64,000 nucleotides of DNA, from contig NZ_JARXIA010000009.1 in assembly GCF_031127875.1 (NCBI RefSeq), positions 186,001-250,000 of the forward strand, written 5' to 3'. The position numbers were made by a program, and so were the translations under genes. The notes below the pieces were generated by a model that saw only the letters and a program-made list of their open reading frames with translations, was not told the DNA's origin and ran no database searches. This document shows, in pieces, positions 1 to 64,000 of the stretch. Numbering within the stretch: position 1 is the stretch's first letter; the number at the start of each line of letters is the position of its first letter. This DNA comes from Pelagicoccus sp. SDUM812005. Lineage in GTDB: Bacteria; Verrucomicrobiota; Verrucomicrobiia; Opitutales; Opitutaceae.

Positions 1-695
1 CTGAGGTCCGCGATCCATTTGCCGGCGCTGCCAAAGAAGCGTCCGGTGTGGAGGTCGAGCAGGACGCGGCCCCAGGTGATGCCTTCCCCGCGGAAGCTGC
101 GGATGAGCTTAGCCTTGAGCGCGGCGGGAGCGGGACTGGTTTCGAGGGGTGCGAGGGCGATCGCGGATTCGTTCGCGCTCCAGTCGAGGATGGCTTCGTC
201 CGAGCGGAACTGTCCGAGGTTTGTATCTATAATTAGGGTACGTTGGTCGGGGCTGGCGATTTGTCGGGTATCGTTTCCGGGGATGGCGGCGTCGGGGAGG
301 GTTTCGATGATTTGGCCTTGGTGGGTGAGGAGCAGGATGCTGCGGGGGAAGGCGACGGCTATGAGGTTTTCCAGCACGGCGACGCCGCGTGGGGCGGGGA
401 AGTGCCCGAGGCTTTTTTCGCCGAGGAAGAGCTGCCCGTCGAGGGAGGAAAGGCTGTTTTGCGGCAGCGGGTAGTGGAGGAGTTCGCCGGCGGGTTCGAG
501 GCCGTACCAGTCGTAGACCCAATCCGCTTGGACGGTGCGGCTTTGGAAGTCGAGGTCGTCGCTGTGGTTGAGCAGGATGCCAGTGATGCAGATGGCGATG
601 AAGATGGCGGAGAGGGCGACGCCGACGCGTCGGTGCAAGCGGAGCAGGGCGCGTCCCGGTCCGCGGCGCTTTTTGGCTGGGCGTCGCTTGCTCAT
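1..695 (-). CDS. PepSY-associated transmembrane protein (3' end outside window)
   Basis: The minus-strand frame opens at the ATG at 693-695 and runs off the left edge, giving about 231 residues. After a basic N-terminus there is one membrane helix (about residues 20-45) ending in GILLNH, the usual start of a PepSY-associated TM protein. A long extracytoplasmic part follows and ends in LDLHTGRFFG, typical just before a second helix. Its ATG overlaps the stop of the upstream FMN-binding gene (ATGA), so the two are translationally coupled. Proteins of this type often accompany FMN-binding domains and are thought to take part in transmembrane electron transfer or ferric reduction; that role is inferred here. 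The frame has no internal stop. Confidence 0.8.
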   Translation of the reverse strand, partial: MSKRRPAKKRRGPGRALLRLHRRVGVALSAIFIAICITGILLNHSDDLDFQSRTVQADWVYDWYGLEPAGELLHYPLPQNSLSSLDGQLFLGEKSLGHFPAPRGVAVLENLIAVAFPRSILLLTHQGQIIETLPDAAIPGNDTRQIASPDQRTLIIDTNLGQFRSDEAILDWSANESAIALAPLETSPAPAALKAKLIRSFRGEGITWGRVLLDLHTGRFFGSAGKWIADL

Positions 696-1225
696 GGCTG
701 GACTTGCTGGTGGAGGTAGAGGGCGAGGCCGCCGAGGCGCTTGAGGGCGTTGACGGAGAGGGTGGCGCCGGAGATGCCGTCGATGTTCTTGCTCAGGCGC
801 AGCTTTTCGGTGAGTTCCGCCTCGATGAATTGGTCGGTGAAGAAGCTGTGCTTGACCTCCCAACCGTGGCTTTCGCGGTAGATCAGGACTTTGAGGCGGA
901 CGATCTTGCCGTCTTCTACGACGATGCCGACGGTGATGGGTTTGACCTTGCCGATCTCTTCGAGGATCCAGGCGGAGCGGCTTTGCTGGGCCCAGTAGCG
1001 GATGCGCAGGGCGGGGTAGTCGTGGCCGAGGATTTTCTGGATCTGGGGCTTGAGTTCGTTGGTGACCCAGAGGACGGAAGGCTTGGGCGGGGAATCGTCG
1101 AAGGATTCGGAGATGAAAGCGTCGGGGGCGAGGTAGACGTCCTCGTCGGGGGTGTCGCCAAAAGCCGAATACGCGAGGGCCAGCGATAGGACGAGGGCGA
1201 TGCGGATCTGTGCGAACGTATTCAT
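692..1225 (-). CDS. Secreted FMN-binding domain protein
   Basis: A 177-residue protein with a signal peptide (cleavage after about AYSAFG). The C-terminal half fits an FMN_bind domain: it ends in DGISGATLSVNAL, where the S-G-A-T stretch is the site at which such domains attach FMN covalently to Thr. The N-terminal 60 residues have no recognised domain. It overlaps the PepSY membrane protein by 4 nt and lies downstream of a porin. The likely job is extracytoplasmic electron transfer with the PepSY protein, possibly in iron reduction. The domain call is firm; the pathway is inference. Confidence 0.85.
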   Translation of the reverse strand: MNTFAQIRIALVLSLALAYSAFGDTPDEDVYLAPDAFISESFDDSPPKPSVLWVTNELKPQIQKILGHDYPALRIRYWAQQSRSAWILEEIGKVKPITVGIVVEDGKIVRLKVLIYRESHGWEVKHSFFTDQFIEAELTEKLRLSKNIDGISGATLSVNALKRLGGLALYLHQQVQP

Positions 1226-1256
1226 AGCGGTGGGCTTGAGCTTTTGGAACGGAAAA

Positions 1257-1282
1257 GCCGAAGGGGCGCAATCCCCTTCGGC
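1257..1282 (-). terminator. Rho-independent terminator after the porin gene
   Basis: A perfect 10-bp stem, GCCGAAGGGG with CCCCTTCGGC and a 6-nt loop. On the minus strand it is followed by TTTTCC. It sits 29 nt past the porin stop and before the FMN-binding gene, so it should separate or attenuate readthrough from porin into that gene. Confidence 0.8.
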
Positions 1283-1310
1283 TTCTGGTGTTGGTGTTTA
1301 CCTTAAATAA

Positions 1311-2582
1311 TTAGAAGTGGTAGCCAACGCCGATGTTGATGATTTCCTCGTCCTTGGAGGAGTCGGCGTAGTCGGTGAACTGCACGTCCCACTTGAAGAC
1401 GACGTTTTCGATAGGCCAGTAGTTCATGCCGATGTCGAAGAAGGCGTCTTCGGTGTTGGAGGCGCTGCCGGCGTAGTTGTCGTAGACGCTGTAGCGAGCG
1501 AAGAATCCCACGTCGCCGGCTTCGGTCTCGAAGCGGTAGGAAGGCTCGATGTAGTAGCCGAATTGCTCGTCGGCTCCCGTGACGCCAGGAGCGGCGCCGC
1601 CGATGTCCCAGCGAGCGTAGAGGGCGCGCAGTCCGAATCCGCCGCGTTGGTAGTCGGCGTGGGCGGAGACGAGGGTGGCGTCGATGCGTTCCGACAGGGT
1701 GCTTTGGGCGATGTCGGCTTGGTACTGGGCGGAGAGGCCGAGCTGGAGTCCGGGGGTGCCGGAGTAGGTCACGCGGGTGGTGAGGGCGCCGTCGGAGGCT
1801 TCGGCGGATCCGACCTTTTGGCGGCCGCTGCGGATGTTGAAGGCCTTGCTGCCGGAGGTCGGGGTGAAGAGGCCGGTGTGGGCGGCGGCGTCGAAAGCCC
1901 AGCCCGCGTCGTTGGTGTGGCGATAGGCGAGGCCACCTTCCCACCAAGTGGTGGGGATGATGTTCTTCTCAACGTTGTTGCGCTCGACGCCGTAGAAGGT
2001 GGCGGGCTCGTGCGTTTCGTTGAGGATGCCGATGGGGAGGAGGAAGAGGCCGGCCTTGGCGGTGTCGGTATCGTTGAGGTCGAACTCGACGTAGGCCTGC
2101 TCCAGCTCGATTTCGCCGACCTTACCGGCACCGGCGATGGAGTGCTCGAGCTCCACTTCGGAGACGAAGCGGACGTTTTCGTTGAAAGCGTGGTCGAGGA
2201 AGAGGACCCAGCGGTGGAAGTCGGCGGAATCGGCCTTGCCGAAATTGTAGTGCAGCTCGCCGTAACCGCCGAGGTTGGTGCGGCCGATGGCTCCGGCGCC
2301 TGCTTGGGCGGAACCGGAAGCGACGTAGCCTTCTACGAAGGAAGCGGTGCTTTCTACTTGGTCGGCGGTGACTTCGATGGCCTGTTCGGTCTCGACGATC
2401 TTGACCTCGGTGGTGTCGACTCGCTCGAGCAGGGCATTGATCTGCTCCTGCTGCTTTTGGATGATGGCCCACATCTCCTCGCGGGAGGGGAGCTCGTCCT
2501 GGGCGCTGAGGGCGCTGCCGAAGACGGCGATGCTGGCGATGCCCGCGGCGGCGCGGCGTGTCCAATTTAGGTTCCTGTTCAT
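1311..2582 (-). CDS. Outer-membrane porin
   Basis: A 423-residue protein with a signal peptide ending at ALSAQ. A coiled-coil stretch follows (about residues 30-85, EEMWAIIQKQQEQINALLERV), which may act as a periplasmic spacer or trimerisation segment. The rest is a long run of amphipathic beta strands rich in G, Y, F and W, closing with a terminal aromatic residue (VGYHF) as expected for the outer-membrane assembly signal. The architecture resembles trimeric general or phosphate-selective-type porins; the substrate cannot be read from sequence. It is the first gene of the minus-strand group leading to the FMN-binding/PepSY pair, and two Fur-like palindromes lie just upstream. Confidence 0.8.
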   Translation of the reverse strand: MNRNLNWTRRAAAGIASIAVFGSALSAQDELPSREEMWAIIQKQQEQINALLERVDTTEVKIVETEQAIEVTADQVESTASFVEGYVASGSAQAGAGAIGRTNLGGYGELHYNFGKADSADFHRWVLFLDHAFNENVRFVSEVELEHSIAGAGKVGEIELEQAYVEFDLNDTDTAKAGLFLLPIGILNETHEPATFYGVERNNVEKNIIPTTWWEGGLAYRHTNDAGWAFDAAAHTGLFTPTSGSKAFNIRSGRQKVGSAEASDGALTTRVTYSGTPGLQLGLSAQYQADIAQSTLSERIDATLVSAHADYQRGGFGLRALYARWDIGGAAPGVTGADEQFGYYIEPSYRFETEAGDVGFFARYSVYDNYAGSASNTEDAFFDIGMNYWPIENVVFKWDVQFTDYADSSKDEEIINIGVGYHF

Positions 2583-2633
2583 AGTGTTCGTAGTGTTAAG
2601 CGTTTCGGGAACGGCCTTGTTTAGAATCGTTCT

Positions 2634-2687
2634 TGAAACTCAGTATCAATATCTGGATTTGAGGGTGGCGAATGAAACTGTGTCTCA
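2634..2687. promoter_or_regulatory. Two tandem Fur-like palindromes in the porin/RRM divergent intergenic region
   Basis: TGAAACTCAGTATCA (2634-2648) and TGAAACTGTGTCTCA (2673-2687) share TGAAACT-N2-GT-N-TCA, and each is an imperfect 7-1-7 inverted repeat. Read on the minus strand, the first matches the Fur core TGATAAT-N-ATTATCA at 12 of 14 defined positions (my alignment). They lie 52-105 nt upstream of the porin ATG, within or next to its promoter. The rest of the roughly 400-bp gap (2583-2978) shows no gene I can support and must also hold the promoter of the RRM gene. Confidence 0.45.
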
Positions 2688-2978
2688 ATAACGAGTCAAG
2701 GCTTTGCTGCGCGAAAGCCGACCATGGTTCGGGCTGGGGGCGAGGAGGCCGCTGACCGGCTGTGGCGGCGGCGGGTTAGGCGCAGTGTTACGGGGAGGAA
2801 ACAGGTGGGGGAAGCTTGGGTGTGGCCTTGCTTTTCGGCTCGCTTGTTTGCGGAAAATCTGATGCGTGTTTAGCTTTGTTTTAGTTAGGCCATCTCTTGA
2901 TGGTTCAGGTATTTTCCGGTTGTAGCGTCGCTGTTTGAAACTGCCTTTTCTCAATACGACGCTCAAAATATCAGATAA

Positions 2979-3404
2979 ATGGAAATATACGTAGGAAACA
3001 TCTCCTTCGGGCTATCAGAAGGAGACCTGCAAGACGCGTTCGAACAATTCGGCGCGGTCTCACAGCTCAAGATCATCACTGACCGCGAAACAGGTCGGTC
3101 CCGTGGTTTTGGGTTCATCACGATGGATAACGCCGACGAAGGCCAAGCGGCCATCGCTGGACTGAACGGGCAAGAGCTCGACGGACGCGAACTCTCGGTT
3201 CGCGAGGCAACCCCACGCGCTCCGCGCGCCCCACGTGGCGGCGGCGGTGGATTCCGCGGAGGCGACCGTCCGCGCGGCGGTGGCGGTGGCGGATACCGTG
3301 GCGGCAGCGGCGGTGGAGATCGTCGCGGCGGCGGTGGCGGATACCGCGGTAACGATCGTCGTGGCGGTGGAGATCGTCGTGGCGGCTACCAAGACGGCTA
3401 CTAA
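2979..3404 (+). CDS. RRM-domain RNA-binding protein with RGG tail
   Basis: A 141-residue protein. Residues 1-80 form one RNA recognition motif: RNP2 is IYVGNI near the N-terminus and RNP1 is RGFGFITM around residue 43. The remainder is a glycine/arginine-rich RGG-type tail (GGGGGYRGG repeats) ending QDGY. Such small RRM-Gly proteins occur in cyanobacteria, Verrucomicrobiota and some proteobacteria, and several are cold-induced RNA chaperones. It stands alone, with a 3' terminator. The repeated GGN codons of the tail explain the local low-complexity DNA. Confidence 0.93.
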   Translation: MEIYVGNISFGLSEGDLQDAFEQFGAVSQLKIITDRETGRSRGFGFITMDNADEGQAAIAGLNGQELDGRELSVREATPRAPRAPRGGGGGFRGGDRPRGGGGGGYRGGSGGGDRRGGGGGYRGNDRRGGGDRRGGYQDGY

Positions 3405-3430
3405 GATCCCCAGCGTATCAACAATTTGGA

Positions 3431-3458
3431 GACCTGTCCTTTCGAGGGCAGGTCTTTT
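3431..3458 (+). terminator. Rho-independent terminator of the RRM gene
   Basis: GACCTGTCC and GGGCAGGTC pair (9 bp with one G-T), with a short loop TTTCGA, followed by TTTTTC. It lies 27 nt after the stop of the RRM gene. Confidence 0.85.
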
Positions 3459-3706
3459 TCGTTTCTGGGTGCCTCGGTCGGAGGGGTTCGGGGAGGGAGG
3501 GGGCGAGCTCGCGGGGCTTGGTAGTCCCTGCAGGCATGTTACGCCACGGCGCCAACTGGCAAGGAATGGTGCCAGCCGGGTCACGATTGCGTTACGCCTG
3601 AGTTCGGCCGTTGACCTTAGGTTTTTTGTAGCAGGATGACAGCGCTTCCAACGGGAATGGCGATTTGAACGTGTCCCATCCGTTGCGAGAGAACTGTATT
3701 CAAAAA

Positions 3707-4474
3707 ATGAAACATCTAAAATTTGCAGTAGTCTTTGGGGCGTCGCTAGGAGCTCTCTCCTTGCAGGCGGCTCCAGGGAACGGTATCTACGAAGAGGCGA
3801 AGGCGACCGTAACCCAATGGGCGGAAACGGAGAACCTTATCTCCAAGGAGCTGAACGATTGGAAGGAGGACAAGGCGGTCCTCGAAGACTTGGCTCGGAT
3901 GCTGGAAGCTGAAAGGGAAGACTTGTCGGCGAAAATCGAGAAGACGGAGGAGTCTGCGACTGAGGCGGATAGGCGTCGCGAGGAGATCGTAGCTCGCAAG
4001 GAGTCGCTGGAGGAAGCGTCCGCCACGGTACGGGAGAGCCTCGAAGCCTTGGAGGACGGGATCCGGAGCTTGCTCCCTTATCTCCCGTCCAGCTACGTAG
4101 ACAGCATCAAGCCTTTGATTCGGCAGTTGCCGGAAAAGGGGAAGCCGACGCAGCTTTCGCTGTCGATTCGCCTGAGGAACGTCGTCGGGATTCTCAGCCA
4201 GGCCAACAAGTTCGATAACGTGATCAGCTTGGAGACCGAGACGCGCTCCTTCGCGGGGGAAGCGGGCAAGCAGGTGAATACTTTGTACTACGGCTTCTCG
4301 ATCGCCTACTACTCGGATGCGAGCGGCGAGAAGGCGGGCTACGGCTATCCAACTGCGGAAGGCTGGCAATGGCAGGAGGCGCCGCAGTACGGGCCGGCGA
4401 TCCTCGATATGATTTCGATGTACCAAAAAGGGAAGCAGGCCGAGTTTGTTAAGCTCCCGGTAGTGATAAAATAA
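3707..4474 (+). CDS. DUF3450 family periplasmic protein
   Basis: A 255-residue protein from the ATG at 3707, which immediately precedes a signal peptide ending ALSLQAA; the frame is open further upstream but lacks a credible start there. The N-terminal half is a long, heavily charged coiled coil (about residues 35-115) and the C-terminal half is globular. This matches DUF3450 proteins, which are encoded at the head of operons carrying MotA/TolQ/ExbB, ExbB, ExbD, TonB and TPR genes, exactly the order seen here. Its biochemical role is unknown; a periplasmic partner of the ExbB-type motor is the usual inference. Confidence 0.85.
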   Translation: MKHLKFAVVFGASLGALSLQAAPGNGIYEEAKATVTQWAETENLISKELNDWKEDKAVLEDLARMLEAEREDLSAKIEKTEESATEADRRREEIVARKESLEEASATVRESLEALEDGIRSLLPYLPSSYVDSIKPLIRQLPEKGKPTQLSLSIRLRNVVGILSQANKFDNVISLETETRSFAGEAGKQVNTLYYGFSIAYYSDASGEKAGYGYPTAEGWQWQEAPQYGPAILDMISMYQKGKQAEFVKLPVVIK

Positions 4475-4485
4475 CTACGGATAGA

Positions 4486-5877
4486 ATGATGAATACTTTC
4501 AAGAAATGGGCCGCTCTAGCGGCTGCAACGGTGGTGGCTGCAGGAGCGTTTGCTCAGGCTGACCTGAAGTCGGTCAACGAACAGGCGCGAAAGGATCTGG
4601 AGCGGGCTCTCGCTCGGCTCAGCGAGGTGCGCGAGGAGATCCGTGAGGAGAGCGTGCCGCTTTCCCGTCGGATCAACGAGCTAAAGCAGCAGACGCGCGG
4701 TCTGGGAGCGACCTTGGAACGCGCTCAGCGGGCCCAGGACACTCGCACCATTGGTTTAGAAGCTTTGGAAGGTCGCGTTCAGGCGATCCAGGATGAGAAC
4801 GAGTACCTCGGCGGTTTGATGAACCAGTTCCTGCAGGAGCTGCAAACTCAGATGACGGCTGCGGAGCAGCAGATTCACGAGTCGCGTCTGGACGCGATTC
4901 GTGAGTCGCTGGAATCCGCGGACGTTTCGGAGACGGAGAAGTTCGTATCGCAAATCGACGCGGTGAAGTTGGGGATCGATCGGATTCGCGAGCGCATTGG
5001 CGGCGCGATCTACGCGGGGCAAGCGATCGACTCGAACGGCGACCTGCAAGCGGGGAGCTTCGTAGAGATGGGGCCGGTCAGCGTTTTCGCCAGCGAATCG
5101 GGAGCGCAGGGAGGAATCATCGAGAGCCATCAAGCGGCCTTGCCTAACGCTACGGCGCTCTCTCCCGAATTCGCCAAGAGCGTTCACCAAATCGCCACCC
5201 AAGCGGAGGGCGAGCTGGACCTCGACGTGACCTTGGGGGCTGCTTTGGCCATCGAGGGCTCGAAGGAAAGCGTAGCCGAACACGTGCTCAAGGGAGGGCT
5301 TTGGGTTTGGCCGATCATTGTTTTCGCGGTCTTGGCCGCCTTGCTGGCCGTCTATAAGCTGATTGCGATTTACACGATCAAGCAGCCGGGAGCGGCTCAC
5401 CTCGGCTCCATCATTCGCAAGGTTCGCGCCGGGCAGAAGGACGAGGCTCTGGAGGAGGCTCGCGCCTTGCCGTGGGAATTTGGTCCGATGATCGAGGAAG
5501 CGGTCAAGTGCAGCGACCAGGACAAGGAGCTGGTGGAGGAAGTGATGTACGAAAAGATGCTGGAGGCTCAGCCGAAGGTAGAGCGCTTCCTTTCGGTCAT
5601 CGCGATTACGGCTGCGGTGGCGCCTTTGCTCGGTTTGCTCGGTACGGTGACGGGTATGATCAATACCTTCAAGATGATCACCCTTTTCGGAACGGGCGAC
5701 GCGAGTTCGCTTTCGGGCGGCATTTCCGAGGCGCTGATCACGACGGAGCTCGGCCTCGTAGTGGCCATCCCGTCGCTGGTCGCCCACGCGATGCTGAACC
5801 GCAAGGCTCAGTCCATCATGGCCAACATGGAGAAGCTTGCGGTCGTATTCGTGAACGGACTACCGGGCCGCAAGTAG
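4486..5877 (+). CDS. MotA/TolQ/ExbB proton-channel protein with large periplasmic coiled coil
   Basis: A 463-residue protein with a signal peptide and a coiled-coil periplasmic region (about 25-130). A short globular part follows, then a membrane helix around residue 270 (LWVWPIIVFAVLAALLAVYKLIAI) and the MotA/TolQ/ExbB core. The two conserved core helices contain PLLGLLGTVTGMINTF and GGISEALITTELGLVVAIP. It corresponds to the TtpC-like component of TonB2-type systems, which carries an extra periplasmic domain compared with plain ExbB. The gene starts 11 nt after the DUF3450 gene. ATGATG at 4486 leaves a one-codon ambiguity in the start. Confidence 0.92.
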   Translation: MMNTFKKWAALAAATVVAAGAFAQADLKSVNEQARKDLERALARLSEVREEIREESVPLSRRINELKQQTRGLGATLERAQRAQDTRTIGLEALEGRVQAIQDENEYLGGLMNQFLQELQTQMTAAEQQIHESRLDAIRESLESADVSETEKFVSQIDAVKLGIDRIRERIGGAIYAGQAIDSNGDLQAGSFVEMGPVSVFASESGAQGGIIESHQAALPNATALSPEFAKSVHQIATQAEGELDLDVTLGAALAIEGSKESVAEHVLKGGLWVWPIIVFAVLAALLAVYKLIAIYTIKQPGAAHLGSIIRKVRAGQKDEALEEARALPWEFGPMIEEAVKCSDQDKELVEEVMYEKMLEAQPKVERFLSVIAITAAVAPLLGLLGTVTGMINTFKMITLFGTGDASSLSGGISEALITTELGLVVAIPSLVAHAMLNRKAQSIMANMEKLAVVFVNGLPGRK

Positions 5878-5902
5878 CATTTTGCCCATTGGGAATGAAA
5901 CG

Positions 5903-6511
5903 ATGACAGCATTTTTCCAGGAGAGCTTCATGCCGATATGGAATGCGGGCGGCACGCTTATGTATCCACTTGTTGGATTGGCTATGCTCATATTCTTCAC
6001 CGGCATGGAAATTGTCGTGTATCTCAACGAGTTGCGCGGCAAGCCTGCCAGCGACAAGACGATCGAAGATTGGATCGAGACGCCGAGCCATGCCAGCGGA
6101 GAGATCCAAAGCATGATCGAGTACGGCAAGGCGGCTTTGCCGGACCAGAGGGACGTGATCAATCGCTTTAGCGAGATCCGGAACGAGCACATCGAGCGCA
6201 TCGACCGGCGACGTACGATGCTTGCGGTCTTCGTGGGCGCGGCTCCGTTGACGGGGCTATTGGGAACGGTGATCGGTATGCTGAGCACTTTTAAGGGGCT
6301 CGCCATCAGTTCGGGCGGTCAGACGGTCAACATGGTCGCGGACGGAATTTCCGAAGCGCTCATTACGACTCAGCTCGGCCTGGTGATCGCGATCCCGGGC
6401 TATGTGCTGATGATGCTGATCGAGAAACGTCAGAATGCTTTGGATACGTTGATAACTCGTATCGAAGCGTGTGTCGCGCGAAAGGCGCGGGAAGCAAATT
6501 GGGAGATTTAG
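5903..6511 (+). CDS. exbB: ExbB-type biopolymer transport protein
   Basis: A 202-residue protein from the ATG at 5903 (MTAFFQESF); upstream in-frame codons offer only a TTG. It has an N-terminal helix (about 15-35) and a cytoplasmic loop. Two further helices carry the family signature: PLTGLLGTVIGMLSTF and GISEALITTQLGLVIAIPGYVLMMLI. It should form the pentameric inner-membrane proton channel with ExbD and drive TonB. The tight spacing (25 nt after the TtpC-like gene, 6 nt before exbD) shows a single operon. Confidence 0.93.
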   Translation: MTAFFQESFMPIWNAGGTLMYPLVGLAMLIFFTGMEIVVYLNELRGKPASDKTIEDWIETPSHASGEIQSMIEYGKAALPDQRDVINRFSEIRNEHIERIDRRRTMLAVFVGAAPLTGLLGTVIGMLSTFKGLAISSGGQTVNMVADGISEALITTQLGLVIAIPGYVLMMLIEKRQNALDTLITRIEACVARKAREANWEI

Positions 6512-6517
6512 AGAGAG

Positions 6518-6919
6518 ATGAGGAATAGGCGAATGTTCGCGGAAAAGAAGAGCACGGAGGAGATAAATATGTCTCCTCTGATCGACATGGTATTCATCCT
6601 GTTGATCTTCTTCATTGTAACGACGGTTTTCGTGGAGGAAACCGGAGTCGAGGTAAATAAGCCGCAGGCGACTTCTGCTTCGGATCTGGAGAAGAACAGC
6701 ATTTTGATCGCGATCACCGAGAACGGCAACGTGGTCTACGGCGGCAAGGAGATCGGGGTGAGCGGAGTTCGCCCTATTATCCGTCGCCTCTACCAGAAGG
6801 AGAAGATGCCGGTGATCATTCAAGCGGACCGTAAGTCAATTACGGATACGTTGGTACGGGTAATCGACGAAGCCAAGCTGGCGGGGGCGATTTCCGTGAG
6901 TCTCTCCACGGAGGACTAG
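6518..6919 (+). CDS. exbD: ExbD-type biopolymer transport protein
   Basis: A 133-residue protein with a short cytoplasmic N-terminus, then one transmembrane helix beginning [18 protein letters not shown]. Asp23 in this helix corresponds to the essential proton-carrying Asp25 of E. coli ExbD. The periplasmic domain has the expected length and ends shortly after a [21 protein letters not shown] stretch typical of the family. It lies between exbB and tonB. Confidence 0.95.
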
Positions 6920-6930
6920 AGGTAGCTGCA

Positions 6931-7596
6931 ATGGACGAGCATTACCAATCCAAGGGTGTGAAGCGCGGGCCGGCTCGGTTCGCCCGCATCTTTGTATACT
7001 CCGTGCTGCTGGTGGCGGTCATCGTGTTCGTGCTGCCGTTTACGCAGCACTTGTTGAGCGTGAAGGAGCGTCGCACGGTTCGCACGGTCGACGTGGCGTT
7101 GCCTCCACCTCCGCCTCCGCCGCCGGAACCGCCTCCTCCTCCCGAGGAGAAGGTCGAGCAGCCGGCGCCCGAGTTGCAGAGCCAGCCCAAGCCGCTGAGC
7201 CTGAGCCAGCTTCAGCTCGCGATGAATCCCGGGACGGGCAATGCCTTAGGGGCGGCCTTCGGCATGGGGGCCTTCGACGTGGATACCAACGCCTTGGAGG
7301 AGATCCAGACCTTTAGCATGTCCGAGCTCGACGAGAAGCCGCGCTTGGTGCGTCAGCCGCAATGGTCGCCGCCGCGCAACTTGATCGGCCGCGTCAAGGG
7401 GGACATCACCGTAACGGCGCTTTACGAGATCGATCCGGAAGGCCGCGTGGAGTTTCAGCGTTTCGAGCGGATTAGCCACGATATCGCTTCGGACGCTGCC
7501 ATCGAGTACCTTGAGTCCTTGAGGTATACGGTTCCCAAGAAGGATGGGAGGGCGGTGCGGATGCGAGGCCGGACCACATTTACACTAGAACTATAG
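6931..7596 (+). CDS. TonB-family energy transducer
   Basis: A 221-residue protein with one N-terminal helix (about 20-40) and an extreme proline run (PPPPPPPPEPPPPPEE, residues 53-68). A linker leads to a C-terminal TonB domain (about 145-221) ending TTFTLEL. It should couple the ExbB/ExbD proton motor to outer-membrane receptors such as the large TonB-dependent receptor at 41-44 kb, although the operon could serve others. It starts 11 nt after exbD. Confidence 0.92.
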   Translation: MDEHYQSKGVKRGPARFARIFVYSVLLVAVIVFVLPFTQHLLSVKERRTVRTVDVALPPPPPPPPEPPPPPEEKVEQPAPELQSQPKPLSLSQLQLAMNPGTGNALGAAFGMGAFDVDTNALEEIQTFSMSELDEKPRLVRQPQWSPPRNLIGRVKGDITVTALYEIDPEGRVEFQRFERISHDIASDAAIEYLESLRYTVPKKDGRAVRMRGRTTFTLEL

Positions 7597-7621
7597 TAAA
7601 CAATTTTTGGATACGTTTATC

Positions 7622-8983
7622 ATGAAACTTTCGAATTATCTTATTGGGGCGCTTAGCCTCGCGTCTGCAACGCTCTCCGCTCAAACCTATCCCTTGAGCG
7701 AAAACTTCTGGTCCAACCCGGAGTTCAAGGACCGGGTGATGGGGAGCTACGGCGCTCACAGCGAACTCGAGCCGAGGCTCAGCGACGAAGAGGGGCAATT
7801 CTTCAAGACCTTGATCGCGGTCTTGGAGGCGAACTTGGAGCAGGGAGCGATCTTGCTCCAGGAACGGATCACGGGCGAGTCGAGCGCGGCTCTGGACTTC
7901 ATGCTCGGAACGATCCGCATGCAGTTGGGCGAAATGGATAAGGCCGTATCCAGCTACGAGGCAGCGGTGACGAAGTTCCCGAACTTCATGCGGGCCTACA
8001 AGAACTTGGGCATCGCTTACGTGCAGAGCGGTCAGCTGGAAAAGGGCGCCGAGGCGATCATCAAGGGCATGGAGCTCGGGGGAGCGGATGGCTTGTCGTA
8101 CGGATTGCTTGGATACAGCTATCTGAACCAGGAAATGTACTCTTCCGCTTTGAATGCCTATAGCTTGGCGATCGCCTTCCAACCGAACTCCAAGGACTGG
8201 AAGCTCGGCAAGATCCGCTGCTTGATGGAGCTGGAAGCCTTTGGCGAAGCGGCGGGCTTGGTCGCGGAGCTGATTGCCGAGGATTCGGCGAACCATGAGC
8301 TCTACTTGCACCAGGCGAACATTTCTTTGGCCAAGGACAATATTGAGGCGGCCTTGGCGAACCTCGAGATTTCCCGTCGCTTGGGTGGCGGGGACGAGGG
8401 CAGCTTGTTCCTGCTGGCCGACATCTATGCGAATCGCGCCATGTATGCGCTCGCGATCGACGCTTACGAGGACGCCCTTGCGGCGACCCAGGTCAAGGCC
8501 GGACGATTCAAGAGCCTGACTCGCGCCATCTCGTCTTTCATCGAAAACCAAGCGTGGGAGGAGGCCTTGCGCCTCAATCGCGTTGCGGTGGAGGGGCTCG
8601 GCTCCGAGCTGGACGAGGAGCAGCGACTCGCCTTGCTGAACCTCAAGGCCGAGATTGAGCTGGGCGCCAACGATAGCGATTCTGCGGCGGCGACGCTTGC
8701 GAAGATCATCGAGGCGGATCCGATGAACGGCCGCGCCATTGTTTTGCTGGCGAAGCACTCGTGGAAGAAGAAGGACTACGAAGAGGCGGCGTTTCTCTAT
8801 CAGCGAGCGGAGAACATCGAGACGGTGGCCCCGCAGGCCTTCTTGCAGTACGGTCAGATGCTGGTGGAGCAGAAGGAGTACGTGGAGGCGGCCAAGAAGC
8901 TGCGTCGCTCTTTGGATTTGAACTACGAGTCGAATGTTGCGGACTTCCTGCGAGCGGTGGAAGAGGCCGCTTCGCGCAGCTAG
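7622..8983 (+). CDS. Secreted TPR-repeat protein of the TonB operon
   Basis: A 453-residue protein from the ATG at 7622, which directly precedes a signal peptide (cleavage after ATLSAQ). Most of the rest consists of tetratricopeptide-like helix pairs, for example KAVSSYEAAVTKFPNFMRAYKNLG around residues 115-140, with further copies to the C-terminus. A TPR protein at this place is a regular member of DUF3450/TonB2-type operons and probably scaffolds periplasmic contacts of the complex. Its function is not established. It is the last gene of the operon. Confidence 0.88.
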   Translation: MKLSNYLIGALSLASATLSAQTYPLSENFWSNPEFKDRVMGSYGAHSELEPRLSDEEGQFFKTLIAVLEANLEQGAILLQERITGESSAALDFMLGTIRMQLGEMDKAVSSYEAAVTKFPNFMRAYKNLGIAYVQSGQLEKGAEAIIKGMELGGADGLSYGLLGYSYLNQEMYSSALNAYSLAIAFQPNSKDWKLGKIRCLMELEAFGEAAGLVAELIAEDSANHELYLHQANISLAKDNIEAALANLEISRRLGGGDEGSLFLLADIYANRAMYALAIDAYEDALAATQVKAGRFKSLTRAISSFIENQAWEEALRLNRVAVEGLGSELDEEQRLALLNLKAEIELGANDSDSAAATLAKIIEADPMNGRAIVLLAKHSWKKKDYEEAAFLYQRAENIETVAPQAFLQYGQMLVEQKEYVEAAKKLRRSLDLNYESNVADFLRAVEEAASRS

Positions 8984-9038
8984 CGGTTTGGGAATCCAGT
9001 GGTTTGCGAGTCTGCCTGCGAGGATCGCGGGCGGGCTC

Positions 9039-9953
9039 TTATTTTTTGCTGCGTTCGAACTTTTCCGATTTCCGGTAGGCGGAGGGGCTGGTTCCCAGTT
9101 GCTTCTTGAAGCTGCGGCTGAAGGCGGCGAGCGACTCGTAGCCGCAGTCGAGGGCGATCTGGGTAAGGGAGTCGTCGGCGTGGACGAGCAGCTTTACCGC
9201 TCGGTTGATCTTGTAGTGGACGAGGTAGCTGCCGAGGCTGATGCCGGTCAGGACCTTGAAGCGCTTGCGCAGGTGGCTTTCGGAGAGCGAAAGGGCGGCG
9301 GCGATTTGGCTGATGCTGATGTTTTCCTCCAGCCTCCTTTCGAGCAGGCCGTTGATGCGGTCGACGAGCGCGTATCCGGTCGTTGGGTACGACGGGGAAG
9401 CTATCAGTTCGCGGGATCGGTTGAGCGAATAGGCCCGTAGCTTGTTGAGCAAGCCGGAGGCGGCGAAAGTGGTCATGTCGAGGGTCGCTTCGTCGAGCGT
9501 TTCGCGCCGAGCGTAGCGGGCGGCGATTTCCACCGCGTCGTCGCAGAGCTCGCGGCTGAGGGGGATGGGGGTGTTGGCGAAAACGTCGAAGGGCTTGGGG
9601 TTGCGCGTTTCGAAGGTGAGGAACAGCCAGTTCATGCGCTCGTCTTGAACCTCCATGTAGAAGTGGAACTGGTAGGGCTTGACGAGGAAGGCGTCGCCGG
9701 GGCGCAGGTGGAAGATGCGTCCGTCCACGTTGATGGCGCCTTCGGTTTCGAAGCAGAGCATGAGGACGAAGCGGTGGTGCGGGCGGCTTTCGAAGGTGCG
9801 TCGCTGCAGCTCCTGCTTTCGGGTGCGGTGGAAGAGCACGATGTTGTCCACGTGGCAGAGGTTGCGGGCCTTGAGGCCGTGGAAGTAGTCGTCCGGCGGC
9901 TGGAGTCCGAGGGCGTGGAGTTTGTGGGCAGCTGAGGTAAAGGGGCTCTGCAT
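9039..9953 (-). CDS. AraC-family transcriptional regulator
   Basis: A 304-residue protein from the ATG at 9951-9953 (MQSPFTSAAHK); the open frame upstream runs into the divergent promoter and looks non-coding. The N-terminal half has a cupin-like sensing fold (EGAINVDGRIFHLRPGDAFLVKPYQFH). The C-terminal 100 residues carry two helix-turn-helix motifs with the family signature IALDCGYESLAAFSRSFKKQLGTSPSAYRK. It is divergent from the nagB-type operon, so it most likely controls N-acetylglucosamine use, with an amino sugar as plausible effector (inference). Confidence 0.92.
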   Translation of the reverse strand: MQSPFTSAAHKLHALGLQPPDDYFHGLKARNLCHVDNIVLFHRTRKQELQRRTFESRPHHRFVLMLCFETEGAINVDGRIFHLRPGDAFLVKPYQFHFYMEVQDERMNWLFLTFETRNPKPFDVFANTPIPLSRELCDDAVEIAARYARRETLDEATLDMTTFAASGLLNKLRAYSLNRSRELIASPSYPTTGYALVDRINGLLERRLEENISISQIAAALSLSESHLRKRFKVLTGISLGSYLVHYKINRAVKLLVHADDSLTQIALDCGYESLAAFSRSFKKQLGTSPSAYRKSEKFERSKK

Positions 9954-10073
9954 GTGATCGGAAATATCAAACGCTGGATCAAATTTGCAAATATTTGCCT
10001 TGGTTTTATTTGTTATGCTTGAGGGCGTAGCATCTCGCTTTGCCCCATTTACCCATTCAATCCCCGTTTTTAT
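9954..10073. promoter_or_regulatory. Divergent promoter region, AraC regulator / amino-sugar operon
   Basis: This AT-rich gap holds the perfect 12-bp palindrome GCAAATATTTGC (9987-9998). It also creates two direct ATTTGC copies exactly 10 bp apart (9983-9988 and 9993-9998), the face-of-helix spacing AraC proteins often use. A -10-like TATGCT lies at 10014-10019, 15 nt past the palindrome, with no good -35, which would suit activation by a regulator bound at the palindrome. This is pattern evidence only. Confidence 0.5.
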
Positions 10074-11975
10074 ATGAATGAACGTAGTGGTCAGGAACTG
10101 TACGAACGCATCCCTACCAAAGTTTTCGAGGACGCCCAGCTTGCCGTTGGGCAAGTGGCTCGCGAGCTAGCGGATGCCATCCGAAAGCGCCAGTTCGAGG
10201 GCAATCCGTTCGTGCTCGGTTTGGCGACCGGTTCGACGCCGGTGCCGCTCTATCGCGAGCTGGTCCGGCTGCATCGGGAGGAAGGACTGAGTTTCGCCAA
10301 CGTGACGAGCTTCAACCTGGACGAGTACTTCGGGATCGATAGCCGGCATCCGGAGAGCTATTACCGCTTCATGCGGGAGCAGCTTTTCGATCACATCGAT
10401 ATGCCGGAGGAGCAGATCAACATTCCGCAGGGCTCGGTGGAGCGGGAGGAGGTTTTCGAGGCTTGCCAGGCTTATGAGGAAAAGATCGCAGCTTGCGGCG
10501 GCATCGACGTGCAGATCCTCGGAATCGGCCGCACGGGCCATATTGGCTTCAACGAACCCGGCTCGGGTCCGAACTCCCGCACGCGCTTGGTGACCTTGGA
10601 CCGATTGACGCGCTTGGACGCGGCCCGCGACTTCCAGGGCGAGCACAACGTGCCTCGCTACGCGGTGACTATGGGGGTCGGGACTATCATGGATGCCCGC
10701 AAGGTGTATCTCTTGGCTTGGGGACGCTCGAAGGCGGAGGTGGTGAAAGCCGCGGTGGAGGATGCTCCGGTGGAAAGTCTGCCGGCCAGTTTCCTGCAGG
10801 CCCATAAGGACGTGTCGTTTATTTTGGATACGGCTTCCGCGTCGGAGCTGACTCGCTGCAAGTATCCCTGGCTGGTCGGCTTTCCGGAGTGGACACCGGA
10901 GCTGGTCCGGAAGTCGGTAACCCACCTTTCGCTGAAGTTAGGCAAGCCGCTTTTGAAGCTGGTGGACAAGGATTACCAGGAAAATGGCTTGTCGGAGCTG
11001 GTGACTGAGCAGGGACCGGCCTACGGCTTGAACATTCGTGTCTTCAACGAGGTGCAGCACACCATAACCGGCTGGCCCGGAGGCAAGCCCGACGCGGACG
11101 ACACCTACCGGCCCGAGCGGGCATCGCCTGCGCGGAAGCGAGTGCTGGTTTTGAGCCCGGAGCCGCAGGACGATGTGCTGTCCATGGCGGCCACCCTGAG
11201 CAGGTTGGCGGCGCATGGGCATGAACTCACGGTGGCGTACCTGACGTCGGGAAACCTGGGCGTGCCGGACGAGGAGGCGAATTGGGCAGCGGACTTGATG
11301 TTGGAAGCGGGAGACTCGAGTCTCGCTTCGGAAGTGTTGCAGGAACTCGAGGCGAAGGGAGCCTTTTCGGAGGACTCTCCCAAGCTGAGAAAATTCAAAT
11401 CCTATATCCGTCGCAACGAAGCGCGAGCTTCACTTGAAATGTGTGGGCTTGGGAAGGATTGTATCCGGTTTTTGGATCTCCCGTTCTACGAGAACGGCCG
11501 CTATCGTCGATTCGAGATAGGGGAAGCGGATGTCGCGGCGATGCGGGCGCTTATCCAGGCAGTTAAGCCGCACCAGATTTTCGTGACCGGCGAGGCGGCG
11601 GATCCCAGTTCGGTACAGGCCAAGAGCTTTTCTGTATTCGAGGCAGCGATACGCAGCTTGTCCGAGGAAACATGGTTCGAGGATTGTTACGTCTGGCTGT
11701 ATCGAAGCGACGGGCGCGAGTGGGAGATCCACCAAGTGGAAATGTCGGTGCCCTGCAGTCCGGACGAAGCGAAGGCCAAGGCCCAAGCCATTTACCAGCA
11801 CCGCTCGCAGCGGAGCCAATTGCCTGTGATGAATCCTGAGCAGAGCGAAGCCTGGGAACAGGCGATCCAAAGGAATCGGGAGACGGCGGCGCTTTACGAC
11901 AAGCTAGGCCTTGCGGAGTACGAGGCGATCGAGTGCTTTGTGCGTTGGAATCCTCGCAAAGGCGAGGGGCAGTAG
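10074..11975 (+). CDS. nagB: NagB-type glucosamine-6-phosphate deaminase fused to degenerate PIG-L domain
   Basis: A 633-residue protein. Residues 1-335 are a NagB isomerase/deaminase domain: ATGSTPVPLY, catalytic Asp83 in NLDEYF, and GRTGHIGFNEPGS with His156. It converts glucosamine-6-P to fructose-6-P and ammonia. Residues 355-633 are a PIG-L/LmbE-like domain, the arrangement of Bacteroides BT_0258-type proteins. The metal site of that domain is ruined: the usual HPDD motif reads EPQDD (363-367), and the later HxxH-type position reads DPSSVQ (510-515). The deaminase half looks intact, while the second domain is probably non-catalytic and structural or regulatory. It is the first gene of the operon, 6 nt before a stand-alone PIG-L gene. 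Confidence 0.9.
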   Translation: MNERSGQELYERIPTKVFEDAQLAVGQVARELADAIRKRQFEGNPFVLGLATGSTPVPLYRELVRLHREEGLSFANVTSFNLDEYFGIDSRHPESYYRFMREQLFDHIDMPEEQINIPQGSVEREEVFEACQAYEEKIAACGGIDVQILGIGRTGHIGFNEPGSGPNSRTRLVTLDRLTRLDAARDFQGEHNVPRYAVTMGVGTIMDARKVYLLAWGRSKAEVVKAAVEDAPVESLPASFLQAHKDVSFILDTASASELTRCKYPWLVGFPEWTPELVRKSVTHLSLKLGKPLLKLVDKDYQENGLSELVTEQGPAYGLNIRVFNEVQHTITGWPGGKPDADDTYRPERASPARKRVLVLSPEPQDDVLSMAATLSRLAAHGHELTVAYLTSGNLGVPDEEANWAADLMLEAGDSSLASEVLQELEAKGAFSEDSPKLRKFKSYIRRNEARASLEMCGLGKDCIRFLDLPFYENGRYRRFEIGEADVAAMRALIQAVKPHQIFVTGEAADPSSVQAKSFSVFEAAIRSLSEETWFEDCYVWLYRSDGREWEIHQVEMSVPCSPDEAKAKAQAIYQHRSQRSQLPVMNPEQSEAWEQAIQRNRETAALYDKLGLAEYEAIECFVRWNPRKGEGQ

Positions 11976-11981
11976 ATCGAG

Positions 11982-12818
11982 ATGGAAAAGCATTATATAC
12001 CAGACGGAGTGAGTTTGCAGGCGGCCCAAGCGCGGGTGACGCATATGGGCATCGGCGCTCACCAGGACGATTTGGAAATCTTCGCGTACCACGGGATCGC
12101 GGCTTGTTACCGTTCGGCATCGAACTGGTTCGCAGGGGTGACGGTCACGGATGGTGGCGGCAGCGCCCGAGAGGGTCTGTATCGAGATTATACGGACGAG
12201 CAGATGAAGGAGGTTCGCCATCGCGAGCAAAACCGTGCTGCGAAGATGGGTGGCTATTCCTTCCAGTCGCAGTTAGGGGTGCCGAGCAAGGTTGTGAAGG
12301 ATGCTGAGGCTTCCTCGGCGCTGGTGGACGAGTTGTATGCCCTGCTGGATGCCTGTCGCCCTCACACGCTGTACCTGCACAATCCGGCGGACAAGCACGA
12401 CACGCATATCGCGGTGCTGGCTCGTTCCTTGGAGGCGCTGCGGCGCCTGCCGGCGGAGCGACGTCCGGAGCGCGTCTACGGTTGCGAGGTCTGGCGCGAT
12501 TTGGATTGGTTGGACGATGCGTACAAGATCGCGCTTCCGGTGGACGAACATCCCATCTTGGCTCGGGATCTGGTCGCGGTTTTCGAATCGCAGGTCGCTG
12601 GCGGAAAGGATTACGTAAACGCGACCTTGGGGCGTCGTCATGCGAATGCGACTTTCTATCAATCTCACTCGGTGGACGAGGCGAGCGGTTACACTTTCGC
12701 GATGGATCTCGGTCCGTTGTTGTTGGATGAATCTCTAAGTGTGCAGGATTTTGTACGAGGTCACTTGGATCGGTTTAGAACGGATGTGCTGGAGCGTATC
12801 CAAAAAATGGTGAGGTAG
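11982..12818 (+). CDS. PIG-L family deacetylase
   Basis: A 278-residue protein with an intact PIG-L/LmbE site: GAHQDDLE near residue 25 (zinc His and Asp, catalytic Asp) and the third ligand in HNPADKHDTH near residue 130. The family removes acetyl groups from GlcNAc-containing substrates. Here it sits between nagB and a hexosaminidase gene, so deacetylation of N-acetylglucosamine or a derivative is likely. No nagA-type deacetylase is seen in the operon, and this enzyme may fill that step (inference). It has no signal peptide and is probably cytoplasmic. Confidence 0.88.
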   Translation: MEKHYIPDGVSLQAAQARVTHMGIGAHQDDLEIFAYHGIAACYRSASNWFAGVTVTDGGGSAREGLYRDYTDEQMKEVRHREQNRAAKMGGYSFQSQLGVPSKVVKDAEASSALVDELYALLDACRPHTLYLHNPADKHDTHIAVLARSLEALRRLPAERRPERVYGCEVWRDLDWLDDAYKIALPVDEHPILARDLVAVFESQVAGGKDYVNATLGRRHANATFYQSHSVDEASGYTFAMDLGPLLLDESLSVQDFVRGHLDRFRTDVLERIQKMVR

Positions 12819-12820
12819 GA

Positions 12821-14836
12821 ATGAAGCTAAGGACGATCTGGAACGTGTGTATGGGGGTGGCTATGCTGGGTGCAATTCAAGGGAGCGAGGGCGGAGTTGC
12901 GGGAGGCGAGGAGGCTTTCTCTCGATTGATGCCGGTACCTCAGGAGCTCGTCGCGGGGGAGGGGCGGTACCGTATCGACAAAACGTTTACGGTGAAGGTG
13001 AGCGGAAATCCGGATGAGCGTATCTACGCGGCGGCGAGCCGCTTTCTTCGTCGCTTGGACCAACGCACTGGGCTCTTCCTGCCGCAGGACTATGTAGAGC
13101 AGGGAGAGGCGTTGGAGGCGGCAGGTTTGGAGATCGTGGTGTCGCGGCCCGGGTCGGTGACCTTGGGCGAAGACGAATCGTACCGGCTTACTGTTGCCGA
13201 GGACAAGGTCCGCCTGGAGGCGGAGACTGACTTGGGGACGATGCATGGTTTGGAGACCTTGCTACAGTTGTTGTCGGCGGACGGGAACGGCTACTATTTT
13301 CCGGGCGCGAGCGTGACGGACTACCCGCGTTTTCCTTGGCGGGGCCTGATGATCGACTCGGCTCGTCATTTCATGCCGATGGACATGATCAAGCGAAACC
13401 TCGACGGGATGGCTGCGGTGAAGATGAATGTCATGCATTGGCATTTGACCGAGGACCAAGGCTTCCGGGCCGAGATCAAGAGCTACCCGCGCTTGCACGA
13501 GTTGGGTTCCGACGGGATGTTTTATACTCAGGAGCAAATGCGGGAGATCGTTGCCTACGCAGCGGATCGGGGAATCCGCGTGTATCCAGAATTTGACGTC
13601 CCCGGGCATGCTACGGCTTGGCTGGTGGGGCATCCCGAGCTGGCAAGTTTGCCGGGTCCTTATGAGATCGAACGCGGCTGGGGCATTTTTGATCCGACTT
13701 TGGATCCGACCAATGAAAAGGTGTACGAGGTCCTAGAAGCTGTGTTTACGGAAATGGCGGCGATTTTTCCCGATGAGTATTTCCATATCGGCGGCGACGA
13801 AAACGAGGGGCATCACTGGGATAAGGCAGAGCACATCCAAGCGTTTATGAAGGAACGCGGAATCGCCGACAACCACCAGCTGCAGAGTTTCTTCAACAAG
13901 CGACTCCTGGTGATCCTCGAAAAGCTCGGGAAGAAGATGGTCGGGTGGGACGAAATCCTGCAGCCCGGGATGCCGACCGATATAATGATCCATTCCTGGC
14001 GAGGGCGGGAGTCGATGGTGGCGGCTGCGAAGGACGGTTATGCCAGTATCCTTTCGAACGGTTACTATATCGACTTGATGCAGCCTGCGAGCGAGCACTA
14101 CAGGGTGGATCCCTTGCCTGCGGATATCGACTTGAGCGAGGACGAGAGAGCTCGGGTTTTTGGCGGGGAGGCTACCATGTGGAGCGAGCATGTGACGGTG
14201 GAAACGGTTGATTCGAGAATCTGGCCGCGTACCGCGGCGATCGCCGAGCGGCTTTGGTCGGACGCGTCGGTTCGGGACGTGGAGGATATGTATCGAAGGT
14301 TGGATACGATCGCGCTGCAGCTCGAGGAGCACGGACTGACCCATCTGAAAAATCGGGAGATGATGATGCGTCGCTTGGCGAACGGTTACGATACGGAGCC
14401 GCTGCGGGTTTTGGCCGATGTGGTGGAGCCTTTAAAGATCTATCGTCGAAACGCTGACCTGAGCTACCGGTCGTTTTCGCCTTACACGTTGTTGCCGGAC
14501 GTGGCGGTGGCGGATGCCAAGGACGCTCGTCGCTTTAGGTCGCAAGTCACCGCGTATCTGGAAACTGGGCACGCATCGGACAAGCAGGCTGTGCAAGGCA
14601 TGCTGGAGCGGTGGGTGGCCAACCACGATGGTTTCGTTCGCTTGGCCGATCGCTCGCCTGCCTTGCGGGAAGCGCTGCCGCTTTCGGAAGCATTGCGCGA
14701 CCTTGCTGCGCTCGGGTTAGCCTCCTTGCGAGGTGAACTGGTGGAGGCGAAGGCGGTCCTTGCCCGAGCTCGGGAGCCGGTTGCCAAGGTGGAGCTGCAG
14801 GTGGTCGATGCTGTCGAGCGCTTGCTGGCTCCTTAG
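12821..14836 (+). CDS. Secreted beta-N-acetylhexosaminidase, GH20
   Basis: A 671-residue protein with an N-terminal signal sequence, an N-terminal GH20b-like domain (about 35-160), and a (beta/alpha)8 GH20 domain. The domain shows MHWHLTEDQGFR, YPEFDVPGHATAW and the catalytic pair Asp326-Glu327 in HIGGDENEG. It should release terminal GlcNAc from chitooligosaccharides or glycans outside the cytoplasm, feeding the symporter encoded next. It begins 2 nt after the PIG-L stop. The C-terminal 150 residues are helical and unassigned. Confidence 0.95.
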   Translation: MKLRTIWNVCMGVAMLGAIQGSEGGVAGGEEAFSRLMPVPQELVAGEGRYRIDKTFTVKVSGNPDERIYAAASRFLRRLDQRTGLFLPQDYVEQGEALEAAGLEIVVSRPGSVTLGEDESYRLTVAEDKVRLEAETDLGTMHGLETLLQLLSADGNGYYFPGASVTDYPRFPWRGLMIDSARHFMPMDMIKRNLDGMAAVKMNVMHWHLTEDQGFRAEIKSYPRLHELGSDGMFYTQEQMREIVAYAADRGIRVYPEFDVPGHATAWLVGHPELASLPGPYEIERGWGIFDPTLDPTNEKVYEVLEAVFTEMAAIFPDEYFHIGGDENEGHHWDKAEHIQAFMKERGIADNHQLQSFFNKRLLVILEKLGKKMVGWDEILQPGMPTDIMIHSWRGRESMVAAAKDGYASILSNGYYIDLMQPASEHYRVDPLPADIDLSEDERARVFGGEATMWSEHVTVETVDSRIWPRTAAIAERLWSDASVRDVEDMYRRLDTIALQLEEHGLTHLKNREMMMRRLANGYDTEPLRVLADVVEPLKIYRRNADLSYRSFSPYTLLPDVAVADAKDARRFRSQVTAYLETGHASDKQAVQGMLERWVANHDGFVRLADRSPALREALPLSEALRDLAALGLASLRGELVEAKAVLARAREPVAKVELQVVDAVERLLAP

Positions 14837-14879
14837 CCGTTTTCAATTTACCCCATGTTTCAACCCTACCCCAAAACTT

Positions 14880-16661
14880 ATGTCCCTCTCTCCTCTCGAT
14901 TGGATCATCATTGTCGCTTTCTTTGTCGTATCCCTGCTGATCGGCTTGCTGGTGTCTCGGCGGGCTGGCCGTTCTTCGGCTGAGTATTTCCTTTCAGGCC
15001 GCAGTATGCCTTGGTGGTTGCTCGGCGTATCCATGGTGGCCACTACCTTTGCCATCGATACTCCGAATTTGGTGACGGGGATCGTTCGCCAAGATGGGGT
15101 GGCGGGGAATTGGGTTTGGTGGGCCTTCCTGCTGACGGGCATGCTGACCGTTTTCGTGTACGCTCGGTTGTGGCGGCGTTCCCAGGTGTCCACCGACTTG
15201 GAGTTTTACGAACTGCGCTACAGTGGGAAGTCGGCCGCTTTCTTGCGCGGCTTTCGGGCGATTTACTTGGGCGTCTTCTTTAACGTGATGATCATGGCCA
15301 ACGTTTGCTTGGCTGCGATCAAGCTCGGCGGGGTGGCGCTGGGCTTGTCGCCGGTGGAGACTTTGCTGATCGCCTCTGTGATCACGGTGCTCTATAGTTC
15401 GTTAGGCGGGCTGAGAGGCGTTTTGATCACGGACTTCGTCCAGTTCGGGGTCGCTATGGTGGGGTCTATCTGGGCGACCTCTTTGATCGTGGGGATGCCC
15501 GAGGTGGGCGGTTTGGGCGGTTTGCTGTCGCATCCGAACGTGGTGGGGAAGCTCGACCTGCTGCCCGACTTTTCCGATTCGACTCTGCTTGTATCCGTAT
15601 TCATCGTACCGCTTGCGGTGCAGTGGTGGAGCGTATGGTATCCGGGAGCGGAACCCGGCGGCGGTGGTTACATCGCGCAGCGAATGCTTGCGGCGAAGAA
15701 TGAGCGGCACGCGATCGGAGCTACTTTTTTCTTCAACCTTGCACACTATGGCTTGCGTCCTTGGCCTTGGATATTGATGGGACTGGCGTCGCTGATCGTG
15801 TATCCAAATCTCGAATCGTTGCAGGTCGCGTTTCCGGCGATGGATCCGAACTTCATCCGCGACGACCTTGCGTACCCAGCGATGTTGGCGTTTTTGCCGG
15901 CAGGGGTGCTGGGCTTGGTGCTTGCTTCGCTGGTGGCCGCTTTCATGTCGACGATTTCGACGCATCTGAACTGGGGCTCGTCCTATGTGGTGAACGATGT
16001 TTACAAGCGCTTCGTGAAGCCGGAGGCGAGCGAAGGAGAGCTCGTTAGAGTGGGAAGGCTCTCGACGGTGGCGCTGATGATCTTGGCGGGAGTGGTGGCC
16101 CTGTTTTTGGAAAGCGCGATGCAGAGCTTTAACATTCTGCTTTCGATCGGAGCGGGTACGGGCTTGATCTTCATTTTGCGTTGGTTCTGGTGGCGGGTGA
16201 ATGCGGCAACTGAAATATCGGGAATGGTCGTGTCCTTCCTCGTCGCTTTGTTTTTCGAATTTGGATACGAGCGATGCGGATTCGAGCCCCTGGCCGGACA
16301 TGTTCAATTGATGGCGAGCGTAGCGGTAACGACGGTAGCGTGGCTGGCGGTGACTTTCCTTACGCCTGCGAGTTCGCCGGAGGTTTTAGAGAAGTTCTAC
16401 CTTGCCATTCGCCCGGTGGGTCCCGGTTGGGAGAAGGTGCGCGCTTCGTTGCGGGAGAAAGGGGTGGCTGTTCCGGAAGCGGCGCCGGGCGAGAGCCTCA
16501 CGCGAGGGATCGCGAACTTTGTGCTTGGAAGCTTTTCGGTGTATTTCTTTTTGTTCGGAATCGGATACCTCGTTTACGGGAACCTCGCCTTGGGGATCGG
16601 TTTGCTTTCCCTGTCAGCGCTAGGGATTGGCTATATCTTGAAGCGTGTAATCGCAAACTGA
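14880..16661 (+). CDS. Sodium:solute symporter (probable N-acetylglucosamine importer)
   Basis: A 593-residue protein from the ATG at 14880 (MSLSPLDWIIIVAFFVV), 43 nt after the hexosaminidase; the frame is open further upstream but that part is antisense-like and overlaps the previous gene. It has about 13 hydrophobic helices with SSS-family features: AEYFLSGRSMPWWLLGVSMVATTFAIDTP and STISTHLNWGSSYVVND. Within an amino-sugar operon it probably imports GlcNAc or chitobiose with Na+. The substrate is inferred from context only. Confidence 0.88.
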   Translation: MSLSPLDWIIIVAFFVVSLLIGLLVSRRAGRSSAEYFLSGRSMPWWLLGVSMVATTFAIDTPNLVTGIVRQDGVAGNWVWWAFLLTGMLTVFVYARLWRRSQVSTDLEFYELRYSGKSAAFLRGFRAIYLGVFFNVMIMANVCLAAIKLGGVALGLSPVETLLIASVITVLYSSLGGLRGVLITDFVQFGVAMVGSIWATSLIVGMPEVGGLGGLLSHPNVVGKLDLLPDFSDSTLLVSVFIVPLAVQWWSVWYPGAEPGGGGYIAQRMLAAKNERHAIGATFFFNLAHYGLRPWPWILMGLASLIVYPNLESLQVAFPAMDPNFIRDDLAYPAMLAFLPAGVLGLVLASLVAAFMSTISTHLNWGSSYVVNDVYKRFVKPEASEGELVRVGRLSTVALMILAGVVALFLESAMQSFNILLSIGAGTGLIFILRWFWWRVNAATEISGMVVSFLVALFFEFGYERCGFEPLAGHVQLMASVAVTTVAWLAVTFLTPASSPEVLEKFYLAIRPVGPGWEKVRASLREKGVAVPEAAPGESLTRGIANFVLGSFSVYFFLFGIGYLVYGNLALGIGLLSLSALGIGYILKRVIAN

Positions 16662-16668
16662 ATACGTG

Positions 16669-17859
16669 ATGAAGGAGAAAAGGGAACGGCTTGTTTCGCT
16701 CGATGCTCTACGGGGCTTTACGATTATCGCAATGATCGTGGTGAACAGCCCGGGATCGTGGGGCGAGGTTTACGGTCCGCTGCTTCACGCCTCCTGGCAT
16801 GGAGTTACGGTGACGGATATGGTTTTCCCGTTCTTTCTGTTCATCGTCGGGGTGTCGATCGCCTTGGCTTACGCAGGCAGGCCGAAGTCGCGTCGGGAAC
16901 GTCGCCAGGCCTACGGGAAAATTCTCTGGCGGGTGGCGAAGATCTTCGCGCTTGGCGTTTTCCTGAACCTTTGGCCGCAGTTCGACTTCGCGGAGATTCG
17001 GGTGGTGGGGGTGCTGCAGCGGATTGCGGTGGTGTTCGGCGTTTGCGCGATCCTGTTTTTGAATACGAGCTGGAGGCAGCAGCTTTGGATCGCCGTAGGC
17101 TTGCTGCTTTCGTACTGGGCGCTCTTGCAACTGGTTCCGGTTCCGCTCGACGCGGTGAACGAAGGGGCCTTGCGGGAAGGGGTCGTGGAGCGAGCCTTAA
17201 GTGCGTCCCAGTCGGTAACGGTGGAGGCGAGCGGCGAGGCGGCCTTGGCAGCGAACCTCGAGCCCGGAACGAATTTGGCGGCTTGGCTGGATCGCAGGTG
17301 GGTGCCGGGGCAGATGTGGGAGCGGACCTGGGATCCGGAAGGGTTCTTGAGCACCGTGCCGGCGGTGGGGACGGGCTTGTTCGGGATGCTGGTGGGGGCC
17401 TTGATCGTGGGGATTGCGGATCCGTACCGGCGGGTGAGTTGGCTGTTTTTCGTGGGAGTGGCGACGGTGTTGCTCGGCGAGGTTTGGAGCTGGGTGTTTC
17501 CGTTGAACAAGAATTTGTGGTCGAGTTCCTTCGTGCTGTTTTCCGGAGGTTGGGCGACGCTTTGCTTGGCGGCTTGCCTGCTCCTGGTTGACATCCAGGG
17601 TTATCGCAGCTGGGCGAAGGTGGGGGTGGTGTTCGGCTCCAATTCGGTGGTCGCCTACGCCCTCTCGGGGATGCTGACGCTTTTCTTCTATTCGGGCACG
17701 AGCTATTGGCCCAGCTTGAGCGGTATCTTCATGGAGAGCCTGACGAGCTGGGGAATTCCCGGCAAGTTGGCCTCGCTGTTGTATGCCTTGCTGTATGTTG
17801 GCGTCCTGTACTTGCCGGTCTATTGGTTGTGGAAGCGGAAGGTTTTCGTGAAGCTGTGA
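16669..17859 (+). CDS. NagX/HGSNAT-like membrane acyltransferase (DUF5009/DUF1624)
   Basis: A 396-residue polytopic membrane protein. The N-terminus RLVSLDALRGFTIIAMIVVNSPG and the nearby HASWHGVTVTDMVFPFFLFIVG are hallmarks of heparan-alpha-glucosaminide N-acetyltransferase-like proteins, which include the NagX group of bacterial GlcNAc regulons. In lysosomes the family acetylates terminal glucosamine across the membrane; the bacterial role is unsettled. GTGATG at 16666 leaves GTG as an alternative start. As the last gene of the operon it supports an amino-sugar assignment for the whole cluster. Confidence 0.85.
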   Translation: MKEKRERLVSLDALRGFTIIAMIVVNSPGSWGEVYGPLLHASWHGVTVTDMVFPFFLFIVGVSIALAYAGRPKSRRERRQAYGKILWRVAKIFALGVFLNLWPQFDFAEIRVVGVLQRIAVVFGVCAILFLNTSWRQQLWIAVGLLLSYWALLQLVPVPLDAVNEGALREGVVERALSASQSVTVEASGEAALAANLEPGTNLAAWLDRRWVPGQMWERTWDPEGFLSTVPAVGTGLFGMLVGALIVGIADPYRRVSWLFFVGVATVLLGEVWSWVFPLNKNLWSSSFVLFSGGWATLCLAACLLLVDIQGYRSWAKVGVVFGSNSVVAYALSGMLTLFFYSGTSYWPSLSGIFMESLTSWGIPGKLASLLYALLYVGVLYLPVYWLWKRKVFVKL

Positions 17860-17920
17860 GCGTACGGATTTGCTTTGAAAGGGATTGACCAAGGAGGACG
17901 GCGGCCTATGGGTTCGGCTC

Positions 17921-18319
17921 GTGCCTTTTCGTCTTTTGTCCAAAGCTATTTGCGTGGCGGTCTGTTTGAGTCTCTCGAACAGTTTGCTGCTGTTTGGACA
18001 GCTCATGGCTTGGTCGAGCATGGCCAAGGAGCGATTGGACGAGCGCGGCGTTGGTACCGCCTTGATTTCGAGTATCGAAGGGGTGGACCTCTGCGAGGTC
18101 TGTCTGGTGGTCCGCGAGGAAAACCGGAAGCAGAGCGAAAGCGGCACGCTCAAGGAGTCTGCGGGTATCGCCAAGCTGCTCGTGATGTCGGACGATGCGG
18201 ATGCGGTCTACGCTTTGCCGCCGAAGTTCGAGTTTAGCTGTATCCGCGGTGAGGATACAGGAAAGTTTGCAAGTCGTTCCGAGGAAGTGGCGAAGCCGCC
18301 TCCGAGAATTGAAGTATAG
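17921..18319 (+). CDS. Small secreted/membrane protein with Cys pair next to His/Met-rich outer-membrane protein
   Basis: About 132 residues from GTG 17921; a TTG at 17885 in the same frame would add 12. An AAGGAGG lies at 17891-17897, further from 17921 than usual, so the start is uncertain. There is a hydrophobic signal-like helix, then DLCEVCLVV (CxxC) and a second single Cys in EFSCIRG. I do not recognise the family; it is somewhat like the small DUF2946-type proteins found near copper genes. The neighbour encodes a Met/His-rich outer-membrane protein, so a metal-related role is plausible but unproven. An 8-bp inverted repeat lies near its 3' end. Confidence 0.6.
   Translation: MPFRLLSKAICVAVCLSLSNSLLLFGQLMAWSSMAKERLDERGVGTALISSIEGVDLCEVCLVVREENRKQSESGTLKESAGIAKLLVMSDDADAVYALPPKFEFSCIRGEDTGKFASRSEEVAKPPPRIEV
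18238..18260. repeat. Inverted pair of the GTATCC/GGATAC motif
   Basis: CTGTATCC (18238-18245), a 7-nt spacer and GGATACAG (18253-18260) form a perfect 8-bp inverted repeat inside the 3' part of the small Cys-pair gene. Both arms are copies of the window-wide GGATAC motif. It is not followed by a T-run, so it is not an ordinary terminator. Confidence 0.75.
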
Positions 18320-18339
18320 TTGAGAGGGTCCTCTCGAAG

Positions 18340-18364
18340 CCCGCTGCGGAACGTGTGCAGCGGG
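18340..18364 (+). other. Stem-loop between Cys-pair gene and outer-membrane protein gene
   Basis: CCCGCTGC and GCAGCGGG form a perfect 8-bp stem with a 9-nt loop, 20 nt after one stop and 36 nt before the next ATG. There is no T-run, so it may be an mRNA-stabilising or attenuating hairpin rather than a terminator. A shorter GAGAGG/CCTCTC palindrome precedes it at 18322-18335. Confidence 0.5.
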
Positions 18365-18400
18365 AGTGTAATTCTATAACTACTTCAATTTTCAGATTAA

Positions 18401-19462
18401 ATGAATAAGACTTTTTCTATTGTATCCACGCGTGCAATCGCGTCGGCATCCTTGGCCTTGGGCCTTGCTTCAACTGCGTATTCCGCTACGGAAACGCTCC
18501 TAACTTCGGGCGGTCGCGCGGATAGCCACGCTCCGATTGGCGTAATGGGGGACCACCTACATAAGGCTGGCGAATACATGCTCTCGTATCGCCACATGTC
18601 CATGAGCATGGAAGGGCATCGGCAGGGCGAGAATTCGCTGACGACCCATGAGGTTTTCGCGGCGGGTTTCTCGGCTGCTGCGACCCGTATGGACATGGAT
18701 ATGGACATGTTCGGGATGATGTATGCGCCCAGCGATTCGGTGACTTTGATGCTGATGGCGAACTACCTCGAGCTCGACATGGATATGGTCATGAATCCGC
18801 ATGCCGAGATGGGGGGCGGGCATGGCGGGCACGGCGCTATGGACATGAGCCATTCCACCTCGGGCTGGGGCGACGTGTCGTTGACGGCCTTGGTAAAGGG
18901 GTGGGAATCCGGGAAGCAGAAGATGCACTGGAATCTTGGCTTGAGCGCTCCGACGGGCTCGGTGAGCGAGATGATGCATGGATCCTTCCAGCCGTACGGG
19001 ATGCAGCTTGGATCCGGAACGTGGGACGCTAAGATCGGGGCGACCTATTCTGTCTCGGGGGAAGCGTTTGGCTGGGGAGCGCAGGCTCTCGGCACGCTGC
19101 GTTTGGAGAATGGCGGCGAGTCCGGCTACTCGCGATCCGACGCCTTGGAGGCTTCGGTCTGGGGGAGCTGGCTGATCGATTCCGCGTGGAGCGTGTCCGG
19201 TCGCTTGAAGTACACTGCTGAGGGGCCTCTTGACGGACACTACGATGGGCCGCACGCCCACGCGGCTCCTCCGCATTTCCAAGCGAACTACGGGGGCGAT
19301 GTCTTGGAGGCGATCGTAGGGCTTAACTATCTTTTCCGAGAGGGAGCCTTGAAGGGAAATCGTTTGGCGATCGAGTATGGGCAACCTGTCTACCAGCAGC
19401 TAAACGGATTTGGCATGAACCGGGAGGATACGCTGGCGCTCGGTTGGCAGTACGCCTGGTAG
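18401..19462 (+). CDS. His/Met-rich outer-membrane beta-barrel protein
   Basis: A 353-residue protein with a signal peptide (cleavage near AYSA). It is predicted to be a beta barrel from its alternating strands and terminal Trp (LGWQYAW). Three segments are strikingly rich in Met, His and Asp: YRHMSMSMEGHRQG (near 65-78), RMDMDMDMFGMM (near 98-109) and HAEMGGGHGGHGAMDMSHS (near 135-153). Proteins with this layout are often annotated as transporter-like and occur next to copper-resistance genes. Metal binding (Cu or Ag) in surface or periplasmic loops is a reasonable inference. It probably shares a transcript with the Cys-pair gene and is followed by a strong terminator. Confidence 0.7.
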   Translation: MNKTFSIVSTRAIASASLALGLASTAYSATETLLTSGGRADSHAPIGVMGDHLHKAGEYMLSYRHMSMSMEGHRQGENSLTTHEVFAAGFSAAATRMDMDMDMFGMMYAPSDSVTLMLMANYLELDMDMVMNPHAEMGGGHGGHGAMDMSHSTSGWGDVSLTALVKGWESGKQKMHWNLGLSAPTGSVSEMMHGSFQPYGMQLGSGTWDAKIGATYSVSGEAFGWGAQALGTLRLENGGESGYSRSDALEASVWGSWLIDSAWSVSGRLKYTAEGPLDGHYDGPHAHAAPPHFQANYGGDVLEAIVGLNYLFREGALKGNRLAIEYGQPVYQQLNGFGMNREDTLALGWQYAW

Positions 19463-19483
19463 CTCTTGCGTATCCAAGTTTTC

Positions 19484-19519
19484 AGGAGGGGCCTCGGGGA
19501 ATCGAGGCTCCTCTTTTTT
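19484..19519 (+). terminator. Rho-independent terminator after the His/Met-rich protein gene
   Basis: An imperfect stem, AGGAG-GGG-CCTCG with CGAGG-CTCCT, lies 22 nt past the stop and is followed by CTTTTTTG. The A-run on the other side of the stem could also let it serve the convergent minus-strand gene that ends at 19529. Confidence 0.75.
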
Positions 19520-19528
19520 GTTTGGAGC

Positions 19529-19951
19529 CTAGTCGAGGTCGTGGATGCGGGTTTCGGGGACCTTTTCGAGTATCAGCTCTTTGGGGACAGCGAGCCAATC
19601 TGCGGCGGCTCGCAGGGTAGTGAATACCTCGATGGTTCGGGTGCCGGAGACGTGCTTTTTGAGGATGATGTTGAGGGCGGAGAGAAGGGGGGAGTCGGCG
19701 ATGACTGCGATCCTGCTGCCTTTGAGTTCGGGAAGGTTCTGGGCGGACCACTCCGAGTACTGGAGAAACTCCTTTTGCGTAATCGCAACGGTGCCGTGGT
19801 TGACGCACACGAGGAAGTTCGTTCCCGGCCGTATCCAGCCGGCTTGGCGAGCCCGCTTCTTGAGGGCGACGATCATTTCGTGGCTTACGAGATCGAGCAC
19901 GACTTCGACGATCAGGCGGTATTCCTCAAGGAAGTACGCTTGGGATTTCAT
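19529..19951 (-). CDS. SpoIIAA/STAS-like hypothetical protein
   Basis: A 140-residue cytoplasmic protein. The pattern (YRLIVEVVLDLVSHEMIVALKKRA, then PGTNFLVCVNHGTVAITQKEFLQY, then SRIAVIADSPLLSALNIILKK) resembles the alternating strands and helices of small SpoIIAA-like/STAS domains in Bacteroidota and Verrucomicrobiota. There is no obvious catalytic motif. A protein of similar size and layout at 56900-57301 sits beside a histidine kinase. The function is unknown, and the fold assignment is tentative. Confidence 0.6.
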   Translation of the reverse strand: MKSQAYFLEEYRLIVEVVLDLVSHEMIVALKKRARQAGWIRPGTNFLVCVNHGTVAITQKEFLQYSEWSAQNLPELKGSRIAVIADSPLLSALNIILKKHVSGTRTIEVFTTLRAAADWLAVPKELILEKVPETRIHDLD

Positions 19952-20045
19952 GGCAATTTTGGGGGATTTTGGGGGAGCGTATCAAGCGGAGGGAAGCCGC
20001 TTGCGGGGAGGAAACGGGCGAGGGGGGGCTCGCTCGGGGGAGGGA

Positions 20046-21524
20046 TTAGCTTTCGACCGGCTGTAGGGAGACGAGGACTTCGGCGGTCTCTTCCGGGGTG
20101 AGGAATTCTTGCCGTTCTACGTAGAAGCCAGCCTTTTCCGGTTCGGTTTCGCCCCAGGCTTCGGCGATCGACTGGTAGTGTTCCTTGAAGTTGGATACGG
20201 AGGTGTCGAGGTGCTGGGGCGAGAGCGTGCCGGCGAAGGCGACGGCGCTGGCTTGGTCGGAATCCTGCCAGCGCTTGAAAAGGTAGTAGGCCGCTTTTTC
20301 GGGGTCGTCGGTCTGGAGTCGGTCTAGGGCGGATCGCTCGATGGCGTCGCGGGCGGCTTCGTCGATTTGGGGAGCGTTGTCGAGGTAGGCGAAGGCGGCG
20401 GCTTCGTCTTCGGCGGCCCAGCGGTTGACCATCTCGACGTAGGCGGTTTGGGGGACCTCGTAGCCGACGTCGGTGAGGCCGTCGTTGGCGGCGGCGAGGG
20501 TTTGGGCTTCGACCCGCTTTATCCAGGGAGTGGCTTCGGCGGGGGTCTTGCGCATGACGTTGTCGAGGGCCATGATGAGGTGTCCGCGCAGGCGGTAGGG
20601 GTCCTCTTGGTTGGCCTCGTCGTTTTCGATGAATTCGAAGGCGGCTTCCGGATCGACGTGGGCGATTTGGGGAACGGTTTCGGAAAGCACCTGTTCGATG
20701 GCGGGGTCCTTCTTTTGGCTGAAGATCCAGTAGCCGGCGGCGGTGGCGTCCTTTTGGATCCACTGGTCGAAGGCTGCGTAGAGGGCCTCCTCGCGCACGG
20801 AGCCCTGCGGCAGGGATTTAGCCCAGGTGGCGGCCGCTTGGGGAGCTTTCTTGGCCCAGGCCCGGGCGTATCCGCTGAGCACGCTCTCCTGGAGCGCTTG
20901 GGGGAGGTCGGCCTCGTGCTCCTCGATCCAGCGCGAGGCGGCTTGCAGGTCCTGGCTGGCCCAGCCTTGCATGGCTTGCTTAGCGAGCGGGGGCTGGTTT
21001 TTGGGGATGGTGGATTGGGCGAGCTCGAGGGCTTGCTCGGGTCGGTCTACGTCGTTGAGGCCGTCGACGAGGGCGAGGTAGAAAGGGGTGGAAAGGGTGG
21101 CTCCGATGTGGGTGTCGATCCAAGCCCGGGCGCCGGCGAGGTCGCCGCTTTGGGCCCATCCGCGCAGGACGTCCTTGCTGAAGCGCTGGATGCCTTGCGG
21201 CGCGTTCTGCAGGTAGGCCATGGCGGCGTGCGGGTCGCTGGCGCCCCATTCCACGAAGAGGGGCTGGAGGACGCTGTAGGCGGGGCTGCTTTTTTTGACG
21301 GTCCCGATGTAGAGGGTGTCGGCGAGGTTTGCGAAATCGTTCGCCTCGAGGTCGGGGCTGCGCTCGGCTGATTTTTCGGAAAGAGGTGAGGGGAGAGGCG
21401 TTTCGGCCTCGCCGATGGCTTCTATGCGATAGGAGTCAGCGGTTCCGTTCCCAGCGAAATGGGTGTATGTCGCGAGGGAGCAAGATACAGCTAGGCTAAG
21501 GACGAGGAGAGGGTGTTTTGGCAT
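20046..21524 (-). CDS. Secreted protein of tandem helical repeats
   Basis: A 492-residue protein with an N-terminal signal or lipid-type leader (LVLSLAVSCSLATYTH; a Cys is present but no clean lipobox). The rest is built from degenerate repeats of about 35 residues of the form W-x(2-3)-D-P-x-A-A-x-x-W-I, for example WASQDLQAASRWIEEH, ARAWAKKAPQAAATWAKSL and FDQWIQKDATAAGYWIF. They probably form a TPR-like solenoid. Comparable repeat proteins are common in Verrucomicrobiota and Planctomycetota and have no assigned role. It appears monocistronic. Confidence 0.75.
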   Translation of the reverse strand: MPKHPLLVLSLAVSCSLATYTHFAGNGTADSYRIEAIGEAETPLPSPLSEKSAERSPDLEANDFANLADTLYIGTVKKSSPAYSVLQPLFVEWGASDPHAAMAYLQNAPQGIQRFSKDVLRGWAQSGDLAGARAWIDTHIGATLSTPFYLALVDGLNDVDRPEQALELAQSTIPKNQPPLAKQAMQGWASQDLQAASRWIEEHEADLPQALQESVLSGYARAWAKKAPQAAATWAKSLPQGSVREEALYAAFDQWIQKDATAAGYWIFSQKKDPAIEQVLSETVPQIAHVDPEAAFEFIENDEANQEDPYRLRGHLIMALDNVMRKTPAEATPWIKRVEAQTLAAANDGLTDVGYEVPQTAYVEMVNRWAAEDEAAAFAYLDNAPQIDEAARDAIERSALDRLQTDDPEKAAYYLFKRWQDSDQASAVAFAGTLSPQHLDTSVSNFKEHYQSIAEAWGETEPEKAGFYVERQEFLTPEETAEVLVSLQPVES

Positions 21525-21680
21525 GGGAAAGCGAGCGTTGGCCCGCTAAGTATCGGAAGGTACGGGATTTAGTTGAGGAGGAAGGGGGGAGATTGTCTTT
21601 TTGGCATTATCGTCGAGCGTCTGCTGTATCTATCTTCGAAATACAGTTTTCTCAAGCGATGCCGATTGGATTAACGAAAT

Positions 21681-21894
21681 TATGAAATTCGCCAATCCAA
21701 ATGACGAGGTCGCTTTAGCCCGCGATGAAGAGTGTTTACGCGAATTTCTCGCGGGAAACAAGACTGCGTTTGCCCAAGCTTTCTGGGAAAATGGCCGCCC
21801 AAAAGCGGCCAGCGAAGGCGTTGCGGAGCTGCCGCGGCAGCCAGAGGCCGCTGCGGAGAGCAACGAGTTGGGCAGCCGTTCCTGCTCCTCCTAG
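21681..21894 (+). CDS. Doubtful small ORF, possibly the 5' remnant of an ECF sigma-factor gene
   Basis: Seventy residues from the ATG at 21681, preceded by an AT-rich promoter-like stretch. The N-terminal part DEECLREFLAGNKTAFAQAF is reminiscent of the start of region 2 in ECF sigma factors (acidic residues, L-x-x-FLAG-[DN]-x-x-AF). Similarity then stops, and the rest (WENGRPKAASEG...) looks like unrelated coding. The stop overlaps the convergent tamA-like gene. Either a decayed sigma gene or chance; I favour a remnant only weakly. The rest of the gap 21525-21890 holds nothing else I can support. Confidence 0.3.
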
Positions 21895-24026
21895 AAGGGG
21901 AAGCCGATCGAGAGGTGGACGGTGCCGCGCGGGTCCTCGGGGCGCGGGTCGACGTTGTGGCCGTATTCGAGGCGCACCGGGCCGACGATGGTGTTGTAGC
22001 GGAAGCCGAGGCCGACGCTGGAGAGGGTCTCGTAGAGTTCGCTCGCTTCGGCGGACTCCCAGATGCGGGCGGCGTCGGCGAAGAGCACGAGGTTGAGCCG
22101 GTCGAGGATGGGGTATTCGAGCTCGAGATTTACGAGGGAGTAGGCTTCGACGCGGGTTGGGTTGCCGTTTTCGGCGAGCGGGGCAGCTTCGCCGCGACGG
22201 TAACCGCGAACGGAATTTTCGCCGCCGACGAGGAAGAATTCGTTGGGAGGGATTTCGCTGAGGGTTCCTTCCGAGAAGGTGATTTGGGCGGCTCTGGCGC
22301 CGAAGTGGAAGAGCCAGCGGCTGCCGAGTTGCTTGTGGTAGGCGAAGCTGATTTCGGGTTTGAGGAAGCTGGTTTCCCCGCCCAGGGATTCGTCAGCGTA
22401 GCGGACGACGCCGGAGATCTCGTATCCGGATTTTGGGTATAGGATATCGTCGATATTGCTGCGGGTGGCTCGTAGGGAAAGGCTGCCGATGTTGGCTTCT
22501 TGGAAATCGTCCGTGTCTTCACCTTCGAATTTCGGATTGCGGGCTTCCTTGCGCTCGAAGGCGTAGTCGAGACCGATGTCGGTCTTGAGTTCGGGGAGAC
22601 GGCGGAACAGTCCCATGGTAACGCCTCGCTCTTCGCGGTCGAAGTAGAGTTCCTGGCGGTTGAGGAAGTTGATTTCGAAGGTGCCGTCGATGGATTCCCC
22701 GAGGAGTTCCGGGACAGTGTAGTTGAGGTTTCCGCTGGCGGACTTGATGGAGCGGATTGCGGAAAAGGAGAGGGAGTGGGCACGGCCGAAGAGGTTGTCC
22801 CTTTGGGCGAGCAGCCCGGCTCGGAATTGCTCGTAGCTTCCGTATCCAAGAAGCAATTGCGCTTTGATGCGTTCCCCGTTTTTGTAGTCGAAGACAGCTT
22901 TCCGTTGTCCGGGCCCGTCGTCTTGGTAGCTGAGGTCGATGCGTTCGAAGATGCCGAGGCGGGAAAGGCGGCGCCGGGCGGCTTCGGCTTTTGTGATGTC
23001 GAGCGGGGTGCCGGTGGTGAGGTCGGCTTTGCGGTCGAGCAGCGGCAGGTGAGTGTCGGTGGCTCCTTTGTGTTCGACTCCGGAAAGGGTGATCTTCGGG
23101 CCGCGGCGAACTTCGAAGAGGATGTGGACGGATACGGTTCCCTCTTCGGGAGTGGCCTTGAGGATGCGGCTGCTGACTTTCGTATCCGGATAGCCATGAC
23201 TGTAGGCTTCGTTGCGGATGGCGCGCACTTGGTCCTCGACCCAAGCTCGGGTGTAGTTGGCTCCGGGGTCTATCTCTTTGCTCTCTAGCAGGGCGTCTTC
23301 TTTGAGGTAGTGGACTTCGGCTTGGGTGATCTTGTAGAGCGGGCCTTCGTCGACTTGGAGAGCGACGTCGACGGCTCCGGTCGATTTGTCGATGTCGACG
23401 GAGAGGGGGGTGACCTTGGCGTCGGTGCGGCCGAGGGCGGCGAGGGCGGCGGCGAGTTGCTTTTGGTGGTTGGCGAGGATGTTTTGGGAATAGGAGCGGT
23501 CTTTTTTGCGGGAGTAGAGGGAGGTGTCGGGGATGATGTAGTTTTTCGCTTCTTCGGGATCGATGGAGACAAGGCCGTCGATGGTGACGCTGTTGTAATA
23601 GTAAAGGGTGCCTTCTTGGATGGTGTAGTGTAGTTTTTCAGCCACTACGCCTTCGGGGATCTGCGGTTCGAAGGGACTGGTCCAGGTGGCGGTTTCTTCG
23701 GTCCCGTCGCTTTTTTGGTAGGTCGCGGTGAGCTTGGCGTCGAGGTAGCCATTTTGGGTGAGGCGGGTGAGGAGCAGGAAGGCGCCGTCGTCGATCTTTT
23801 GGGAGTCGAGTTCGCCTTCCTCGATTTCGAGAAGCCGCAGGGAGCTGCGCAGCTCCGCGTTGCCGAAGAGCCCGAAGCCGCTGACCTTTACGGTGGCGGC
23901 GTGGAGGGGAGCGGCGTGGAAAGCGAGCAGGGCGAAGAAGGCGAGGAGGAGCGTCGTCGGAGCTGGGACAAGGCGGCGGGCCGCAAGTGGGAGCCCGACG
24001 AGCGAGTTGTTGCCGGGGCGTGTCAT
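21891..24026 (-). CDS. TamA-like Omp85-family outer-membrane protein
   Basis: A 711-residue protein from the ATG at 24024-24026, which overlaps the tamB stop (ATGA). A signal sequence (LLLAFFALLAFHAAPLHAA) is followed by about three POTRA-like domains (residues 40-350) and a C-terminal 16-strand barrel. The barrel carries the Omp85 features EFFLVGGENSVRGYRRGEAAPL and VRLEYGHNVDP, and ends in HLSIGFPF with a terminal Phe. The linked tamB-like gene upstream makes TamA (rather than BamA) the better call. It acts in outer-membrane protein insertion or lipid transport to the outer membrane with TamB. Confidence 0.88.
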   Translation of the reverse strand: MTRPGNNSLVGLPLAARRLVPAPTTLLLAFFALLAFHAAPLHAATVKVSGFGLFGNAELRSSLRLLEIEEGELDSQKIDDGAFLLLTRLTQNGYLDAKLTATYQKSDGTEETATWTSPFEPQIPEGVVAEKLHYTIQEGTLYYYNSVTIDGLVSIDPEEAKNYIIPDTSLYSRKKDRSYSQNILANHQKQLAAALAALGRTDAKVTPLSVDIDKSTGAVDVALQVDEGPLYKITQAEVHYLKEDALLESKEIDPGANYTRAWVEDQVRAIRNEAYSHGYPDTKVSSRILKATPEEGTVSVHILFEVRRGPKITLSGVEHKGATDTHLPLLDRKADLTTGTPLDITKAEAARRRLSRLGIFERIDLSYQDDGPGQRKAVFDYKNGERIKAQLLLGYGSYEQFRAGLLAQRDNLFGRAHSLSFSAIRSIKSASGNLNYTVPELLGESIDGTFEINFLNRQELYFDREERGVTMGLFRRLPELKTDIGLDYAFERKEARNPKFEGEDTDDFQEANIGSLSLRATRSNIDDILYPKSGYEISGVVRYADESLGGETSFLKPEISFAYHKQLGSRWLFHFGARAAQITFSEGTLSEIPPNEFFLVGGENSVRGYRRGEAAPLAENGNPTRVEAYSLVNLELEYPILDRLNLVLFADAARIWESAEASELYETLSSVGLGFRYNTIVGPVRLEYGHNVDPRPEDPRGTVHLSIGFPF

Positions 24027-27000
24027 CGTTTGAAGATGGTCCATTTGAGGTTGGCGTTGAATTCGTCGCGCTTGTCGTATTCGCCTTCGATTTCGAGGTC
24101 TTCGGTCAGCTGGTAGCTGGCGTCGATGGTTTTCTTTCCTTGCTGGGAAATGTCTTGTCCGACCTCGAGGCTGAGCTTGCTAGCGGAGTCTGAGTTGCCG
24201 CCGGTGAGTTTTTTGAAGAGGCCTTTTCCGATGAAGATGCCGAGGGACGTGGCGGACTTTTGGGCGAGATTGCCTTGGGCGTTGGATACGGATCCGGTGG
24301 TGAGCAGGAGCAGGGCGTCGACCTGGCTGAGGGCGGGGTTGGAGGTGATGACGAGCTCGGGGTCTTCCACGGTGCCGGTGACGTCGAGGTTTATGTCGTA
24401 GGCGAAGAGGCGTCCTTCGGCGACGGCTTCGAGCTGGAGTTCGGAGGGCCGGTCGCGGGTGATGTAGGCTTGGCCGGTTTTGAGCTTGAGGGAGCTGGCT
24501 GGGAAGAAGATGCGGCCTGTATTGGTTTCGGCCTTACCGATGAGCAGAGGAGTGCCGAGGGTGCCTTCGAGGTCGAATTCGGCGGAGAGGGTGCCTTCGA
24601 AGAAGGAGTTGGATACGCGCAGGAATTCGTTGCCACGGATGTCGATGTCGAGTCCCCACTCGCTGAAAGGGGCTTGCTCGACGGCGAAGTAGGGCGGGCG
24701 GGAGGTGACGGTTTTGGTGGAGCTGGCTAGGAGATCGGGTTCGACGAGGAAGAGTCCCTTGGTGAGGTTGAGGGTACCTTTGAGCAGGGGAGCGTCTAGG
24801 TTTTTGGATACGAGCTGCATGTCGATGTCGCCGCTGAGGATGAGACCGTCGTCGCGGATGAGCGGGAACTCCTTGCTGGAGAAGGCGAGGTCGTAGCGTG
24901 GGTTTGCGAGGTCGTTGAGATCTGCGGAGCCTTTGAGGGTGAAGGGGCTTTTTTCCGCGAGGCCGCGGACTTCCTTGAGTTGCCAGATGCCTTTGGCGAG
25001 TTCGACTTGCCCGGAGATCTTTGAGAGGGCTCCGAGGGGCGGGAGGGGCCGGGTGGCGAGGTTTTCGACCTTGGCGGTGGCGGTGATGTCGCCGGCGTTG
25101 AGATTGATGTCGATGTGGGCCTTTCCTTCGTAGCGCATGATCTCGGGTAGCCAGCTCTTGAGGGCTTCGAGTTCCAGCAGGTCGACGCGGGCGTGGCCGG
25201 TGAGGGGCGAGAAGTCGAGCTTTTGGGTGTCCTTGACGAGGTTGAGCAGGGAGGTTTCGCCGATGGGAAGAGTGGCGTCGGCGTAGACGGCGTTTTTTCC
25301 GGCGTGGGCTTCGAGGGAGCGGATGGCGAGGCCGTCGGAGTTGGCGAGCAGGGAGGCGGAGAAGTCTTGCAGCTGGATGTTCTTGCTGGGGTCGCTGGGG
25401 TGTCGCCAGTCGAGGGAGGCGAGCTTGAAGTCGAAGTTTCCTTTGGGGTTGTTGAGGGTGCCGCTGAGTTGGGCTTTGATGACGGGGCGCTTGAGGGCGA
25501 TGGGCAGGATGGTTTCGAGGGATGCCCAGAAGTCGGGATGCGGGGAGGACTGCAGGCTGAATTCAAGGGGGGCGTCTTGGTGGATTTGCGTTCTGGGGCT
25601 GCCTTGTGACCAGTTTATGGATACGGGGAAGTGTCCTTCGGCGACGAGGATGTGCTTGGAGTCGGCCCCGATATCGAGGTGGTCGATGCTGAGGCTGTCG
25701 AGGCGCTTGGGGTCGGACTTGGCGAGCCAGGAGAGGTCGACGCTGCTGCCTTCCTTGAGGGCCCAGGATGCGGAGCCGGAAGTGGTGATTTGGGATTGGG
25801 TTTCGGTGAGGGTGGCTTGCGTATCGAAATCTTGGATGCGTAGGTTGGGGATGGGGCTAGCGAGCCAGGCGTTGAAGACGTTGGTCTCGAAGTCGATGGC
25901 GGTGGCGTGCAGGCTGAATTGGTCTGGGGTGAGGAGCAGGGAGCTGAGCTCGAGCTGTCGTCCGGTAGGGCCGGCGAGCACGATGCCGGCGGAGGCGATG
26001 GCGGTTTGGGTGAGGTCGATGGTGAGGGTGCCGGCTTCCTCGAGGGCGAGGATGGGGGAGCCGCCGTTTTCGGCGAGCGTGAGCTGGGAGAGGCTGATCT
26101 TGGCTTGCTCGGGGTTGCGTTCGAGCTCGAGGGCGAGCTCGAGCGTTTCGCTTTCGTTGGTCGCCTGGAGGTGGGCCTCGAGTTGCTGGAGCTTGCCGCT
26201 GAGGTCGGCTTGGACGGAGAAGGGGGTGGTGCTGGGCAGCTGGAGGCTGGGGGAGGCGAGGTGGCCTTCGAACTGGGGATCGGCGAGGGGGCCGACGAGG
26301 TGGAGCTCGCCTTCGATGCGTTGCCATTCCAGCGGGGGGAGGAGTTCGCGCAGGCGTTGGGATTCGTTTTCCAGCTGGAGGGTGAGCTGGGAATCGAGGA
26401 AGCGTTTTTCTTGGATGTGGTAGCCTCCGGTGAGGCTGATGGAGGATCCGGCGGCGGAGCGGATGTCGAAGGATTGGATGGTGGCTTCCTGGCCGAGCAG
26501 GTCTACCTGGGCGCTGGCGGTTTCCAGGAGGCTGTCCCAAAGGGTGATGTTCGTGCCTTGCAGGTCGGCGGTGAGGATGGGCAGGCCTTGGGGGGAGGTG
26601 CGGGTTTGCAGGAGGGCGTCGAGCTTGCCGGTGGCTTCGATGAAGGGAAGTTTTGCGAGGTCGAGCTTGGCCTCGAGCTGGGCGGTTTCGAGCGGGTTGT
26701 CGAGGGAGAAGTCGAGCCGTATGGGCTTGTCGCTCTCAACGGAGAGCCATGGGAGGTTAACGGTGGCGGTGTCGATCTGCAGGGCTTTTTGCGAGCCTTG
26801 TCCGGTGAGCAGGATGGTGGAGGATCCGCTGGGGTCGCTGGTATCGAAGCCTTCGATACGGTAGTCGAAGGCTTGGCCGTTCCAGTTGAGAAGGGCGTCG
26901 AGGGAGAGGGGCGGAGCGGAGCCCCAGAAGGTGTAGCGTTGGTCGAGCTCGAAGCTGCGGGTGGCGATTTGACCGGCGTCGGGGACGAGGGAGCGGGTCC

Positions 27001-27739
27001 AGAGGGCGTCGAGGGAGACCCGGTTTTGGAAGTTCTGCAGTTCGCCTACCAGCTTGGCCTGGGAGGTGTCGCTCTGGAGTGCGGCGTGGAGGGCGAGTTG
27101 ATGCTGGGGGACGGCGGCGTCGAGCTGCCATTGGCCGGGGGCTTGGAAGGTGGCGTCGAGCCGGGCGGCGGTTTGGGTGGGGAGGTGAGTGAGGGTGGCG
27201 GCGAGCTGGTTTGGGCTGAGCTCGATGGCTTCGATTTCGAGGGTGGCCTGGCCGTTGAGGCTGAGGGTGCCGGAGCGCAGGGATACGGAGGCGAGGTAGC
27301 TGCCCAGCTGGGCGAGGCTGTCGTCGGCGAGGGCTACGATTTCCGGGATGCTTAGCGGATCGGGAGAGTCGGGTTCCGGGGCTGGGTTTGGGGTGGAGAG
27401 TTCGACGGTCCAGTTTTCGAGGGCGAGCTGTTCGGTGGCGGGGGCGGAGGAGAAGTGCTCGAAGAGCAGCTTGGTGGGGGAGGGGAGTTCGGCTCGCTCG
27501 GCGGCGATCTGGACGCCTGCTTGTTCGGTGGCGAGCTTTTCGATGCGCCAGCGGTCCCAGGAGAGGCGCTCGACCGTTTCGATTTGCACGCCGAAGCGCT
27601 GGGCCAAGGGCTTGGCCAGCCAGGCGGACCAGATGGGAAAGCTGAGGATTCCGGCGAAGTGGAGGGCAGTCGCGGCGATAGCGAGGCGCTTGGTCTTGCG
27701 GAAGCGTGGGGGCTTGGCTGGTTTTTGCGGTTTGGACAT
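24023..27739 (-). CDS. TamB-like translocation/assembly protein (AsmA-like bridge)
   Basis: A 1238-residue protein with a single N-terminal membrane anchor (LAIAATALHFAGILSFPIW). The bulk is a long beta-rich, weakly repetitive region typical of bridge-like lipid-transfer proteins. The C-terminal 350 residues fit the DUF490/TamB domain (LAFSSKEFPLIRDDGLILSGDID..., FFPASSLKLKTGQAYI, DVTGTVEDPELVITSNPALSQVDALLLLTTG). It spans the periplasm to connect the inner membrane with TamA. It is coupled to tamA by a 4-nt overlap. Length and order match tamB homologues well. Confidence 0.9.
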   Translation of the reverse strand: MSKPQKPAKPPRFRKTKRLAIAATALHFAGILSFPIWSAWLAKPLAQRFGVQIETVERLSWDRWRIEKLATEQAGVQIAAERAELPSPTKLLFEHFSSAPATEQLALENWTVELSTPNPAPEPDSPDPLSIPEIVALADDSLAQLGSYLASVSLRSGTLSLNGQATLEIEAIELSPNQLAATLTHLPTQTAARLDATFQAPGQWQLDAAVPQHQLALHAALQSDTSQAKLVGELQNFQNRVSLDALWTRSLVPDAGQIATRSFELDQRYTFWGSAPPLSLDALLNWNGQAFDYRIEGFDTSDPSGSSTILLTGQGSQKALQIDTATVNLPWLSVESDKPIRLDFSLDNPLETAQLEAKLDLAKLPFIEATGKLDALLQTRTSPQGLPILTADLQGTNITLWDSLLETASAQVDLLGQEATIQSFDIRSAAGSSISLTGGYHIQEKRFLDSQLTLQLENESQRLRELLPPLEWQRIEGELHLVGPLADPQFEGHLASPSLQLPSTTPFSVQADLSGKLQQLEAHLQATNESETLELALELERNPEQAKISLSQLTLAENGGSPILALEEAGTLTIDLTQTAIASAGIVLAGPTGRQLELSSLLLTPDQFSLHATAIDFETNVFNAWLASPIPNLRIQDFDTQATLTETQSQITTSGSASWALKEGSSVDLSWLAKSDPKRLDSLSIDHLDIGADSKHILVAEGHFPVSINWSQGSPRTQIHQDAPLEFSLQSSPHPDFWASLETILPIALKRPVIKAQLSGTLNNPKGNFDFKLASLDWRHPSDPSKNIQLQDFSASLLANSDGLAIRSLEAHAGKNAVYADATLPIGETSLLNLVKDTQKLDFSPLTGHARVDLLELEALKSWLPEIMRYEGKAHIDINLNAGDITATAKVENLATRPLPPLGALSKISGQVELAKGIWQLKEVRGLAEKSPFTLKGSADLNDLANPRYDLAFSSKEFPLIRDDGLILSGDIDMQLVSKNLDAPLLKGTLNLTKGLFLVEPDLLASSTKTVTSRPPYFAVEQAPFSEWGLDIDIRGNEFLRVSNSFFEGTLSAEFDLEGTLGTPLLIGKAETNTGRIFFPASSLKLKTGQAYITRDRPSELQLEAVAEGRLFAYDINLDVTGTVEDPELVITSNPALSQVDALLLLTTGSVSNAQGNLAQKSATSLGIFIGKGLFKKLTGGNSDSASKLSLEVGQDISQQGKKTIDASYQLTEDLEIEGEYDKRDEFNANLKWTIFKR

Positions 27740-27762
27740 CGAACGAGTTGGCGGGCGCTAGG

Positions 27763-28872
27763 TCAGGATACGGTGAGATGGAATGGGATGGATGCGAGGC
27801 TTTGGCCGTTTATGAGCAGTTCGATGGTGTTGGTCCCCGTATAGTACTTGCGGGTGGTGATTGGTTTCAAATGGAAGCTTTTCTGGAGGTATCTTTTCGC
27901 TCCGGGGCCGAGGGTGAGAGAATTTCCCTTGAAGACTTTGGGAGCGGTTTGGCCGTTGGCCTTCACGAGGTGGAAGCGGTAGTCGACGATGAGCTCTTGA
28001 GCTTGGCGGGCGGTGGAGTGGAGTTCGAGCGATAGGGTGAGCTTTTGTCCGAGCTGGATAGCGTCGGGGCTGGCGGCGAAGGCGTGGACCTTGAGCTGGG
28101 GCGTTCCGTAGCCCAGGAGGGCAAGGCAGCGGGGGTAGCCTTGCTTGATGAGGCTGCGGCAGGCGTGCCGGAGTAGCTGCTGGCGCTGGGGGCCGGCCTG
28201 GGGAAGCCAGGCTTCGATGGTGTCGAGCATGAGTTCGGGATTGTCCTTGGAGATGTCGTTCAGGTTGTTGGCGACGGAGCGCCTCACGTACAACGAAGGG
28301 TCGTCCTTGAGGATTTCGAGAAGTGGCAGGACGGGACGCGGGTCTTGCACGAAGGCGGGGATTTGCTCGCCCCAGGGCAGGCGGGGGCGGGTGCCTTCGG
28401 AGACGAGGCGGCGCAGGTTGGGGTCGGGGTCCTTGGCCCAGCGCTTGAGGTGGGGGAACACTTTTTGGGGCTGGTGGATGAGGAGGACGCGGATGCCGAA
28501 TTCGGCGGTGAAGCGTTTGGTGACTTCGGGGATGAGCTTGAGGGAGGCGTCGACCGCTTCCAGCGCGTGGGCGGTGAGCAGGGAGTTGAGGGGCATGTAG
28601 ACCCAGCCGTCGAGGGAGTCGTCTTCCTCGAGGGTGGGCAGCGGCAGGATGGCTTGCCGGACGGTCTCCATGGCTTGGCTCGGGTCGCGGGGGAGCTCTT
28701 GCCAGAGTTGGGCGGCGATGAGCTGGGCGCGCTGCTTGAGCTCGAGGCTGTCGAGGGACGCGAGGCAGCTTTTCTCGAAGCGCTTGTCGGCGAACTTTGG
28801 ATACGCGTCCTTGACGGCTTGGGCGAGGGTGCGGACGACGGTGGCGTTGATAAAGTTCTTAAACGGCTCCAT
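27763..28872 (-). CDS. DNA alkylation repair protein, AlkC/AlkD HEAT-repeat family
   Basis: A 369-residue protein. Residues 1-235 are HEAT-like helical repeats with the family-typical FGIRVLLIHQPQKVFPHLKRWAKDPDPNLRRLVSEGTRPRLPW and YVRRSVANNLNDISKDNPEL. This is the AlkC/AlkD monofunctional glycosylase fold that removes 3-alkyl and 7-alkyl purines. Residues 250-369 are beta-rich and fit the Ig-like domain found at the C-terminus of some AlkC proteins. Its start lies inside the 3' end of the mscS-like gene (14-nt overlap), so the two are co-transcribed, which is functionally unexpected. Confidence 0.78.
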   Translation of the reverse strand: MEPFKNFINATVVRTLAQAVKDAYPKFADKRFEKSCLASLDSLELKQRAQLIAAQLWQELPRDPSQAMETVRQAILPLPTLEEDDSLDGWVYMPLNSLLTAHALEAVDASLKLIPEVTKRFTAEFGIRVLLIHQPQKVFPHLKRWAKDPDPNLRRLVSEGTRPRLPWGEQIPAFVQDPRPVLPLLEILKDDPSLYVRRSVANNLNDISKDNPELMLDTIEAWLPQAGPQRQQLLRHACRSLIKQGYPRCLALLGYGTPQLKVHAFAASPDAIQLGQKLTLSLELHSTARQAQELIVDYRFHLVKANGQTAPKVFKGNSLTLGPGAKRYLQKSFHLKPITTRKYYTGTNTIELLINGQSLASIPFHLTVS

Positions 28873-29440
28873 CGTCGTCCTTCTTCTCCTTCTCTTCCAG
28901 CATCTTTTGGTAGTCGGAGGGGCTGAGGATGGTGATGAGCTTTTGCACGGCGACGTTGGCGGGGAGGGTGATGTAGGAGCCGCCGTCGGTTTGGATCTTC
29001 AGGTACATGAGGGTGACGTCCTTGAGGATGCCGCAGTACTTGGGTTCGCTTTCGATGAGGAGGCGGTCGCCGATGCGGTAGGGGAAGGTGAAGAAGAGGA
29101 TGATGCTGGCGGTGACGTTGCTGAGGATGGACCAGTGGGCGAAGAAGGCGATGCCGACGAGGGCGAAGAAGGAGCTGGTGGCGACGAAGAGGCCTTGGAT
29201 CCCGTCGCCGAGGATGTTGGAGATGATGGCGATGGAGATCATGTAGATGACCGTTTGGCCTGCCTTGGAGATGCCGGCGCTGCGCTGGGGGGCGAAGCGG
29301 TGGCGTTCGCTGGTGTGGTCGATGTAGCGGCGGAAGAGGCGGATCGAGAAGTAGGTGAGAAGGACGACGAGTAGGGTGACGCCGGTTTTGATCAGGCCTT
29401 CGCTGCTCTCGTTGATGAAATTCAAGATGGAATCTTTCAT
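28859..29440 (-). CDS. MscS-type mechanosensitive channel (small)
   Basis: A 193-residue protein from the ATG at 29438-29440; the longer upstream frame is antisense to the divergent EamA gene. It has one N-terminal helix and then a pore-region pair (SIAIISNILGDGIQGLFVATSSFFALVGIAFFAHWSILSN). The MscS beta domain follows (FFTFPYRIGDRLLIE, GILKDVTLMYLKIQTDGGSYITLPAN). It lacks most of the C-terminal alpha/beta cage of E. coli MscS and ends in a charged coiled coil. It probably gates ion or osmolyte release under osmotic downshift. Confidence 0.87.
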   Translation of the reverse strand: MKDSILNFINESSEGLIKTGVTLLVVLLTYFSIRLFRRYIDHTSERHRFAPQRSAGISKAGQTVIYMISIAIISNILGDGIQGLFVATSSFFALVGIAFFAHWSILSNVTASIILFFTFPYRIGDRLLIESEPKYCGILKDVTLMYLKIQTDGGSYITLPANVAVQKLITILSPSDYQKMLEEKEKKDDDGAV

Positions 29441-29575
29441 GGTTTGCGGCGGATTTAGAGGATCGGGGCGGGCAGTGCGATGCTGAAAACGCGCAATGGA
29501 GAGGAAGGAGCATCTCGGCGCGGCTTTGAAATGAGTTGTGGCGCGGGGCGAGCTGTGGCTAGTGGGGCGGGACAG

Positions 29576-30472
29576 ATGACTTGGGTTTACGAAGCTGTAG
29601 CGAGCGCCTTGTTTCTCGGGGTGTACGACGTGTTCAAGAAGCATTCCGTGAATGGGAATGCGGTGATTCCGACCCTGTTCATCAGCGTGGTGTCGGGAGC
29701 GTCGCTGTGGGCTCCTTGGGTGGTCTGGTCGGCGTGGGGCGAGGTGCCGTTCGCTATGCTGGAGGTAGATTCCTTGGGCTGGGCGGATCACTTGCGGCTG
29801 CTGCTCAAGTCGACGATCGTATCCGTTTCTTGGGTGCTGGCCTATTTCGCCTTGAAGCACCTGCCGGTATCCCTGGCGGGCGGGATTCGGGCGACGGGGC
29901 CGCTGTGGACGCTTTTGGCGGCGGTGGTGATCTTTACCGAGCGTCCGAACGGGATGCAGTGGGCGGGCATCGTAGTAACGCTGGCGTCCTTCGTGGCCTT
30001 GTCCTTTGCGGGGCGAAAGGAAGGCTTGGTCTTCCATCGCAACAAGTGGGTTTTCCTGATGATCGGCGGGACTTTGGCCGGTACGGTGAGCGGGCTCTAC
30101 GACAAGTACCTGATGGGCACGCTCGGCTATCGGGCCTCGACGGTGCAGGCTTGGTTTTCCATTTACCTGGTGGTGGTGATGCTGCCGATGATGATCGGCT
30201 GGTGGCAGCACTGGTGGCCGCGCGGCCGCTTCCAATGGCGTTGGACCATGCCGATGATCGGGGTGACGCTGCTGGTGGCCGACTACCTGTACTTCGAGGC
30301 TTTGCGGGACGAGGACGCGATGATTTCGGTGGTGTCCTGCCTGCGCCGAGGTGGCGTGCTGGTGAGCTTCGCTTCCGGCTACCTGCTGTTCAGGGAGCGC
30401 AACTATCGGGCGAAGACACCCTGCGTGCTGGGGATCTTGCTCGGGGTGGTTTTGATCGTGCTGGCCCGCTAG
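29576..30472 (+). CDS. EamA/DMT-superfamily transporter
   Basis: A 298-residue protein from the ATG at 29576 (MTWVYEAVASALFLGVYDV); the in-frame codons before it read as non-coding. It has ten predicted helices in two halves, with the drug/metabolite family signature in the first (VSWVLAYFALKHLPVSLAGGIRATGPLWTLLAAVVIFTERP) and in the second (ALRDEDAMISVVSCLRRGGVLVSFASGYLLFRERN). The substrate is unknown. It is divergent from mscS, and a MarR regulator follows after 113 nt with its own promoter. Confidence 0.85.
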   Translation: MTWVYEAVASALFLGVYDVFKKHSVNGNAVIPTLFISVVSGASLWAPWVVWSAWGEVPFAMLEVDSLGWADHLRLLLKSTIVSVSWVLAYFALKHLPVSLAGGIRATGPLWTLLAAVVIFTERPNGMQWAGIVVTLASFVALSFAGRKEGLVFHRNKWVFLMIGGTLAGTVSGLYDKYLMGTLGYRASTVQAWFSIYLVVVMLPMMIGWWQHWWPRGRFQWRWTMPMIGVTLLVADYLYFEALRDEDAMISVVSCLRRGGVLVSFASGYLLFRERNYRAKTPCVLGILLGVVLIVLAR

Positions 30473-30511
30473 GGCAGAAGGTTTCCTCGCCCCTAAAATC
30501 TATCGGTAGGC

Positions 30512-30565
30512 TTGACAGAGCCAAGCTTCGCGAAAAAGGTTCGTACACGAATGATTCGTGTCGAA
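30512..30565 (+). promoter_or_regulatory. Promoter and palindromic operator of the MarR-type gene
   Basis: A -35-like TTGACA (30512-30517) is followed by the palindrome TTCGTA-CACGAAT-G-ATTCGTG-TCGAA (30540-30565). Its inner 7-1-7 repeat is perfect and its outer arms match with one base missing. It ends 20 nt before the marR ATG. That is the position expected of a MarR autoregulatory operator. The -10 is not obvious. Confidence 0.6.
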
Positions 30566-30585
30566 ACAGTTCGGGGGCTTTGCGG

Positions 30586-31197
30586 ATGAGCCAGGAATTA
30601 GAGACAGATGAGGCTCCTCTTTTGCCTGCGGGCGAGGTGGAGGAGGTGCTGCCGGTGTTGCCCCGGGAGCGCTACGACTTGAGGATTCTGAGCTCGTTGC
30701 GTCGCATCGTGCGCTCGATCGACAGCCATTCGCGTCGGCTCGCGACGCAGAGCGGCATGACGGTGCCGCAGCTTTTGTGCATGCTGAAGCTGGACGAGCT
30801 GGGACCGCTTGAGGTCAAGGACTTGGCGAACGAGCTTTTCCTCAGTCCGAGCACGACGGTGGGGATTGTGGACCGTTTGGAAAAGAGCGGAGCTCTGGCC
30901 CGGGAACGTTCGGTGCGAGACCGACGTCGGGTCCGCGTGACCTTGACTGAGAAGGGACGGAAGATGGTGGAGGCCTCACCGTCGCCGCTGCAGGAGAATT
31001 TAATAGACGCGATCGAGAAGCTTCCCGAGTTGGAGCGAGCAACCATCGCGCTTTCCTTAGAGAAACTGATCGAGTGCATCGATGCCCCGCTGCAGGGGGC
31101 GGTCGATAGCCCGACGGCGCCCATTCTCGAAACGACGGCAGACTTGAAGGGGAACGGTCGCGTTTCCCCGAAGTCACCCGAACGGACCGAATCCTAA
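30586..31197 (+). CDS. MarR-family transcriptional regulator
   Basis: A 203-residue protein from the ATG at 30586 (MSQELETDEAPLLP). A winged helix-turn-helix spans about residues 45-145: VPQLLCMLKLDELGPLEVKDLANELFLSPSTTVGIVDRLEKSGALARERSVRDRRRVRVTLTEKG, a textbook MarR domain with the DxRxxR wing. The 60-residue C-terminal extension is unusual for the family. It lies just upstream of the carbamoyl/amide-metabolising operon and probably controls it and itself through the palindrome before its start. Confidence 0.92.
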   Translation: MSQELETDEAPLLPAGEVEEVLPVLPRERYDLRILSSLRRIVRSIDSHSRRLATQSGMTVPQLLCMLKLDELGPLEVKDLANELFLSPSTTVGIVDRLEKSGALARERSVRDRRRVRVTLTEKGRKMVEASPSPLQENLIDAIEKLPELERATIALSLEKLIECIDAPLQGAVDSPTAPILETTADLKGNGRVSPKSPERTES

Positions 31198-31221
31198 CCT
31201 CCTTGTAACACCCTCGTAGAA

Positions 31222-31716
31222 ATGAACCACGCTCTCATTCGCATGAGAACGCAGTTTCGCACGGTCGCTGCGTTTCTGTTTGTAGCCATATTGCAACTAC
31301 CGATTGCCTTAGGCGAAGGCTTTTTGGAGCCGGAGGGCTCGAGCTACCGGACCGATGACGGAACGGTGCCGCTGGTGTGGGGAGAGACGGAACGGAACCT
31401 TTCTGGGGATCGCGTCTACGAGGTGCGTCGCTGGGGACTGGATGCTTCTGGCCTTGGGCAACTTGTCTACGAAGGGGAGGACACGGCCTCCTTCGTTTCC
31501 GGCCTAGGGGAGGGCGATTATGTATTTCGTATTCGTTCGAAAGCGAAAGGCGATGCGTATCCAGATTGGGGAGACGAAGGTCTTAATGTGACGGTTGACT
31601 ATATCGACATGGCGATCGTATGGCCGCTGATGGGGGCGGGAGCGCTTAGCTTCGTTGTATTGATCGGTACCATCGCGCTCGGTCGCCGGGCTACGGAAGG
31701 AAGTGAGAGCTCCTAG
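31222..31716 (+). CDS. Small membrane-anchored protein with fibronectin-type-III-like domain
   Basis: A 164-residue protein with a signal peptide ending near ALGEG. One beta-sandwich-like domain follows (YRTDDGTVPLVWGETERNLSGDRVYEVRRWG ... GDYVFRIRSKAKGDAYPDWGDEGLNVTV), with the WG-E and Y-x-F-R-I-R pattern of Fn3 domains. A C-terminal transmembrane helix comes next (AIVWPLMGAGALSFVVLIGTIALG). It ends 12 nt before the symporter gene. It may be an accessory subunit or substrate-capturing partner of the symporter; that is inference, and I know of no characterised homologue. Confidence 0.65.
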   Translation: MNHALIRMRTQFRTVAAFLFVAILQLPIALGEGFLEPEGSSYRTDDGTVPLVWGETERNLSGDRVYEVRRWGLDASGLGQLVYEGEDTASFVSGLGEGDYVFRIRSKAKGDAYPDWGDEGLNVTVDYIDMAIVWPLMGAGALSFVVLIGTIALGRRATEGSESS

Positions 31717-31728
31717 AGCGAAATCGAG

Positions 31729-33156
31729 ATGAACCAAGAAGAAACGATATTGGATCCGAACGTAGGGTGGGCCTTGCTGCTCGCTTTTGGAATTCTGTGG
31801 GTCGGGCTGGGGCTGTACTGGGGACGCAAGTCGAAGAGCCTCGATGGCTTCATGTTGGCCGGAAGAAACGTGGGCATAGCCTTCGGCTCGGCCACGGCGA
31901 TGGCGACTTGGGTGACCTCCAATACGATCATGGTGGTGCCTCAGTTTGGTTTGAAGATGGGAGTCTGGGGATTGCTCGCCTTCACGACTGCGAGCTTCGG
32001 CTTGTTCCTGTTCGCTCCGATGGCGGCTCGTATCCGAAATCTCATGCCACGTGGCTTTACTTCCGGCGACTTTATCCGTTTGCGCTACGGCAAGGTGGCT
32101 TGGTCGGTCTTCTTGGGAATCTCGCTGTTCTATTCGATGGCTTGGCTCGTATCGATGGCGATGGCGGGCGGCATCGTGCTGGAGGCCTTGGCAGGAATAA
32201 ACTACAAGTACGGGATGAGCATGATCTTGCTGGTCTGCGTGTTGTATACCTTGGTGGGCGGGCTCTACGCGGTGATCGGGACCGACTTTATCCAGAGCGT
32301 GGTAATCTTGATCGGGATCATCGCAGTGGCGATCGCGGCCCTGTCGCGCATCGACCTTGGCAACGCTTACGAGACTTCGGTGCAAACCCAGCCAGCCCTG
32401 TTCGACGCTTTGCTGCCGGTGGCGCTGCTGTCCTTGTTCAATAACATGTTTTTCGGTTTCGGGGAGGTTTTCCATAACAACGTTTGGTGGAGCCGAGCTT
32501 TTGCGATTCGCAAGAAGGTGGTAGCGAAGGCATTTTCGCTGGCCGGGCTGCTTTGGTTGCCGATCCCCTTGGCGGTCGGCTTTTCGGCTCTGTTCAGCAA
32601 CAGTCTCGGTATCAACATTACGGATATAGATATGACGGGACCCTTGATCGCTGGCGAGTTGCTGGGTTCCGCGGGGGCGGTCGTGCTTTTTGTTGTTATC
32701 TTTTGTTCGCTGGGATCGAGCATCGACAGCTTGCTGGCGGCGACCTCTGACTTGCTGGCGGAAGACGTGTACAAGAAGATGTTCAACCCCGGGGTGAGCG
32801 ATGCCCGCCTGCGTTCGATTTCGACGGTGATCATTGTCGGGTTGGGGCTGGTGACGTGGTTGATCTGCCTGCCGCGGATCGGGAACCTTATGTCGGTGCT
32901 CTTTTTCGCAGGGCCCTTTGTTGGGAGCGCGGTTTGGCCAGTGGTGACCGGCTTGTATTGGAAACGGTCCAATGAGCTGGGCGCGGTGCTTTCGATGCTT
33001 TGCGGGTCTGCCGTGGGTCTGTATTCGTACTTTGAATATGGTTGGTATACGGCTTCCTTGGTGGCGACGATTGTATCGATGCTCATTACCTTCGGCTCGA
33101 TCGCTTTGTCGAAGACGCATTTTCAATGGAGTAAACTGAACGAGGAGAAATTGTAA
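31729..33156 (+). CDS. Sodium:solute symporter (SSS family), substrate unknown
   Basis: A 475-residue protein with about 13 helices. SSS features include SLDGFMLAGRNVGIAFGSATAMATWVTSNTIM and the conserved FCSLGSSIDSLLAATSDLLAEDVYKK. It resembles the solute-symporter branch that includes urea/polyamine (DUR3-like) carriers. As the transporter of an operon of carbamoyl- and amide-processing enzymes, it probably imports a nitrogen-rich compound such as a ureido or amide metabolite. The stop overlaps the next small ORF by one nucleotide (TAATG). Confidence 0.88.
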   Translation: MNQEETILDPNVGWALLLAFGILWVGLGLYWGRKSKSLDGFMLAGRNVGIAFGSATAMATWVTSNTIMVVPQFGLKMGVWGLLAFTTASFGLFLFAPMAARIRNLMPRGFTSGDFIRLRYGKVAWSVFLGISLFYSMAWLVSMAMAGGIVLEALAGINYKYGMSMILLVCVLYTLVGGLYAVIGTDFIQSVVILIGIIAVAIAALSRIDLGNAYETSVQTQPALFDALLPVALLSLFNNMFFGFGEVFHNNVWWSRAFAIRKKVVAKAFSLAGLLWLPIPLAVGFSALFSNSLGINITDIDMTGPLIAGELLGSAGAVVLFVVIFCSLGSSIDSLLAATSDLLAEDVYKKMFNPGVSDARLRSISTVIIVGLGLVTWLICLPRIGNLMSVLFFAGPFVGSAVWPVVTGLYWKRSNELGAVLSMLCGSAVGLYSYFEYGWYTASLVATIVSMLITFGSIALSKTHFQWSKLNEEKL

Positions 33157-33281
33157 TGGTGATGTTTCCTAAGCTTGTGGTGATCGCGTTGATTTTCGCG
33201 GCGATTTTTTTGACGGCGGCTGGCGTGGTTACGCTGCTGTGGATGGTTGTGAAGGATATAATCTCAAAGGACCTGTGGTAA
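33156..33281 (+). CDS. 41-residue single-helix membrane peptide
   Basis: The ORF starts at the ATG that overlaps the symporter stop (TAATG) and ends 1 nt before the carbamoyltransferase ATG. It begins MVMFPKLVVIALIF, has one hydrophobic helix (about residues 6-32) and ends in a short charged tail with IISKDLW. The overlap with both neighbours and the absence of stops in a tightly packed operon argue that it is translated. It may be a small accessory subunit of the symporter, as known for several transporters. No homologue is recognised. Confidence 0.7.
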   Translation: MVMFPKLVVIALIFAAIFLTAAGVVTLLWMVVKDIISKDLW

Positions 33282-33282
33282 G

Positions 33283-34377
33283 ATGAACGAAAAGTTGGAG
33301 TTGAATAAGCATATCGAGTTTTTGGAGCCTCCGGAAGGCGTAGCGACGTTGAGGCCTCCGCCGCTTAACCTTTTCGAGGACAACCCGATTGATCTCTCGG
33401 TGCTTCGTAGGCTGAAGGGGCGATCGATCTTGGGTGTGAAGGATTTCGAGCGCGAAGAGGTGATCGAGCTAGCGAAGCTGGCCGCGGTGCTGGAGAATTT
33501 CGAGATCGCTCCTTATCACATCATGGACGGGAAGATCGTTACCACGGCCTTCTTCGAAGCGAGCACGCGTACGCGCCTTTCCTTCGAGAGCGCGGTTTTG
33601 CGTTTGGACGGTAAGGTTCTAAGCATCCCCGAGGGAGGCGTTACGGGAGTGCGCAAGGGCGAGTCGCTGGAGGATATCGGCGAGATGTTCAACGCTTACT
33701 GCGACATGGTGATCATGCGTCACACCGAAACGGATTCGGCGGAACGCGTACGGAAGAACCTGAGGGTGCCGCTCATCAATGCCGGCAACGGCAGCGGTGA
33801 GCATCCGACGCAGTCCTTGGCGGACTGGTACGCGCTCTTGAAGTGGAAACCGGAGCTTGCGAGTCCCGACCCGAGCAAGAAGAGCAAGCGGCTCTGTCTC
33901 GGGATTTTGGGTACGCCCGGAAGCATGCGAGCGGTGAAGAGTTTCTTGCTGATGTCTCTGATGTTTCAGGACCGGATAAGTCGGGTGGTTGTCGTATCTC
34001 AGATGGCGGATCCTTTTGGGGAGGACTTGGTGGCCGAGCTGAACAAGGCAGGCATCAAGTACGAGGTGACTAACGACATGCAGAGCCGGGTATCCGAGTT
34101 GGACGTGATCTATATGAACTCGATCGCATTCCTAGGAGATAGCTACAAGAACTTGGACAGCGAGTACCAGCTGAACAAAGACAGCAAGCTTAAGAAGAAC
34201 GCGGTGATACTCCACCCCTTGGCTCGTTTGTCCGAGTTGGACTGCAGTTTGGACGATACGGCTCACAACCTTTATTTCTCGCAGGCCCACGGGGCTGTGT
34301 TCGTACGGCAGGCGCTTCTCATAAGCGTGAGCGGGCGTCTGGATCGACTGCCCGACGAAATACCAACCGTAAAGTAG
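33283..34377 (+). CDS. Aspartate/ornithine carbamoyltransferase-family enzyme with altered amino-acid site
   Basis: A 364-residue protein. The carbamoyl-phosphate half is intact: EASTRTRLSFE (Ser94-Arg98), KGESLEDI (Lys125), MRHTE (Arg146, His147), GEHPTQSLADWY (His174, Gln177). In the second half, Arg216 is kept, but the TRVQ segment that binds aspartate in E. coli PyrB (Arg229, Gln231) reads NSIA (279-282), and HPLPR reads HPLAR (311-315). There is also an extra insert near LGDSYKNLDSEYQ. It therefore belongs to the superfamily but probably does not use aspartate or ornithine. With a carbamoylase and an amidase in the same operon, a catabolic carbamoyltransferase is possible. Confidence 0.88.
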   Translation: MNEKLELNKHIEFLEPPEGVATLRPPPLNLFEDNPIDLSVLRRLKGRSILGVKDFEREEVIELAKLAAVLENFEIAPYHIMDGKIVTTAFFEASTRTRLSFESAVLRLDGKVLSIPEGGVTGVRKGESLEDIGEMFNAYCDMVIMRHTETDSAERVRKNLRVPLINAGNGSGEHPTQSLADWYALLKWKPELASPDPSKKSKRLCLGILGTPGSMRAVKSFLLMSLMFQDRISRVVVVSQMADPFGEDLVAELNKAGIKYEVTNDMQSRVSELDVIYMNSIAFLGDSYKNLDSEYQLNKDSKLKKNAVILHPLARLSELDCSLDDTAHNLYFSQAHGAVFVRQALLISVSGRLDRLPDEIPTVK

Positions 34378-34427
34378 AACAAGGACTGGAGCGCATTGAC
34401 GTTCTCAAGTCCAAACCTAAGGAAACT

Positions 34428-36395
34428 ATGTGCGGAATCGCAGGAATATTTTCAGTAAAAGCAATGCATCCAGAGGATGGGTACACCCTGTCTCGGATGC
34501 TGAAGACGATCGAGCATCGCGGTCCCGATGGGGAAGGAAGCTATGTGGATGCGGAACGTGGGTTAGCGATGGGGCATACACGCCTTTCGATCATCGACCT
34601 TAATACCGGCGAGCAGCCTATCCACAGTCCGGACAAGTCGTTGACGCTGACGGTCAACGGCGAGTTCTACGATTTTAAGAAGTATCGCTCTCATGCCATG
34701 GCGGAAGGGGAACGCTTCAGTTGCAAGTCCGATAGCGAGATTGCGCTCACGCTTTATCGGAAATACGGCAAGGCCTTTGTCGAGCACTTGCGTGGCGAGT
34801 TCGCAGTTGCTCTCTACGATCGGGAGAAGGACGAGATGCTGTTCGTGCGGGACCGCTTTGGCATTCGGCCCTTGTTCTATTACAATTCCGGCGAGACCTT
34901 CGTTTACGGGTCGGAGGTGAAGGCGATCTTGGCCCATCCGGATGTGCCGAAACGCTTGAACCGCAAGGCGGCCTTGCACCAGCTAATGCAAACGATCGAG
35001 CCGGGAACGTCCGCGTTCGAGGAGATCGTGGCGGTGGAGCCAGGCCATATGCTGGTGGTAAGGAAGCGTAATGGAAAGCTGGAGACGTCGACTCGTAAGT
35101 ACTGGGATATGGACTTCCCGGAGATCGATGCCCGTGACGCGATGATGAGCGAAAGGGATCACGTCGAACAGGTTCGGGAGAAGCTGATCGAATCGGTGAT
35201 TTTTCGTTTGGAGGCGGACGTGCCGGTAGGCTGTTACCTTTCGGGAGGGATCGACAGCTGCAGCATTCTCGGTCTGGCCACGGGGGCGATGCAGAGCCCT
35301 GTGAAGGCGTTTACGATCAGCTTCGACGACGACAAGTACGACGAAGCGCATATCGCCAAGGAGATGTCCGACAGCATGGGAGCTGACCAGGAGCAGATCA
35401 ACTTGAAGGCGGACGATTTGTACGGCGAAAATTTTATCAAGACTGTCTGGCACGCGGAGCGTACGTTTTACAACACCTTAGGGGTCGCCAAGTACCTGAT
35501 GAGTCAGCGAGTCAGGGAATGTGGATACAAAACGGTGGTGACGGGAGAGGGTGCCGACGAGCTGTTCGGCGGTTATCCAGCCTTCAAGCGTGACATGTTT
35601 CTCTACGGTCTGGACCACGAGACGCCGCAGGAGCGAGCCCGTTTGCAAGGGCTTTTGGACGAATCGAACAAGTTGTTCAAGGGGGCGATTTTGGCGGAGA
35701 ACCAGATGACGCATCCCGCCTTCGAGGAACTGTGCGGGTTCACGCCGTCGTGGATACAGCCTTGGATGGCTACCTTGGAGTTGGCGAAGCCGTTGTTGAG
35801 CGATGACGCCTTGGAGGAGATTGGCGACTACGATCCGATCGAGGCGATCGCCTCCAAGATCGATAGCAAGATGTTGATGAACCGCCATGCGCTCGACAAG
35901 GCCCAGTATACCTGGAGCAAGTGTCAGCTCGAGGGCCAGATTTTGAACTGGGGCGGCGATCGGGTGGACATGGCGAACTCTATGGAATCGCGTCCTGCTT
36001 TTCTGGACCATCACTTGGCTGAGGTGGCGATGCAGGTGCCTCCTAGCCTGAGGGTGAAGGGGAACATCGAGAAATGGGTGCTGCGCGAAGCGGTGAAAGG
36101 CGTGTTGCCGGAAGTGCTCTACAAGCGCGAGAAGTTCGCCTTCATGGCCCCGCCTGCGCACACGAGCCCCGACAAGCTTGCCAAGGTGAACGAGTTGATC
36201 GACCGCTTCTTGAACCCGGATGCCTTGCGCAAGGCGGAGCTGCTCAGTCCGGAGCGGACGGCGAGGTTCCTCGAGGACTATCGCAAGGATCAGGACCCCG
36301 TCTCGCTAACCCGCAAGGACACCTTGCTGAATCACTTGCTATGCTTGCAGATCTTGAGCGAGACCTTCGTCGAGACCCCAGTTGTATCTAACTAG
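34428..36395 (+). CDS. Asparagine synthase-like glutamine amidotransferase
   Basis: A 655-residue protein. The N-terminal class II glutaminase domain starts MCGIAGIF (nucleophile Cys2) and has TRLSIIDL and VNGEFYDF. The C-terminal synthetase domain has the PP-loop SGGIDS near residue 273 and EGADELFGGYP. All signature residues of AsnB are present. At 655 residues it is about 100 longer than E. coli AsnB, close to the longer AsnB/AsnO-type subfamilies whose substrates differ. In this operon it could amidate aspartate or a related carboxylate; the actual acceptor is unknown. Confidence 0.9.
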   Translation: MCGIAGIFSVKAMHPEDGYTLSRMLKTIEHRGPDGEGSYVDAERGLAMGHTRLSIIDLNTGEQPIHSPDKSLTLTVNGEFYDFKKYRSHAMAEGERFSCKSDSEIALTLYRKYGKAFVEHLRGEFAVALYDREKDEMLFVRDRFGIRPLFYYNSGETFVYGSEVKAILAHPDVPKRLNRKAALHQLMQTIEPGTSAFEEIVAVEPGHMLVVRKRNGKLETSTRKYWDMDFPEIDARDAMMSERDHVEQVREKLIESVIFRLEADVPVGCYLSGGIDSCSILGLATGAMQSPVKAFTISFDDDKYDEAHIAKEMSDSMGADQEQINLKADDLYGENFIKTVWHAERTFYNTLGVAKYLMSQRVRECGYKTVVTGEGADELFGGYPAFKRDMFLYGLDHETPQERARLQGLLDESNKLFKGAILAENQMTHPAFEELCGFTPSWIQPWMATLELAKPLLSDDALEEIGDYDPIEAIASKIDSKMLMNRHALDKAQYTWSKCQLEGQILNWGGDRVDMANSMESRPAFLDHHLAEVAMQVPPSLRVKGNIEKWVLREAVKGVLPEVLYKREKFAFMAPPAHTSPDKLAKVNELIDRFLNPDALRKAELLSPERTARFLEDYRKDQDPVSLTRKDTLLNHLLCLQILSETFVETPVVSN

Positions 36396-36413
36396 TAACT
36401 ACGCTGAAAAACT

Positions 36414-37667
36414 ATGCCGTTGGCGATCGATATCGAAAGGCTGAAGCAGGACTTCTTCGAGCTGTCCGAGATTGGAAAGAATCCGGAGGATCGCGGCCTG
36501 TATCGAACTGCTTTCTCGGCAGCGGATATGGAAGGGCGGGCTTGGTTGCGGCGGAAGTTGGAGGCGCTGGGGCTCGCGGTGCGGATGGATGGAGCGGCTA
36601 ACGTTTTCGGTCGCCTGGCGGCCGAGGACGAAGCGACGAAAACGCTTCTGGTAGGCTCCCATTTGGATACGGTTCCCTGCGCGGGAGCTCTGGACGGGAG
36701 CCTAGGCGTACTGGTGGCCCTGGAGTGTTTGCGCACGCTCAAGGAACGGGGGACCGATGGTTATACGCGGCATCTGGAGCTCGTGGCTTTTAGCGACGAA
36801 GAAGGCCGCTTTGGCGGGATGTTTGGCTCCGAAGCGGTGGTCGGGGCGGTCACGCCGGAGACCTTGGAGTACTACAGTGACTTGGAGGGCTGTACCTTGG
36901 CGGAAGCGATGACTCGCTGCGGCATGAATCCGTTGGAAGCGTTGGATGCCCGCTTGGAGGCGGAGCAGATCGATGCTTATCTGGAATTGCACATCGAGCA
37001 AGGGCCAGTGCTGGACCGTTTGCGGAAGTCGGTGGGGATCGTAGAGAACATCACCGGTCTCTTTAAGTGGCTCATCAAAATTCGCGGCACGGCGAACCAT
37101 GCCGGCACCACGCCTATGGAGATGCGGGAGGACGCGTTTATGGGTCTGGCGGACTTCGCTCACGAGATTCCGCGTATCTTGGAAGAGAATGGCGCGGAGT
37201 CTAGTCGCGCTACCATCGGCAGAGCGCAGATTTTGCCCGGCGCTCCGAATACCGTACCGGGGCTGGTGGAGCTGACTATCGACGTGAGGGATACGTCGAA
37301 AGCTGTATTGGAAGATCTGGGACAAGCCTTTCATCGGGCGCTGTCGGCTATCGCGCGTCGCCGCAAGCTGATGTTCGACTACGAGATCCAGAGCGAGATC
37401 GAGCCGACTGAATGCCATGGCGAGATCATCGAAGTCCTGGAGGAGGAAGCGCAGAGCTTGGGCTTAGACTATTTGAAGATGTCGAGCGGAGCGGCTCACG
37501 ATGCCCAGATCATGGCTCAGCTCACTCGGATCGGGATGATTTTCGTTCCGAGCCGGGAGGGGAAAAGCCATTCGCCCGCGGAGTGGACGGCTTGGTCGGA
37601 CATCGAAGCCGGAGCGAATCTCTGCTTGAGGGCAATCGATCGCATGGCGCGATCCGCTAAGACATGA
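36414..37667 (+). CDS. M20-family N-carbamoyl-amino-acid / allantoate amidohydrolase
   Basis: A 417-residue protein of the HyuC/AllC/beta-ureidopropionase group. Its metal ligands are visible: His83 in GSHLDTVP, Asp94 in GALDGSLGV, Glu129-Glu130 in SDEEGRFGG, His193 in ELHIEQGPVL and His362 in SGAAHDAQ. Such enzymes split N-carbamoyl amino acids or allantoate to the amino compound, ammonia and CO2. It begins 18 nt after the amidotransferase gene. It could hydrolyse either the product or a competing form of the substrate of the carbamoyltransferase. The family assignment is firm; the substrate is not. Confidence 0.92.
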   Translation: MPLAIDIERLKQDFFELSEIGKNPEDRGLYRTAFSAADMEGRAWLRRKLEALGLAVRMDGAANVFGRLAAEDEATKTLLVGSHLDTVPCAGALDGSLGVLVALECLRTLKERGTDGYTRHLELVAFSDEEGRFGGMFGSEAVVGAVTPETLEYYSDLEGCTLAEAMTRCGMNPLEALDARLEAEQIDAYLELHIEQGPVLDRLRKSVGIVENITGLFKWLIKIRGTANHAGTTPMEMREDAFMGLADFAHEIPRILEENGAESSRATIGRAQILPGAPNTVPGLVELTIDVRDTSKAVLEDLGQAFHRALSAIARRRKLMFDYEIQSEIEPTECHGEIIEVLEEEAQSLGLDYLKMSSGAAHDAQIMAQLTRIGMIFVPSREGKSHSPAEWTAWSDIEAGANLCLRAIDRMARSAKT

Positions 37668-37677
37668 CCTGTATCCA

Positions 37678-38418
37678 ATGAGTAAAGACACGAGTAAGCA
37701 AAGCGACCCATTGAAGTCGATCTACCACGATTCGATCGTGGATAATCCCGGGCATTTCAAGCAATTGATAAACCACAACACGGGGCTGCTCTGCATCGAT
37801 TTGCAGTATCTCGACGCGGTGGAGGGGTTTGGCGTGTTTCGCGAGCCGGAAAAGTCGGGCGTGCCGAAGGAAGGGCGTGACTATTACTTCAGCCGCTTGA
37901 AGGAGACGGTATTGCCGAATGTGAGGCGTTTGCAGGATGCGTTTCGCTCGTGCCAGCTAGAGGTCATGCATACGCGAATACAGTCTTTGACTCAGGATGG
38001 ACGGGATCGGAGCGCGGGGCACAAGCGTTTGGATCTATTGGCGGCTCCCGGTTCGAAGGAGGCCGAGTTTGTGGAAGCGGTGGCGCCGGTTGGCGACGAG
38101 GTGGTTGTCAACAAGACGGCCAGTGGCGTGTTCTCTTCGACCAACTTCCATTTCGTGCTCAACAACATGGGAGTGAACGCGCTCTTCGTTTGCGGCGTCT
38201 ACACGAACGAGTGCGTGGAGACGACCGTGCGGGCGGCGAGCGACCTTGGCTATTTCGTGACGATGGTAGACGATGCCTGCGCCACGGTGACTCCACGCTT
38301 GCACGAGGCGAGCATCGCGACCTTGAAGGATCGCTACGCTCGGGTGGTGAGCACCGAGGAGGCCTTGGAGGACTTGGCCCGGTTTGCGGGAGTGGAGTCG
38401 AGCAGCATGAAGCCGTAG
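37678..38418 (+). CDS. Isochorismatase-fold cysteine hydrolase (carbamoylsarcosine/ureidoacrylate amidase type)
   Basis: A 246-residue protein with the catalytic triad Asp41 (LLCIDLQY), Lys146 (VVVNKTASGVF) and Cys179 (CGVYTNECVETTVRAASDLGY). Members include N-carbamoylsarcosine amidase, RutB and biuret hydrolase, which attack ureido or carbamoyl amides. The N-terminal 30 residues are an extra helical stretch. It is the last gene of the operon, 10 nt after the M20 gene, and is convergent with the maltodextrin locus. It is probably a second amide- or ureido-cleaving step of the same pathway. Confidence 0.9.
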   Translation: MSKDTSKQSDPLKSIYHDSIVDNPGHFKQLINHNTGLLCIDLQYLDAVEGFGVFREPEKSGVPKEGRDYYFSRLKETVLPNVRRLQDAFRSCQLEVMHTRIQSLTQDGRDRSAGHKRLDLLAAPGSKEAEFVEAVAPVGDEVVVNKTASGVFSSTNFHFVLNNMGVNALFVCGVYTNECVETTVRAASDLGYFVTMVDDACATVTPRLHEASIATLKDRYARVVSTEEALEDLARFAGVESSSMKP

Positions 38419-38451
38419 GAGCCCCGCGGGCTATATTGCCGGGAGGATCGG

Positions 38452-39750
38452 CTAGTTGTCTTCTTCTACGAAACGGAGGGAGATGGCGGCGATGGCTAGG
38501 GAGGCTCCGCCGAGGGCGACGGCGATGGCGGCGTTGTTCGAGAACAGGTGCTTGACGACGAAGCCCAGTCCGAGCGAGGCGACGATTTGGGGGAGGACGA
38601 TGAAGAAGTTGAATACGCCCATGTAGAATCCCATTTTCTTGGCGGGAATCACGTTGGAGAGCATGGCGTAGGGCATGGACAGGATGCTTGCCCAGGCGAT
38701 GCCGACGCCGACCATGGAGACGATCAGTATCTGAGGGTTGGATACGAGGACAGTGGAGGCGAGTCCAAACGCCCCGCAGGTTAGGCAAACGGTATGGATG
38801 GCTTTGGCGGAGAATTTCTTGGTCAGGGCGATGAGGGCGAAGGAGAAGAGGAAGGCGATGAAGTTGTAGGCGCTCAGGCAAACGCCGGCCCATTCGATGC
38901 CTTCTTGGTAGGCGGCCTCGCCGACTTTTCCGCCGAAGACTTGAGTCGCAACTGCAGGTGAGAAGTAGAGCCAGAGGCAGAAGAGGCCGAACCAGGTGAA
39001 GAACTGGGAAACTGCGAGCTGGCGCATGGCTTTGGGCATGCTTTTGATGCCGGAGAAGATTTCCGCGAACATGTTGCCGACTCCGGCCGACTGGGCCTTT
39101 TCGCGCTCGAAGGCTTCGATGTTCTCAGGCGGATTTTCTTTGGTGGTGAGAACGGTGTAGAGCACCGCGAAGAAAAAGATGGCGGAGCCGATATAGAAGG
39201 AGATCTTGACGGTTTGCGGAATGGCGCTGCCTTCCGAGGAGCCGGCTTCCATGCCGAATACGTTGCTGAAAACCCAAGGCAAGGAGGAGGCGGCTACGGC
39301 GCCAAGGCCGATGAGAAGGCTTTGCATGGCGAAGCCAGTCTTGCGTTGGTCTTCGGGGAGCTTGTCGCCCACGAAAGCGCGGAAGGGCTCCATGGATACG
39401 TTGACCGATGCGTCGAGGATCCAGAGGAGGCCGGCGGCCATCCAGAGGGTGGAGGAGTTTGGCATGGCGATGAGGGCCAAGCTGGCGAGGATGGCGCCTA
39501 CGAGGAAGTAGGGACGCCGGCGTCCGAGGCGAGTCCAGGTGCGGTCGCTGTAGTATCCAATTATTGGTTGCACGATCAGGCCGGTGATCGGCGCTGCCAG
39601 CCAGAGCATGGGAATCTCGCTCTCCTCGGCTCCGAGGTATTGGTAGATCGCGGACATGTTGGCCATCTGCAGTCCCCATCCGAATTGGATGCCGAGGAAG
39701 CCGAAGCTCATGTTCCAGATTTGCCAGAAGGATAGTCGTTGTTGGGTCAT
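38452..39750 (-). CDS. MFS sugar transporter, SLC45/maltose-sucrose type
   Basis: A 432-residue protein with 12 predicted helices. The first helix reads FGFLGIQFGWGLQMANMSAIYQYLG, and loop 2-3 carries YYSDRTWTRLGRRRPYFLVG, the signature of SLC45-like proton/sugar symporters that bacteria use for maltose and sucrose. It is encoded 20 nt after malQ, so it most likely brings maltose or maltodextrins from the periplasm into the cytoplasm. A weak AGCCC/GGGCT hairpin lies in the short convergent gap just past its stop. Confidence 0.85.
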   Translation of the reverse strand: MTQQRLSFWQIWNMSFGFLGIQFGWGLQMANMSAIYQYLGAEESEIPMLWLAAPITGLIVQPIIGYYSDRTWTRLGRRRPYFLVGAILASLALIAMPNSSTLWMAAGLLWILDASVNVSMEPFRAFVGDKLPEDQRKTGFAMQSLLIGLGAVAASSLPWVFSNVFGMEAGSSEGSAIPQTVKISFYIGSAIFFFAVLYTVLTTKENPPENIEAFEREKAQSAGVGNMFAEIFSGIKSMPKAMRQLAVSQFFTWFGLFCLWLYFSPAVATQVFGGKVGEAAYQEGIEWAGVCLSAYNFIAFLFSFALIALTKKFSAKAIHTVCLTCGAFGLASTVLVSNPQILIVSMVGVGIAWASILSMPYAMLSNVIPAKKMGFYMGVFNFFIVLPQIVASLGLGFVVKHLFSNNAAIAVALGGASLAIAAISLRFVEEDN

Positions 39751-39770
39751 TTGGGGCGAAGCGAAAAGGC

Positions 39771-41366
39771 TTAAGCAGTGGGGATTTCGTCGAAGGTTGT
39801 CTTCTTTTCCGGAGGAGCAGAGTAGTTGCGCTGCTGGGTGTCGTCAACGCGGTGGTAGCGTTTGTGGAGGGTTAGGAGTCGGTCGACGGAGCCTTGGGTG
39901 AGGGTTTCGAAGTTTTGGGGATCGAGGCGCCACTGCCAGTTTCCGATGGAGGTGCCCGGTTCGTTCATGCGGGCCTCGGGCCCGAGTCCGAGCAGGTCTT
40001 GCACGGGGGTGATGACGAGTCGGGCGACGGAGGCGAGGGCGGCTTGCAGGATGCGGTGGACGGTGGGGCTGTCGTGCAGGTCGAAGTAGTCGAATACGTT
40101 TTGCTTGTTTTCGCCTTTGAGGGAGTCGAGCCACGCCTGGGTGGTCGCGTTGTCGTGGGTGCCGGTGTAGACGACTTGGTTGCGTTCGAAGAAGTGGGGG
40201 AGGTTGACGTTATTGTCGTCGTGCCCGTAGCCGAACTGCATGATCTTCATGCCGGGGAAGCCGGTTTGTTCGCGAAGTTTGAATACGTTTTCGTTGATGT
40301 ATCCGAGGTCTTCGGCGATGAACTTGCCTTCCGGGATGGCTTGTTCGATGGCCTGGAATAGGGCGATGCCGGGGCCCAGTTCCCACGCCCCTTCCGAGGC
40401 GTCGGGGGCATGGGATGGCACTACCCAAAAGTCGGCGAAGCCACGAAAGTGGTCGAAGCGGAGCACGTCGAAGAGCTCGAGGCTGGAGCGGATGCGTTCG
40501 ATCCACCATTTGTATCCATTTTTCTCGAGATGCTTCCAGTTGTAGAGCGGGTTGCCCCAGAGCTGTCCGGTTTCGGAGAAGTAGTCGGGCGGGACGCCGG
40601 CGACGGAATCGAGGTCGCCGTCGGCTTTGACGAGGAAGTTGTCGCGGCGGCTCCAGACGTCGGCGCTGTCGAGGGCGACGTAGATGGGGATGTCGCCCAC
40701 GATCTGCACGCCTTTTTCGTTGGCGTAGCGTTTGAGGCGAGTCCATTGGTGAAAGAAAACGTATTGGTAGAAGGCGTGTCGCGACCGTTCGGATACGTCG
40801 GGTTGGGCGAGCTTGATTTTGGAGATCCGTTTAGGGTCGCGGAAGGAGACCGGCCACTCGACCCAGGAACGTTGCCCGAAGCGGGCCTTGAGGGCCATGA
40901 AGGTGGTGTAGGGGTCGAGCCAATACGCTTGGGATTCGTAGAACTCGTGGAAGGATTGTCCGTCTTCGAAGGAGAAGGTTTGCGGGTCGAAGCGGGAGTG
41001 GGCCTTGGCGAGGATGCCCCAGAAACGGTGGTAAAGTTGGCCGTAGTCGACGTGGTCGCTTGGGAGCTGGCGGAGCTCGGAGACTTCGTCCTCCTGGAGG
41101 AGGCCGCGCTCGACGAGTTCGGCGAGGTCGATGAAGTACGGGTTACCGGCGAATGCCGAGAAGGACTGGTAGGGGGAGTCGCCGTATCCGGTGGGGCCGA
41201 CGGGACAGACTTGCCAGTAGGCGAAGCCGGCGGCGGCGAGGAAGTCCACGAAGTTTTGAGCGCCTGCTCCGAGGTTGCCGATTCCGGTGTCGCTCGGTAG
41301 GGAGCTGACGTGGAGGAGGGCTCCGGACTGACGGGCGGTCAGCCAACTGTGTGCGAGAGTGGACAT
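39771..41366 (-). CDS. malQ: 4-alpha-glucanotransferase (GH77, amylomaltase)
   Basis: A 531-residue protein from the ATG at 41364-41366 (MSTLAHSW); the frame extends 18 codons further without a better start. GH77 motifs are complete: GALLHVSSLPSDTGIGNLG, CPVGPTGYGDSPYQSFSAFAGNPYFID, VGDIPIYVALDSADVW, the nucleophile region DVLRFDHFRGF, the acid/base region FIAEDLGYI, and TGTHDNATTQAW. It transfers glucan segments between maltodextrins and releases glucose. It lies between the receptor gene and the sugar transporter gene in the maltodextrin locus. Confidence 0.96.
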   Translation of the reverse strand: MSTLAHSWLTARQSGALLHVSSLPSDTGIGNLGAGAQNFVDFLAAAGFAYWQVCPVGPTGYGDSPYQSFSAFAGNPYFIDLAELVERGLLQEDEVSELRQLPSDHVDYGQLYHRFWGILAKAHSRFDPQTFSFEDGQSFHEFYESQAYWLDPYTTFMALKARFGQRSWVEWPVSFRDPKRISKIKLAQPDVSERSRHAFYQYVFFHQWTRLKRYANEKGVQIVGDIPIYVALDSADVWSRRDNFLVKADGDLDSVAGVPPDYFSETGQLWGNPLYNWKHLEKNGYKWWIERIRSSLELFDVLRFDHFRGFADFWVVPSHAPDASEGAWELGPGIALFQAIEQAIPEGKFIAEDLGYINENVFKLREQTGFPGMKIMQFGYGHDDNNVNLPHFFERNQVVYTGTHDNATTQAWLDSLKGENKQNVFDYFDLHDSPTVHRILQAALASVARLVITPVQDLLGLGPEARMNEPGTSIGNWQWRLDPQNFETLTQGSVDRLLTLHKRYHRVDDTQQRNYSAPPEKKTTFDEIPTA

Positions 41367-41426
41367 TTTTTCGAGTTCGTTTGCGGGTGATCGGTCCGCG
41401 TTTGGGCGGGAGAGGTTCAAAGAAGA

Positions 41427-41461
41427 GGGCTGGCCGAGTCAGGTCCCTGCTCGGCCAGCCC
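41427..41461 (-). terminator. Terminator/attenuator between the receptor gene and malQ
   Basis: A perfect 12-bp stem GGGCTGGCCGAG / CTCGGCCAGCCC with an 11-nt loop, 19 nt past the receptor stop. On the minus strand it is followed by TCTTCTTTG, a modest T-run. It probably makes expression of malQ and the transporter lower than that of the receptor. Confidence 0.7.
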
Positions 41462-41479
41462 GTGTCTCGTTTTTCGTCC

Positions 41480-44227
41480 TTAGAATTTGTAAGACATGCC
41501 GATGGAGTAGGACGGGCCGTAGCTTTGGTAGTCGCGGACGAAGCGCGGGTCGGTGCCGTCGTAGGTCACGAGGGGCTCGTCGTTGAGGTTGTAGCCTTGC
41601 AGGATGAGGGAGGCGCCTTCGAGGGCTCCGGACTGGAAGGTGTAGCTGACTTGCCCGTCGATGACGGTCTCGTCCTGCACGGTGCGGAAGTCCTCGCCGC
41701 GAGGTCCGAAGGAAGCGACGTTGGCCCGGTATTCGGAGCGGTAGCGGCCGCTGACGCGGGCGGAGAAGCCGTTTTCGGATTCGTAGTAGAAGGTGGCGCT
41801 GGCGACCTTGTCGGAGAAGCCGGGGAGGGGCGTATTGGCGTCGTTGGGATCCGGCTGGACGTTGTTGTCGGTGAAGGCGGCGTTGAGGATGGCGCCGAAG
41901 CCCTTGAGCGAGTCGCTCAGCTTTTCGCCGGGGAGGGAGAGGGTGAGCTCGAGGCCTTGCACGCTGCCGCCGCTACCGTTTTGGGGAACTTCTACGCCGC
42001 CGAGGAAGGTGGCTGGCTCGTCGCCTTCGTAGGGGAATCCGGTGAAGTCGCGGATTTGCTTCTGCTTGTAGGCGAAGGTGCGGAGGTCTTTGTAGAAGAG
42101 CGCCGCGGACCAGTAGCCCATGCCGTCCTTGAAGTACTTTTCGTACGACAGGTCGATGGCGTTTGCCCGCCAGGGTTCGAGGGCGGTGTTGCCGCCGCTG
42201 CCGCCCCAGGGTCCATCGATGGGATCGGAGATGTTGGCTCGGGCGGGGGTGTAGCTGAACTGGTAGCCGGCACGCATGTCGGACATGCGCTGGCGCATGA
42301 TCTGGCGGGCGGCGCTGAAGCGCAGGTACTGGTCTTGGGGGAGGAGGAAGTTCAGGTTGAGGGAGGGAACGAAGTCCTCGTAGCTGTGGGTGTTGGTGAC
42401 GGGCAGGGTTTCCACGGCGTCTCCTTCTCCGCTGGCGGCGAGGCCGCTGGAGGATTGCTCGCTGAAGATGTATTGGAAGCCGACGGCGCCGGTGACGGGG
42501 GTGTCGCCGATGCGGGTGTCGATGTCGAGCTGGGTGTAGAGCTGGGTGATTTGTTCGTCGACGTTCCAGTCGACTGCGACTACGTCCGCGTTTGGATTGT
42601 TGATGACCTGGTAGGTGCCGGCGTCGAGAGCGGCGATGGGGTCGTAGCTGGCCATGCCTTCGATGCCGATGAAGCTGAGGTCGGTGGTGCCGATGACGCT
42701 GGGCAGTGGGGCTTCGGTGGCTCCGCCGGGAAGGGCGAGGAACTTGCCGACTTCTGCTTCGGACTTGGAGCGGTCGGTGTAGCGGAGGCCGACTTGCAGG
42801 CTGCTGAAGGTTTTGTTCTCCAGTCCGCGCTTGGCGCCTAGCTTGATTTGCAGGAGTTCGTCTTCGGTTTGCGGCTCCTTGAGGTAGCCAAGCTGTCCGC
42901 CGGGGACGATGTTTCCGCCCCAGCCTTGCGGACTGGAGAGCACGAGGTTGCTGGGATCGGTGTAGTCGATGGTGGGAGTGAAGATGGCTCCGGTGCCGCC
43001 GCTCATGTTGAAGGCGATGCTGTCGGGAGTGCCGCTTTGGTTCGAGCCGGTGCCGGAGTAGGTTTCCAGCACGGTGTCGACGCGATCGACCTTGGAGTAG
43101 GCGATGTCGGCGTCTGCGGTCCAGTCGCCGAGGTTTGCGAATTCGAGGTTCCAACCGAAGGCGTAGACGTCCGCGTCGCGACTGGCGATGTCGTTGCGGA
43201 CGACGCCGTAGACGTTGTCGTAGATGCCTTCGACTACGAAGCCGTCGTCGACCACCTCGCTGCCGTCGCGGAACTGGGCGGAACTCCACCAGAGGGGGAG
43301 TTCGATGCCGCGCAGCATTTGGGTCTCCGCGAAGTTCGAGTAGAAGGCGTCGAAGGTCGAGTGTACGTTTTCGGCGAGCTTGTTTTCGTAGACGAACATG
43401 AAGGAGTCGCGCTCGAGCGAGCTGGAGCGTACAAAGGGCTTGGCTCCGCCGATGATGCTGATGTTTCCGTACTCGTCGGTGTCGCCGCTGGGGTAGCCCC
43501 AGGCTTGCCATTGCTCGCCTTGTCCGGGCTTGTCGGTATGGGAAAAGCCGAAGGCGATGCCTGCTTTGCCTTCTTGCAGCTGGTCGATGTACGTACCCGT
43601 GAAGCGGATACCTGCGTCGTCGGAGCCGGCGTTGAGGGCGCCTTTGTCCGTCCATTCGTAGAAGACGTTGGTGGCGACGGTCTTTTTTCCGTGGCTGAGG
43701 GGGCGTACGGTTTGCAGGTTTACGGTGCCGCTGATGCCTTGGGTGGCGAGGGCGGCTTCGGTCGTTTTATATACGGTAGCGCCGGAAAGGAGTTCCGCGG
43801 GGAACTGGTCGTATTCGATGTCGCGGTTGTTGCTGGTGGTGGCGAGCTCGCGGCCGTTGAGCAGGCCGGTGGTGAATTCGGAAGGGAAGCCGCGGATGGA
43901 GATGACCTGGCTGCGTCCGTTGACGCGCTGGGAGGTCATGCCGGGGAGTCGAGCCAGGGATTCGGCGATGCTGGTGTCGGGCAGTTTGCCGATGTCTTCG
44001 GCGGAGATGGCTTCGACGATGGTGGGCTTGAACTTCTTTTCTTGGGCGGCGGCTGCGAGGCTGCCTGCGAAGGATCCTGTCACCTTGAACGCTTCCAGGG
44101 TGAACACTTCTTCGTCGTCCTCCTGGGAGTGGGAAACGGGGGCGGTTGCGAGGCCGAGCAAGAGCAGGGCAGCGGCGCTGGACCGCGTGACCGAGGTAAG
44201 GGTCGTGGGTGCGTTTTTGTATTTCAT
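41480..44227 (-). CDS. TonB-dependent outer-membrane receptor (maltodextrin)
   Basis: A 915-residue protein with a signal peptide (ATAPVSHSQ) and a TonB-box-like EVFTLEAFKVTGSFAGSL. The plug domain contains ISAEDIGKLPDTSIAESLARLPGMTSQRVNGRSQVISIRGFPSEF and AELLSGATVYKT. A 22-strand barrel follows and ends YSIGMSYKF. This plug belongs to the large receptor class typical of Caulobacter MalA and marine carbohydrate scavengers. Context (GH13, MalQ, sugar MFS) points to maltodextrin import, powered by the ExbB/ExbD/TonB operon elsewhere in the window. No SusD-like partner is present. Confidence 0.93.
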   Translation of the reverse strand: MKYKNAPTTLTSVTRSSAAALLLLGLATAPVSHSQEDDEEVFTLEAFKVTGSFAGSLAAAAQEKKFKPTIVEAISAEDIGKLPDTSIAESLARLPGMTSQRVNGRSQVISIRGFPSEFTTGLLNGRELATTSNNRDIEYDQFPAELLSGATVYKTTEAALATQGISGTVNLQTVRPLSHGKKTVATNVFYEWTDKGALNAGSDDAGIRFTGTYIDQLQEGKAGIAFGFSHTDKPGQGEQWQAWGYPSGDTDEYGNISIIGGAKPFVRSSSLERDSFMFVYENKLAENVHSTFDAFYSNFAETQMLRGIELPLWWSSAQFRDGSEVVDDGFVVEGIYDNVYGVVRNDIASRDADVYAFGWNLEFANLGDWTADADIAYSKVDRVDTVLETYSGTGSNQSGTPDSIAFNMSGGTGAIFTPTIDYTDPSNLVLSSPQGWGGNIVPGGQLGYLKEPQTEDELLQIKLGAKRGLENKTFSSLQVGLRYTDRSKSEAEVGKFLALPGGATEAPLPSVIGTTDLSFIGIEGMASYDPIAALDAGTYQVINNPNADVVAVDWNVDEQITQLYTQLDIDTRIGDTPVTGAVGFQYIFSEQSSSGLAASGEGDAVETLPVTNTHSYEDFVPSLNLNFLLPQDQYLRFSAARQIMRQRMSDMRAGYQFSYTPARANISDPIDGPWGGSGGNTALEPWRANAIDLSYEKYFKDGMGYWSAALFYKDLRTFAYKQKQIRDFTGFPYEGDEPATFLGGVEVPQNGSGGSVQGLELTLSLPGEKLSDSLKGFGAILNAAFTDNNVQPDPNDANTPLPGFSDKVASATFYYESENGFSARVSGRYRSEYRANVASFGPRGEDFRTVQDETVIDGQVSYTFQSGALEGASLILQGYNLNDEPLVTYDGTDPRFVRDYQSYGPSYSIGMSYKF

Positions 44228-44565
44228 ATCTGTGATATTTCTAGACGTTTGTAGGGGTGTGCCAAACGAACGGGGTATTTAGTAGGTAGCCGTCCTGCCC
44301 ACTATTATTAGCTAGTGGCGCGAGCGCACGTTGGGTTAACGATAATAAAGAAAGGTCTGCCAGTGGCCGGTTGGGTCGCTTTCTTGGAGTGTTTATAGTA
44401 TCGCTCCCCTTTGTCCCGTTTTCCAACCGCATCTGTCTCATAAAACTGATATGGATAGGACAAAACTTAGATCGGGGTTTTTCGGGATTGGCGGGGATGA
44501 TGTTTTTGGGGTGAGCCTTAGGTGTCGGGGCGATGTAAGTTGCTGGTTTTGAGCGAAAAAGGAAA

Positions 44566-44590
44566 CCCCTTGTCCGTAGAGAACAAGGGG
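44566..44590 (-). terminator. Terminator of the GH13 gene
   Basis: CCCCTTGT / ACAAGGGG, an 8-bp stem with a 9-nt loop. On the minus strand it is followed by TTTCCTTTTTC. It lies about 70 nt past the GH13 stop. The rest of the 432-bp gap 44228-44659 holds the receptor promoter region; I see no further gene there. Confidence 0.75.
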
Positions 44591-44659
44591 CGGGAGAATC
44601 TAGGGGGACGTCCCTAGAGGAGGGGTGGACGGGGACCTAAGCCGGCGGGCTGCCGAGAA

Positions 44660-46519
44660 TTAATTGGATAAGTTCACTATAAGCGCGCTTTGAGGAGCTA
44701 GGGTTATTTTATCTGTTATATTATAAGCGGTTCCGTGCGGGGCGAGGGTCGCTTGGTTGAAGCGATCCAGGACTTCGGCGAAACGGGCCGCTTCGAGGGT
44801 GGCTGGCTCTTTGGCGCCGTTGATGGCGACCATGACGGCTTGGTCTTCGAGGATGCGGAAGTAGACGAAGGTGTTATCGTCGGGGATGAATTGGAGCAGT
44901 TTGCCATGGTGGAGGGCGGAGGCGTTTTTTCTCCAGTGGTTGAGGGCCTTCATGTAAGCGAGGATTTCGTTTTCCTTGTCGGTGCGTCCTGACTCTGTGA
45001 ATACGCTGCGATCGTCGTCGGGCCAGCCGCCTGGCATGGTTTGCCGCCAGGCTTCGTCGTCTCCACCTCGATCCTCGTGTCCCATCATCAGCTCGGTCCC
45101 GTAGTAGACTTGGGGGATGCCGCGGGCGGTGAGCAGGACGGTGTAGGCTATTTTGAAGAGGGCTTCGTCCTGTCCGAGGTGCACGAAGGCGCGGCTCATG
45201 TCGTGGTTGTCGATGAAGATGACGTTTTTGTTGGGGTCGGTATAGAGGCGATCTTGGGCGAAGGCGTAGTAGATCTTGCTCAGGCCGGTGGTCCAGCCGA
45301 AGTCTTCCTTCAGTCCGTCACGAATGGCGAAGCTGAGGGGAAAGTCGGTGACGGAGGGAAGGTTCGAGTCGTAGCCGTCGCTGACGTTGGGTGCGTCGTC
45401 TTGCCAGTAGGACTCGTGGGCGACGGTCTCGACCCAGACTTCGCCGACGATATTGAAGTTTGGATACGCGGCGAGGACTTCTTGTGTCCAGCGAGCCATG
45501 TATTCGGGGTAGGGGTAGAGGTAGGTGTCCATGCGGATACCGTCGACGCCGCTGTATTCGATCCACCAGATGGAGTTTTGGATGAGGTAGTCGGCGAGCA
45601 GTTCGTTGCGCTGGTTGAGATCCGGCATGTAGGGGACGAACCATCCTTTTATGAGGCGGTTCCAGTCGTACTGGGATGCGTGCGGGTCGCCGGGGATGGT
45701 GCCTTTGAAGTTGGTGTATCCAAATTTCTCTACGTCGTGAACCCAGTCCTGAGTGGGGAGGTCGCTCATCCACCAGTGGTCGAGTCCAATGTGATTGTGG
45801 ATCATGTCCATGATGACCTTCATGCCGCGTTGATGAACGTCCGAGACGAGCTTTTTGTAGGATTCGTTCGAGCCGATGCGACGATCGACGCGGTACATGT
45901 CGGTAGCGGCGTAGCCGTGGTATCCACCGTAGCTGGGCGGCGAGTTGTTTTCGAACATGGGGGTGAACCAGATGGCGGTCATTCCGAGCTCGTCGATGTA
46001 GTCGAGGCGCTCGGAGATGCCTTGGATATCGCCGCCTTGGCGTTTGGTGGGGTCGGAGCGGTCGACGCCTTCGGTGAGTCCTTCGATTTCGTCGTTGCGG
46101 AGGTCGCCGTTGGCGAAGCGGTCGGGCATCATGAGGTAAATGAGGTCGGACGCGTCGAAGCCTTGGTTGCGTCCTGTGGTGGGTTCGCGTTGGCGGAGTT
46201 CGTAGTCGACGGTGAAGGAAGGGTGCCCGGTTCGCGTAAAGGTGATGGGCAGGCTCGATGGCGGAACGCTTTCGTCGATCTCCAGGTAGAGGAAAAGGTA
46301 GTTGGTGGAGTCGACGGCGACTTGGCGGGTGATGTTTACGCCCGGCGTCTGCAAGCTTGCTCGGTAGAGGCCGATGTTGTCTCCGTAAAATTGTATTTGC
46401 AGCTCCGATACGGGCATTTGGGCCCACCAGAAGGGGGGCTCGATGCGGCTAGGCTTTTGTCCGAGGGCGGCGTTGGAGATCGAGAGGAATAGGAGCAAGC
46501 TGAGAACTCTGTTGATCAT
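44660..46519 (-). CDS. Secreted GH13 alpha-amylase/neopullulanase-type enzyme
   Basis: A 619-residue protein with a signal peptide (LLFLSISNAALGQ) and an N-terminal beta-sandwich domain (about 25-125) of the cyclomaltodextrinase/neopullulanase kind. The GH13 barrel follows, with DMIHNHIG, the nucleophile in DGIRMDTY, the acid/base Glu in VGEVWVE and the transition-state Asp in FIDNHDMSR. A C-terminal beta domain closes the protein. It matches SusA-like periplasmic neopullulanases and would trim starch-derived oligosaccharides before MFS import. It has its own terminator and a 600-bp upstream gap. Confidence 0.93.
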   Translation of the reverse strand: MINRVLSLLLFLSISNAALGQKPSRIEPPFWWAQMPVSELQIQFYGDNIGLYRASLQTPGVNITRQVAVDSTNYLFLYLEIDESVPPSSLPITFTRTGHPSFTVDYELRQREPTTGRNQGFDASDLIYLMMPDRFANGDLRNDEIEGLTEGVDRSDPTKRQGGDIQGISERLDYIDELGMTAIWFTPMFENNSPPSYGGYHGYAATDMYRVDRRIGSNESYKKLVSDVHQRGMKVIMDMIHNHIGLDHWWMSDLPTQDWVHDVEKFGYTNFKGTIPGDPHASQYDWNRLIKGWFVPYMPDLNQRNELLADYLIQNSIWWIEYSGVDGIRMDTYLYPYPEYMARWTQEVLAAYPNFNIVGEVWVETVAHESYWQDDAPNVSDGYDSNLPSVTDFPLSFAIRDGLKEDFGWTTGLSKIYYAFAQDRLYTDPNKNVIFIDNHDMSRAFVHLGQDEALFKIAYTVLLTARGIPQVYYGTELMMGHEDRGGDDEAWRQTMPGGWPDDDRSVFTESGRTDKENEILAYMKALNHWRKNASALHHGKLLQFIPDDNTFVYFRILEDQAVMVAINGAKEPATLEAARFAEVLDRFNQATLAPHGTAYNITDKITLAPQSALIVNLSN

Positions 46520-46793
46520 AGGAAAAGGTTTTTAGGGTTTTGAAGTTTGCGAGCGGTACGGGGAGATTTGCGAGTCGACGAGGCGGTCGCGGGGGGGGAG
46601 CGGATGTTCGAAAACGCGCTTGGGGCTGTTGGTGACGGGGGAGTGAATCGGGGTAGGATTCGACTATGGGCTCGGAGTGAAGAAGGAGGCGGCACCAAAA
46701 GCTTGGATAAAGCCAAACTCGGTAGGACAAATCTTAGAGCTCGCTCGCAAAAGCAGTTGGAAACGGGGAGAGGGTGAGGGCCCTGATACGCTT

Positions 46794-46821
46794 CCTGCGC
46801 AGGCCTTCAGGTTAAACCTGA
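46794..46821. promoter_or_regulatory. Adjacent palindromes upstream of the maltodextrin locus
   Basis: CCTGCGCAGG (46794-46803) and TCAGGTTAAACCTGA (46807-46821, 7-1-7 perfect) lie 4 nt apart in the gap 46520-47121, about 290 nt upstream of the GH13 ATG and 300 nt upstream of the VPDSG gene. The second looks like a regulator operator, but no local regulator gene is assignable. The part of the gap next to GH13 (46520-46790) shows nothing else I can support. Confidence 0.4.
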
Positions 46822-47001
46822 GATAAAAAGGCAGAAGTGTAAGTGATTCGGTCAGTCATGCATGGTGTTGCGTAACCGCTTGATGAATAGTGTGATAGGG
46901 AAGCGTAGTGTTAACCCTTGGGGTAGTTTTGTTAGAAAACTTTACGAATTATCAAACCAAGCAATGGGGAACCGAGAAAAATTTTCATACGTAAGTCGTT
47001 G

Positions 47002-47051
47002 ATGAATAGTTATTCATTTTCGGCTAGGGTGAATCTGGCGCAGGCTTAGCT
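47002..47051 (+). promoter_or_regulatory. Possible sigma-54 promoter of the VPDSG-CTERM gene, with upstream palindrome
   Basis: TGGCGC-AGGCT-TAGCT (47036-47051) has the GG-N10-GC spacing of sigma-54 promoters (consensus TGGCAC-N5-TTGC), with one mismatch in each element. It would start transcription about 65-70 nt before the ATG at 47122. The near-palindrome ATGAATAGTTATTCAT (47002-47017) lies just upstream, and TTGATGAATAGT occurs twice (46880-46891, 46999-47010). The leader itself can fold (CTTAG.../...CTAAG with CAGGT/ACCTG and GCTCC/GGAGT inside, about 47046-47097). Confidence 0.4.
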
Positions 47052-47121
47052 TTTACAGGTCTGGCTCCGCAAATGGAGTCACCCAAACCTGCTAAGAAAA
47101 ATATCTAACCACCTCTTATTC

Positions 47122-47649
47122 ATGAAAAAACTATTGTCCCTCGCGGCCCTCGCGTCGCTTTTCGTAGTAAGCCAAGCCAGTGCGATAATCGTTCCTGTCT
47201 CTGAGTCGGCGACTTCAGTTGAATTCGATTTCAACTTGAAGGATCACGCTTTCAATACCACCGGAGTAACTGAAACTTACACTTTTACCTCTTTCGTAGG
47301 AAATAGTGTTTCCCTCACTTTCGATGACAGAATTGCCGGCTACCTACAGTACGTGCTTTTTGGGCCTTGGATTCCGGTGGGGAACATCGAGATTTTGACG
47401 ACTGACCCTACTTCGACCGGCCTTTTCCAGTTCAATCAGAATACAGGATCATTGAACTTCAAAGGTAAATATTCAGAAGGCGGTCAAACTGTAACCTGGA
47501 GCGTTGAGAGTACCGTTTACACTGATATTGGCTTTGACCATTGGGCAGGTACCTTCAAGGCTCAGGTGCCTGATTCCGGTTCATCTTTCGCGCTTCTCGG
47601 ATTGGGCGTTCTTGGTCTCGTCGGTCTTCGCCGCCGTTTTGCCAAGTAG
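47122..47649 (+). CDS. VPDSG-CTERM sorted surface protein
   Basis: A 175-residue protein with a signal peptide (LFVVSQASA), about 120 residues of beta-rich sequence without a recognised domain, and a C-terminal sorting tail. The tail is VPDSGSSFALLGLGVLGLVGLRRR, that is, the VPDSG motif, a hydrophobic helix and a basic end. This is the VPDSG variant of the PEP-CTERM signal, processed by an exosortase and characteristic of Verrucomicrobiota. The tail is firm evidence for surface or extracellular-matrix targeting; the body's role is unknown. It is monocistronic with a strong terminator. Confidence 0.92.
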   Translation: MKKLLSLAALASLFVVSQASAIIVPVSESATSVEFDFNLKDHAFNTTGVTETYTFTSFVGNSVSLTFDDRIAGYLQYVLFGPWIPVGNIEILTTDPTSTGLFQFNQNTGSLNFKGKYSEGGQTVTWSVESTVYTDIGFDHWAGTFKAQVPDSGSSFALLGLGVLGLVGLRRRFAK

Positions 47650-47677
47650 TCGTCTCTTCTGATTCGAACCGATTTCC

Positions 47678-47706
47678 GGCCTACCCTGCAGAGGGTAGGC
47701 CTTTTT
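47678..47706 (+). terminator. Rho-independent terminator of the VPDSG gene
   Basis: GGCCTACCCT-GCAG-AGGGTAGGCC, a perfect 10-bp stem with a 4-nt loop, followed by TTTTTG. It lies 28 nt past the stop. Confidence 0.95.
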
Positions 47707-47803
47707 GTGTTTAGGATGTGAATACGATGAGGGGGGGGTAGGTGACTTCGGAGCTAGCGAATTGGCTTGGTTTTCGGAGGGAAAGTGATTTCTGGAGTGG
47801 GTC

Positions 47804-48604
47804 ATGGAAATGTCGCCGACTGTTTTGATTTGGGCTCCGATTGGGCTGCTGTTTTTGAGCGCGATCATCGGGATCGTGATCGAGCGCCACCGCAAGGACG
47901 CCTGTTTGAAGTCTTTCAACGGGGATTTCGTCTTTATCAAGATGAAGGACGGGCAATTCATCTGGGGCAGCCTGCGGGTGTTTCCGACTTGCTTGGAGCT
48001 GACCTACGATTCGCCGCAGTCGATGGGGATCGGACGCAGCAAGGCGAGCTACGTTTTCTACGACAAGAAGATCGCGGAGATCGAACGGATCTATCGTCCG
48101 GCTCCGAAGGTGGAGTCGGAAGCGAGGGCGGCTTGGGAGGAGGAGATCGAGGACCTGCGGCGTCGGGGCTTGTTCGAACGCCTGCGCCGCTCGATTCGCA
48201 ACCTGTATGGTATGCTAAAGGACGCTTTCAGCCAGTCGGTAGGCTTGGTGGTGGGGGTGGTCAAGCAGCGGAGCGATACCATGAAGCAGGTGGGTGGAGC
48301 GGACAAACATGCTACGGAGCTGGGTCAGAGTCTGCTGAAGGTGTTGCCTCATGCCTACGAACCGGTGTTCGAATGCTATCGTGGGTCGCTGGTTGTATTG
48401 GAGTCGGTATCGAAGGGGGAACTGCACGAAACGGTGGGCGTGTTGGACGATTACACGGTATCTAACATTTTGATACGCGCGGTCGAAGTTGCGGAGCCGG
48501 CTCTACCGCCTGCTTTGGTGGAGCGTGCCTTCGATCTTTGCGACGTGATCTTTCCGCGCTCGGTGGCGATCGTGCGGCATCGTATCGCGGAGACTCAGGT
48601 TTAG
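47804..48604 (+). CDS. Membrane-anchored hypothetical protein
   Basis: A 266-residue protein with one N-terminal helix (about residues 7-27: LIWAPIGLLFLSAIIGIVI). A small beta domain follows (ACLKSFNGDFVFIKMKDGQFIWGSLRVFPTCLELTY), reminiscent of an SH3-like or PRC-barrel segment. The rest is a charged helical region and a globular C-terminus. The topology suggests the bulk is cytoplasmic. I recognise no family. It stands alone between the VPDSG gene and the convergent fumarase gene (6-nt gap). Confidence 0.7.
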   Translation: MEMSPTVLIWAPIGLLFLSAIIGIVIERHRKDACLKSFNGDFVFIKMKDGQFIWGSLRVFPTCLELTYDSPQSMGIGRSKASYVFYDKKIAEIERIYRPAPKVESEARAAWEEEIEDLRRRGLFERLRRSIRNLYGMLKDAFSQSVGLVVGVVKQRSDTMKQVGGADKHATELGQSLLKVLPHAYEPVFECYRGSLVVLESVSKGELHETVGVLDDYTVSNILIRAVEVAEPALPPALVERAFDLCDVIFPRSVAIVRHRIAETQV

Positions 48605-48609
48605 GGGGC

Positions 48610-50028
48610 TTAACGCTGGTCTCTGGACGAATGTGGGTGAGCGAGCGTATGGGGGGATAGGATGCGAGTGAGGTCTCCTTCCTTGAGGAGCGCGAGCTCT
48701 TCCGCCGCTTGGCGAATGGAGATGTTCTTCTTGTGGGCGAGTTTGGCGGCTTTGGCGGCTGCGTCGTATCCAACTTCTGGGTTCAGGGCGGTGGCGAGGC
48801 CGAGGGCGTTTTCGGCGTAGCTCTGGCAGCGTTCTCGGTTGGGCTGGAGCCCCTTGATGCAATGTTGGGTAAAGGCTTGGCAACCGTTGGCGAGGGCCTC
48901 GATGGCGAGGTGGAGGCTTGAGGCTAGCAGGGGCAAGGTGGCGTTGAGCTGGAGGTGTCCGTCTTGTCCGCAGCGGAATGCGGTTTGGCAGTGGCCGATG
49001 GCGCTGTGGCAGGATTGCACCATGGATTCGCAGAGGACGGGGTTGACCTTGCCGGGCATGATGGAGGAACCGGGTTGGGTTTCGGGGAGGAGGAGCTCCG
49101 CGAGGCCGGCCCGTGGCCCGGAGCCGAGGAGGCGGATGTCGTTGGCGATCTTGCTGAGGGCGGTAGCGATGGCGCAGAGAATGCCGGCGAGCTCTACAGC
49201 GTCGTCGCGGCTGGATTGGGCTTCGAAGTGGTTGCTGGCTTCTTGGAAGTTGATGCCTGTATCGGATTTTAAGATACGGCAGACGATCGAGCCGAAGCGT
49301 GGGTGGGCGTTGAGTCCGGTGCCGACTGCGGTGCCGCCGATGGCGAGTTCGCTGAGGAGGTCGAGTCCGCGCTCGGCTCGCTGGTTCGCCTTTTCGATTT
49401 GGCGGGCGAAGGCAGAGAACTCCTGACCGAGCGTGACGGGGACTGCATCCATGAGATGGGTACGGCCAAGTTTGATGGCGTCGCTCCAGGCTTCGCTCTT
49501 TTGGGCAAGTTCTTTCCCGAGTTCTGCTAGGGCGGGGCGCAGGTCTTCTTTGAGGGCGAGCGCGAGGCTGAGGTGGAGGGTGGTGGGGATGACGTCGTTG
49601 GAGGATTGGCCTTGGTTGGCGTGATCGTTGGGATGGACGGGGCTTTTGCTTCCGAGGGCTTCGCCGGCGAGCTGCGAACAGCGGTTGGCGATGACTTCGT
49701 TGGCGTTCATGTTGGTAGAGGTGCCGGAGCCGGTTTGGAAGACGCTGACCGGGAATTGGGCGTCGTGCTGGCCGACAGCGATTTCGCTAGCCGCCTGTTG
49801 GATCAGCTCGGCGACTTCGGGAGGAAGCGTTTTCAGTTCCGCGTTGGCGGTGGCACAGGCTTTTTTGAGGATGCCGAGACTGTGGATGAAGCGTTTGGTC
49901 AGCGGAGTGGAGGACGCTGGGAAGGTGTTGAGGGCGCGTTGGGTGGAGGCGCCCCAGAGGGCATCGGCTGGGACTTCGACGGGCCCGAGGGAGTCGGAGT
50001 CGGTGCGGGTACGAGGGGTTGTGGTCAT
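48610..50028 (-). CDS. fumC: Fumarate hydratase, class II
   Basis: A 472-residue protein from the ATG at 50026-50028 (MTTTPRTRTDSDSLG). It contains the lyase-superfamily signature GSSIMPGKVNP, plus FQTGSGTSTNMNANEVIANR, HPNDHANQGQSSNDVIPT and GRTHLMDAVPVTLGQE, as in FumC. It catalyses reversible hydration of fumarate to malate in the TCA cycle. Length and motif spacing are normal. The neighbouring genes are unrelated. Confidence 0.96.
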   Translation of the reverse strand: MTTTPRTRTDSDSLGPVEVPADALWGASTQRALNTFPASSTPLTKRFIHSLGILKKACATANAELKTLPPEVAELIQQAASEIAVGQHDAQFPVSVFQTGSGTSTNMNANEVIANRCSQLAGEALGSKSPVHPNDHANQGQSSNDVIPTTLHLSLALALKEDLRPALAELGKELAQKSEAWSDAIKLGRTHLMDAVPVTLGQEFSAFARQIEKANQRAERGLDLLSELAIGGTAVGTGLNAHPRFGSIVCRILKSDTGINFQEASNHFEAQSSRDDAVELAGILCAIATALSKIANDIRLLGSGPRAGLAELLLPETQPGSSIMPGKVNPVLCESMVQSCHSAIGHCQTAFRCGQDGHLQLNATLPLLASSLHLAIEALANGCQAFTQHCIKGLQPNRERCQSYAENALGLATALNPEVGYDAAAKAAKLAHKKNISIRQAAEELALLKEGDLTRILSPHTLAHPHSSRDQR

Positions 50029-50152
50029 TGTTATTCCTGGGTTGAGCGACGCCGCCCACGAGAGGGGGCTGGAGGGGCTGTGGGCTATTGGATAATGGGT
50101 GTGACTTGCACGTGGGGGAGCGATTCGTGGACTCACGTTAGCGCTCTTGTAT

Positions 50153-51559
50153 TCAACTGTCTACTACGATTTTGCTTGCGGCGAAAAAGGGGCCTCCTTC
50201 GATCGCGTTTTCCGTGGCGGCGTACTTTTCCTTTTGGGATTCGACTTTTCCGAGCAAGGTTGCGGCTCCGTCGTGGATGGCTGTGGACAGGTCATCGAGT
50301 GAGCGGTTGGGAACGTAGGCGATGGCAGGCTTTTGCTCCGTTACTTTGATGTCGTTCTTGATTTCGGTGGCTCCGAGGGTGGATTGGGCGAGGGTCTCGC
50401 AGCGGGCTTTTTCGAAAAGGCTGTCAACCACGCCAGTGAGCCGCACTGTGCTCCCACGGACTGATACATTGACGGCATCGGAGCGAACCAAGGGGTCGCG
50501 ATCGAGTTTTGAGGTGATGATGTCTGTGAGGGCCTGTTCGTCGAAGGACTTTTCGGAGCGGATTTCTATTCGGTTCGTGACGCCGTTCACGCCGACGGTG
50601 TTGTGAGCGATCGTCTCGGCGGATTCTTTGGCGAGAAGGTTGTCGACATTACCCGAAAGGGTGACCCAGGACTCGTCGACCTCGGGAGTAACGTCTTGCC
50701 CGACGATGCGGGGATCGTAGATGAGGGCGTCGTTTATAGCCTGCTGGATAGATTCGTCGCTCTTGCTTGCATATTTGTCTGCCCCTGGCGCTTCGTCGCG
50801 AGCCCAATGCTCGATGCGAAGGTTTGATGTATCTACTTCTTTGATACCGCCGACCCAGGCTATCTTTTCAGCTTGTCGCTTTTCGGTGAGCGACCCGACT
50901 GTGCCGTTCAACTTGACGACCCCGTCTCGTACGTGAACGTCGATGAGCACGTCATCGACGAGAGTGTTCCAAGCGAGAAGGCTTTCGATCTCGGCTTTGG
51001 TTTCGTGGTCTGGGCGTCTTGTTTGCTGGTTCACGCTGAGCTCGTTGTGGAGCTGGGTGACGCCGTTCACTCCCATGGCAACCCTCGCGGCGAGCTCGCT
51101 TTCCTGTTGGGAGTCGACCTCTCCGGTCAGCCGTACGGTTCCGTCTTGTTGGGTATGGACCTCGATCTCGTAGGCGTCGGCGACAGGGTCGTAAAGGAAG
51201 GCGTCTTCGATGGATTCCTTGAGGTCCGCGGCGCTGATCGATTCGGGAGGCTTGACCTTGATTCGGTTGGTCACGGCTCGCGCGCCCTTGACGGTTTCCG
51301 CGACGAGGCTGGCTCGGCGCTTGGCGAGCAGGTTTTGCGTTTCGCCCTCGAGGTTTACGATGCCCTCCAGGGTGTAGACGTCGATGTCGTTGTAGGGGAC
51401 GACCGGATCGACGCGGAACTTTTCTTCGATAGCCCGGTTTATTTCGGCGTCTGGCAAGCTCTCTGGAGAGTCCGCCGCTGCGTGAAGAGAGTAGAACAGG
51501 CTAATTGCGAAGGCTGCTGAGAGCCATTGGAGCGGATGGGTGGTTCTCATGCTTTTCAT
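50153..51559 (-). CDS. Secreted protein with five or six BON domains
   Basis: A 468-residue protein with a signal peptide (FSLHAAADS region). The rest is a chain of BON domains at about 35-102, 110-180, 185-255, 270-345 and 350-418, with a last partial copy to the end. Each has the pattern of a helix, then V-x-L-x-G-x-V, a helix, and GV-x-x-V-x-N. BON domains bind phospholipids or act at the envelope (OsmY, DolP). A chain of five or more is longer than in OsmY. A periplasmic role in envelope or osmotic stress is likely but unproven. Confidence 0.85.
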   Translation of the reverse strand: MKSMRTTHPLQWLSAAFAISLFYSLHAAADSPESLPDAEINRAIEEKFRVDPVVPYNDIDVYTLEGIVNLEGETQNLLAKRRASLVAETVKGARAVTNRIKVKPPESISAADLKESIEDAFLYDPVADAYEIEVHTQQDGTVRLTGEVDSQQESELAARVAMGVNGVTQLHNELSVNQQTRRPDHETKAEIESLLAWNTLVDDVLIDVHVRDGVVKLNGTVGSLTEKRQAEKIAWVGGIKEVDTSNLRIEHWARDEAPGADKYASKSDESIQQAINDALIYDPRIVGQDVTPEVDESWVTLSGNVDNLLAKESAETIAHNTVGVNGVTNRIEIRSEKSFDEQALTDIITSKLDRDPLVRSDAVNVSVRGSTVRLTGVVDSLFEKARCETLAQSTLGATEIKNDIKVTEQKPAIAYVPNRSLDDLSTAIHDGAATLLGKVESQKEKYAATENAIEGGPFFAASKIVVDS

Positions 51560-51774
51560 GGCGCTTTTAGGGTTTTGGGTTTCGCGTTATGCGACGGCCG
51601 CAGAGCGGGCGTCAGTGGTTAAGGGATACTCTGCAAAGCTTGCGCCAGCCCCCCTTGTCGCCCGCAGGCGGCGGGTTGGGGTTGCATCTCGCAAACTTGC
51701 GGCCTTCGAGACTTTGCGATCTGAAGGTCCGGAGCTTTTTCGGGCTGGGGTTGGGAGACTGCGAGGGCAGGCGG

Positions 51775-52947
51775 CTAGAGCAGCAGATGGCCGAGGCCGG
51801 CTCCGAGGGCGGCGATGAGCCAAGGGGGGGCTTTCCAGAACTTGAGCAGGACGAAGGCGGCCAGGGCGAAGCCGAAGCTGAGGTTGCCCTGGACGGAGCT
51901 GCGCCAAATGGGGTCGTAGAGGGCGGCGAAGAGCAGGCCGACGACGGCGGCGTTGGCTCCGAGGAGGGCGGCGCGGGCGGCATTGACCTTGCGCAGTCGA
52001 TCCCAGAAGGGGATCGCTCCCAGCACCAGCAGCCAAGCGGGCAGGTAGATCATGACAAGGGCATAGAGGCCGCCGGCGATGCCGCGCGGACCGTGATCGA
52101 TGCCGGCGCCGAGGAAGCTGGAGAAGGCGAAGAGGGGGCCGGGGAGGGCTTGGGCGGCGCCGTATCCAGCGAGAAATGACGACTCGTCGATCCAGCCGCG
52201 TTGCACAGTGTAGCTGTCGAGCAAGGGGAGGACGACGTGGCCGCCGCCGAAGACGAGGGAGCCGGCGCGGTAGAAGGCGTTGCCGGTTTCGAGGGTTTGG
52301 TTGGCGGGGAAGAGCTGGGCGGCGATGGGGAGGCCGGCGAGCAGGAGGAAGAAGAGGGCAAGGTAGACGCTGCCGAGCCGCTTGCTGCCGCTTTGCTTGC
52401 TTGGCTGAGCGGCTTGGGTGTGGTCTTGATTGCGGTAGAGGAGGTATCCGGCGGCGGCGCCTAGGAGGATGGCGAGGAGCTGGGCGAGCGGGTCGGAGGC
52501 GAGCAGGAGTGCGAGGGTGACGAGGGCGGCGATGGTGACGCGGGAGCGGTCCGGGCAGAGGGATTTGGCCATGCTCCAGGCGGCGTTGGCGACAACGGCA
52601 ACGGCGACGAGCTTGAGTCCGGCGACCCAGCCGGCGATGGAAAGGTCTCCTGCGCGCTCGAGGCCGAGGGCGAAGGCGATCATGAGGAAGGCGGAGGGGA
52701 GGGTGAAGCCGACCCAGGCGAGGAAGGCGCCGAGGATGCCGCCGCGGTCGAGGCCGATGGCGAAGCCTGCTTGGGAGCTGGAGGGGCCCGGAAGGAATTG
52801 GCAGAGGGCTACGGTGTCGGCGTAGTCGGCCTCGCTGAGCCACTTGCGTCGCTTTACGAATTCTTCGTGGAAGTAGCCCATATGGGCGGTGGGACCGCCG
52901 AAGGCGTAGCAGCCGAGTCGCAGGAAGGTCAGGAAGATGTCTTTCAT
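51775..52947 (-). CDS. chrA: ChrA-type chromate transporter
   Basis: A 390-residue protein with two homologous halves, each starting with the chromate-transporter motif: FLRLGCYAFGGPTAHMGYF with LCQFLPGPSSSQAGFAIG, and GSLVFGGGHVVLPLL with GYGAAQALPGPLFAFSSFLGA. About 10-12 helices are predicted. The family exports chromate by sulfate-like exchange, though many members have no proven chromate role. It is monocistronic. The 215-bp gap to the BON gene shows no further gene. Confidence 0.93.
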   Translation of the reverse strand: MKDIFLTFLRLGCYAFGGPTAHMGYFHEEFVKRRKWLSEADYADTVALCQFLPGPSSSQAGFAIGLDRGGILGAFLAWVGFTLPSAFLMIAFALGLERAGDLSIAGWVAGLKLVAVAVVANAAWSMAKSLCPDRSRVTIAALVTLALLLASDPLAQLLAILLGAAAGYLLYRNQDHTQAAQPSKQSGSKRLGSVYLALFFLLLAGLPIAAQLFPANQTLETGNAFYRAGSLVFGGGHVVLPLLDSYTVQRGWIDESSFLAGYGAAQALPGPLFAFSSFLGAGIDHGPRGIAGGLYALVMIYLPAWLLVLGAIPFWDRLRKVNAARAALLGANAAVVGLLFAALYDPIWRSSVQGNLSFGFALAAFVLLKFWKAPPWLIAALGAGLGHLLL

Positions 52948-53061
52948 CGGTTCAAAGGCTGGCGAGAGTCTTTGCGGGCGAATCGAATCGATGCAAGATA
53001 TGTTGCCAAGCGGCTTTCGCCGGGCTGGCGGGCCTTCCTTCCTGTACGGCTGGGCTAGTCG

Positions 53062-54138
53062 CTAGCGGCAGGCGCTTTCGGCGGCGGCGAGCTCGAGTTT
53101 GGGGAGGGATTCCCCTTCGATCCAAGTGCCTTCGACCTTGGTCACGGTCGGGTAGTCGGGCAGGCCGATTTGGTTTTGCTGGAGCTGGCCGGCTAGGATT
53201 TCGACGGCGAGCTCCCCGACGCGTGTGCAATTGTTGAATACGCCCGCGTGGGCTCCGTCCTTGGTTTCGGGACAGATGTCGATGTAGGCGAAGTCGTCGG
53301 GCGTTTGGATTTGCAGGAGCTCGAAGGCGGATTTGACGAATTCCGAGTAGCTGATGATGACTTCGGGCTGGTGCTTGAGGCGCCATTGCTCGAATTCGGT
53401 AACGGGCACGCCGGAGTTGGTGCCGGGAGCGTTGTGGAAAAACTTTAGCGGGATGCGGTCCTCTTCGGGGACTTGCAGCTGGCTGGTGAGGAAGCCGGCG
53501 GACCAGGCGTGGTTGACGTAGGAGTCGTACCAGTGCGGCAGGACGAAGCCGATGCGCTTGTAGCCGGCGTTGAGGGCCTTGCGAAAGGCGAGCTGCACGA
53601 TGGCCCGCTGGTCGTTGGAGATGGTGTGGACGTGCAGCTGGGTGGGCACGAAGTCGATCTTGACCGAACTGAACTTGCTCCAGTCGAGAGCTGGCTCTTC
53701 GTCGGAGCCGGGCATGTGGGAGGCCACGATCAGGCCGCGGATGCCGCGGTTGAGCAGGATCTCGTTGGTGCGCTGGTGGCTGACGCCTGGTTGGCCGAGC
53801 CAGAAGTGGTCGATCTTGTAGCCGAGCTCCTTGGCGCGAGCGACGGCTCCTTCGTAGAAGCTCAGGTGGGTGTTGGTGGATTTCCATCCCCATTCGGTAT
53901 CCCAGTTCGTCACGTAGGCGAGCGGGGCGGCCTGCTGCTTGGGGGAGGCGTTGCGGCGGTAGGCGACCAGGGCCCCGAGAGCGGGGTCGGGCTGGTAGCC
54001 CATCTCCTTGGCGAGAGCTTGAATCTTCTTGGTGGTGGCTTCCGGCAGGCGCGGGTGGTTGCGCAGGGCCATGGAGATGGTGGTGGGGTGATAGCCGGCT
54101 TTCTTGGCTATGTCAGCAAGGGTAATGCGTCTGTTCAT
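53062..54138 (-). CDS. LacI-family transcriptional regulator
   Basis: A 358-residue protein. The N-terminal helix-turn-helix and hinge (ITLADIAKKAGYHPTTISMALRNHPRLPEATTKKIQALAKEMGY) are typical of LacI. The rest is a periplasmic-binding-protein-like effector domain. Basic residues and the NHPRLPEAT stretch resemble the Opitutae regulators of carbohydrate use. It lies downstream of a Gfo/Idh dehydrogenase gene, so it may regulate that gene; the effector sugar is unknown. Two operator-like repeats lie just upstream. Confidence 0.93.
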   Translation of the reverse strand: MNRRITLADIAKKAGYHPTTISMALRNHPRLPEATTKKIQALAKEMGYQPDPALGALVAYRRNASPKQQAAPLAYVTNWDTEWGWKSTNTHLSFYEGAVARAKELGYKIDHFWLGQPGVSHQRTNEILLNRGIRGLIVASHMPGSDEEPALDWSKFSSVKIDFVPTQLHVHTISNDQRAIVQLAFRKALNAGYKRIGFVLPHWYDSYVNHAWSAGFLTSQLQVPEEDRIPLKFFHNAPGTNSGVPVTEFEQWRLKHQPEVIISYSEFVKSAFELLQIQTPDDFAYIDICPETKDGAHAGVFNNCTRVGELAVEILAGQLQQNQIGLPDYPTVTKVEGTWIEGESLPKLELAAAESACR

Positions 54139-54166
54139 GGGCTTTCGGGGTTTGGAGGAAGCCTGA

Positions 54167-54206
54167 AGTCTATCGTTAGAATCGCAAGAATAGTCTATTG
54201 TTAGAA
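54167..54206. promoter_or_regulatory. Paired operators upstream of lacI
   Basis: AGTCTATCGTTAGAA (54167-54181) and AGTCTATTGTTAGAA (54192-54206) are direct 15-bp copies with one difference, 25 bp apart. Each contains the inverted TCTA-N4-TAGA. They lie 29-68 nt upstream of the lacI ATG on the minus strand, between the oxidoreductase and lacI genes, as expected for autoregulation by the LacI protein. Confidence 0.6.
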
Positions 54207-54261
54207 CGAGACTTTGCCTTTCGCTGCCGGGGTGGAGGCAGCGGCGGCGGGGAGTGGGCCT

Positions 54262-55287
54262 CTATTGGTTTTCGATCTTCAGGTTTGGGTCTACCTCGCT
54301 GGGGGAGATGGCTTTTCCGTCGGCGAGGTGGGAGGCGAAGATGGCGAGGGCGATGCGGAGGGCTTCGATGGCGTTGGTGACGGAGTAGAGAGGCTCGGTT
54401 CCGGTTTGCATGGCATGCACGAGTTCGTCGACCATGCCGCGCGGGTAGGCGGGGCCCCAGTCGTATTTGTCCTGTTCGAAGAGTTCCTTGAAGCCGGTGT
54501 AGAGTTTGCTGGTGTCGGGCAAGTAGACTTTTTCTATGTCGTTTCCGATGAGGATGCGGGCGTTTTCGAACACGAGGTCGAACTGGAAGATGTAGTACTT
54601 CTTTCGATACGCAGACACGAAGGCGACGGTTCCGTTTGAGAATTGGATGGTAGCTTGGCCGCCTTGGTCGCTGATTTCTTGCGAGCTGTCGTATCCGTTT
54701 TCCAACTTCCCGCTGACGGCTAGGGCTTCTCCGCACCAGTAGCGCAGCACGTCGAAGGCGTGGGTGCCGGTGTGGATCAGCTGGTGGGTCATGTGGCAGG
54801 TTACGGACTGGAGCTTGCCGTAGGTTTGCTTGTCGATGAGCTCTTTGATCTTTCGGTAGGGCGGGCGAGCTCGTCGTGGATAGTCAACTACAGCGGCTGC
54901 TTGGTGCTTTTGGAGGGCGGCTTGGATGGCTTCGCCGTCGGCGATGGAGCAACCGAGGGCTTTCTCCAGCCAGAGTCCTTTGGCTCCGGCTTCGAGGGCG
55001 GCTCGGGCCATGTCGAGGCGTTGGGGGGCGTAGGCGCAGATGCTGGCGATATCGATCTTCTCCTTGGCGAAGAGATCGTGGTAGTCGGCGTAGAGGCGTT
55101 TGCTGGGGATGTCCCAGTCTCGGCCAAAGCATTCGAGGGCGTCGGCGTCGATATCGGCTCCGGCGACCAGTTGGATATTGGGGGAGGCGGCGTAGCTTCC
55201 GGCGTGCGTGCACCCGGCGGGGCGCAGGGGGTCTTTTTCGAGGGTGGAGGCGATGCGGCCGGTGCCGATGATGCAGGCGTTCAACAT
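54262..55287 (-). CDS. Gfo/Idh/MocA-family oxidoreductase
   Basis: A 341-residue protein with an N-terminal Rossmann fold (MLNACIIGTGRIASTLEKD, with G-T-G-R-I) and the conserved EKALGCSIADGEAI (the EKP-like lysine motif: ...WLEKALG). The C-terminal dehydrogenase fold follows. The family oxidises or reduces sugar and inositol derivatives with NAD(P). It is upstream of the LacI gene on the same strand, with the operator pair between them. The substrate is unknown. Confidence 0.9.
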   Translation of the reverse strand: MLNACIIGTGRIASTLEKDPLRPAGCTHAGSYAASPNIQLVAGADIDADALECFGRDWDIPSKRLYADYHDLFAKEKIDIASICAYAPQRLDMARAALEAGAKGLWLEKALGCSIADGEAIQAALQKHQAAAVVDYPRRARPPYRKIKELIDKQTYGKLQSVTCHMTHQLIHTGTHAFDVLRYWCGEALAVSGKLENGYDSSQEISDQGGQATIQFSNGTVAFVSAYRKKYYIFQFDLVFENARILIGNDIEKVYLPDTSKLYTGFKELFEQDKYDWGPAYPRGMVDELVHAMQTGTEPLYSVTNAIEALRIALAIFASHLADGKAISPSEVDPNLKIENQ

Positions 55288-55396
55288 TTTGGAAAATTTG
55301 GTAGGGTTCGCTTGAGGAATTGGGGTTCAGGTCGAGGGTGGGATGCTATCCGCTTTTTTGTAACCCATTCAACCCAACTGTGAATACCTCCTTCAA

Positions 55397-56677
55397 ATGA
55401 ATCCTTATACCTTCAAGAAACTTTCCGCGGCGGCAGCGCTTTTCGGATCTACATCAATCGCTTTCGCAGGCGGTTCCTTCCAGGAAGCTGCGGAGCACCT
55501 CGACCTGGACGGCGACTTCGTCGGTTTCATGGATTTCGACGGGGACGGCCAGGCTATTGGCGAGAAGCTCAACGTGATCTACCAGGACATGGCGCAGGTG
55601 ATTCCTGACATGCCGCCGATCCCGCTCGATTTTCCTGCTGTATTCGAAACCTTGGGATTTGGTTCGGTACGTTCCATGGGAGCGAGCTCTTCCCAGATCG
55701 AGAGCGGGCTGTACCGGAACCGCTCCGTCACTTTGCTGGAGGGGAATCCCGCTGGCTTGTTCAAGATGTACGGGCTCAATCCGATCGGCTTCCGGGCAGC
55801 GGAGATCGCTCCTGCGGACGCGACTTCGGTCTTTTCCGGTCAGATCGATTTGAATGAACTTGTGAATACAGCCAAGGCTCTGGCGAGCCGCGTGATGGGC
55901 CCGATGGGCGAAGGCATGGTGATGCAAGGCTTGTTGCAGCCGATCCCCGGCACGGACGTCACGGCGCAGGAAGCGGTGGCGGCGCTGTCGGGCGGCATGG
56001 ACTTGATCGTGCATCAGAGCATGGAGAACCCGAAGGCCCCTGACATCAAGGTGTGGGTATCGTTGAAGGGGGCGGGCGTTTTGCTGCCGCGCCTCGAGCC
56101 GCTTATCAAGGAGATGGGGTTCCAGTTTGTGGATACGAAGTCTGGCCGGGTAGCGGATCTTTCAGCGCTGATGCAGGATGCTCCCATCGACTTGTTTGTG
56201 GAAGCGCCTGCGGGCACGGATGACCTTTTGATCTACACCGATAAGGAATGGGTTAGCACCTTCGGCGCGGGGAAGTCGGGGCTGACGGGAACGGATGCCT
56301 ACAAGAAAGTGGCGGGACGCCTCCCCAAGGATGCGGCCATGTATGCCTACAGCAGCGGATTCGACACGAAGCAGCTGGAAGGAATCTTGTCTCAAAATCC
56401 GGATACGGCAGCGGTGGCGCCGATGATCGTCAAGGCGGTCGATTCTCTTTTTGGCGGGTTCATTTCTCCAAGCGCTTCGGCGACCTACCGCTCGGGCGAT
56501 GCGTTGATCACGGAAGGCTACGGCGGATTCTCCTACAAGAGCTTGGTGGTGGCTTTGCCAGCGGGCATTGGGGCCGGCATCGGAGCGGGCATCGCTGCGG
56601 AGCAGTCGAAGAAGGCGAACGCCTGGCAGGGGCACGAGGGCCAAGATCACGGGTCCGACCATCCGGCAGCTGAGTAG
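55397..56677 (+). CDS. Secreted hypothetical protein with low-complexity tail
   Basis: A 426-residue protein with a signal peptide (ALFGSTSIAFAGG). It contains no domain I recognise. It shows repeated PM/GM stretches, an alanine/glycine-rich segment near the C-terminus (ALPAGIGAGIGAGIAAEQ) and a His-rich tail (WQGHEGQDHGSDHPAAE). The GAGIGAGIAAE stretch could be a short membrane-active or flexible helix. It lies alone, divergent from the oxidoreductase gene, and a strong terminator follows. The role is unknown. Confidence 0.7.
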   Translation: MNPYTFKKLSAAAALFGSTSIAFAGGSFQEAAEHLDLDGDFVGFMDFDGDGQAIGEKLNVIYQDMAQVIPDMPPIPLDFPAVFETLGFGSVRSMGASSSQIESGLYRNRSVTLLEGNPAGLFKMYGLNPIGFRAAEIAPADATSVFSGQIDLNELVNTAKALASRVMGPMGEGMVMQGLLQPIPGTDVTAQEAVAALSGGMDLIVHQSMENPKAPDIKVWVSLKGAGVLLPRLEPLIKEMGFQFVDTKSGRVADLSALMQDAPIDLFVEAPAGTDDLLIYTDKEWVSTFGAGKSGLTGTDAYKKVAGRLPKDAAMYAYSSGFDTKQLEGILSQNPDTAAVAPMIVKAVDSLFGGFISPSASATYRSGDALITEGYGGFSYKSLVVALPAGIGAGIGAGIAAEQSKKANAWQGHEGQDHGSDHPAAE

Positions 56678-56702
56678 GGATCCTGTTTCAGGTTTTTATT
56701 TG

Positions 56703-56737
56703 GGCGTTTCGGCTTCTTGGCCGGAACGCCATTTTTT
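56703..56737 (+). terminator. Rho-independent terminator after the secreted hypothetical
   Basis: GGCGTTTCGGC / GCCGGAACGCC (11-bp stem with one G-T), followed by ATTTTTTG, 26 nt past the stop. Between it and 56900 I see no further gene. Confidence 0.88.
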
Positions 56738-56899
56738 GTTCACAACTTGGAGGACTGCCGCTTGCGGCAAGCTGCGTTACGATGAGCTAATAAACGATTC
56801 GGGCGACTCGGCGTGGCGCGAGCGCCAGCCCGACCCTGCGCGATTGGCGCTGCATTCGGTGACGCCTTTCTCGGGGGGGGCGAATGCGTGGGGCTGGGC

Positions 56900-57301
56900 T
56901 CAGCTTGGCTTGGGGCAGGACGCGGAAGGATCCTTTTGGGTGATGTACTCGAGGGCTTCCTCGCGGGACTCGAAGCTGAACACTGGCCAGGTCGGCTTGG
57001 CTCCGGTGTTGGCGTAGGCCTCTTCGACTTCCTTGAGGATGCTGGTCTTGCCGATGAAGGCGACGGAGATGTAGGGATTGCTGCGGGCGGCCGCTTCGTC
57101 CATGTAGGCGATTAGCCGAACGTTGGCCGGCTTGAAGGCGACCGATTCGGTTTCGTCGAAGGATACGAGTTCCCAGCGGAGTTCGTCGAACCGCGGGTCT
57201 CCGTAAACTTCTTTGTTGCTCTCGACAATGTCCTCGGAGGTAACTTTTCCGTAGTAGTCGAAGCAGACGTAGCTGGAATTCCAAATAATTTTGTACGGCA
57301 T
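56900..57301 (-). CDS. SpoIIAA-like protein linked to a hybrid histidine kinase
   Basis: A 133-residue protein (MPYKIIWNSSYVCFDYYGKVTSEDIVESNKEVYGD...). The strand-helix pattern, with WELVSFDETESVAF and SNPYISVAFIGKTSILKE, resembles SpoIIAA/STAS-like domains. It is the second such small protein in the window. It starts 25 nt after the hybrid kinase gene on the same strand, so it may be part of that signalling unit, for example as an output or input partner (inference). No enzymatic motif is visible. Confidence 0.65.
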   Translation of the reverse strand: MPYKIIWNSSYVCFDYYGKVTSEDIVESNKEVYGDPRFDELRWELVSFDETESVAFKPANVRLIAYMDEAAARSNPYISVAFIGKTSILKEVEEAYANTGAKPTWPVFSFESREEALEYITQKDPSASCPKPS

Positions 57302-57326
57302 CTACAAGGTGGAATAGGCGAGAAGC

Positions 57327-59720
57327 CTAGTTACTTCCCAACGCTGTAGAGTGCTGATATGCTTTTTGGAGGGCTTGGCCAATCTTTTCGGGCCGGATGG
57401 GTTTGCTGACGTAGTCGTGCATGCCGGCGGCGATGGCTCGTTCGCGATCGCCCTGCATGGCGTTGGCTGTGAGAGCGATGACGTAGGGGCGGCGTTCGAG
57501 GGGGAAGCGCTTGGCGATTTCGCGGGTGGCTTCGTAGCCGTCCATGTTGGGCATTTGCACGTCCATGAGGATGACGTCGTAGTCTTCGGTCTCGAGCTTT
57601 TGCAGGACTTCGAGCCCGTCGTTGGCGATGTCGATTTGGTAGGAGAGCTGCTTGAGCACGAGGCGCGCGACCTTCTGGTTGATCTTGTTGTCCTCGGCCA
57701 TGAGGATGCGCAGCGGGCAGTTTTGGCCGAGCAGCTTTTCGGAGTGGTCGCCCGCGTCCTTTTGCGTCTTTCGGGAGCGCCCGCCGTTTTGTAGGGCTTT
57801 TCCCATTACGTCGATGAGGCTGCTGGGCTTGACGGGTTTTGAAATGGAGTAGTGGGAATCGGAGTCGGAGGTCTTTCCGTAAGGCGTGATCTTTATGAGG
57901 CGTGGAGGGTGGGGCTTGTTCGCTTTGAGCAAGCGGTCGCGGTCGCCCTTAGAGTAGCTTTGGTCGACGAATGCGATGTCGAAGCGTTGGCTTCGAGCGA
58001 TGTTTTGGGCGTCCTCGATGCTGCCGGTGGAGTGGACGGCGGCGTCCCATTTTTGCAGTTGTCTGGCGATCTTCTCGCGAATGACGGGATTGGGTTCGAG
58101 AAGGAGGAGTTTTTTTCCGCCGATGAGGGAGCGTCCGCGGTTGTCGATTTCGGGCGAGTAGACGACGGGGGCGGCGGGGGCGGTCCGGATGGTGAAGATG
58201 AAGGAGGAGCCTTTTCCCTCTTGGCTTTCCACTCGCATTTCGCCGCCCATGAGCTCGGTGAGCTTTTTGGAGATGGCGAGCCCGAGTCCGGTGCCGCCGT
58301 ACTTGCGGGTCGTGGAGGAGTCGACTTGGCTGAAGGACTTGAAGAGGCGGTCCTGCTTTTCGAGGGGGATGCCGATGCCGGAGTCGCGTACGGCGAATTC
58401 GAGCAGGCAATCGGTGTCGGTGCTTTCCTTGGCCTGGAGGAGAACCTCGACCTGGCCGCGGTCGGTGAACTTGATGGCGTTGCCGACGAGGTTGACGAGG
58501 ATCTGGCGGAGGCGGGTGACGTCGCCGAGGATGCCGAAGGGCACTTCGCCCCTCACTTCGTAGCAGAGTTCGAGGCCTTTGCTGGAGGCTTTTTCGGCGA
58601 GGAGTTCGAGGGATTCTTCGACGCAGCAGCGCGGGTCGACGGGTTGGTGTTCCAACTCCATCTTGTTGGATTCGATTTTGGAGAAGTCGAGGATGTCGTT
58701 GATGAGGACGAGCAGCGAGTCGCCGCTGGCGCGGATGGTTTGCAGGTAGTCGCGTTGGTCGTCGTCGATCTCCGATTCCAGGAGGACGCCGGTGAGTCCG
58801 ATGACCGCGTTCATGGGGGTGCGGATCTCGTGGCTCATGGAGGCGAGGAAGGCGCTCTTGGCTTGGTTGGCGAGCTCGGCCTCGAGGGCGGCTTGGTTGG
58901 CCTTGGCGATGGCTTCGTCGAGCTGTAGGTAGAGTTGTTCCGTCTCGAGCTTGGCCTGCTCGAAGTCGGCGTGTTGGGCAGAGTGGCCCGCGGGTTCTTT
59001 CGAGCAGACGAGAATGCTACCCTGGGCGCTGGCTTGGAGGGAGAGCTCGCGACCGGCGAAGGGTCCGCTCCAGCTGTCGGTGAAGGCCATGGAGGGGAGG
59101 ATCTCGTTTTCCCAGCGTCGAGCTTCCTCGGCTGAGAGCAACGACTTCCAGGGGGTCCCGATCAGGGCGGCGACCGATTCCTGGGAGTGGGCGGCGGCGA
59201 AGGCAGGGTTGAGAAAGCTCAGGGCGCCGTCGGCGGCGATGGTGGCGAGTCCTTCGGAGGCGTGTTCGACGAGGGCCAGGCAGTGCTCCGCTTTGGAGTC
59301 GGCGCCCGGCTCGCTGATGGGGCTGGGTTTGCTGTTCGTGAGTTCGCGGACGATGCCGATGCTGGCGTTGCCGCTGGGGCGAACGACCATGAAGCCCGGC
59401 AGGGAGTGTCCGTTGCGGGTGGGAATCCAGACGAGGCCCGTTACTCCGGCGCTAGGGAGTTGATCTTGGGGGAGGCGTTGCTCGAGCCATTGCAGGGGAT
59501 TGCTGGCGCTGGCCTCGATTTTGTCGGCCAGGCTTGGGTTGGCATGGCTGATGTTCCCGTTCGAGTCGGTGGTGAAGGCAAATTCCGACAGGGCGTCGAG
59601 GCTGCCTTTTAAAAGTTCGGAGCCGAGGGTGCCGTGTAGGCGCACGAGGGCGTCCAGCTGGTTGTTCAGGTTAGCCGCTGTGGTAGGGGGAAACGATTGG
59701 GGTTCATCATTTATGGTCAT
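57327..59720 (-). CDS. Hybrid sensor histidine kinase with two receiver domains
   Basis: A 797-residue protein from the ATG at 59718-59720; a GTG 16 codons upstream is an alternative. In order: two PAS-like N-terminal regions (about 50-240), a coiled coil, HisKA with [14 protein letters not shown] (phospho-acceptor His near 307), an ATPase domain with DSGIGIP and [15 protein letters not shown], a first receiver-like domain, and a second receiver ([38 protein letters not shown]). The first receiver is degenerate: LLLEPNP replaces the acidic pocket, although FVDQ may hold an Asp. No transmembrane segment is seen, so it is cytoplasmic. A SpoIIAA-like gene follows. Confidence 0.92.
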
Positions 59721-59845
59721 GTTTTCCGGATCTGGGGTCGAATTCGCGCTTCCGATAGGTATCGACACTTATGTTCGGCTATTAAGCCAGAGGGCAAGGA
59801 GGCTCCCGCGTCTCCGGCCTTTTTACAGTCCTTGAAAAATAAGGG

Positions 59846-59867
59846 AGGGGTGAATGCCCCTTTTTTT
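59846..59867 (+). other. Orphan terminator-like hairpin upstream of the kinase gene
   Basis: AGGGG-TGAATG-CCCCT followed by TTTTTTT is terminator-shaped on the plus strand, but no plus-strand gene ends before it; it lies 126 nt upstream of the divergent kinase ATG. It may mark the end of a short unannotated transcript or an attenuator of antisense transcription. Confidence 0.45.
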
Positions 59868-60008
59868 GGTTTGTCAGCCGGTCGTGTTGAGGGGGCGGGG
59901 AGTGGCCCTCGAGAGGGGAATTCGAGCGTGGGTTCCCGCGAATTCGATGACAGTTTTGTAATGCGGCGGGAGGCGTTTTTGTTATGCGAGGCGGCTAAAG
60001 TGGGCGGC

Positions 60009-60425
60009 ATGAAAAACAAATCTACTTTCATGGTCTTGGTCTTTTCCTTCTTGCTCGCTTCGGCGAACGCGGCGCCGGGCGAGTCGCCTCGCGGTGACAT
60101 CCCTCCAGACGAGCTTTTCGCGAGATTGGACGTGGATCGGAGCGCTTTGGTTGACGAGTCGGAACTGGCTCTGGCCTTGAAGTTTCACGAGCAGCGGCGG
60201 ATGGAACGCATCGCGGAGTGGGCGGAGGTCGATGCGCGGAGAGCGGAATTCCTGCAGGCTCGCATGATCTCGGAGCAGGCGGATTCGATGCTAGGAACCC
60301 CGGACCGGGCGGCCGCTTTCATCATGGCAAATTTCGACAGGGATGGAGACTGGGAGCTCGATAGAGAGGAAGTAGGGCAAGCGTTCTCCAGCCTGCGGAA
60401 GTGGCGTAGCGAGGGCCGCTCCTAA
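60009..60425 (+). CDS. Secreted EF-hand protein
   Basis: A 138-residue protein from the ATG at 60009, which precedes a signal peptide (VFSFLLASANAAPG). Two EF-hand-like loops follow: DVDRSALVDESE (about residues 41-52) and the better-formed DRDGDWELDREE (about residues 115-126). Periplasmic or extracellular calcium binding is likely. It is monocistronic, and the role is otherwise unknown. The frame upstream of 60009 lacks a credible start. Confidence 0.82.
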   Translation: MKNKSTFMVLVFSFLLASANAAPGESPRGDIPPDELFARLDVDRSALVDESELALALKFHEQRRMERIAEWAEVDARRAEFLQARMISEQADSMLGTPDRAAAFIMANFDRDGDWELDREEVGQAFSSLRKWRSEGRS

Positions 60426-60446
60426 CCTCGCTGTTTAGCGGTAGCG

Positions 60447-60478
60447 GACCGGCCTTCTTAGGTTGGGGGGCCGGTCCT
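60447..60478 (+). other. Stem-loop after the EF-hand gene
   Basis: GGACCGGCC / GGCCGGTCC (9-bp perfect stem, 14-nt loop), 21 nt past the EF-hand stop. The following CCTGCTTTGATT is only weakly U-rich, so this is a 3' stem-loop rather than a clear terminator. Confidence 0.55.
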
Positions 60479-60494
60479 GCTTTGATTGAAAACA

Positions 60495-60524
60495 GCCCTC
60501 CAGGACCGCTGTGTCCTGGAGGGC
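60495..60524 (-). terminator. Terminator of the epimerase-amidase gene
   Basis: GCCCTCCAGGAC / GTCCTGGAGGGC (12-bp perfect stem, 6-nt loop), 14 nt past the epimerase-amidase stop on the minus strand. TGTTTTC follows in that direction. Confidence 0.78.
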
Positions 60525-60538
60525 TCAATCGTGTGCGT

Positions 60539-62356
60539 TTAGATTTTGGATACGAGGGCGGGTTTGCAGGTGTCTAGCCCGTGGCGGAGGATTTCGACGA
60601 GGTGGTCCAGGTGCTTGTCGTGCAGGGCGGAGACGGAGAGGGGCGGCAGCTCGTAGGTGATCACGTGCCAGCCGTTTTCCGCGGCCCAGCTGCCGAAGGA
60701 GCCAGGGGTCTGGTAGCCGATGTTTCCCACGAGGGGCAGTCCGGTGCGTTTGGAAAGCCAGTAGCCGAGGGGGCTGTAGCTTGGGTCGTCGATGCAGGCG
60801 AGCGGAGCGTGGAGCGAGAGGATGGTTTTTGGGGCGAGAGCTTGGACGAGATCGATGAGGGCCCGCGTTTCGGGTTCGGACGCGGGAGCGGGGCCGGTCG
60901 AGTGGTTGACGTAGCCGTGGTTGGGTGCCCATTTGGTGGATACGGGAGAGTCTTGCCAGTTGGTGGCGGGGAAGTTGCGATTGAGCTCGACGCCGTTTGC
61001 GTTGCCGCGGGTGCCGCGCAGAGTGCCGTCGGGGTTGGCGCAGAGCACGATGGCGCAGCGCGGCGATGGACGTTCGAGGGAGCGGAGGGCTTTGGAGAGC
61101 AGGGTGGTGGTTTCCGGCTCCTCGCCGTGGATGGCGGCGAAGAGCAGCAGGTCGCATTGGCCGGAGCTGGGGAGGTAGACTTCCAACGGGATGCCGTTGA
61201 CGGATTTTCCGTAGGTGGCATGGCAGGGAGGCGCCTTTGAGCGGTTTGCGATCGGTTGCAGCGAGGGCGGCTTGATTTCCCAGTAGTCGGTTTTGGGATA
61301 GGCTTGCAAACCGTGCGGGGGCACGTCGGGAGCGAAGGCGAGCCGTCCTGAGTTTTCAACTACACCCAGCATGGGGTCGTTGCGGGTGAGCAGGGCTCCG
61401 TCCAGGTCGATCCAGTCGGCGAGAGGCGAGAGCTGGAGGGCGGCGGCGATGCCGAGGCTGCTTTCGATCATGCAACCCAGCTGGACTTTTAGGCCGTGGC
61501 TTTTGGCGGCGGCGATGAGTTGACGGGCGGGGGCGATGCCGCCGGATTTGGCGAGTTTTACGTTGATGCCGTGGAAGCCTTGGGCGCAGTGGGGGAGGTC
61601 GGCGGGGCTGAGGCAAGACTCGTCGGCCACGAGCGGGATGGGACTGTGGCGCTTGAGCCAGGCGGCGTCTTGGGGGGAGGTGGCGCGCGGCATCGGTTGC
61701 TCGATGAATTCGATGGGGCCGAGAAGGGCGAGGCGCTGGATGGCCCGCAAGGCGAGCTCGCGGTTTTCCCAAGATTCGTTGGCATCGATGCGGACGGGCT
61801 TTTCGGGACTGACGCTGCGGAGGGCTTGGAGGGAGCTTTCGTAGTTGCGGGCGTCGACTTTGAGCTTGAGCACGGGGTAGGACCGGGCGTCGAGGACGCG
61901 TTGGGCGATTTCTTCCGGAGTTCCGAGGCCGATGGAGTAGGAGGTGGTGGGCGGCTGTTCCGGGCAGCTGGGGATGTCGAGGAAGTCGGCGAGCGCTTTT
62001 CGAGCGCTCTTGGCGGCGCCGTCGTGCAAGGCGAGGTCGATGGCGGGGACGGCGGCTGGAGCGCGCTTCGCTTGGGAGTGAAGGTACTCGAGGCTTTGGG
62101 CCAGGTCGTGGAAGTTGAGTTGGCTCCAATCGAAGCGGCGGAGGAAGTGGAGGGTGTCGAGCGCTGTTTCGCCGTAGGTAGTCACGGGGGCGGCTTCGCC
62201 GAAGCCGACGGTGCCGGTTTCGTCGCTGAGCTTGAGGAGGATGCAGCTTCGCTGGGAGATTCCCTTGCCGCTGGGTCCGAGGCGGCTGGCGATGGCCCAG
62301 GGTTGCTTAAGTTCGAGGGAGTGCAGGTGGATTTGGCAGCGCAGCATGGGCGGCAT
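60539..62356 (-). CDS. Fused L-Ala-D/L-Glu epimerase and M14 murein-peptide amidase
   Basis: A 605-residue protein. Residues 1-345 are an enolase-superfamily dipeptide epimerase: KLKVDARNY with the base Lys, RIDANESWE, EFIEQPMPR, VADESC, and NVKLAKSGGI with the second Lys. Residues 370-605 are an M14 carboxypeptidase-like domain of the MpaA type: FAAIHGEEPETT with the zinc His and Glu, CANPDGTLRGTRGNANGVELNRNFPATNW, LSLHAP with a zinc His, and VITYELPP with the catalytic Glu. In E. coli these are separate, adjacent genes (ycjG, mpaA) for recycling L-Ala-gamma-D-Glu-mDAP. Here one chain would cut off mDAP and epimerise the remaining dipeptide. It lacks a signal peptide, so it is cytoplasmic. 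Confidence 0.9.
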   Translation of the reverse strand: MPPMLRCQIHLHSLELKQPWAIASRLGPSGKGISQRSCILLKLSDETGTVGFGEAAPVTTYGETALDTLHFLRRFDWSQLNFHDLAQSLEYLHSQAKRAPAAVPAIDLALHDGAAKSARKALADFLDIPSCPEQPPTTSYSIGLGTPEEIAQRVLDARSYPVLKLKVDARNYESSLQALRSVSPEKPVRIDANESWENRELALRAIQRLALLGPIEFIEQPMPRATSPQDAAWLKRHSPIPLVADESCLSPADLPHCAQGFHGINVKLAKSGGIAPARQLIAAAKSHGLKVQLGCMIESSLGIAAALQLSPLADWIDLDGALLTRNDPMLGVVENSGRLAFAPDVPPHGLQAYPKTDYWEIKPPSLQPIANRSKAPPCHATYGKSVNGIPLEVYLPSSGQCDLLLFAAIHGEEPETTTLLSKALRSLERPSPRCAIVLCANPDGTLRGTRGNANGVELNRNFPATNWQDSPVSTKWAPNHGYVNHSTGPAPASEPETRALIDLVQALAPKTILSLHAPLACIDDPSYSPLGYWLSKRTGLPLVGNIGYQTPGSFGSWAAENGWHVITYELPPLSVSALHDKHLDHLVEILRHGLDTCKPALVSKI

Positions 62357-62415
62357 TGGAGCAAGTTTCCCGCCAAATCGATGGACCTTGGCTCGGGAAT
62401 TGCATGGGATGCGGC

Positions 62416-63609
62416 ATGCGATTTTTGCTCTTTGTTTGGCTGCTGGGCGGTCTCGGGCTGGATGCTGGGGAGTCCCGGGATTTGGAAAGGGCCAGGCGGG
62501 CTCTGGGCTCGGAGCGGAACTGGGGAGACCTGGCTCGGTACGACGGGGCGGTGGGTCGGGACTTTTTCGTGGAGGCGATGGAGCGGACCTACGCTCCGAC
62601 TGCGGATTGGCGGCGCTGGATGCGGGTGGAAGCGGATGGGGTATGGATCGAAACGGGCGAGGAGCCGGGAGGTGAGCGTTTGTTTTTGAGCTTTGCGGGA
62701 GAGGTTTCGGCTCGGAAAGCGGAGGTCGAGCTTCCGGAGGCGGGGCGGAAGGGCTTCGCGGGGTTGCGGGTGGTCTTGGATCCGGGGCATATCGGAGGAC
62801 GTTGGGGGCCGGTGGAAGAGCGTTCCTTCGCGATCGGGGACGGGCCTTTGCTGCAGGAGGGAGACTTGACCCTGGCCGTTGCGAAGCGGATCGCGCTCCG
62901 TTTGCGGGAGCTGGGGGCGGAGGCGCTGCTGGCGCGGGAGACGGCGGAGCCGGTCACGGCATTGCGGGCTGAGGATTTCTGGGAGGAGGCCAAGGCTCGC
63001 CTCGGCGGCGAGGAAGGGGCGCCCGCTTTGGCGGAGCGCTTGTTTTACCGGACGGCGGAAATTCGGGAGCGGGCCCGCCGCATCGAGGCGTGGGGTGGAG
63101 CGGACCTGGTTTTGGCCATCCATATCAACGCCAGCGGCTTCGAGGATCCGGAGCGACCGGCTTTGCACGGAGGCAACGATGCCCATGTGCTGGTGCACGG
63201 CTGCTACCTCGAGTCGGAATTGGCCTCGCCGACCCAGAGGCTGGAGCTGCTGCTCCGCTTGTTCGAGGGCTACCATTTGGAGGAGGGGCGGGTGGCTCGG
63301 GCGTTGGTGGAGGCGATGCGAGAGGAAACCGGCCTGCCCGGCTATCGCTACGAGGATGGGAATGCTTTTGCCCTGGACGAAGAGGGGTACCTCTGGGCGC
63401 GGAACCTTCTGGCGTCCCGAATCTACGCGGGGCCGGTCGTTTACTTGGAGCCTTGGCAGGCGAACGGGAAGGCTGTGTACGAATGGGCGGCGGCGGGCGA
63501 TTACGAGGGCTTGCGGGAGTTCGACGGGGAGCTGCGGCCTTCGCTGCCGACGGTGTACTGCGAGTTCGTGATGGCGGGACTGCGCGAGCTCTATTCCGGA
63601 GGGGAGTAG
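62416..63609 (+). CDS. N-acetylmuramoyl-L-alanine amidase (Amidase_3)
   Basis: A 397-residue protein starting at MRFLLFVWLLGG (62416); ATG 62404 would add four residues. The signal peptide is followed by a 100-residue N-terminal region and then the Amidase_3 domain. Its zinc ligands appear as VVLDPGHIGGR (His), LLQEGDLTLAVAKRI (Glu) and LAIHINASG (His); a later Glu in VYLEPWQ may be the catalytic one. It cleaves the amide bond between MurNAc and L-Ala of peptidoglycan outside the cytoplasm. It is divergent from the epimerase-amidase gene, giving a cell-wall turnover pair. Confidence 0.9.
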   Translation: MRFLLFVWLLGGLGLDAGESRDLERARRALGSERNWGDLARYDGAVGRDFFVEAMERTYAPTADWRRWMRVEADGVWIETGEEPGGERLFLSFAGEVSARKAEVELPEAGRKGFAGLRVVLDPGHIGGRWGPVEERSFAIGDGPLLQEGDLTLAVAKRIALRLRELGAEALLARETAEPVTALRAEDFWEEAKARLGGEEGAPALAERLFYRTAEIRERARRIEAWGGADLVLAIHINASGFEDPERPALHGGNDAHVLVHGCYLESELASPTQRLELLLRLFEGYHLEEGRVARALVEAMREETGLPGYRYEDGNAFALDEEGYLWARNLLASRIYAGPVVYLEPWQANGKAVYEWAAAGDYEGLREFDGELRPSLPTVYCEFVMAGLRELYSGGE

Positions 63610-63685
63610 GCAATTTTTGGCGGGGCGAGTTTTTTCCGACTCCGCGCTTGTCGGGCAGGAGGTAAGCTCTCAGTTTGCCAGCGTT

Positions 63686-64000
63686 ATGATCATCCTTCGT
63701 GGCGCACCGTCTCATTCTCAATTCCGTTTGCAAAAGCTGCAGGCTTCGCTCTCCGCAGCGGGCCTACCGGTCAAATCCGTCTACGCCGAGTACCTGCATG
63801 CCGCCGAAATCGAAGGTGAATTGACTGCTGAGGAGCGCGAGGTCCTAGCCAAGCTCCTAACTTACGGACCGAAGCTCGAAGAGCACGAACCTGTTGGCTT
63901 GCAACGTATTGTGGCTCCGCGTCCCGGCACGCTGTCCCCTTGGTCCTCCAAGGCGACGGATATTGCCCACATCTGCGGGCTGGCCAAGCTGGAGCGAGTG
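63686..64000 (+). CDS. purL: Phosphoribosylformylglycinamidine synthase PurL (5' part, runs off window)
   Basis: 105 codons from the ATG at 63686 to the window edge. The sequence MIILRGAPSHSQFRLQKLQASLSAAGLPV, the VYAEYLHAAEIEGELTAEERE region, and VAPRPGTLSPWSSKATDIAHICGL match the N-terminus of the large, single-chain (proteobacterial/eukaryotic-type) PurL/FGAM synthase. This enzyme performs the fourth step of de novo purine synthesis. The spacing of AGGAGG (63658-63663) to the ATG is longer than usual. Confidence 0.95.
   Translation, partial: MIILRGAPSHSQFRLQKLQASLSAAGLPVKSVYAEYLHAAEIEGELTAEEREVLAKLLTYGPKLEEHEPVGLQRIVAPRPGTLSPWSSKATDIAHICGLAKLERV

Follow-up and report, generated by a model that had tools for sequence, protein, structure and literature searches.

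The window analysed here, a 64,000-nucleotide stretch of the Pelagicoccus sp. SDUM812005 genome, carries within and between its genes many copies of a short motif with the core GGATAC. Counted on both strands, GGATAC/GTATCC occurs 76 times, TGGATACG 27 times (zero-order expectation 1.67) and TTGGATACG 18 times (expectation 0.34); the original prediction, counting by eye, had come close with about 68, 26 and 18 copies and expectations of 1.7 and 0.3. By zero-order z-score, TTGGATACG is the most enriched 9-mer of the window and TTTGGATACG its most enriched 10-mer, and each of the 27 single-substitution variants of TTGGATACG is present in at most four copies. This 9-mer makes up the strong half of a longer dyad of 21 bp, YGTATCCAAAWTTTGGATACR (GTATY-N9-RATAC), and the 68 window sites with a PWM score of at least 10 are listed below (dyad sites are unstranded), followed by the strong halves for which no partner scores at least 10.

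222..242, dyad site, score 17.7
1153..1173, dyad site, score 16.1
3414..3434, dyad site, intergenic, score 17.8
4459..4479, dyad site, score 13.2
5844..5864, dyad site, score 11.8
5961..5981, dyad site, intergenic, score 11.3
6428..6448, dyad site with TTGGATACG half, score 10.3
6830..6850, dyad site, score 12.9
7595..7615, dyad site, intergenic, after stop codon, score 16.4; DG1235 alignment keeps both GTA/TAC
8097..8117, dyad site, score 13.2; kept in DG1235
9371..9391, dyad site, score 15.8; GTA/TAC kept in 3 of 3 relatives
11460..11480, dyad site, score 12.8
11633..11653, perfect GTATY-N9-RATAC, score 13.9; kept in 2 of 3 relatives
12178..12198, dyad site, score 13.4
12795..12815, dyad site with CGTATCCAA half, score 12.7
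12971..12991, dyad site, score 13.7; kept in 1 of 2 relatives
13581..13601, dyad site, score 13.7
14553..14573, dyad site, score 12.8
15590..15610, dyad site, score 10.3; kept in 2 of 3 relatives
16249..16269, dyad site with TTGGATACG half, score 15.9
16646..16666, dyad site, score 17.9; kept in 2 of 3 relatives
18239..18259, perfect GTATC-N9-GATAC, score 15.3; not kept in the sole relative aligned
19469..19489, dyad site, intergenic, after stop codon, score 11.5
19569..19589, dyad site, score 11.5
20179..20199, dyad site with TTGGATACG half, score 11.2
21625..21645, perfect GTATY-N9-RATAC, intergenic, score 14.7; kept in SDUM812002
22421..22441, dyad site, score 17.4
22841..22861, dyad site with CGTATCCAA half, score 11.8
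23181..23201, dyad site, score 13.0
25605..25625, dyad site, score 15.8
25820..25840, dyad site, score 18.1
26840..26860, perfect GTATC-N9-GATAC, score 16.7
28785..28805, dyad site with TTGGATACG half, score 15.4
29818..29838, dyad site, score 12.2
31281..31301, dyad site, score 14.2
31556..31576, dyad site, score 18.1
32029..32049, dyad site, score 12.8
32608..32628, dyad site, score 15.3
33020..33040, dyad site, score 18.1
33310..33330, dyad site, score 10.4
33895..33915, dyad site, score 17.3
34465..34485, dyad site, score 11.1
35067..35087, dyad site, score 14.4
36383..36403, dyad site at gene end, score 15.6
37304..37324, dyad site, score 12.5
37670..37690, dyad site between two genes, extending into the second, score 17.1
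38726..38746, perfect GTATY-N9-RATAC with TTGGATACG half, score 16.2
39552..39572, dyad site, score 15.3
40267..40287, dyad site, score 12.5
40777..40797, dyad site, score 12.4
43592..43612, dyad site, score 13.1
44985..45005, dyad site, score 13.6
46392..46412, perfect GTATY-N9-RATAC, score 16.2
47706..47726, dyad site, intergenic, score 15.4
48457..48477, perfect GTATY-N9-RATAC, score 18.4
48765..48785, dyad site with CGTATCCAA half, score 15.7
49258..49278, perfect GTATY-N9-RATAC, score 18.7, highest of the window
49444..49464, dyad site, score 11.8
50148..50168, dyad site at gene end, score 15.7
50828..50848, perfect GTATY-N9-RATAC, score 15.6
53222..53242, dyad site, score 14.7
54591..54611, dyad site, score 12.2
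54690..54710, dyad site, score 11.0
54872..54892, dyad site, score 10.2
56117..56137, dyad site, score 12.2
60534..60554, dyad site with TTGGATACG half, score 13.9
60924..60944, dyad site, score 10.9
61344..61364, dyad site, score 11.5
10824..10832, + strand, strong half TTGGATACG (9-mer match), no partner scoring at least 10
14300..14308, + strand, strong half TTGGATACG (9-mer match), no partner scoring at least 10
24282..24290, + strand, strong half TTGGATACG (9-mer match), no partner scoring at least 10
24609..24617, + strand, strong half TTGGATACG (9-mer match), no partner scoring at least 10
24804..24812, + strand, strong half TTGGATACG (9-mer match), no partner scoring at least 10
36663..36671, + strand, strong half TTGGATACG (9-mer match), no partner scoring at least 10
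45460..45468, + strand, strong half TTGGATACG (9-mer match), no partner scoring at least 10

The inverted pair noticed earlier at 18238-18260 is present and is an exact GTATC-N9-GATAC dyad. Intergenic copies had been placed at 7609, 19469, 37671 and 27765; the first three are present, whereas the last is merely a GGATACG core outside the 68 sites.

The over-representation of TTGGATACG is confirmed as genuine and is larger than first noted. Across the 6.65-Mb genome the 9-mer occurs 663 times (379 + 284) and its reversed word, as control, 15 times (7 + 8), which bears out the genome-wide excess that had been proposed. A maximal-order Markov model swallows the signal inside the window because the sub-words of the 9-mer are also enriched. 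In an 850-kb sample with 100 observed copies, the excess stands over Markov orders 0 to 5 (expectations of 16.9 at order 4 and 50.6 at order 5) but is nearly absorbed at order 6 (85.6). Codon use, protein motifs or copied repeats could be invoked, as most copies lie in genes and the 9-mer is spread unevenly over reading frames; yet 88 copies were observed in sampled genes against 9.0±2.2 after synonymous-codon shuffling (86 against 18.6±3.9 in DG1235), perfect dyads use all six frames fairly evenly, and 40 spacers inspected look unrelated. The earlier doubt about codon use was well placed, and these accounts retain almost no probability.

Perfect dyads number 619 in the genome, with 3 in the control. 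Within 2.05 Mb, 200 copies of GTATY-Nk-RATAC have k = 9 and 41 have k = 8, the other 23 spacings tested yield about 7 each (maximum 15), and other inverted and direct arrangements of the halves are without a comparable peak (maximum 21); the spacing between the arms is thus shown to be fixed at 9 bp, less often 8. The dyad is degenerate and interrupted, with several tolerant positions. Its EM matrix has an AT-rich centre and a symmetry imposed by construction, and the left half was first detected with no symmetry imposed. The fifth bases of the two arms do not covary significantly (odds ratio 1.8, p = 0.065), and a paired stem was ruled out on that ground. A homodimeric protein very probably binds the dyad in double-stranded form, and one good and one tolerable half would suffice for it. 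A second half scoring at least 10 is not recognisable for 7 of the 18 window copies of TTGGATACG, and only about 154 of 486 copies of TGGATACG show a clear left half above the chance level, so that a strict dimer model may oversimplify matters. The original prediction had overlooked the dyad; with the 9-mer making up just one half of the 21-bp site, a different kind of reader is to be sought.

A matrix scan finds 735-833 sites/Mb, roughly one per kb, against 31-58 in simulated DNA. Two genomes outside the training set hold 320 sites/Mb (G012; simulated 32) and 850 sites/Mb (G020, from just 20 kb of sequence; simulated 8). Most sites lie inside genes, in all frames, and their density peaks after stop codons. 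These placements bear on the proposal that the dyads are operators of a global transcription regulator. The dyad does resemble an operator: in arm spacing and sequence TATY-N9-RATA agrees with XRE (lambda/HipB-type) operators, TATC-N9-GATA with its 9-bp gap being the lambda geometry. PMC3376134 describes HipB of Escherichia coli as reading the similar TATCC-N8-GGATA, in which the arm gap is 10 bp, one bp wider. The majority of sites are nevertheless inside genes, and divergent intergenic DNA is site-poor (386 and 421/Mb against 734 and 842 in coding DNA), and this proposal is disfavoured as quite improbable.

A polar motif guiding FtsK (KOPS) or a recombination nuclease (Chi) was suggested by leading:lagging ratios of 70:30 and 77:21 for the 9-mer. 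A strand-specific Markov model predicts these ratios (p = 0.74 and 0.64), and among full sites polarity is absent (211:203 and 358:318; p = 0.73 and 0.13). KOPS was rejected for want of an orientation bias beyond base skew and of any rise of sites toward the terminus, and Chi for want of an orientation bias relative to replication. The absence of strand polarity excludes both, leaving a negligible chance, and the KOPS-like polarity considered in the original prediction falls with them.

Sites repel each other at short range: gaps of 21-200 bp number 33 against 75 expected in the own genome, and 74 against 137 in DG1235. Inverted half-site pairs cluster solely at the N8/N9 dyad spacing, and close inverted pairs of whole sites, as in DUS/USS, were not found at gene ends. 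Association with low GC is weak, with p = 0.04 in the own genome and 0.34 in DG1235. Ten site deserts exceed 6 kb. The largest proved to be a Tn7-like element that carries a type I R-M system; it is the only mobile element that was examined, and it has no sites.

Individual copies are shown to be conserved in position, more than their surroundings: between species, both GTA/TAC are kept in 21 of 35 sites against 45 of 173 controls at 75% identity (p = 0.0002). The window region follows the same trend in three named relatives, DNA that partly overlaps the main test. All 8 genomes of the genus carry sites, as do many others of the order, where the distribution is patchy, some genera being carriers and their sister genera almost without sites; outside the order, 1 of 159 sampled genomes is a carrier. 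This patchy loss, the density near one per kb and the adenines in both arms, potentially methylatable, would suit a HIP1-like account, in which a DNA methyltransferase acts on the dyad or a repair process generates or preserves it; PMC4390886 discusses a HIP1 density of about one per kb together with mismatch repair. A degenerate, interrupted and tolerant site is unlike a methyltransferase target, and we consider this account unlikely.

The best explanation overall, offered tentatively, is a putative homodimer site with a whole-chromosome job, that of a self-DNA mark. Granted dimer binding, marking self DNA by analogy with DUS and USS has somewhat less than an even chance of being that job. 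Uptake or recombination would prefer a DNA fragment with at least one site, and another one close by would add no advantage, so that biased exchange would pile up sites at positions where the sequence can accommodate them, until about one stands in every kb. For the self-mark and dimer reading speak the dyad peak at k = 9, the density outside the training set, conservation, short-range repulsion, the unpolarised sites, the site-free Tn7-like element, the post-stop peak, divergent depletion and the presence of ComEC in 25 of 26 carriers. ComEC does not, however, separate these from non-carriers (28 of 33; genomes at least 94% complete, p = 0.21), and one carrier, 97% complete, is without it; the lack of close inverted pairs, the weak low-GC link, the partnerless halves and the failure to find a reader also count against this reading. 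PF00437 ATPases occur in 76 of 76 genomes. Among the 50 loci compared, out of 145 HTH_3 matches in 7 genomes, no XRE protein fits the distribution of sites, and none of the 6 loci examined out of 17 HTH_3 matches in the own genome co-distributes with them; this partial search found no reader protein. A literature search found no uptake experiments in these bacteria.

The first rival uses the same sites and is near-equal to the self mark: an abundant sequence-specific homodimer would occupy sites chromosome-wide and fold or insulate the chromosome, with no role in uptake. Dyad anatomy with its AT-rich centre, short-range repulsion, site-poor divergent DNA, lack of polarity and order-level distribution all agree with such a nucleoid organiser. 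Site-by-site selection on thousands of dispensable copies would be hard to sustain, however; the ori-ter pattern in DG1235 is not significant, with a weak origin-ward lean (Spearman -0.22, p = 0.09; -0.24, p = 0.07); and no nucleoid protein is known to us to have its specific sites enriched some 15- to 25-fold within genes, at a density of one per kb. An organiser is a serious candidate, at less than even odds. DNA-uptake sequences, named in the original prediction, stay beside it as the other serious kind.

Highly iterated motifs, among them DUS, USS and HIP1, reshape entire genomes, and their origin and maintenance are disputed. In a marine bacterium and in many bacteria related to it, evolution has kept thousands of dyads in place, an operator-like, highly iterated motif in Verrucomicrobiota, a phylum for which our literature search found none. 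Opitutales chromosomes may, at not quite even likelihood, carry thousands of individually maintained operators, about one per kb and also within genes, for one dimeric protein, a scaffold or self mark that is written into the sequence along the whole chromosome and is undescribed in bacteria. As some genera carry the sites and sister genera nearly lack them, the reader should be findable by comparing carriers with non-carriers, and finding it would tell accumulation driven by uptake apart from a role in chromosome structure.

The consensus sequences of DUS (Neisseriaceae) and USS (Pasteurellaceae) are not known to be palindromic, which counts against the self-mark reading. Like them, the dyad is strongly over-represented genome-wide, within genes, between them and at gene ends, at about one per kb, and is more conserved than its surroundings, and it is absent from the one mobile element examined; for DUS/USS, PMC7811141 gives a spacing of about 1 kb, and PMC2397512 conservation beyond the surroundings and absence from recently acquired genes. 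Unlike them, it is a 21-bp dyad of an order of Verrucomicrobiota, forms no inverted terminator pairs and lies mostly in genes, neisserial DUS being mostly intergenic (PMC2397512), a difference that likewise speaks against a self mark. Like HIP1 (GCGATCGC, cyanobacteria) it is a palindrome iterated many times, about once per kb, and low in some lineages, but HIP1 is a contiguous, methyltransferase-linked 8-bp palindrome and the dyad is interrupted, degenerate and operator-like. The operators of lambda CI/Cro and HipB (XRE/HTH_3) have the same TATC/GATA arms around a gap, yet are few and located in promoters, whereas dyad sites number thousands, mostly in genes. The sites of SlmA, Noc, MatP and parS are likewise palindromic and bound by dimeric chromosome proteins, but they are far fewer and restricted to domains, whereas the thousands of dyads are evenly spread.

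Over-representation of the motif, originally predicted from the window (contig C118:186001-250000), extends to the whole 6.65-Mb genome, where the 9-mer TTGGATACG occurs 663 times and its reversed word, used as a control, 15 times. The motif counts first made in the window were borne out or proved slightly low on recount, and the 9-mer is sharply defined, every single-base variant having at most 4 copies there. All seven congeners searched hold 286-590 copies (reversed word 11-24). Comparison of one window gene points to Pelagicoccus sp. SDUM812002 (88% identity), Verrucomicrobiae bacterium DG1235 (83%) and Pelagicoccus mobilis (82%) as the nearest named relatives, which makes the host a Pelagicoccus-like bacterium of the Verrucomicrobiota. 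Genes were called with a codon model made for this analysis (82% coding) in 850 kb of the own genome and 1.2 Mb of DG1235, and paired figures below follow that order. Codon use, doubted as an explanation from the start, does not explain the excess: 88 of 100 copies in the own sample lie inside called genes, as against 9.0±2.2 after synonymous shuffling within genes (maximum of 30 shuffles, 15), and in DG1235 the figures are 86 of 98 and 18.6±3.9. The copies fall in all six frames, unevenly, as well as in intergenic DNA. The window itself (1-64000) has positive GC skew over its whole length (0.11-0.37 per 2 kb), many long overlapping antisense ORFs, and an Omp85/POTRA gene adjoining a TamB gene, both on the minus strand (21891-27739); no tRNA, tmRNA or Rfam family reached gathering scores in it.

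The 9-mer is the strong half of a degenerate, 21-bp mirror-image motif, the dyad, of which CGTATCCAAAWTTTGGATACG is one duplex written out and YGTATCCAAAWTTTGGATACR the EM consensus. Stacking of TGGATAC from both samples (n=978) reveals, 12 bp upstream, another conserved element, GT(A/C)(T/C)(C/T), followed by an AT-rich stretch; this element is the mirror image of the half-site. GTATY-N9-RATAC occurs 87 and 113 times, GTATY-N8-RATAC 19 and 22 times, and the remaining 23 spacings have a mean of about 2.5 and 4.7; no comparable peak was found in either sample for the reverse arrangement or for direct repeats of half-sites. The minor N8 class (41 copies in the 2.05-Mb sample) has a strong TG ahead of RATAC and may reflect a second mode of binding. 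Among single arm changes, those to the outer GT and the A matter most, with C partly tolerated at the A, and the fourth arm base is tolerant. Covariation between the fifth bases of the arms is not significant (p=0.065), so the arms do not act as a paired stem. Arms at a fixed distance around an unconstrained spacer are the hallmark of a DNA-binding protein, here a putative one, that would bind as a homodimer.

At a score of at least 11 against the dyad matrix, which was trained on the same DNA as is counted here, sites number 735 and 833 per Mb, compared with 31 and 58 in simulated DNA (an order-2 Markov chain); the reversed matrix finds 25 and 42. At the same score, two genomes outside the training, G012 and G020, have 320 and 850 sites per Mb, and G010 and G029, which are not among the genomes with many dyads (carriers), have 10 and 16. 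Extrapolation to the whole own genome gives roughly 4,700 sites at the threshold, or about 7,000 on the EM estimate (one per 921 bp). Sixty-eight sites in the window score at least 10, and 7 of its 18 TTGGATACG copies are without a partner of that score. A recognisable left half accompanies TGGATACG (n=486) in about 154 cases beyond chance; 313 of the 486 lack both GT at N9 and GTA at N8, and these still favour a left half weakly and are flanked by AT-rich DNA. A single strong half, even when its partner is poor, seems to suffice for a site, and partnerless strong halves do not fit a simple dyad.

Sites are maintained in alignments between genomes. Over 64.6 kb aligned with DG1235 (75% identity), 21 of 35 sites keep both GTA and TAC, compared with 45 of 173 at control spacings (p=0.0002). 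When the window is compared with three relatives, both are retained in 17 of 28 comparisons of sites and in 4 of 43 of controls; a given site can enter more than once through different relatives, and the DG1235 share is also part of the 64.6-kb alignment. The 9-mer has a leading:lagging ratio of 70:30 and 77:21, which matches a strand-specific Markov prediction, and in full sites the stronger half has no preferred direction (211:203 and 358:318). KOPS, which the original prediction had raised, and Chi are excluded because full sites lack polarity.

Divergent intergenic DNA has 386 and 421 sites per Mb versus 734 and 842 in coding DNA (p=0.005 and 0.0005), and convergent intergenic DNA has 1220 and 1126 (p=0.03 and 0.11). 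GTA-N13-TAC reaches a peak of 98 and 139 per 100 kb in the first 50 nt past stop codons, compared with 25-63 in the remaining bins near the stop. TAA or TAG can furnish part of GTA there, and 18 sites overlap the stop in this way; control spacings have no such peak. In both genomes, distances between sites of up to 200 bp are under-represented and those of 300-1000 bp over-represented. Site density in DG1235 shows no significant origin-terminus trend, although it leans toward the origin (p=0.07 and 0.09). The lowest-GC tenth of 5-kb windows is poorest in sites in both genomes, and the rank correlation with GC is weak (p=0.04 and 0.34). Raw densities are 867 per Mb where the DNA aligns with the DG1235 sample and 724 elsewhere. 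The own contigs have 10 site-free gaps longer than 6 kb; the largest (G000:C23:6253-18525), the one annotated, holds TnsA-, TniB- and two TniQ-like genes and a Mu-type transposase, and the element has no dyad scoring at least 11 over 12 kb:

L038 (sampled locus on G000:C23, own genome) 6044-19414: Tn7-like transposon beside a type I R-M cluster (HsdM, RhuM, HsdS), by gene content

Carriers, defined by at least 10 perfect dyads per Mb and 5 times control+1, make up 29 of 76 genomes (own and relatives), including all 8 of the genus, counts that are not independent since the genomes have common ancestry. Dyad counts are 0-4 in several genomes of the same family that are 99-100% complete. Within the phylum Verrucomicrobiota, a sample of 193 genomes under the same rule gave, by manual tally, 18 carriers of 34 in the order, which we take to be Opitutales, and 1 of 159 outside it. 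Carriage seems ancient within the order, with patchy loss. The sole outside carrier, G117, has 51 perfect dyads (control 3), possibly by transfer or convergence. Two genomes of one genus, G205 and G157, have 83 versus 11 perfect dyads, a contrast that suits a search for the reader, the putative protein recognising the dyad. In samples of the non-carriers G010 and G029 (100 and 61 kb; L108-L117), GTAT-N11-ATAC is absent from the top dyads, which are CTGC-N1-GCAG (30, 5.6 expected) and CGAG-N15-CTCG (25, 4.5 expected); their z-scores are like the window dyad's, but enrichment is about 5-fold, not 30-fold, and they may be another dialect. Elsewhere, in the DG1235 sample (L048-L107), AGTAGTGAGT-type words have a 37:3 strand split and resemble a tract of tandem repeats.

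Several candidates for the reader and its signals were set aside. Of 145 HTH_3 matches in 7 genomes, 50 loci were compared, and none of these proved to be an XRE reader that tracks the sites; nor was an obvious reader apparent among the best 45 of 120 genes preceded by a site and 4 preceded by two. A TetR gene with an upstream site (L095) has close orthologues confined to DG1235 and G005. Tandem dyads, as a signal of autoregulation, occur in only 3 of 76 genomes, 1-3 each, about the estimated chance level, and were rejected. DnaA boxes were likewise rejected, the 3.5-kb dnaA locus (L001) having no TTGGATACG and one TGGATAC only. ComEC fails to separate carriers from non-carriers; it is widespread in the group and settles nothing on function. 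A PF00437 (T2SSE/PilB-type) ATPase gene lies about 5 kb from comEC (G000:C23:83420-90515), with the same pairing in G002 and G007, and the region is plausibly a competence or pilus locus.

We infer that the reader would be a homodimer and that the dyad may act as a self mark for uptake or exchange. A self mark would explain the density of one per kb, the repulsion between sites, the tolerance of any frame, the site-by-site maintenance and the lack of sites in the mobile element. A nucleoid organiser using the sites instead would account for most of these facts as well. Among the matches listed in the open-licence PMC literature, nothing relevant was found on such a motif in Verrucomicrobia or Opitutaceae. 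Lambda-type operators have arms and spacing like the dyad's, and the two match in both respects. The HipB site (PMC3376134) is a near match in arms and spacing. Read as a self mark, the dyad matches much of the DUS/USS behaviour described in PMC2397512 and PMC7811141, but departs from neisserial DUS, most of which are intergenic according to PMC2397512. The dyad is accordingly filed as a highly iterated motif, set apart from DUS, KOPS, Chi and HIP1.
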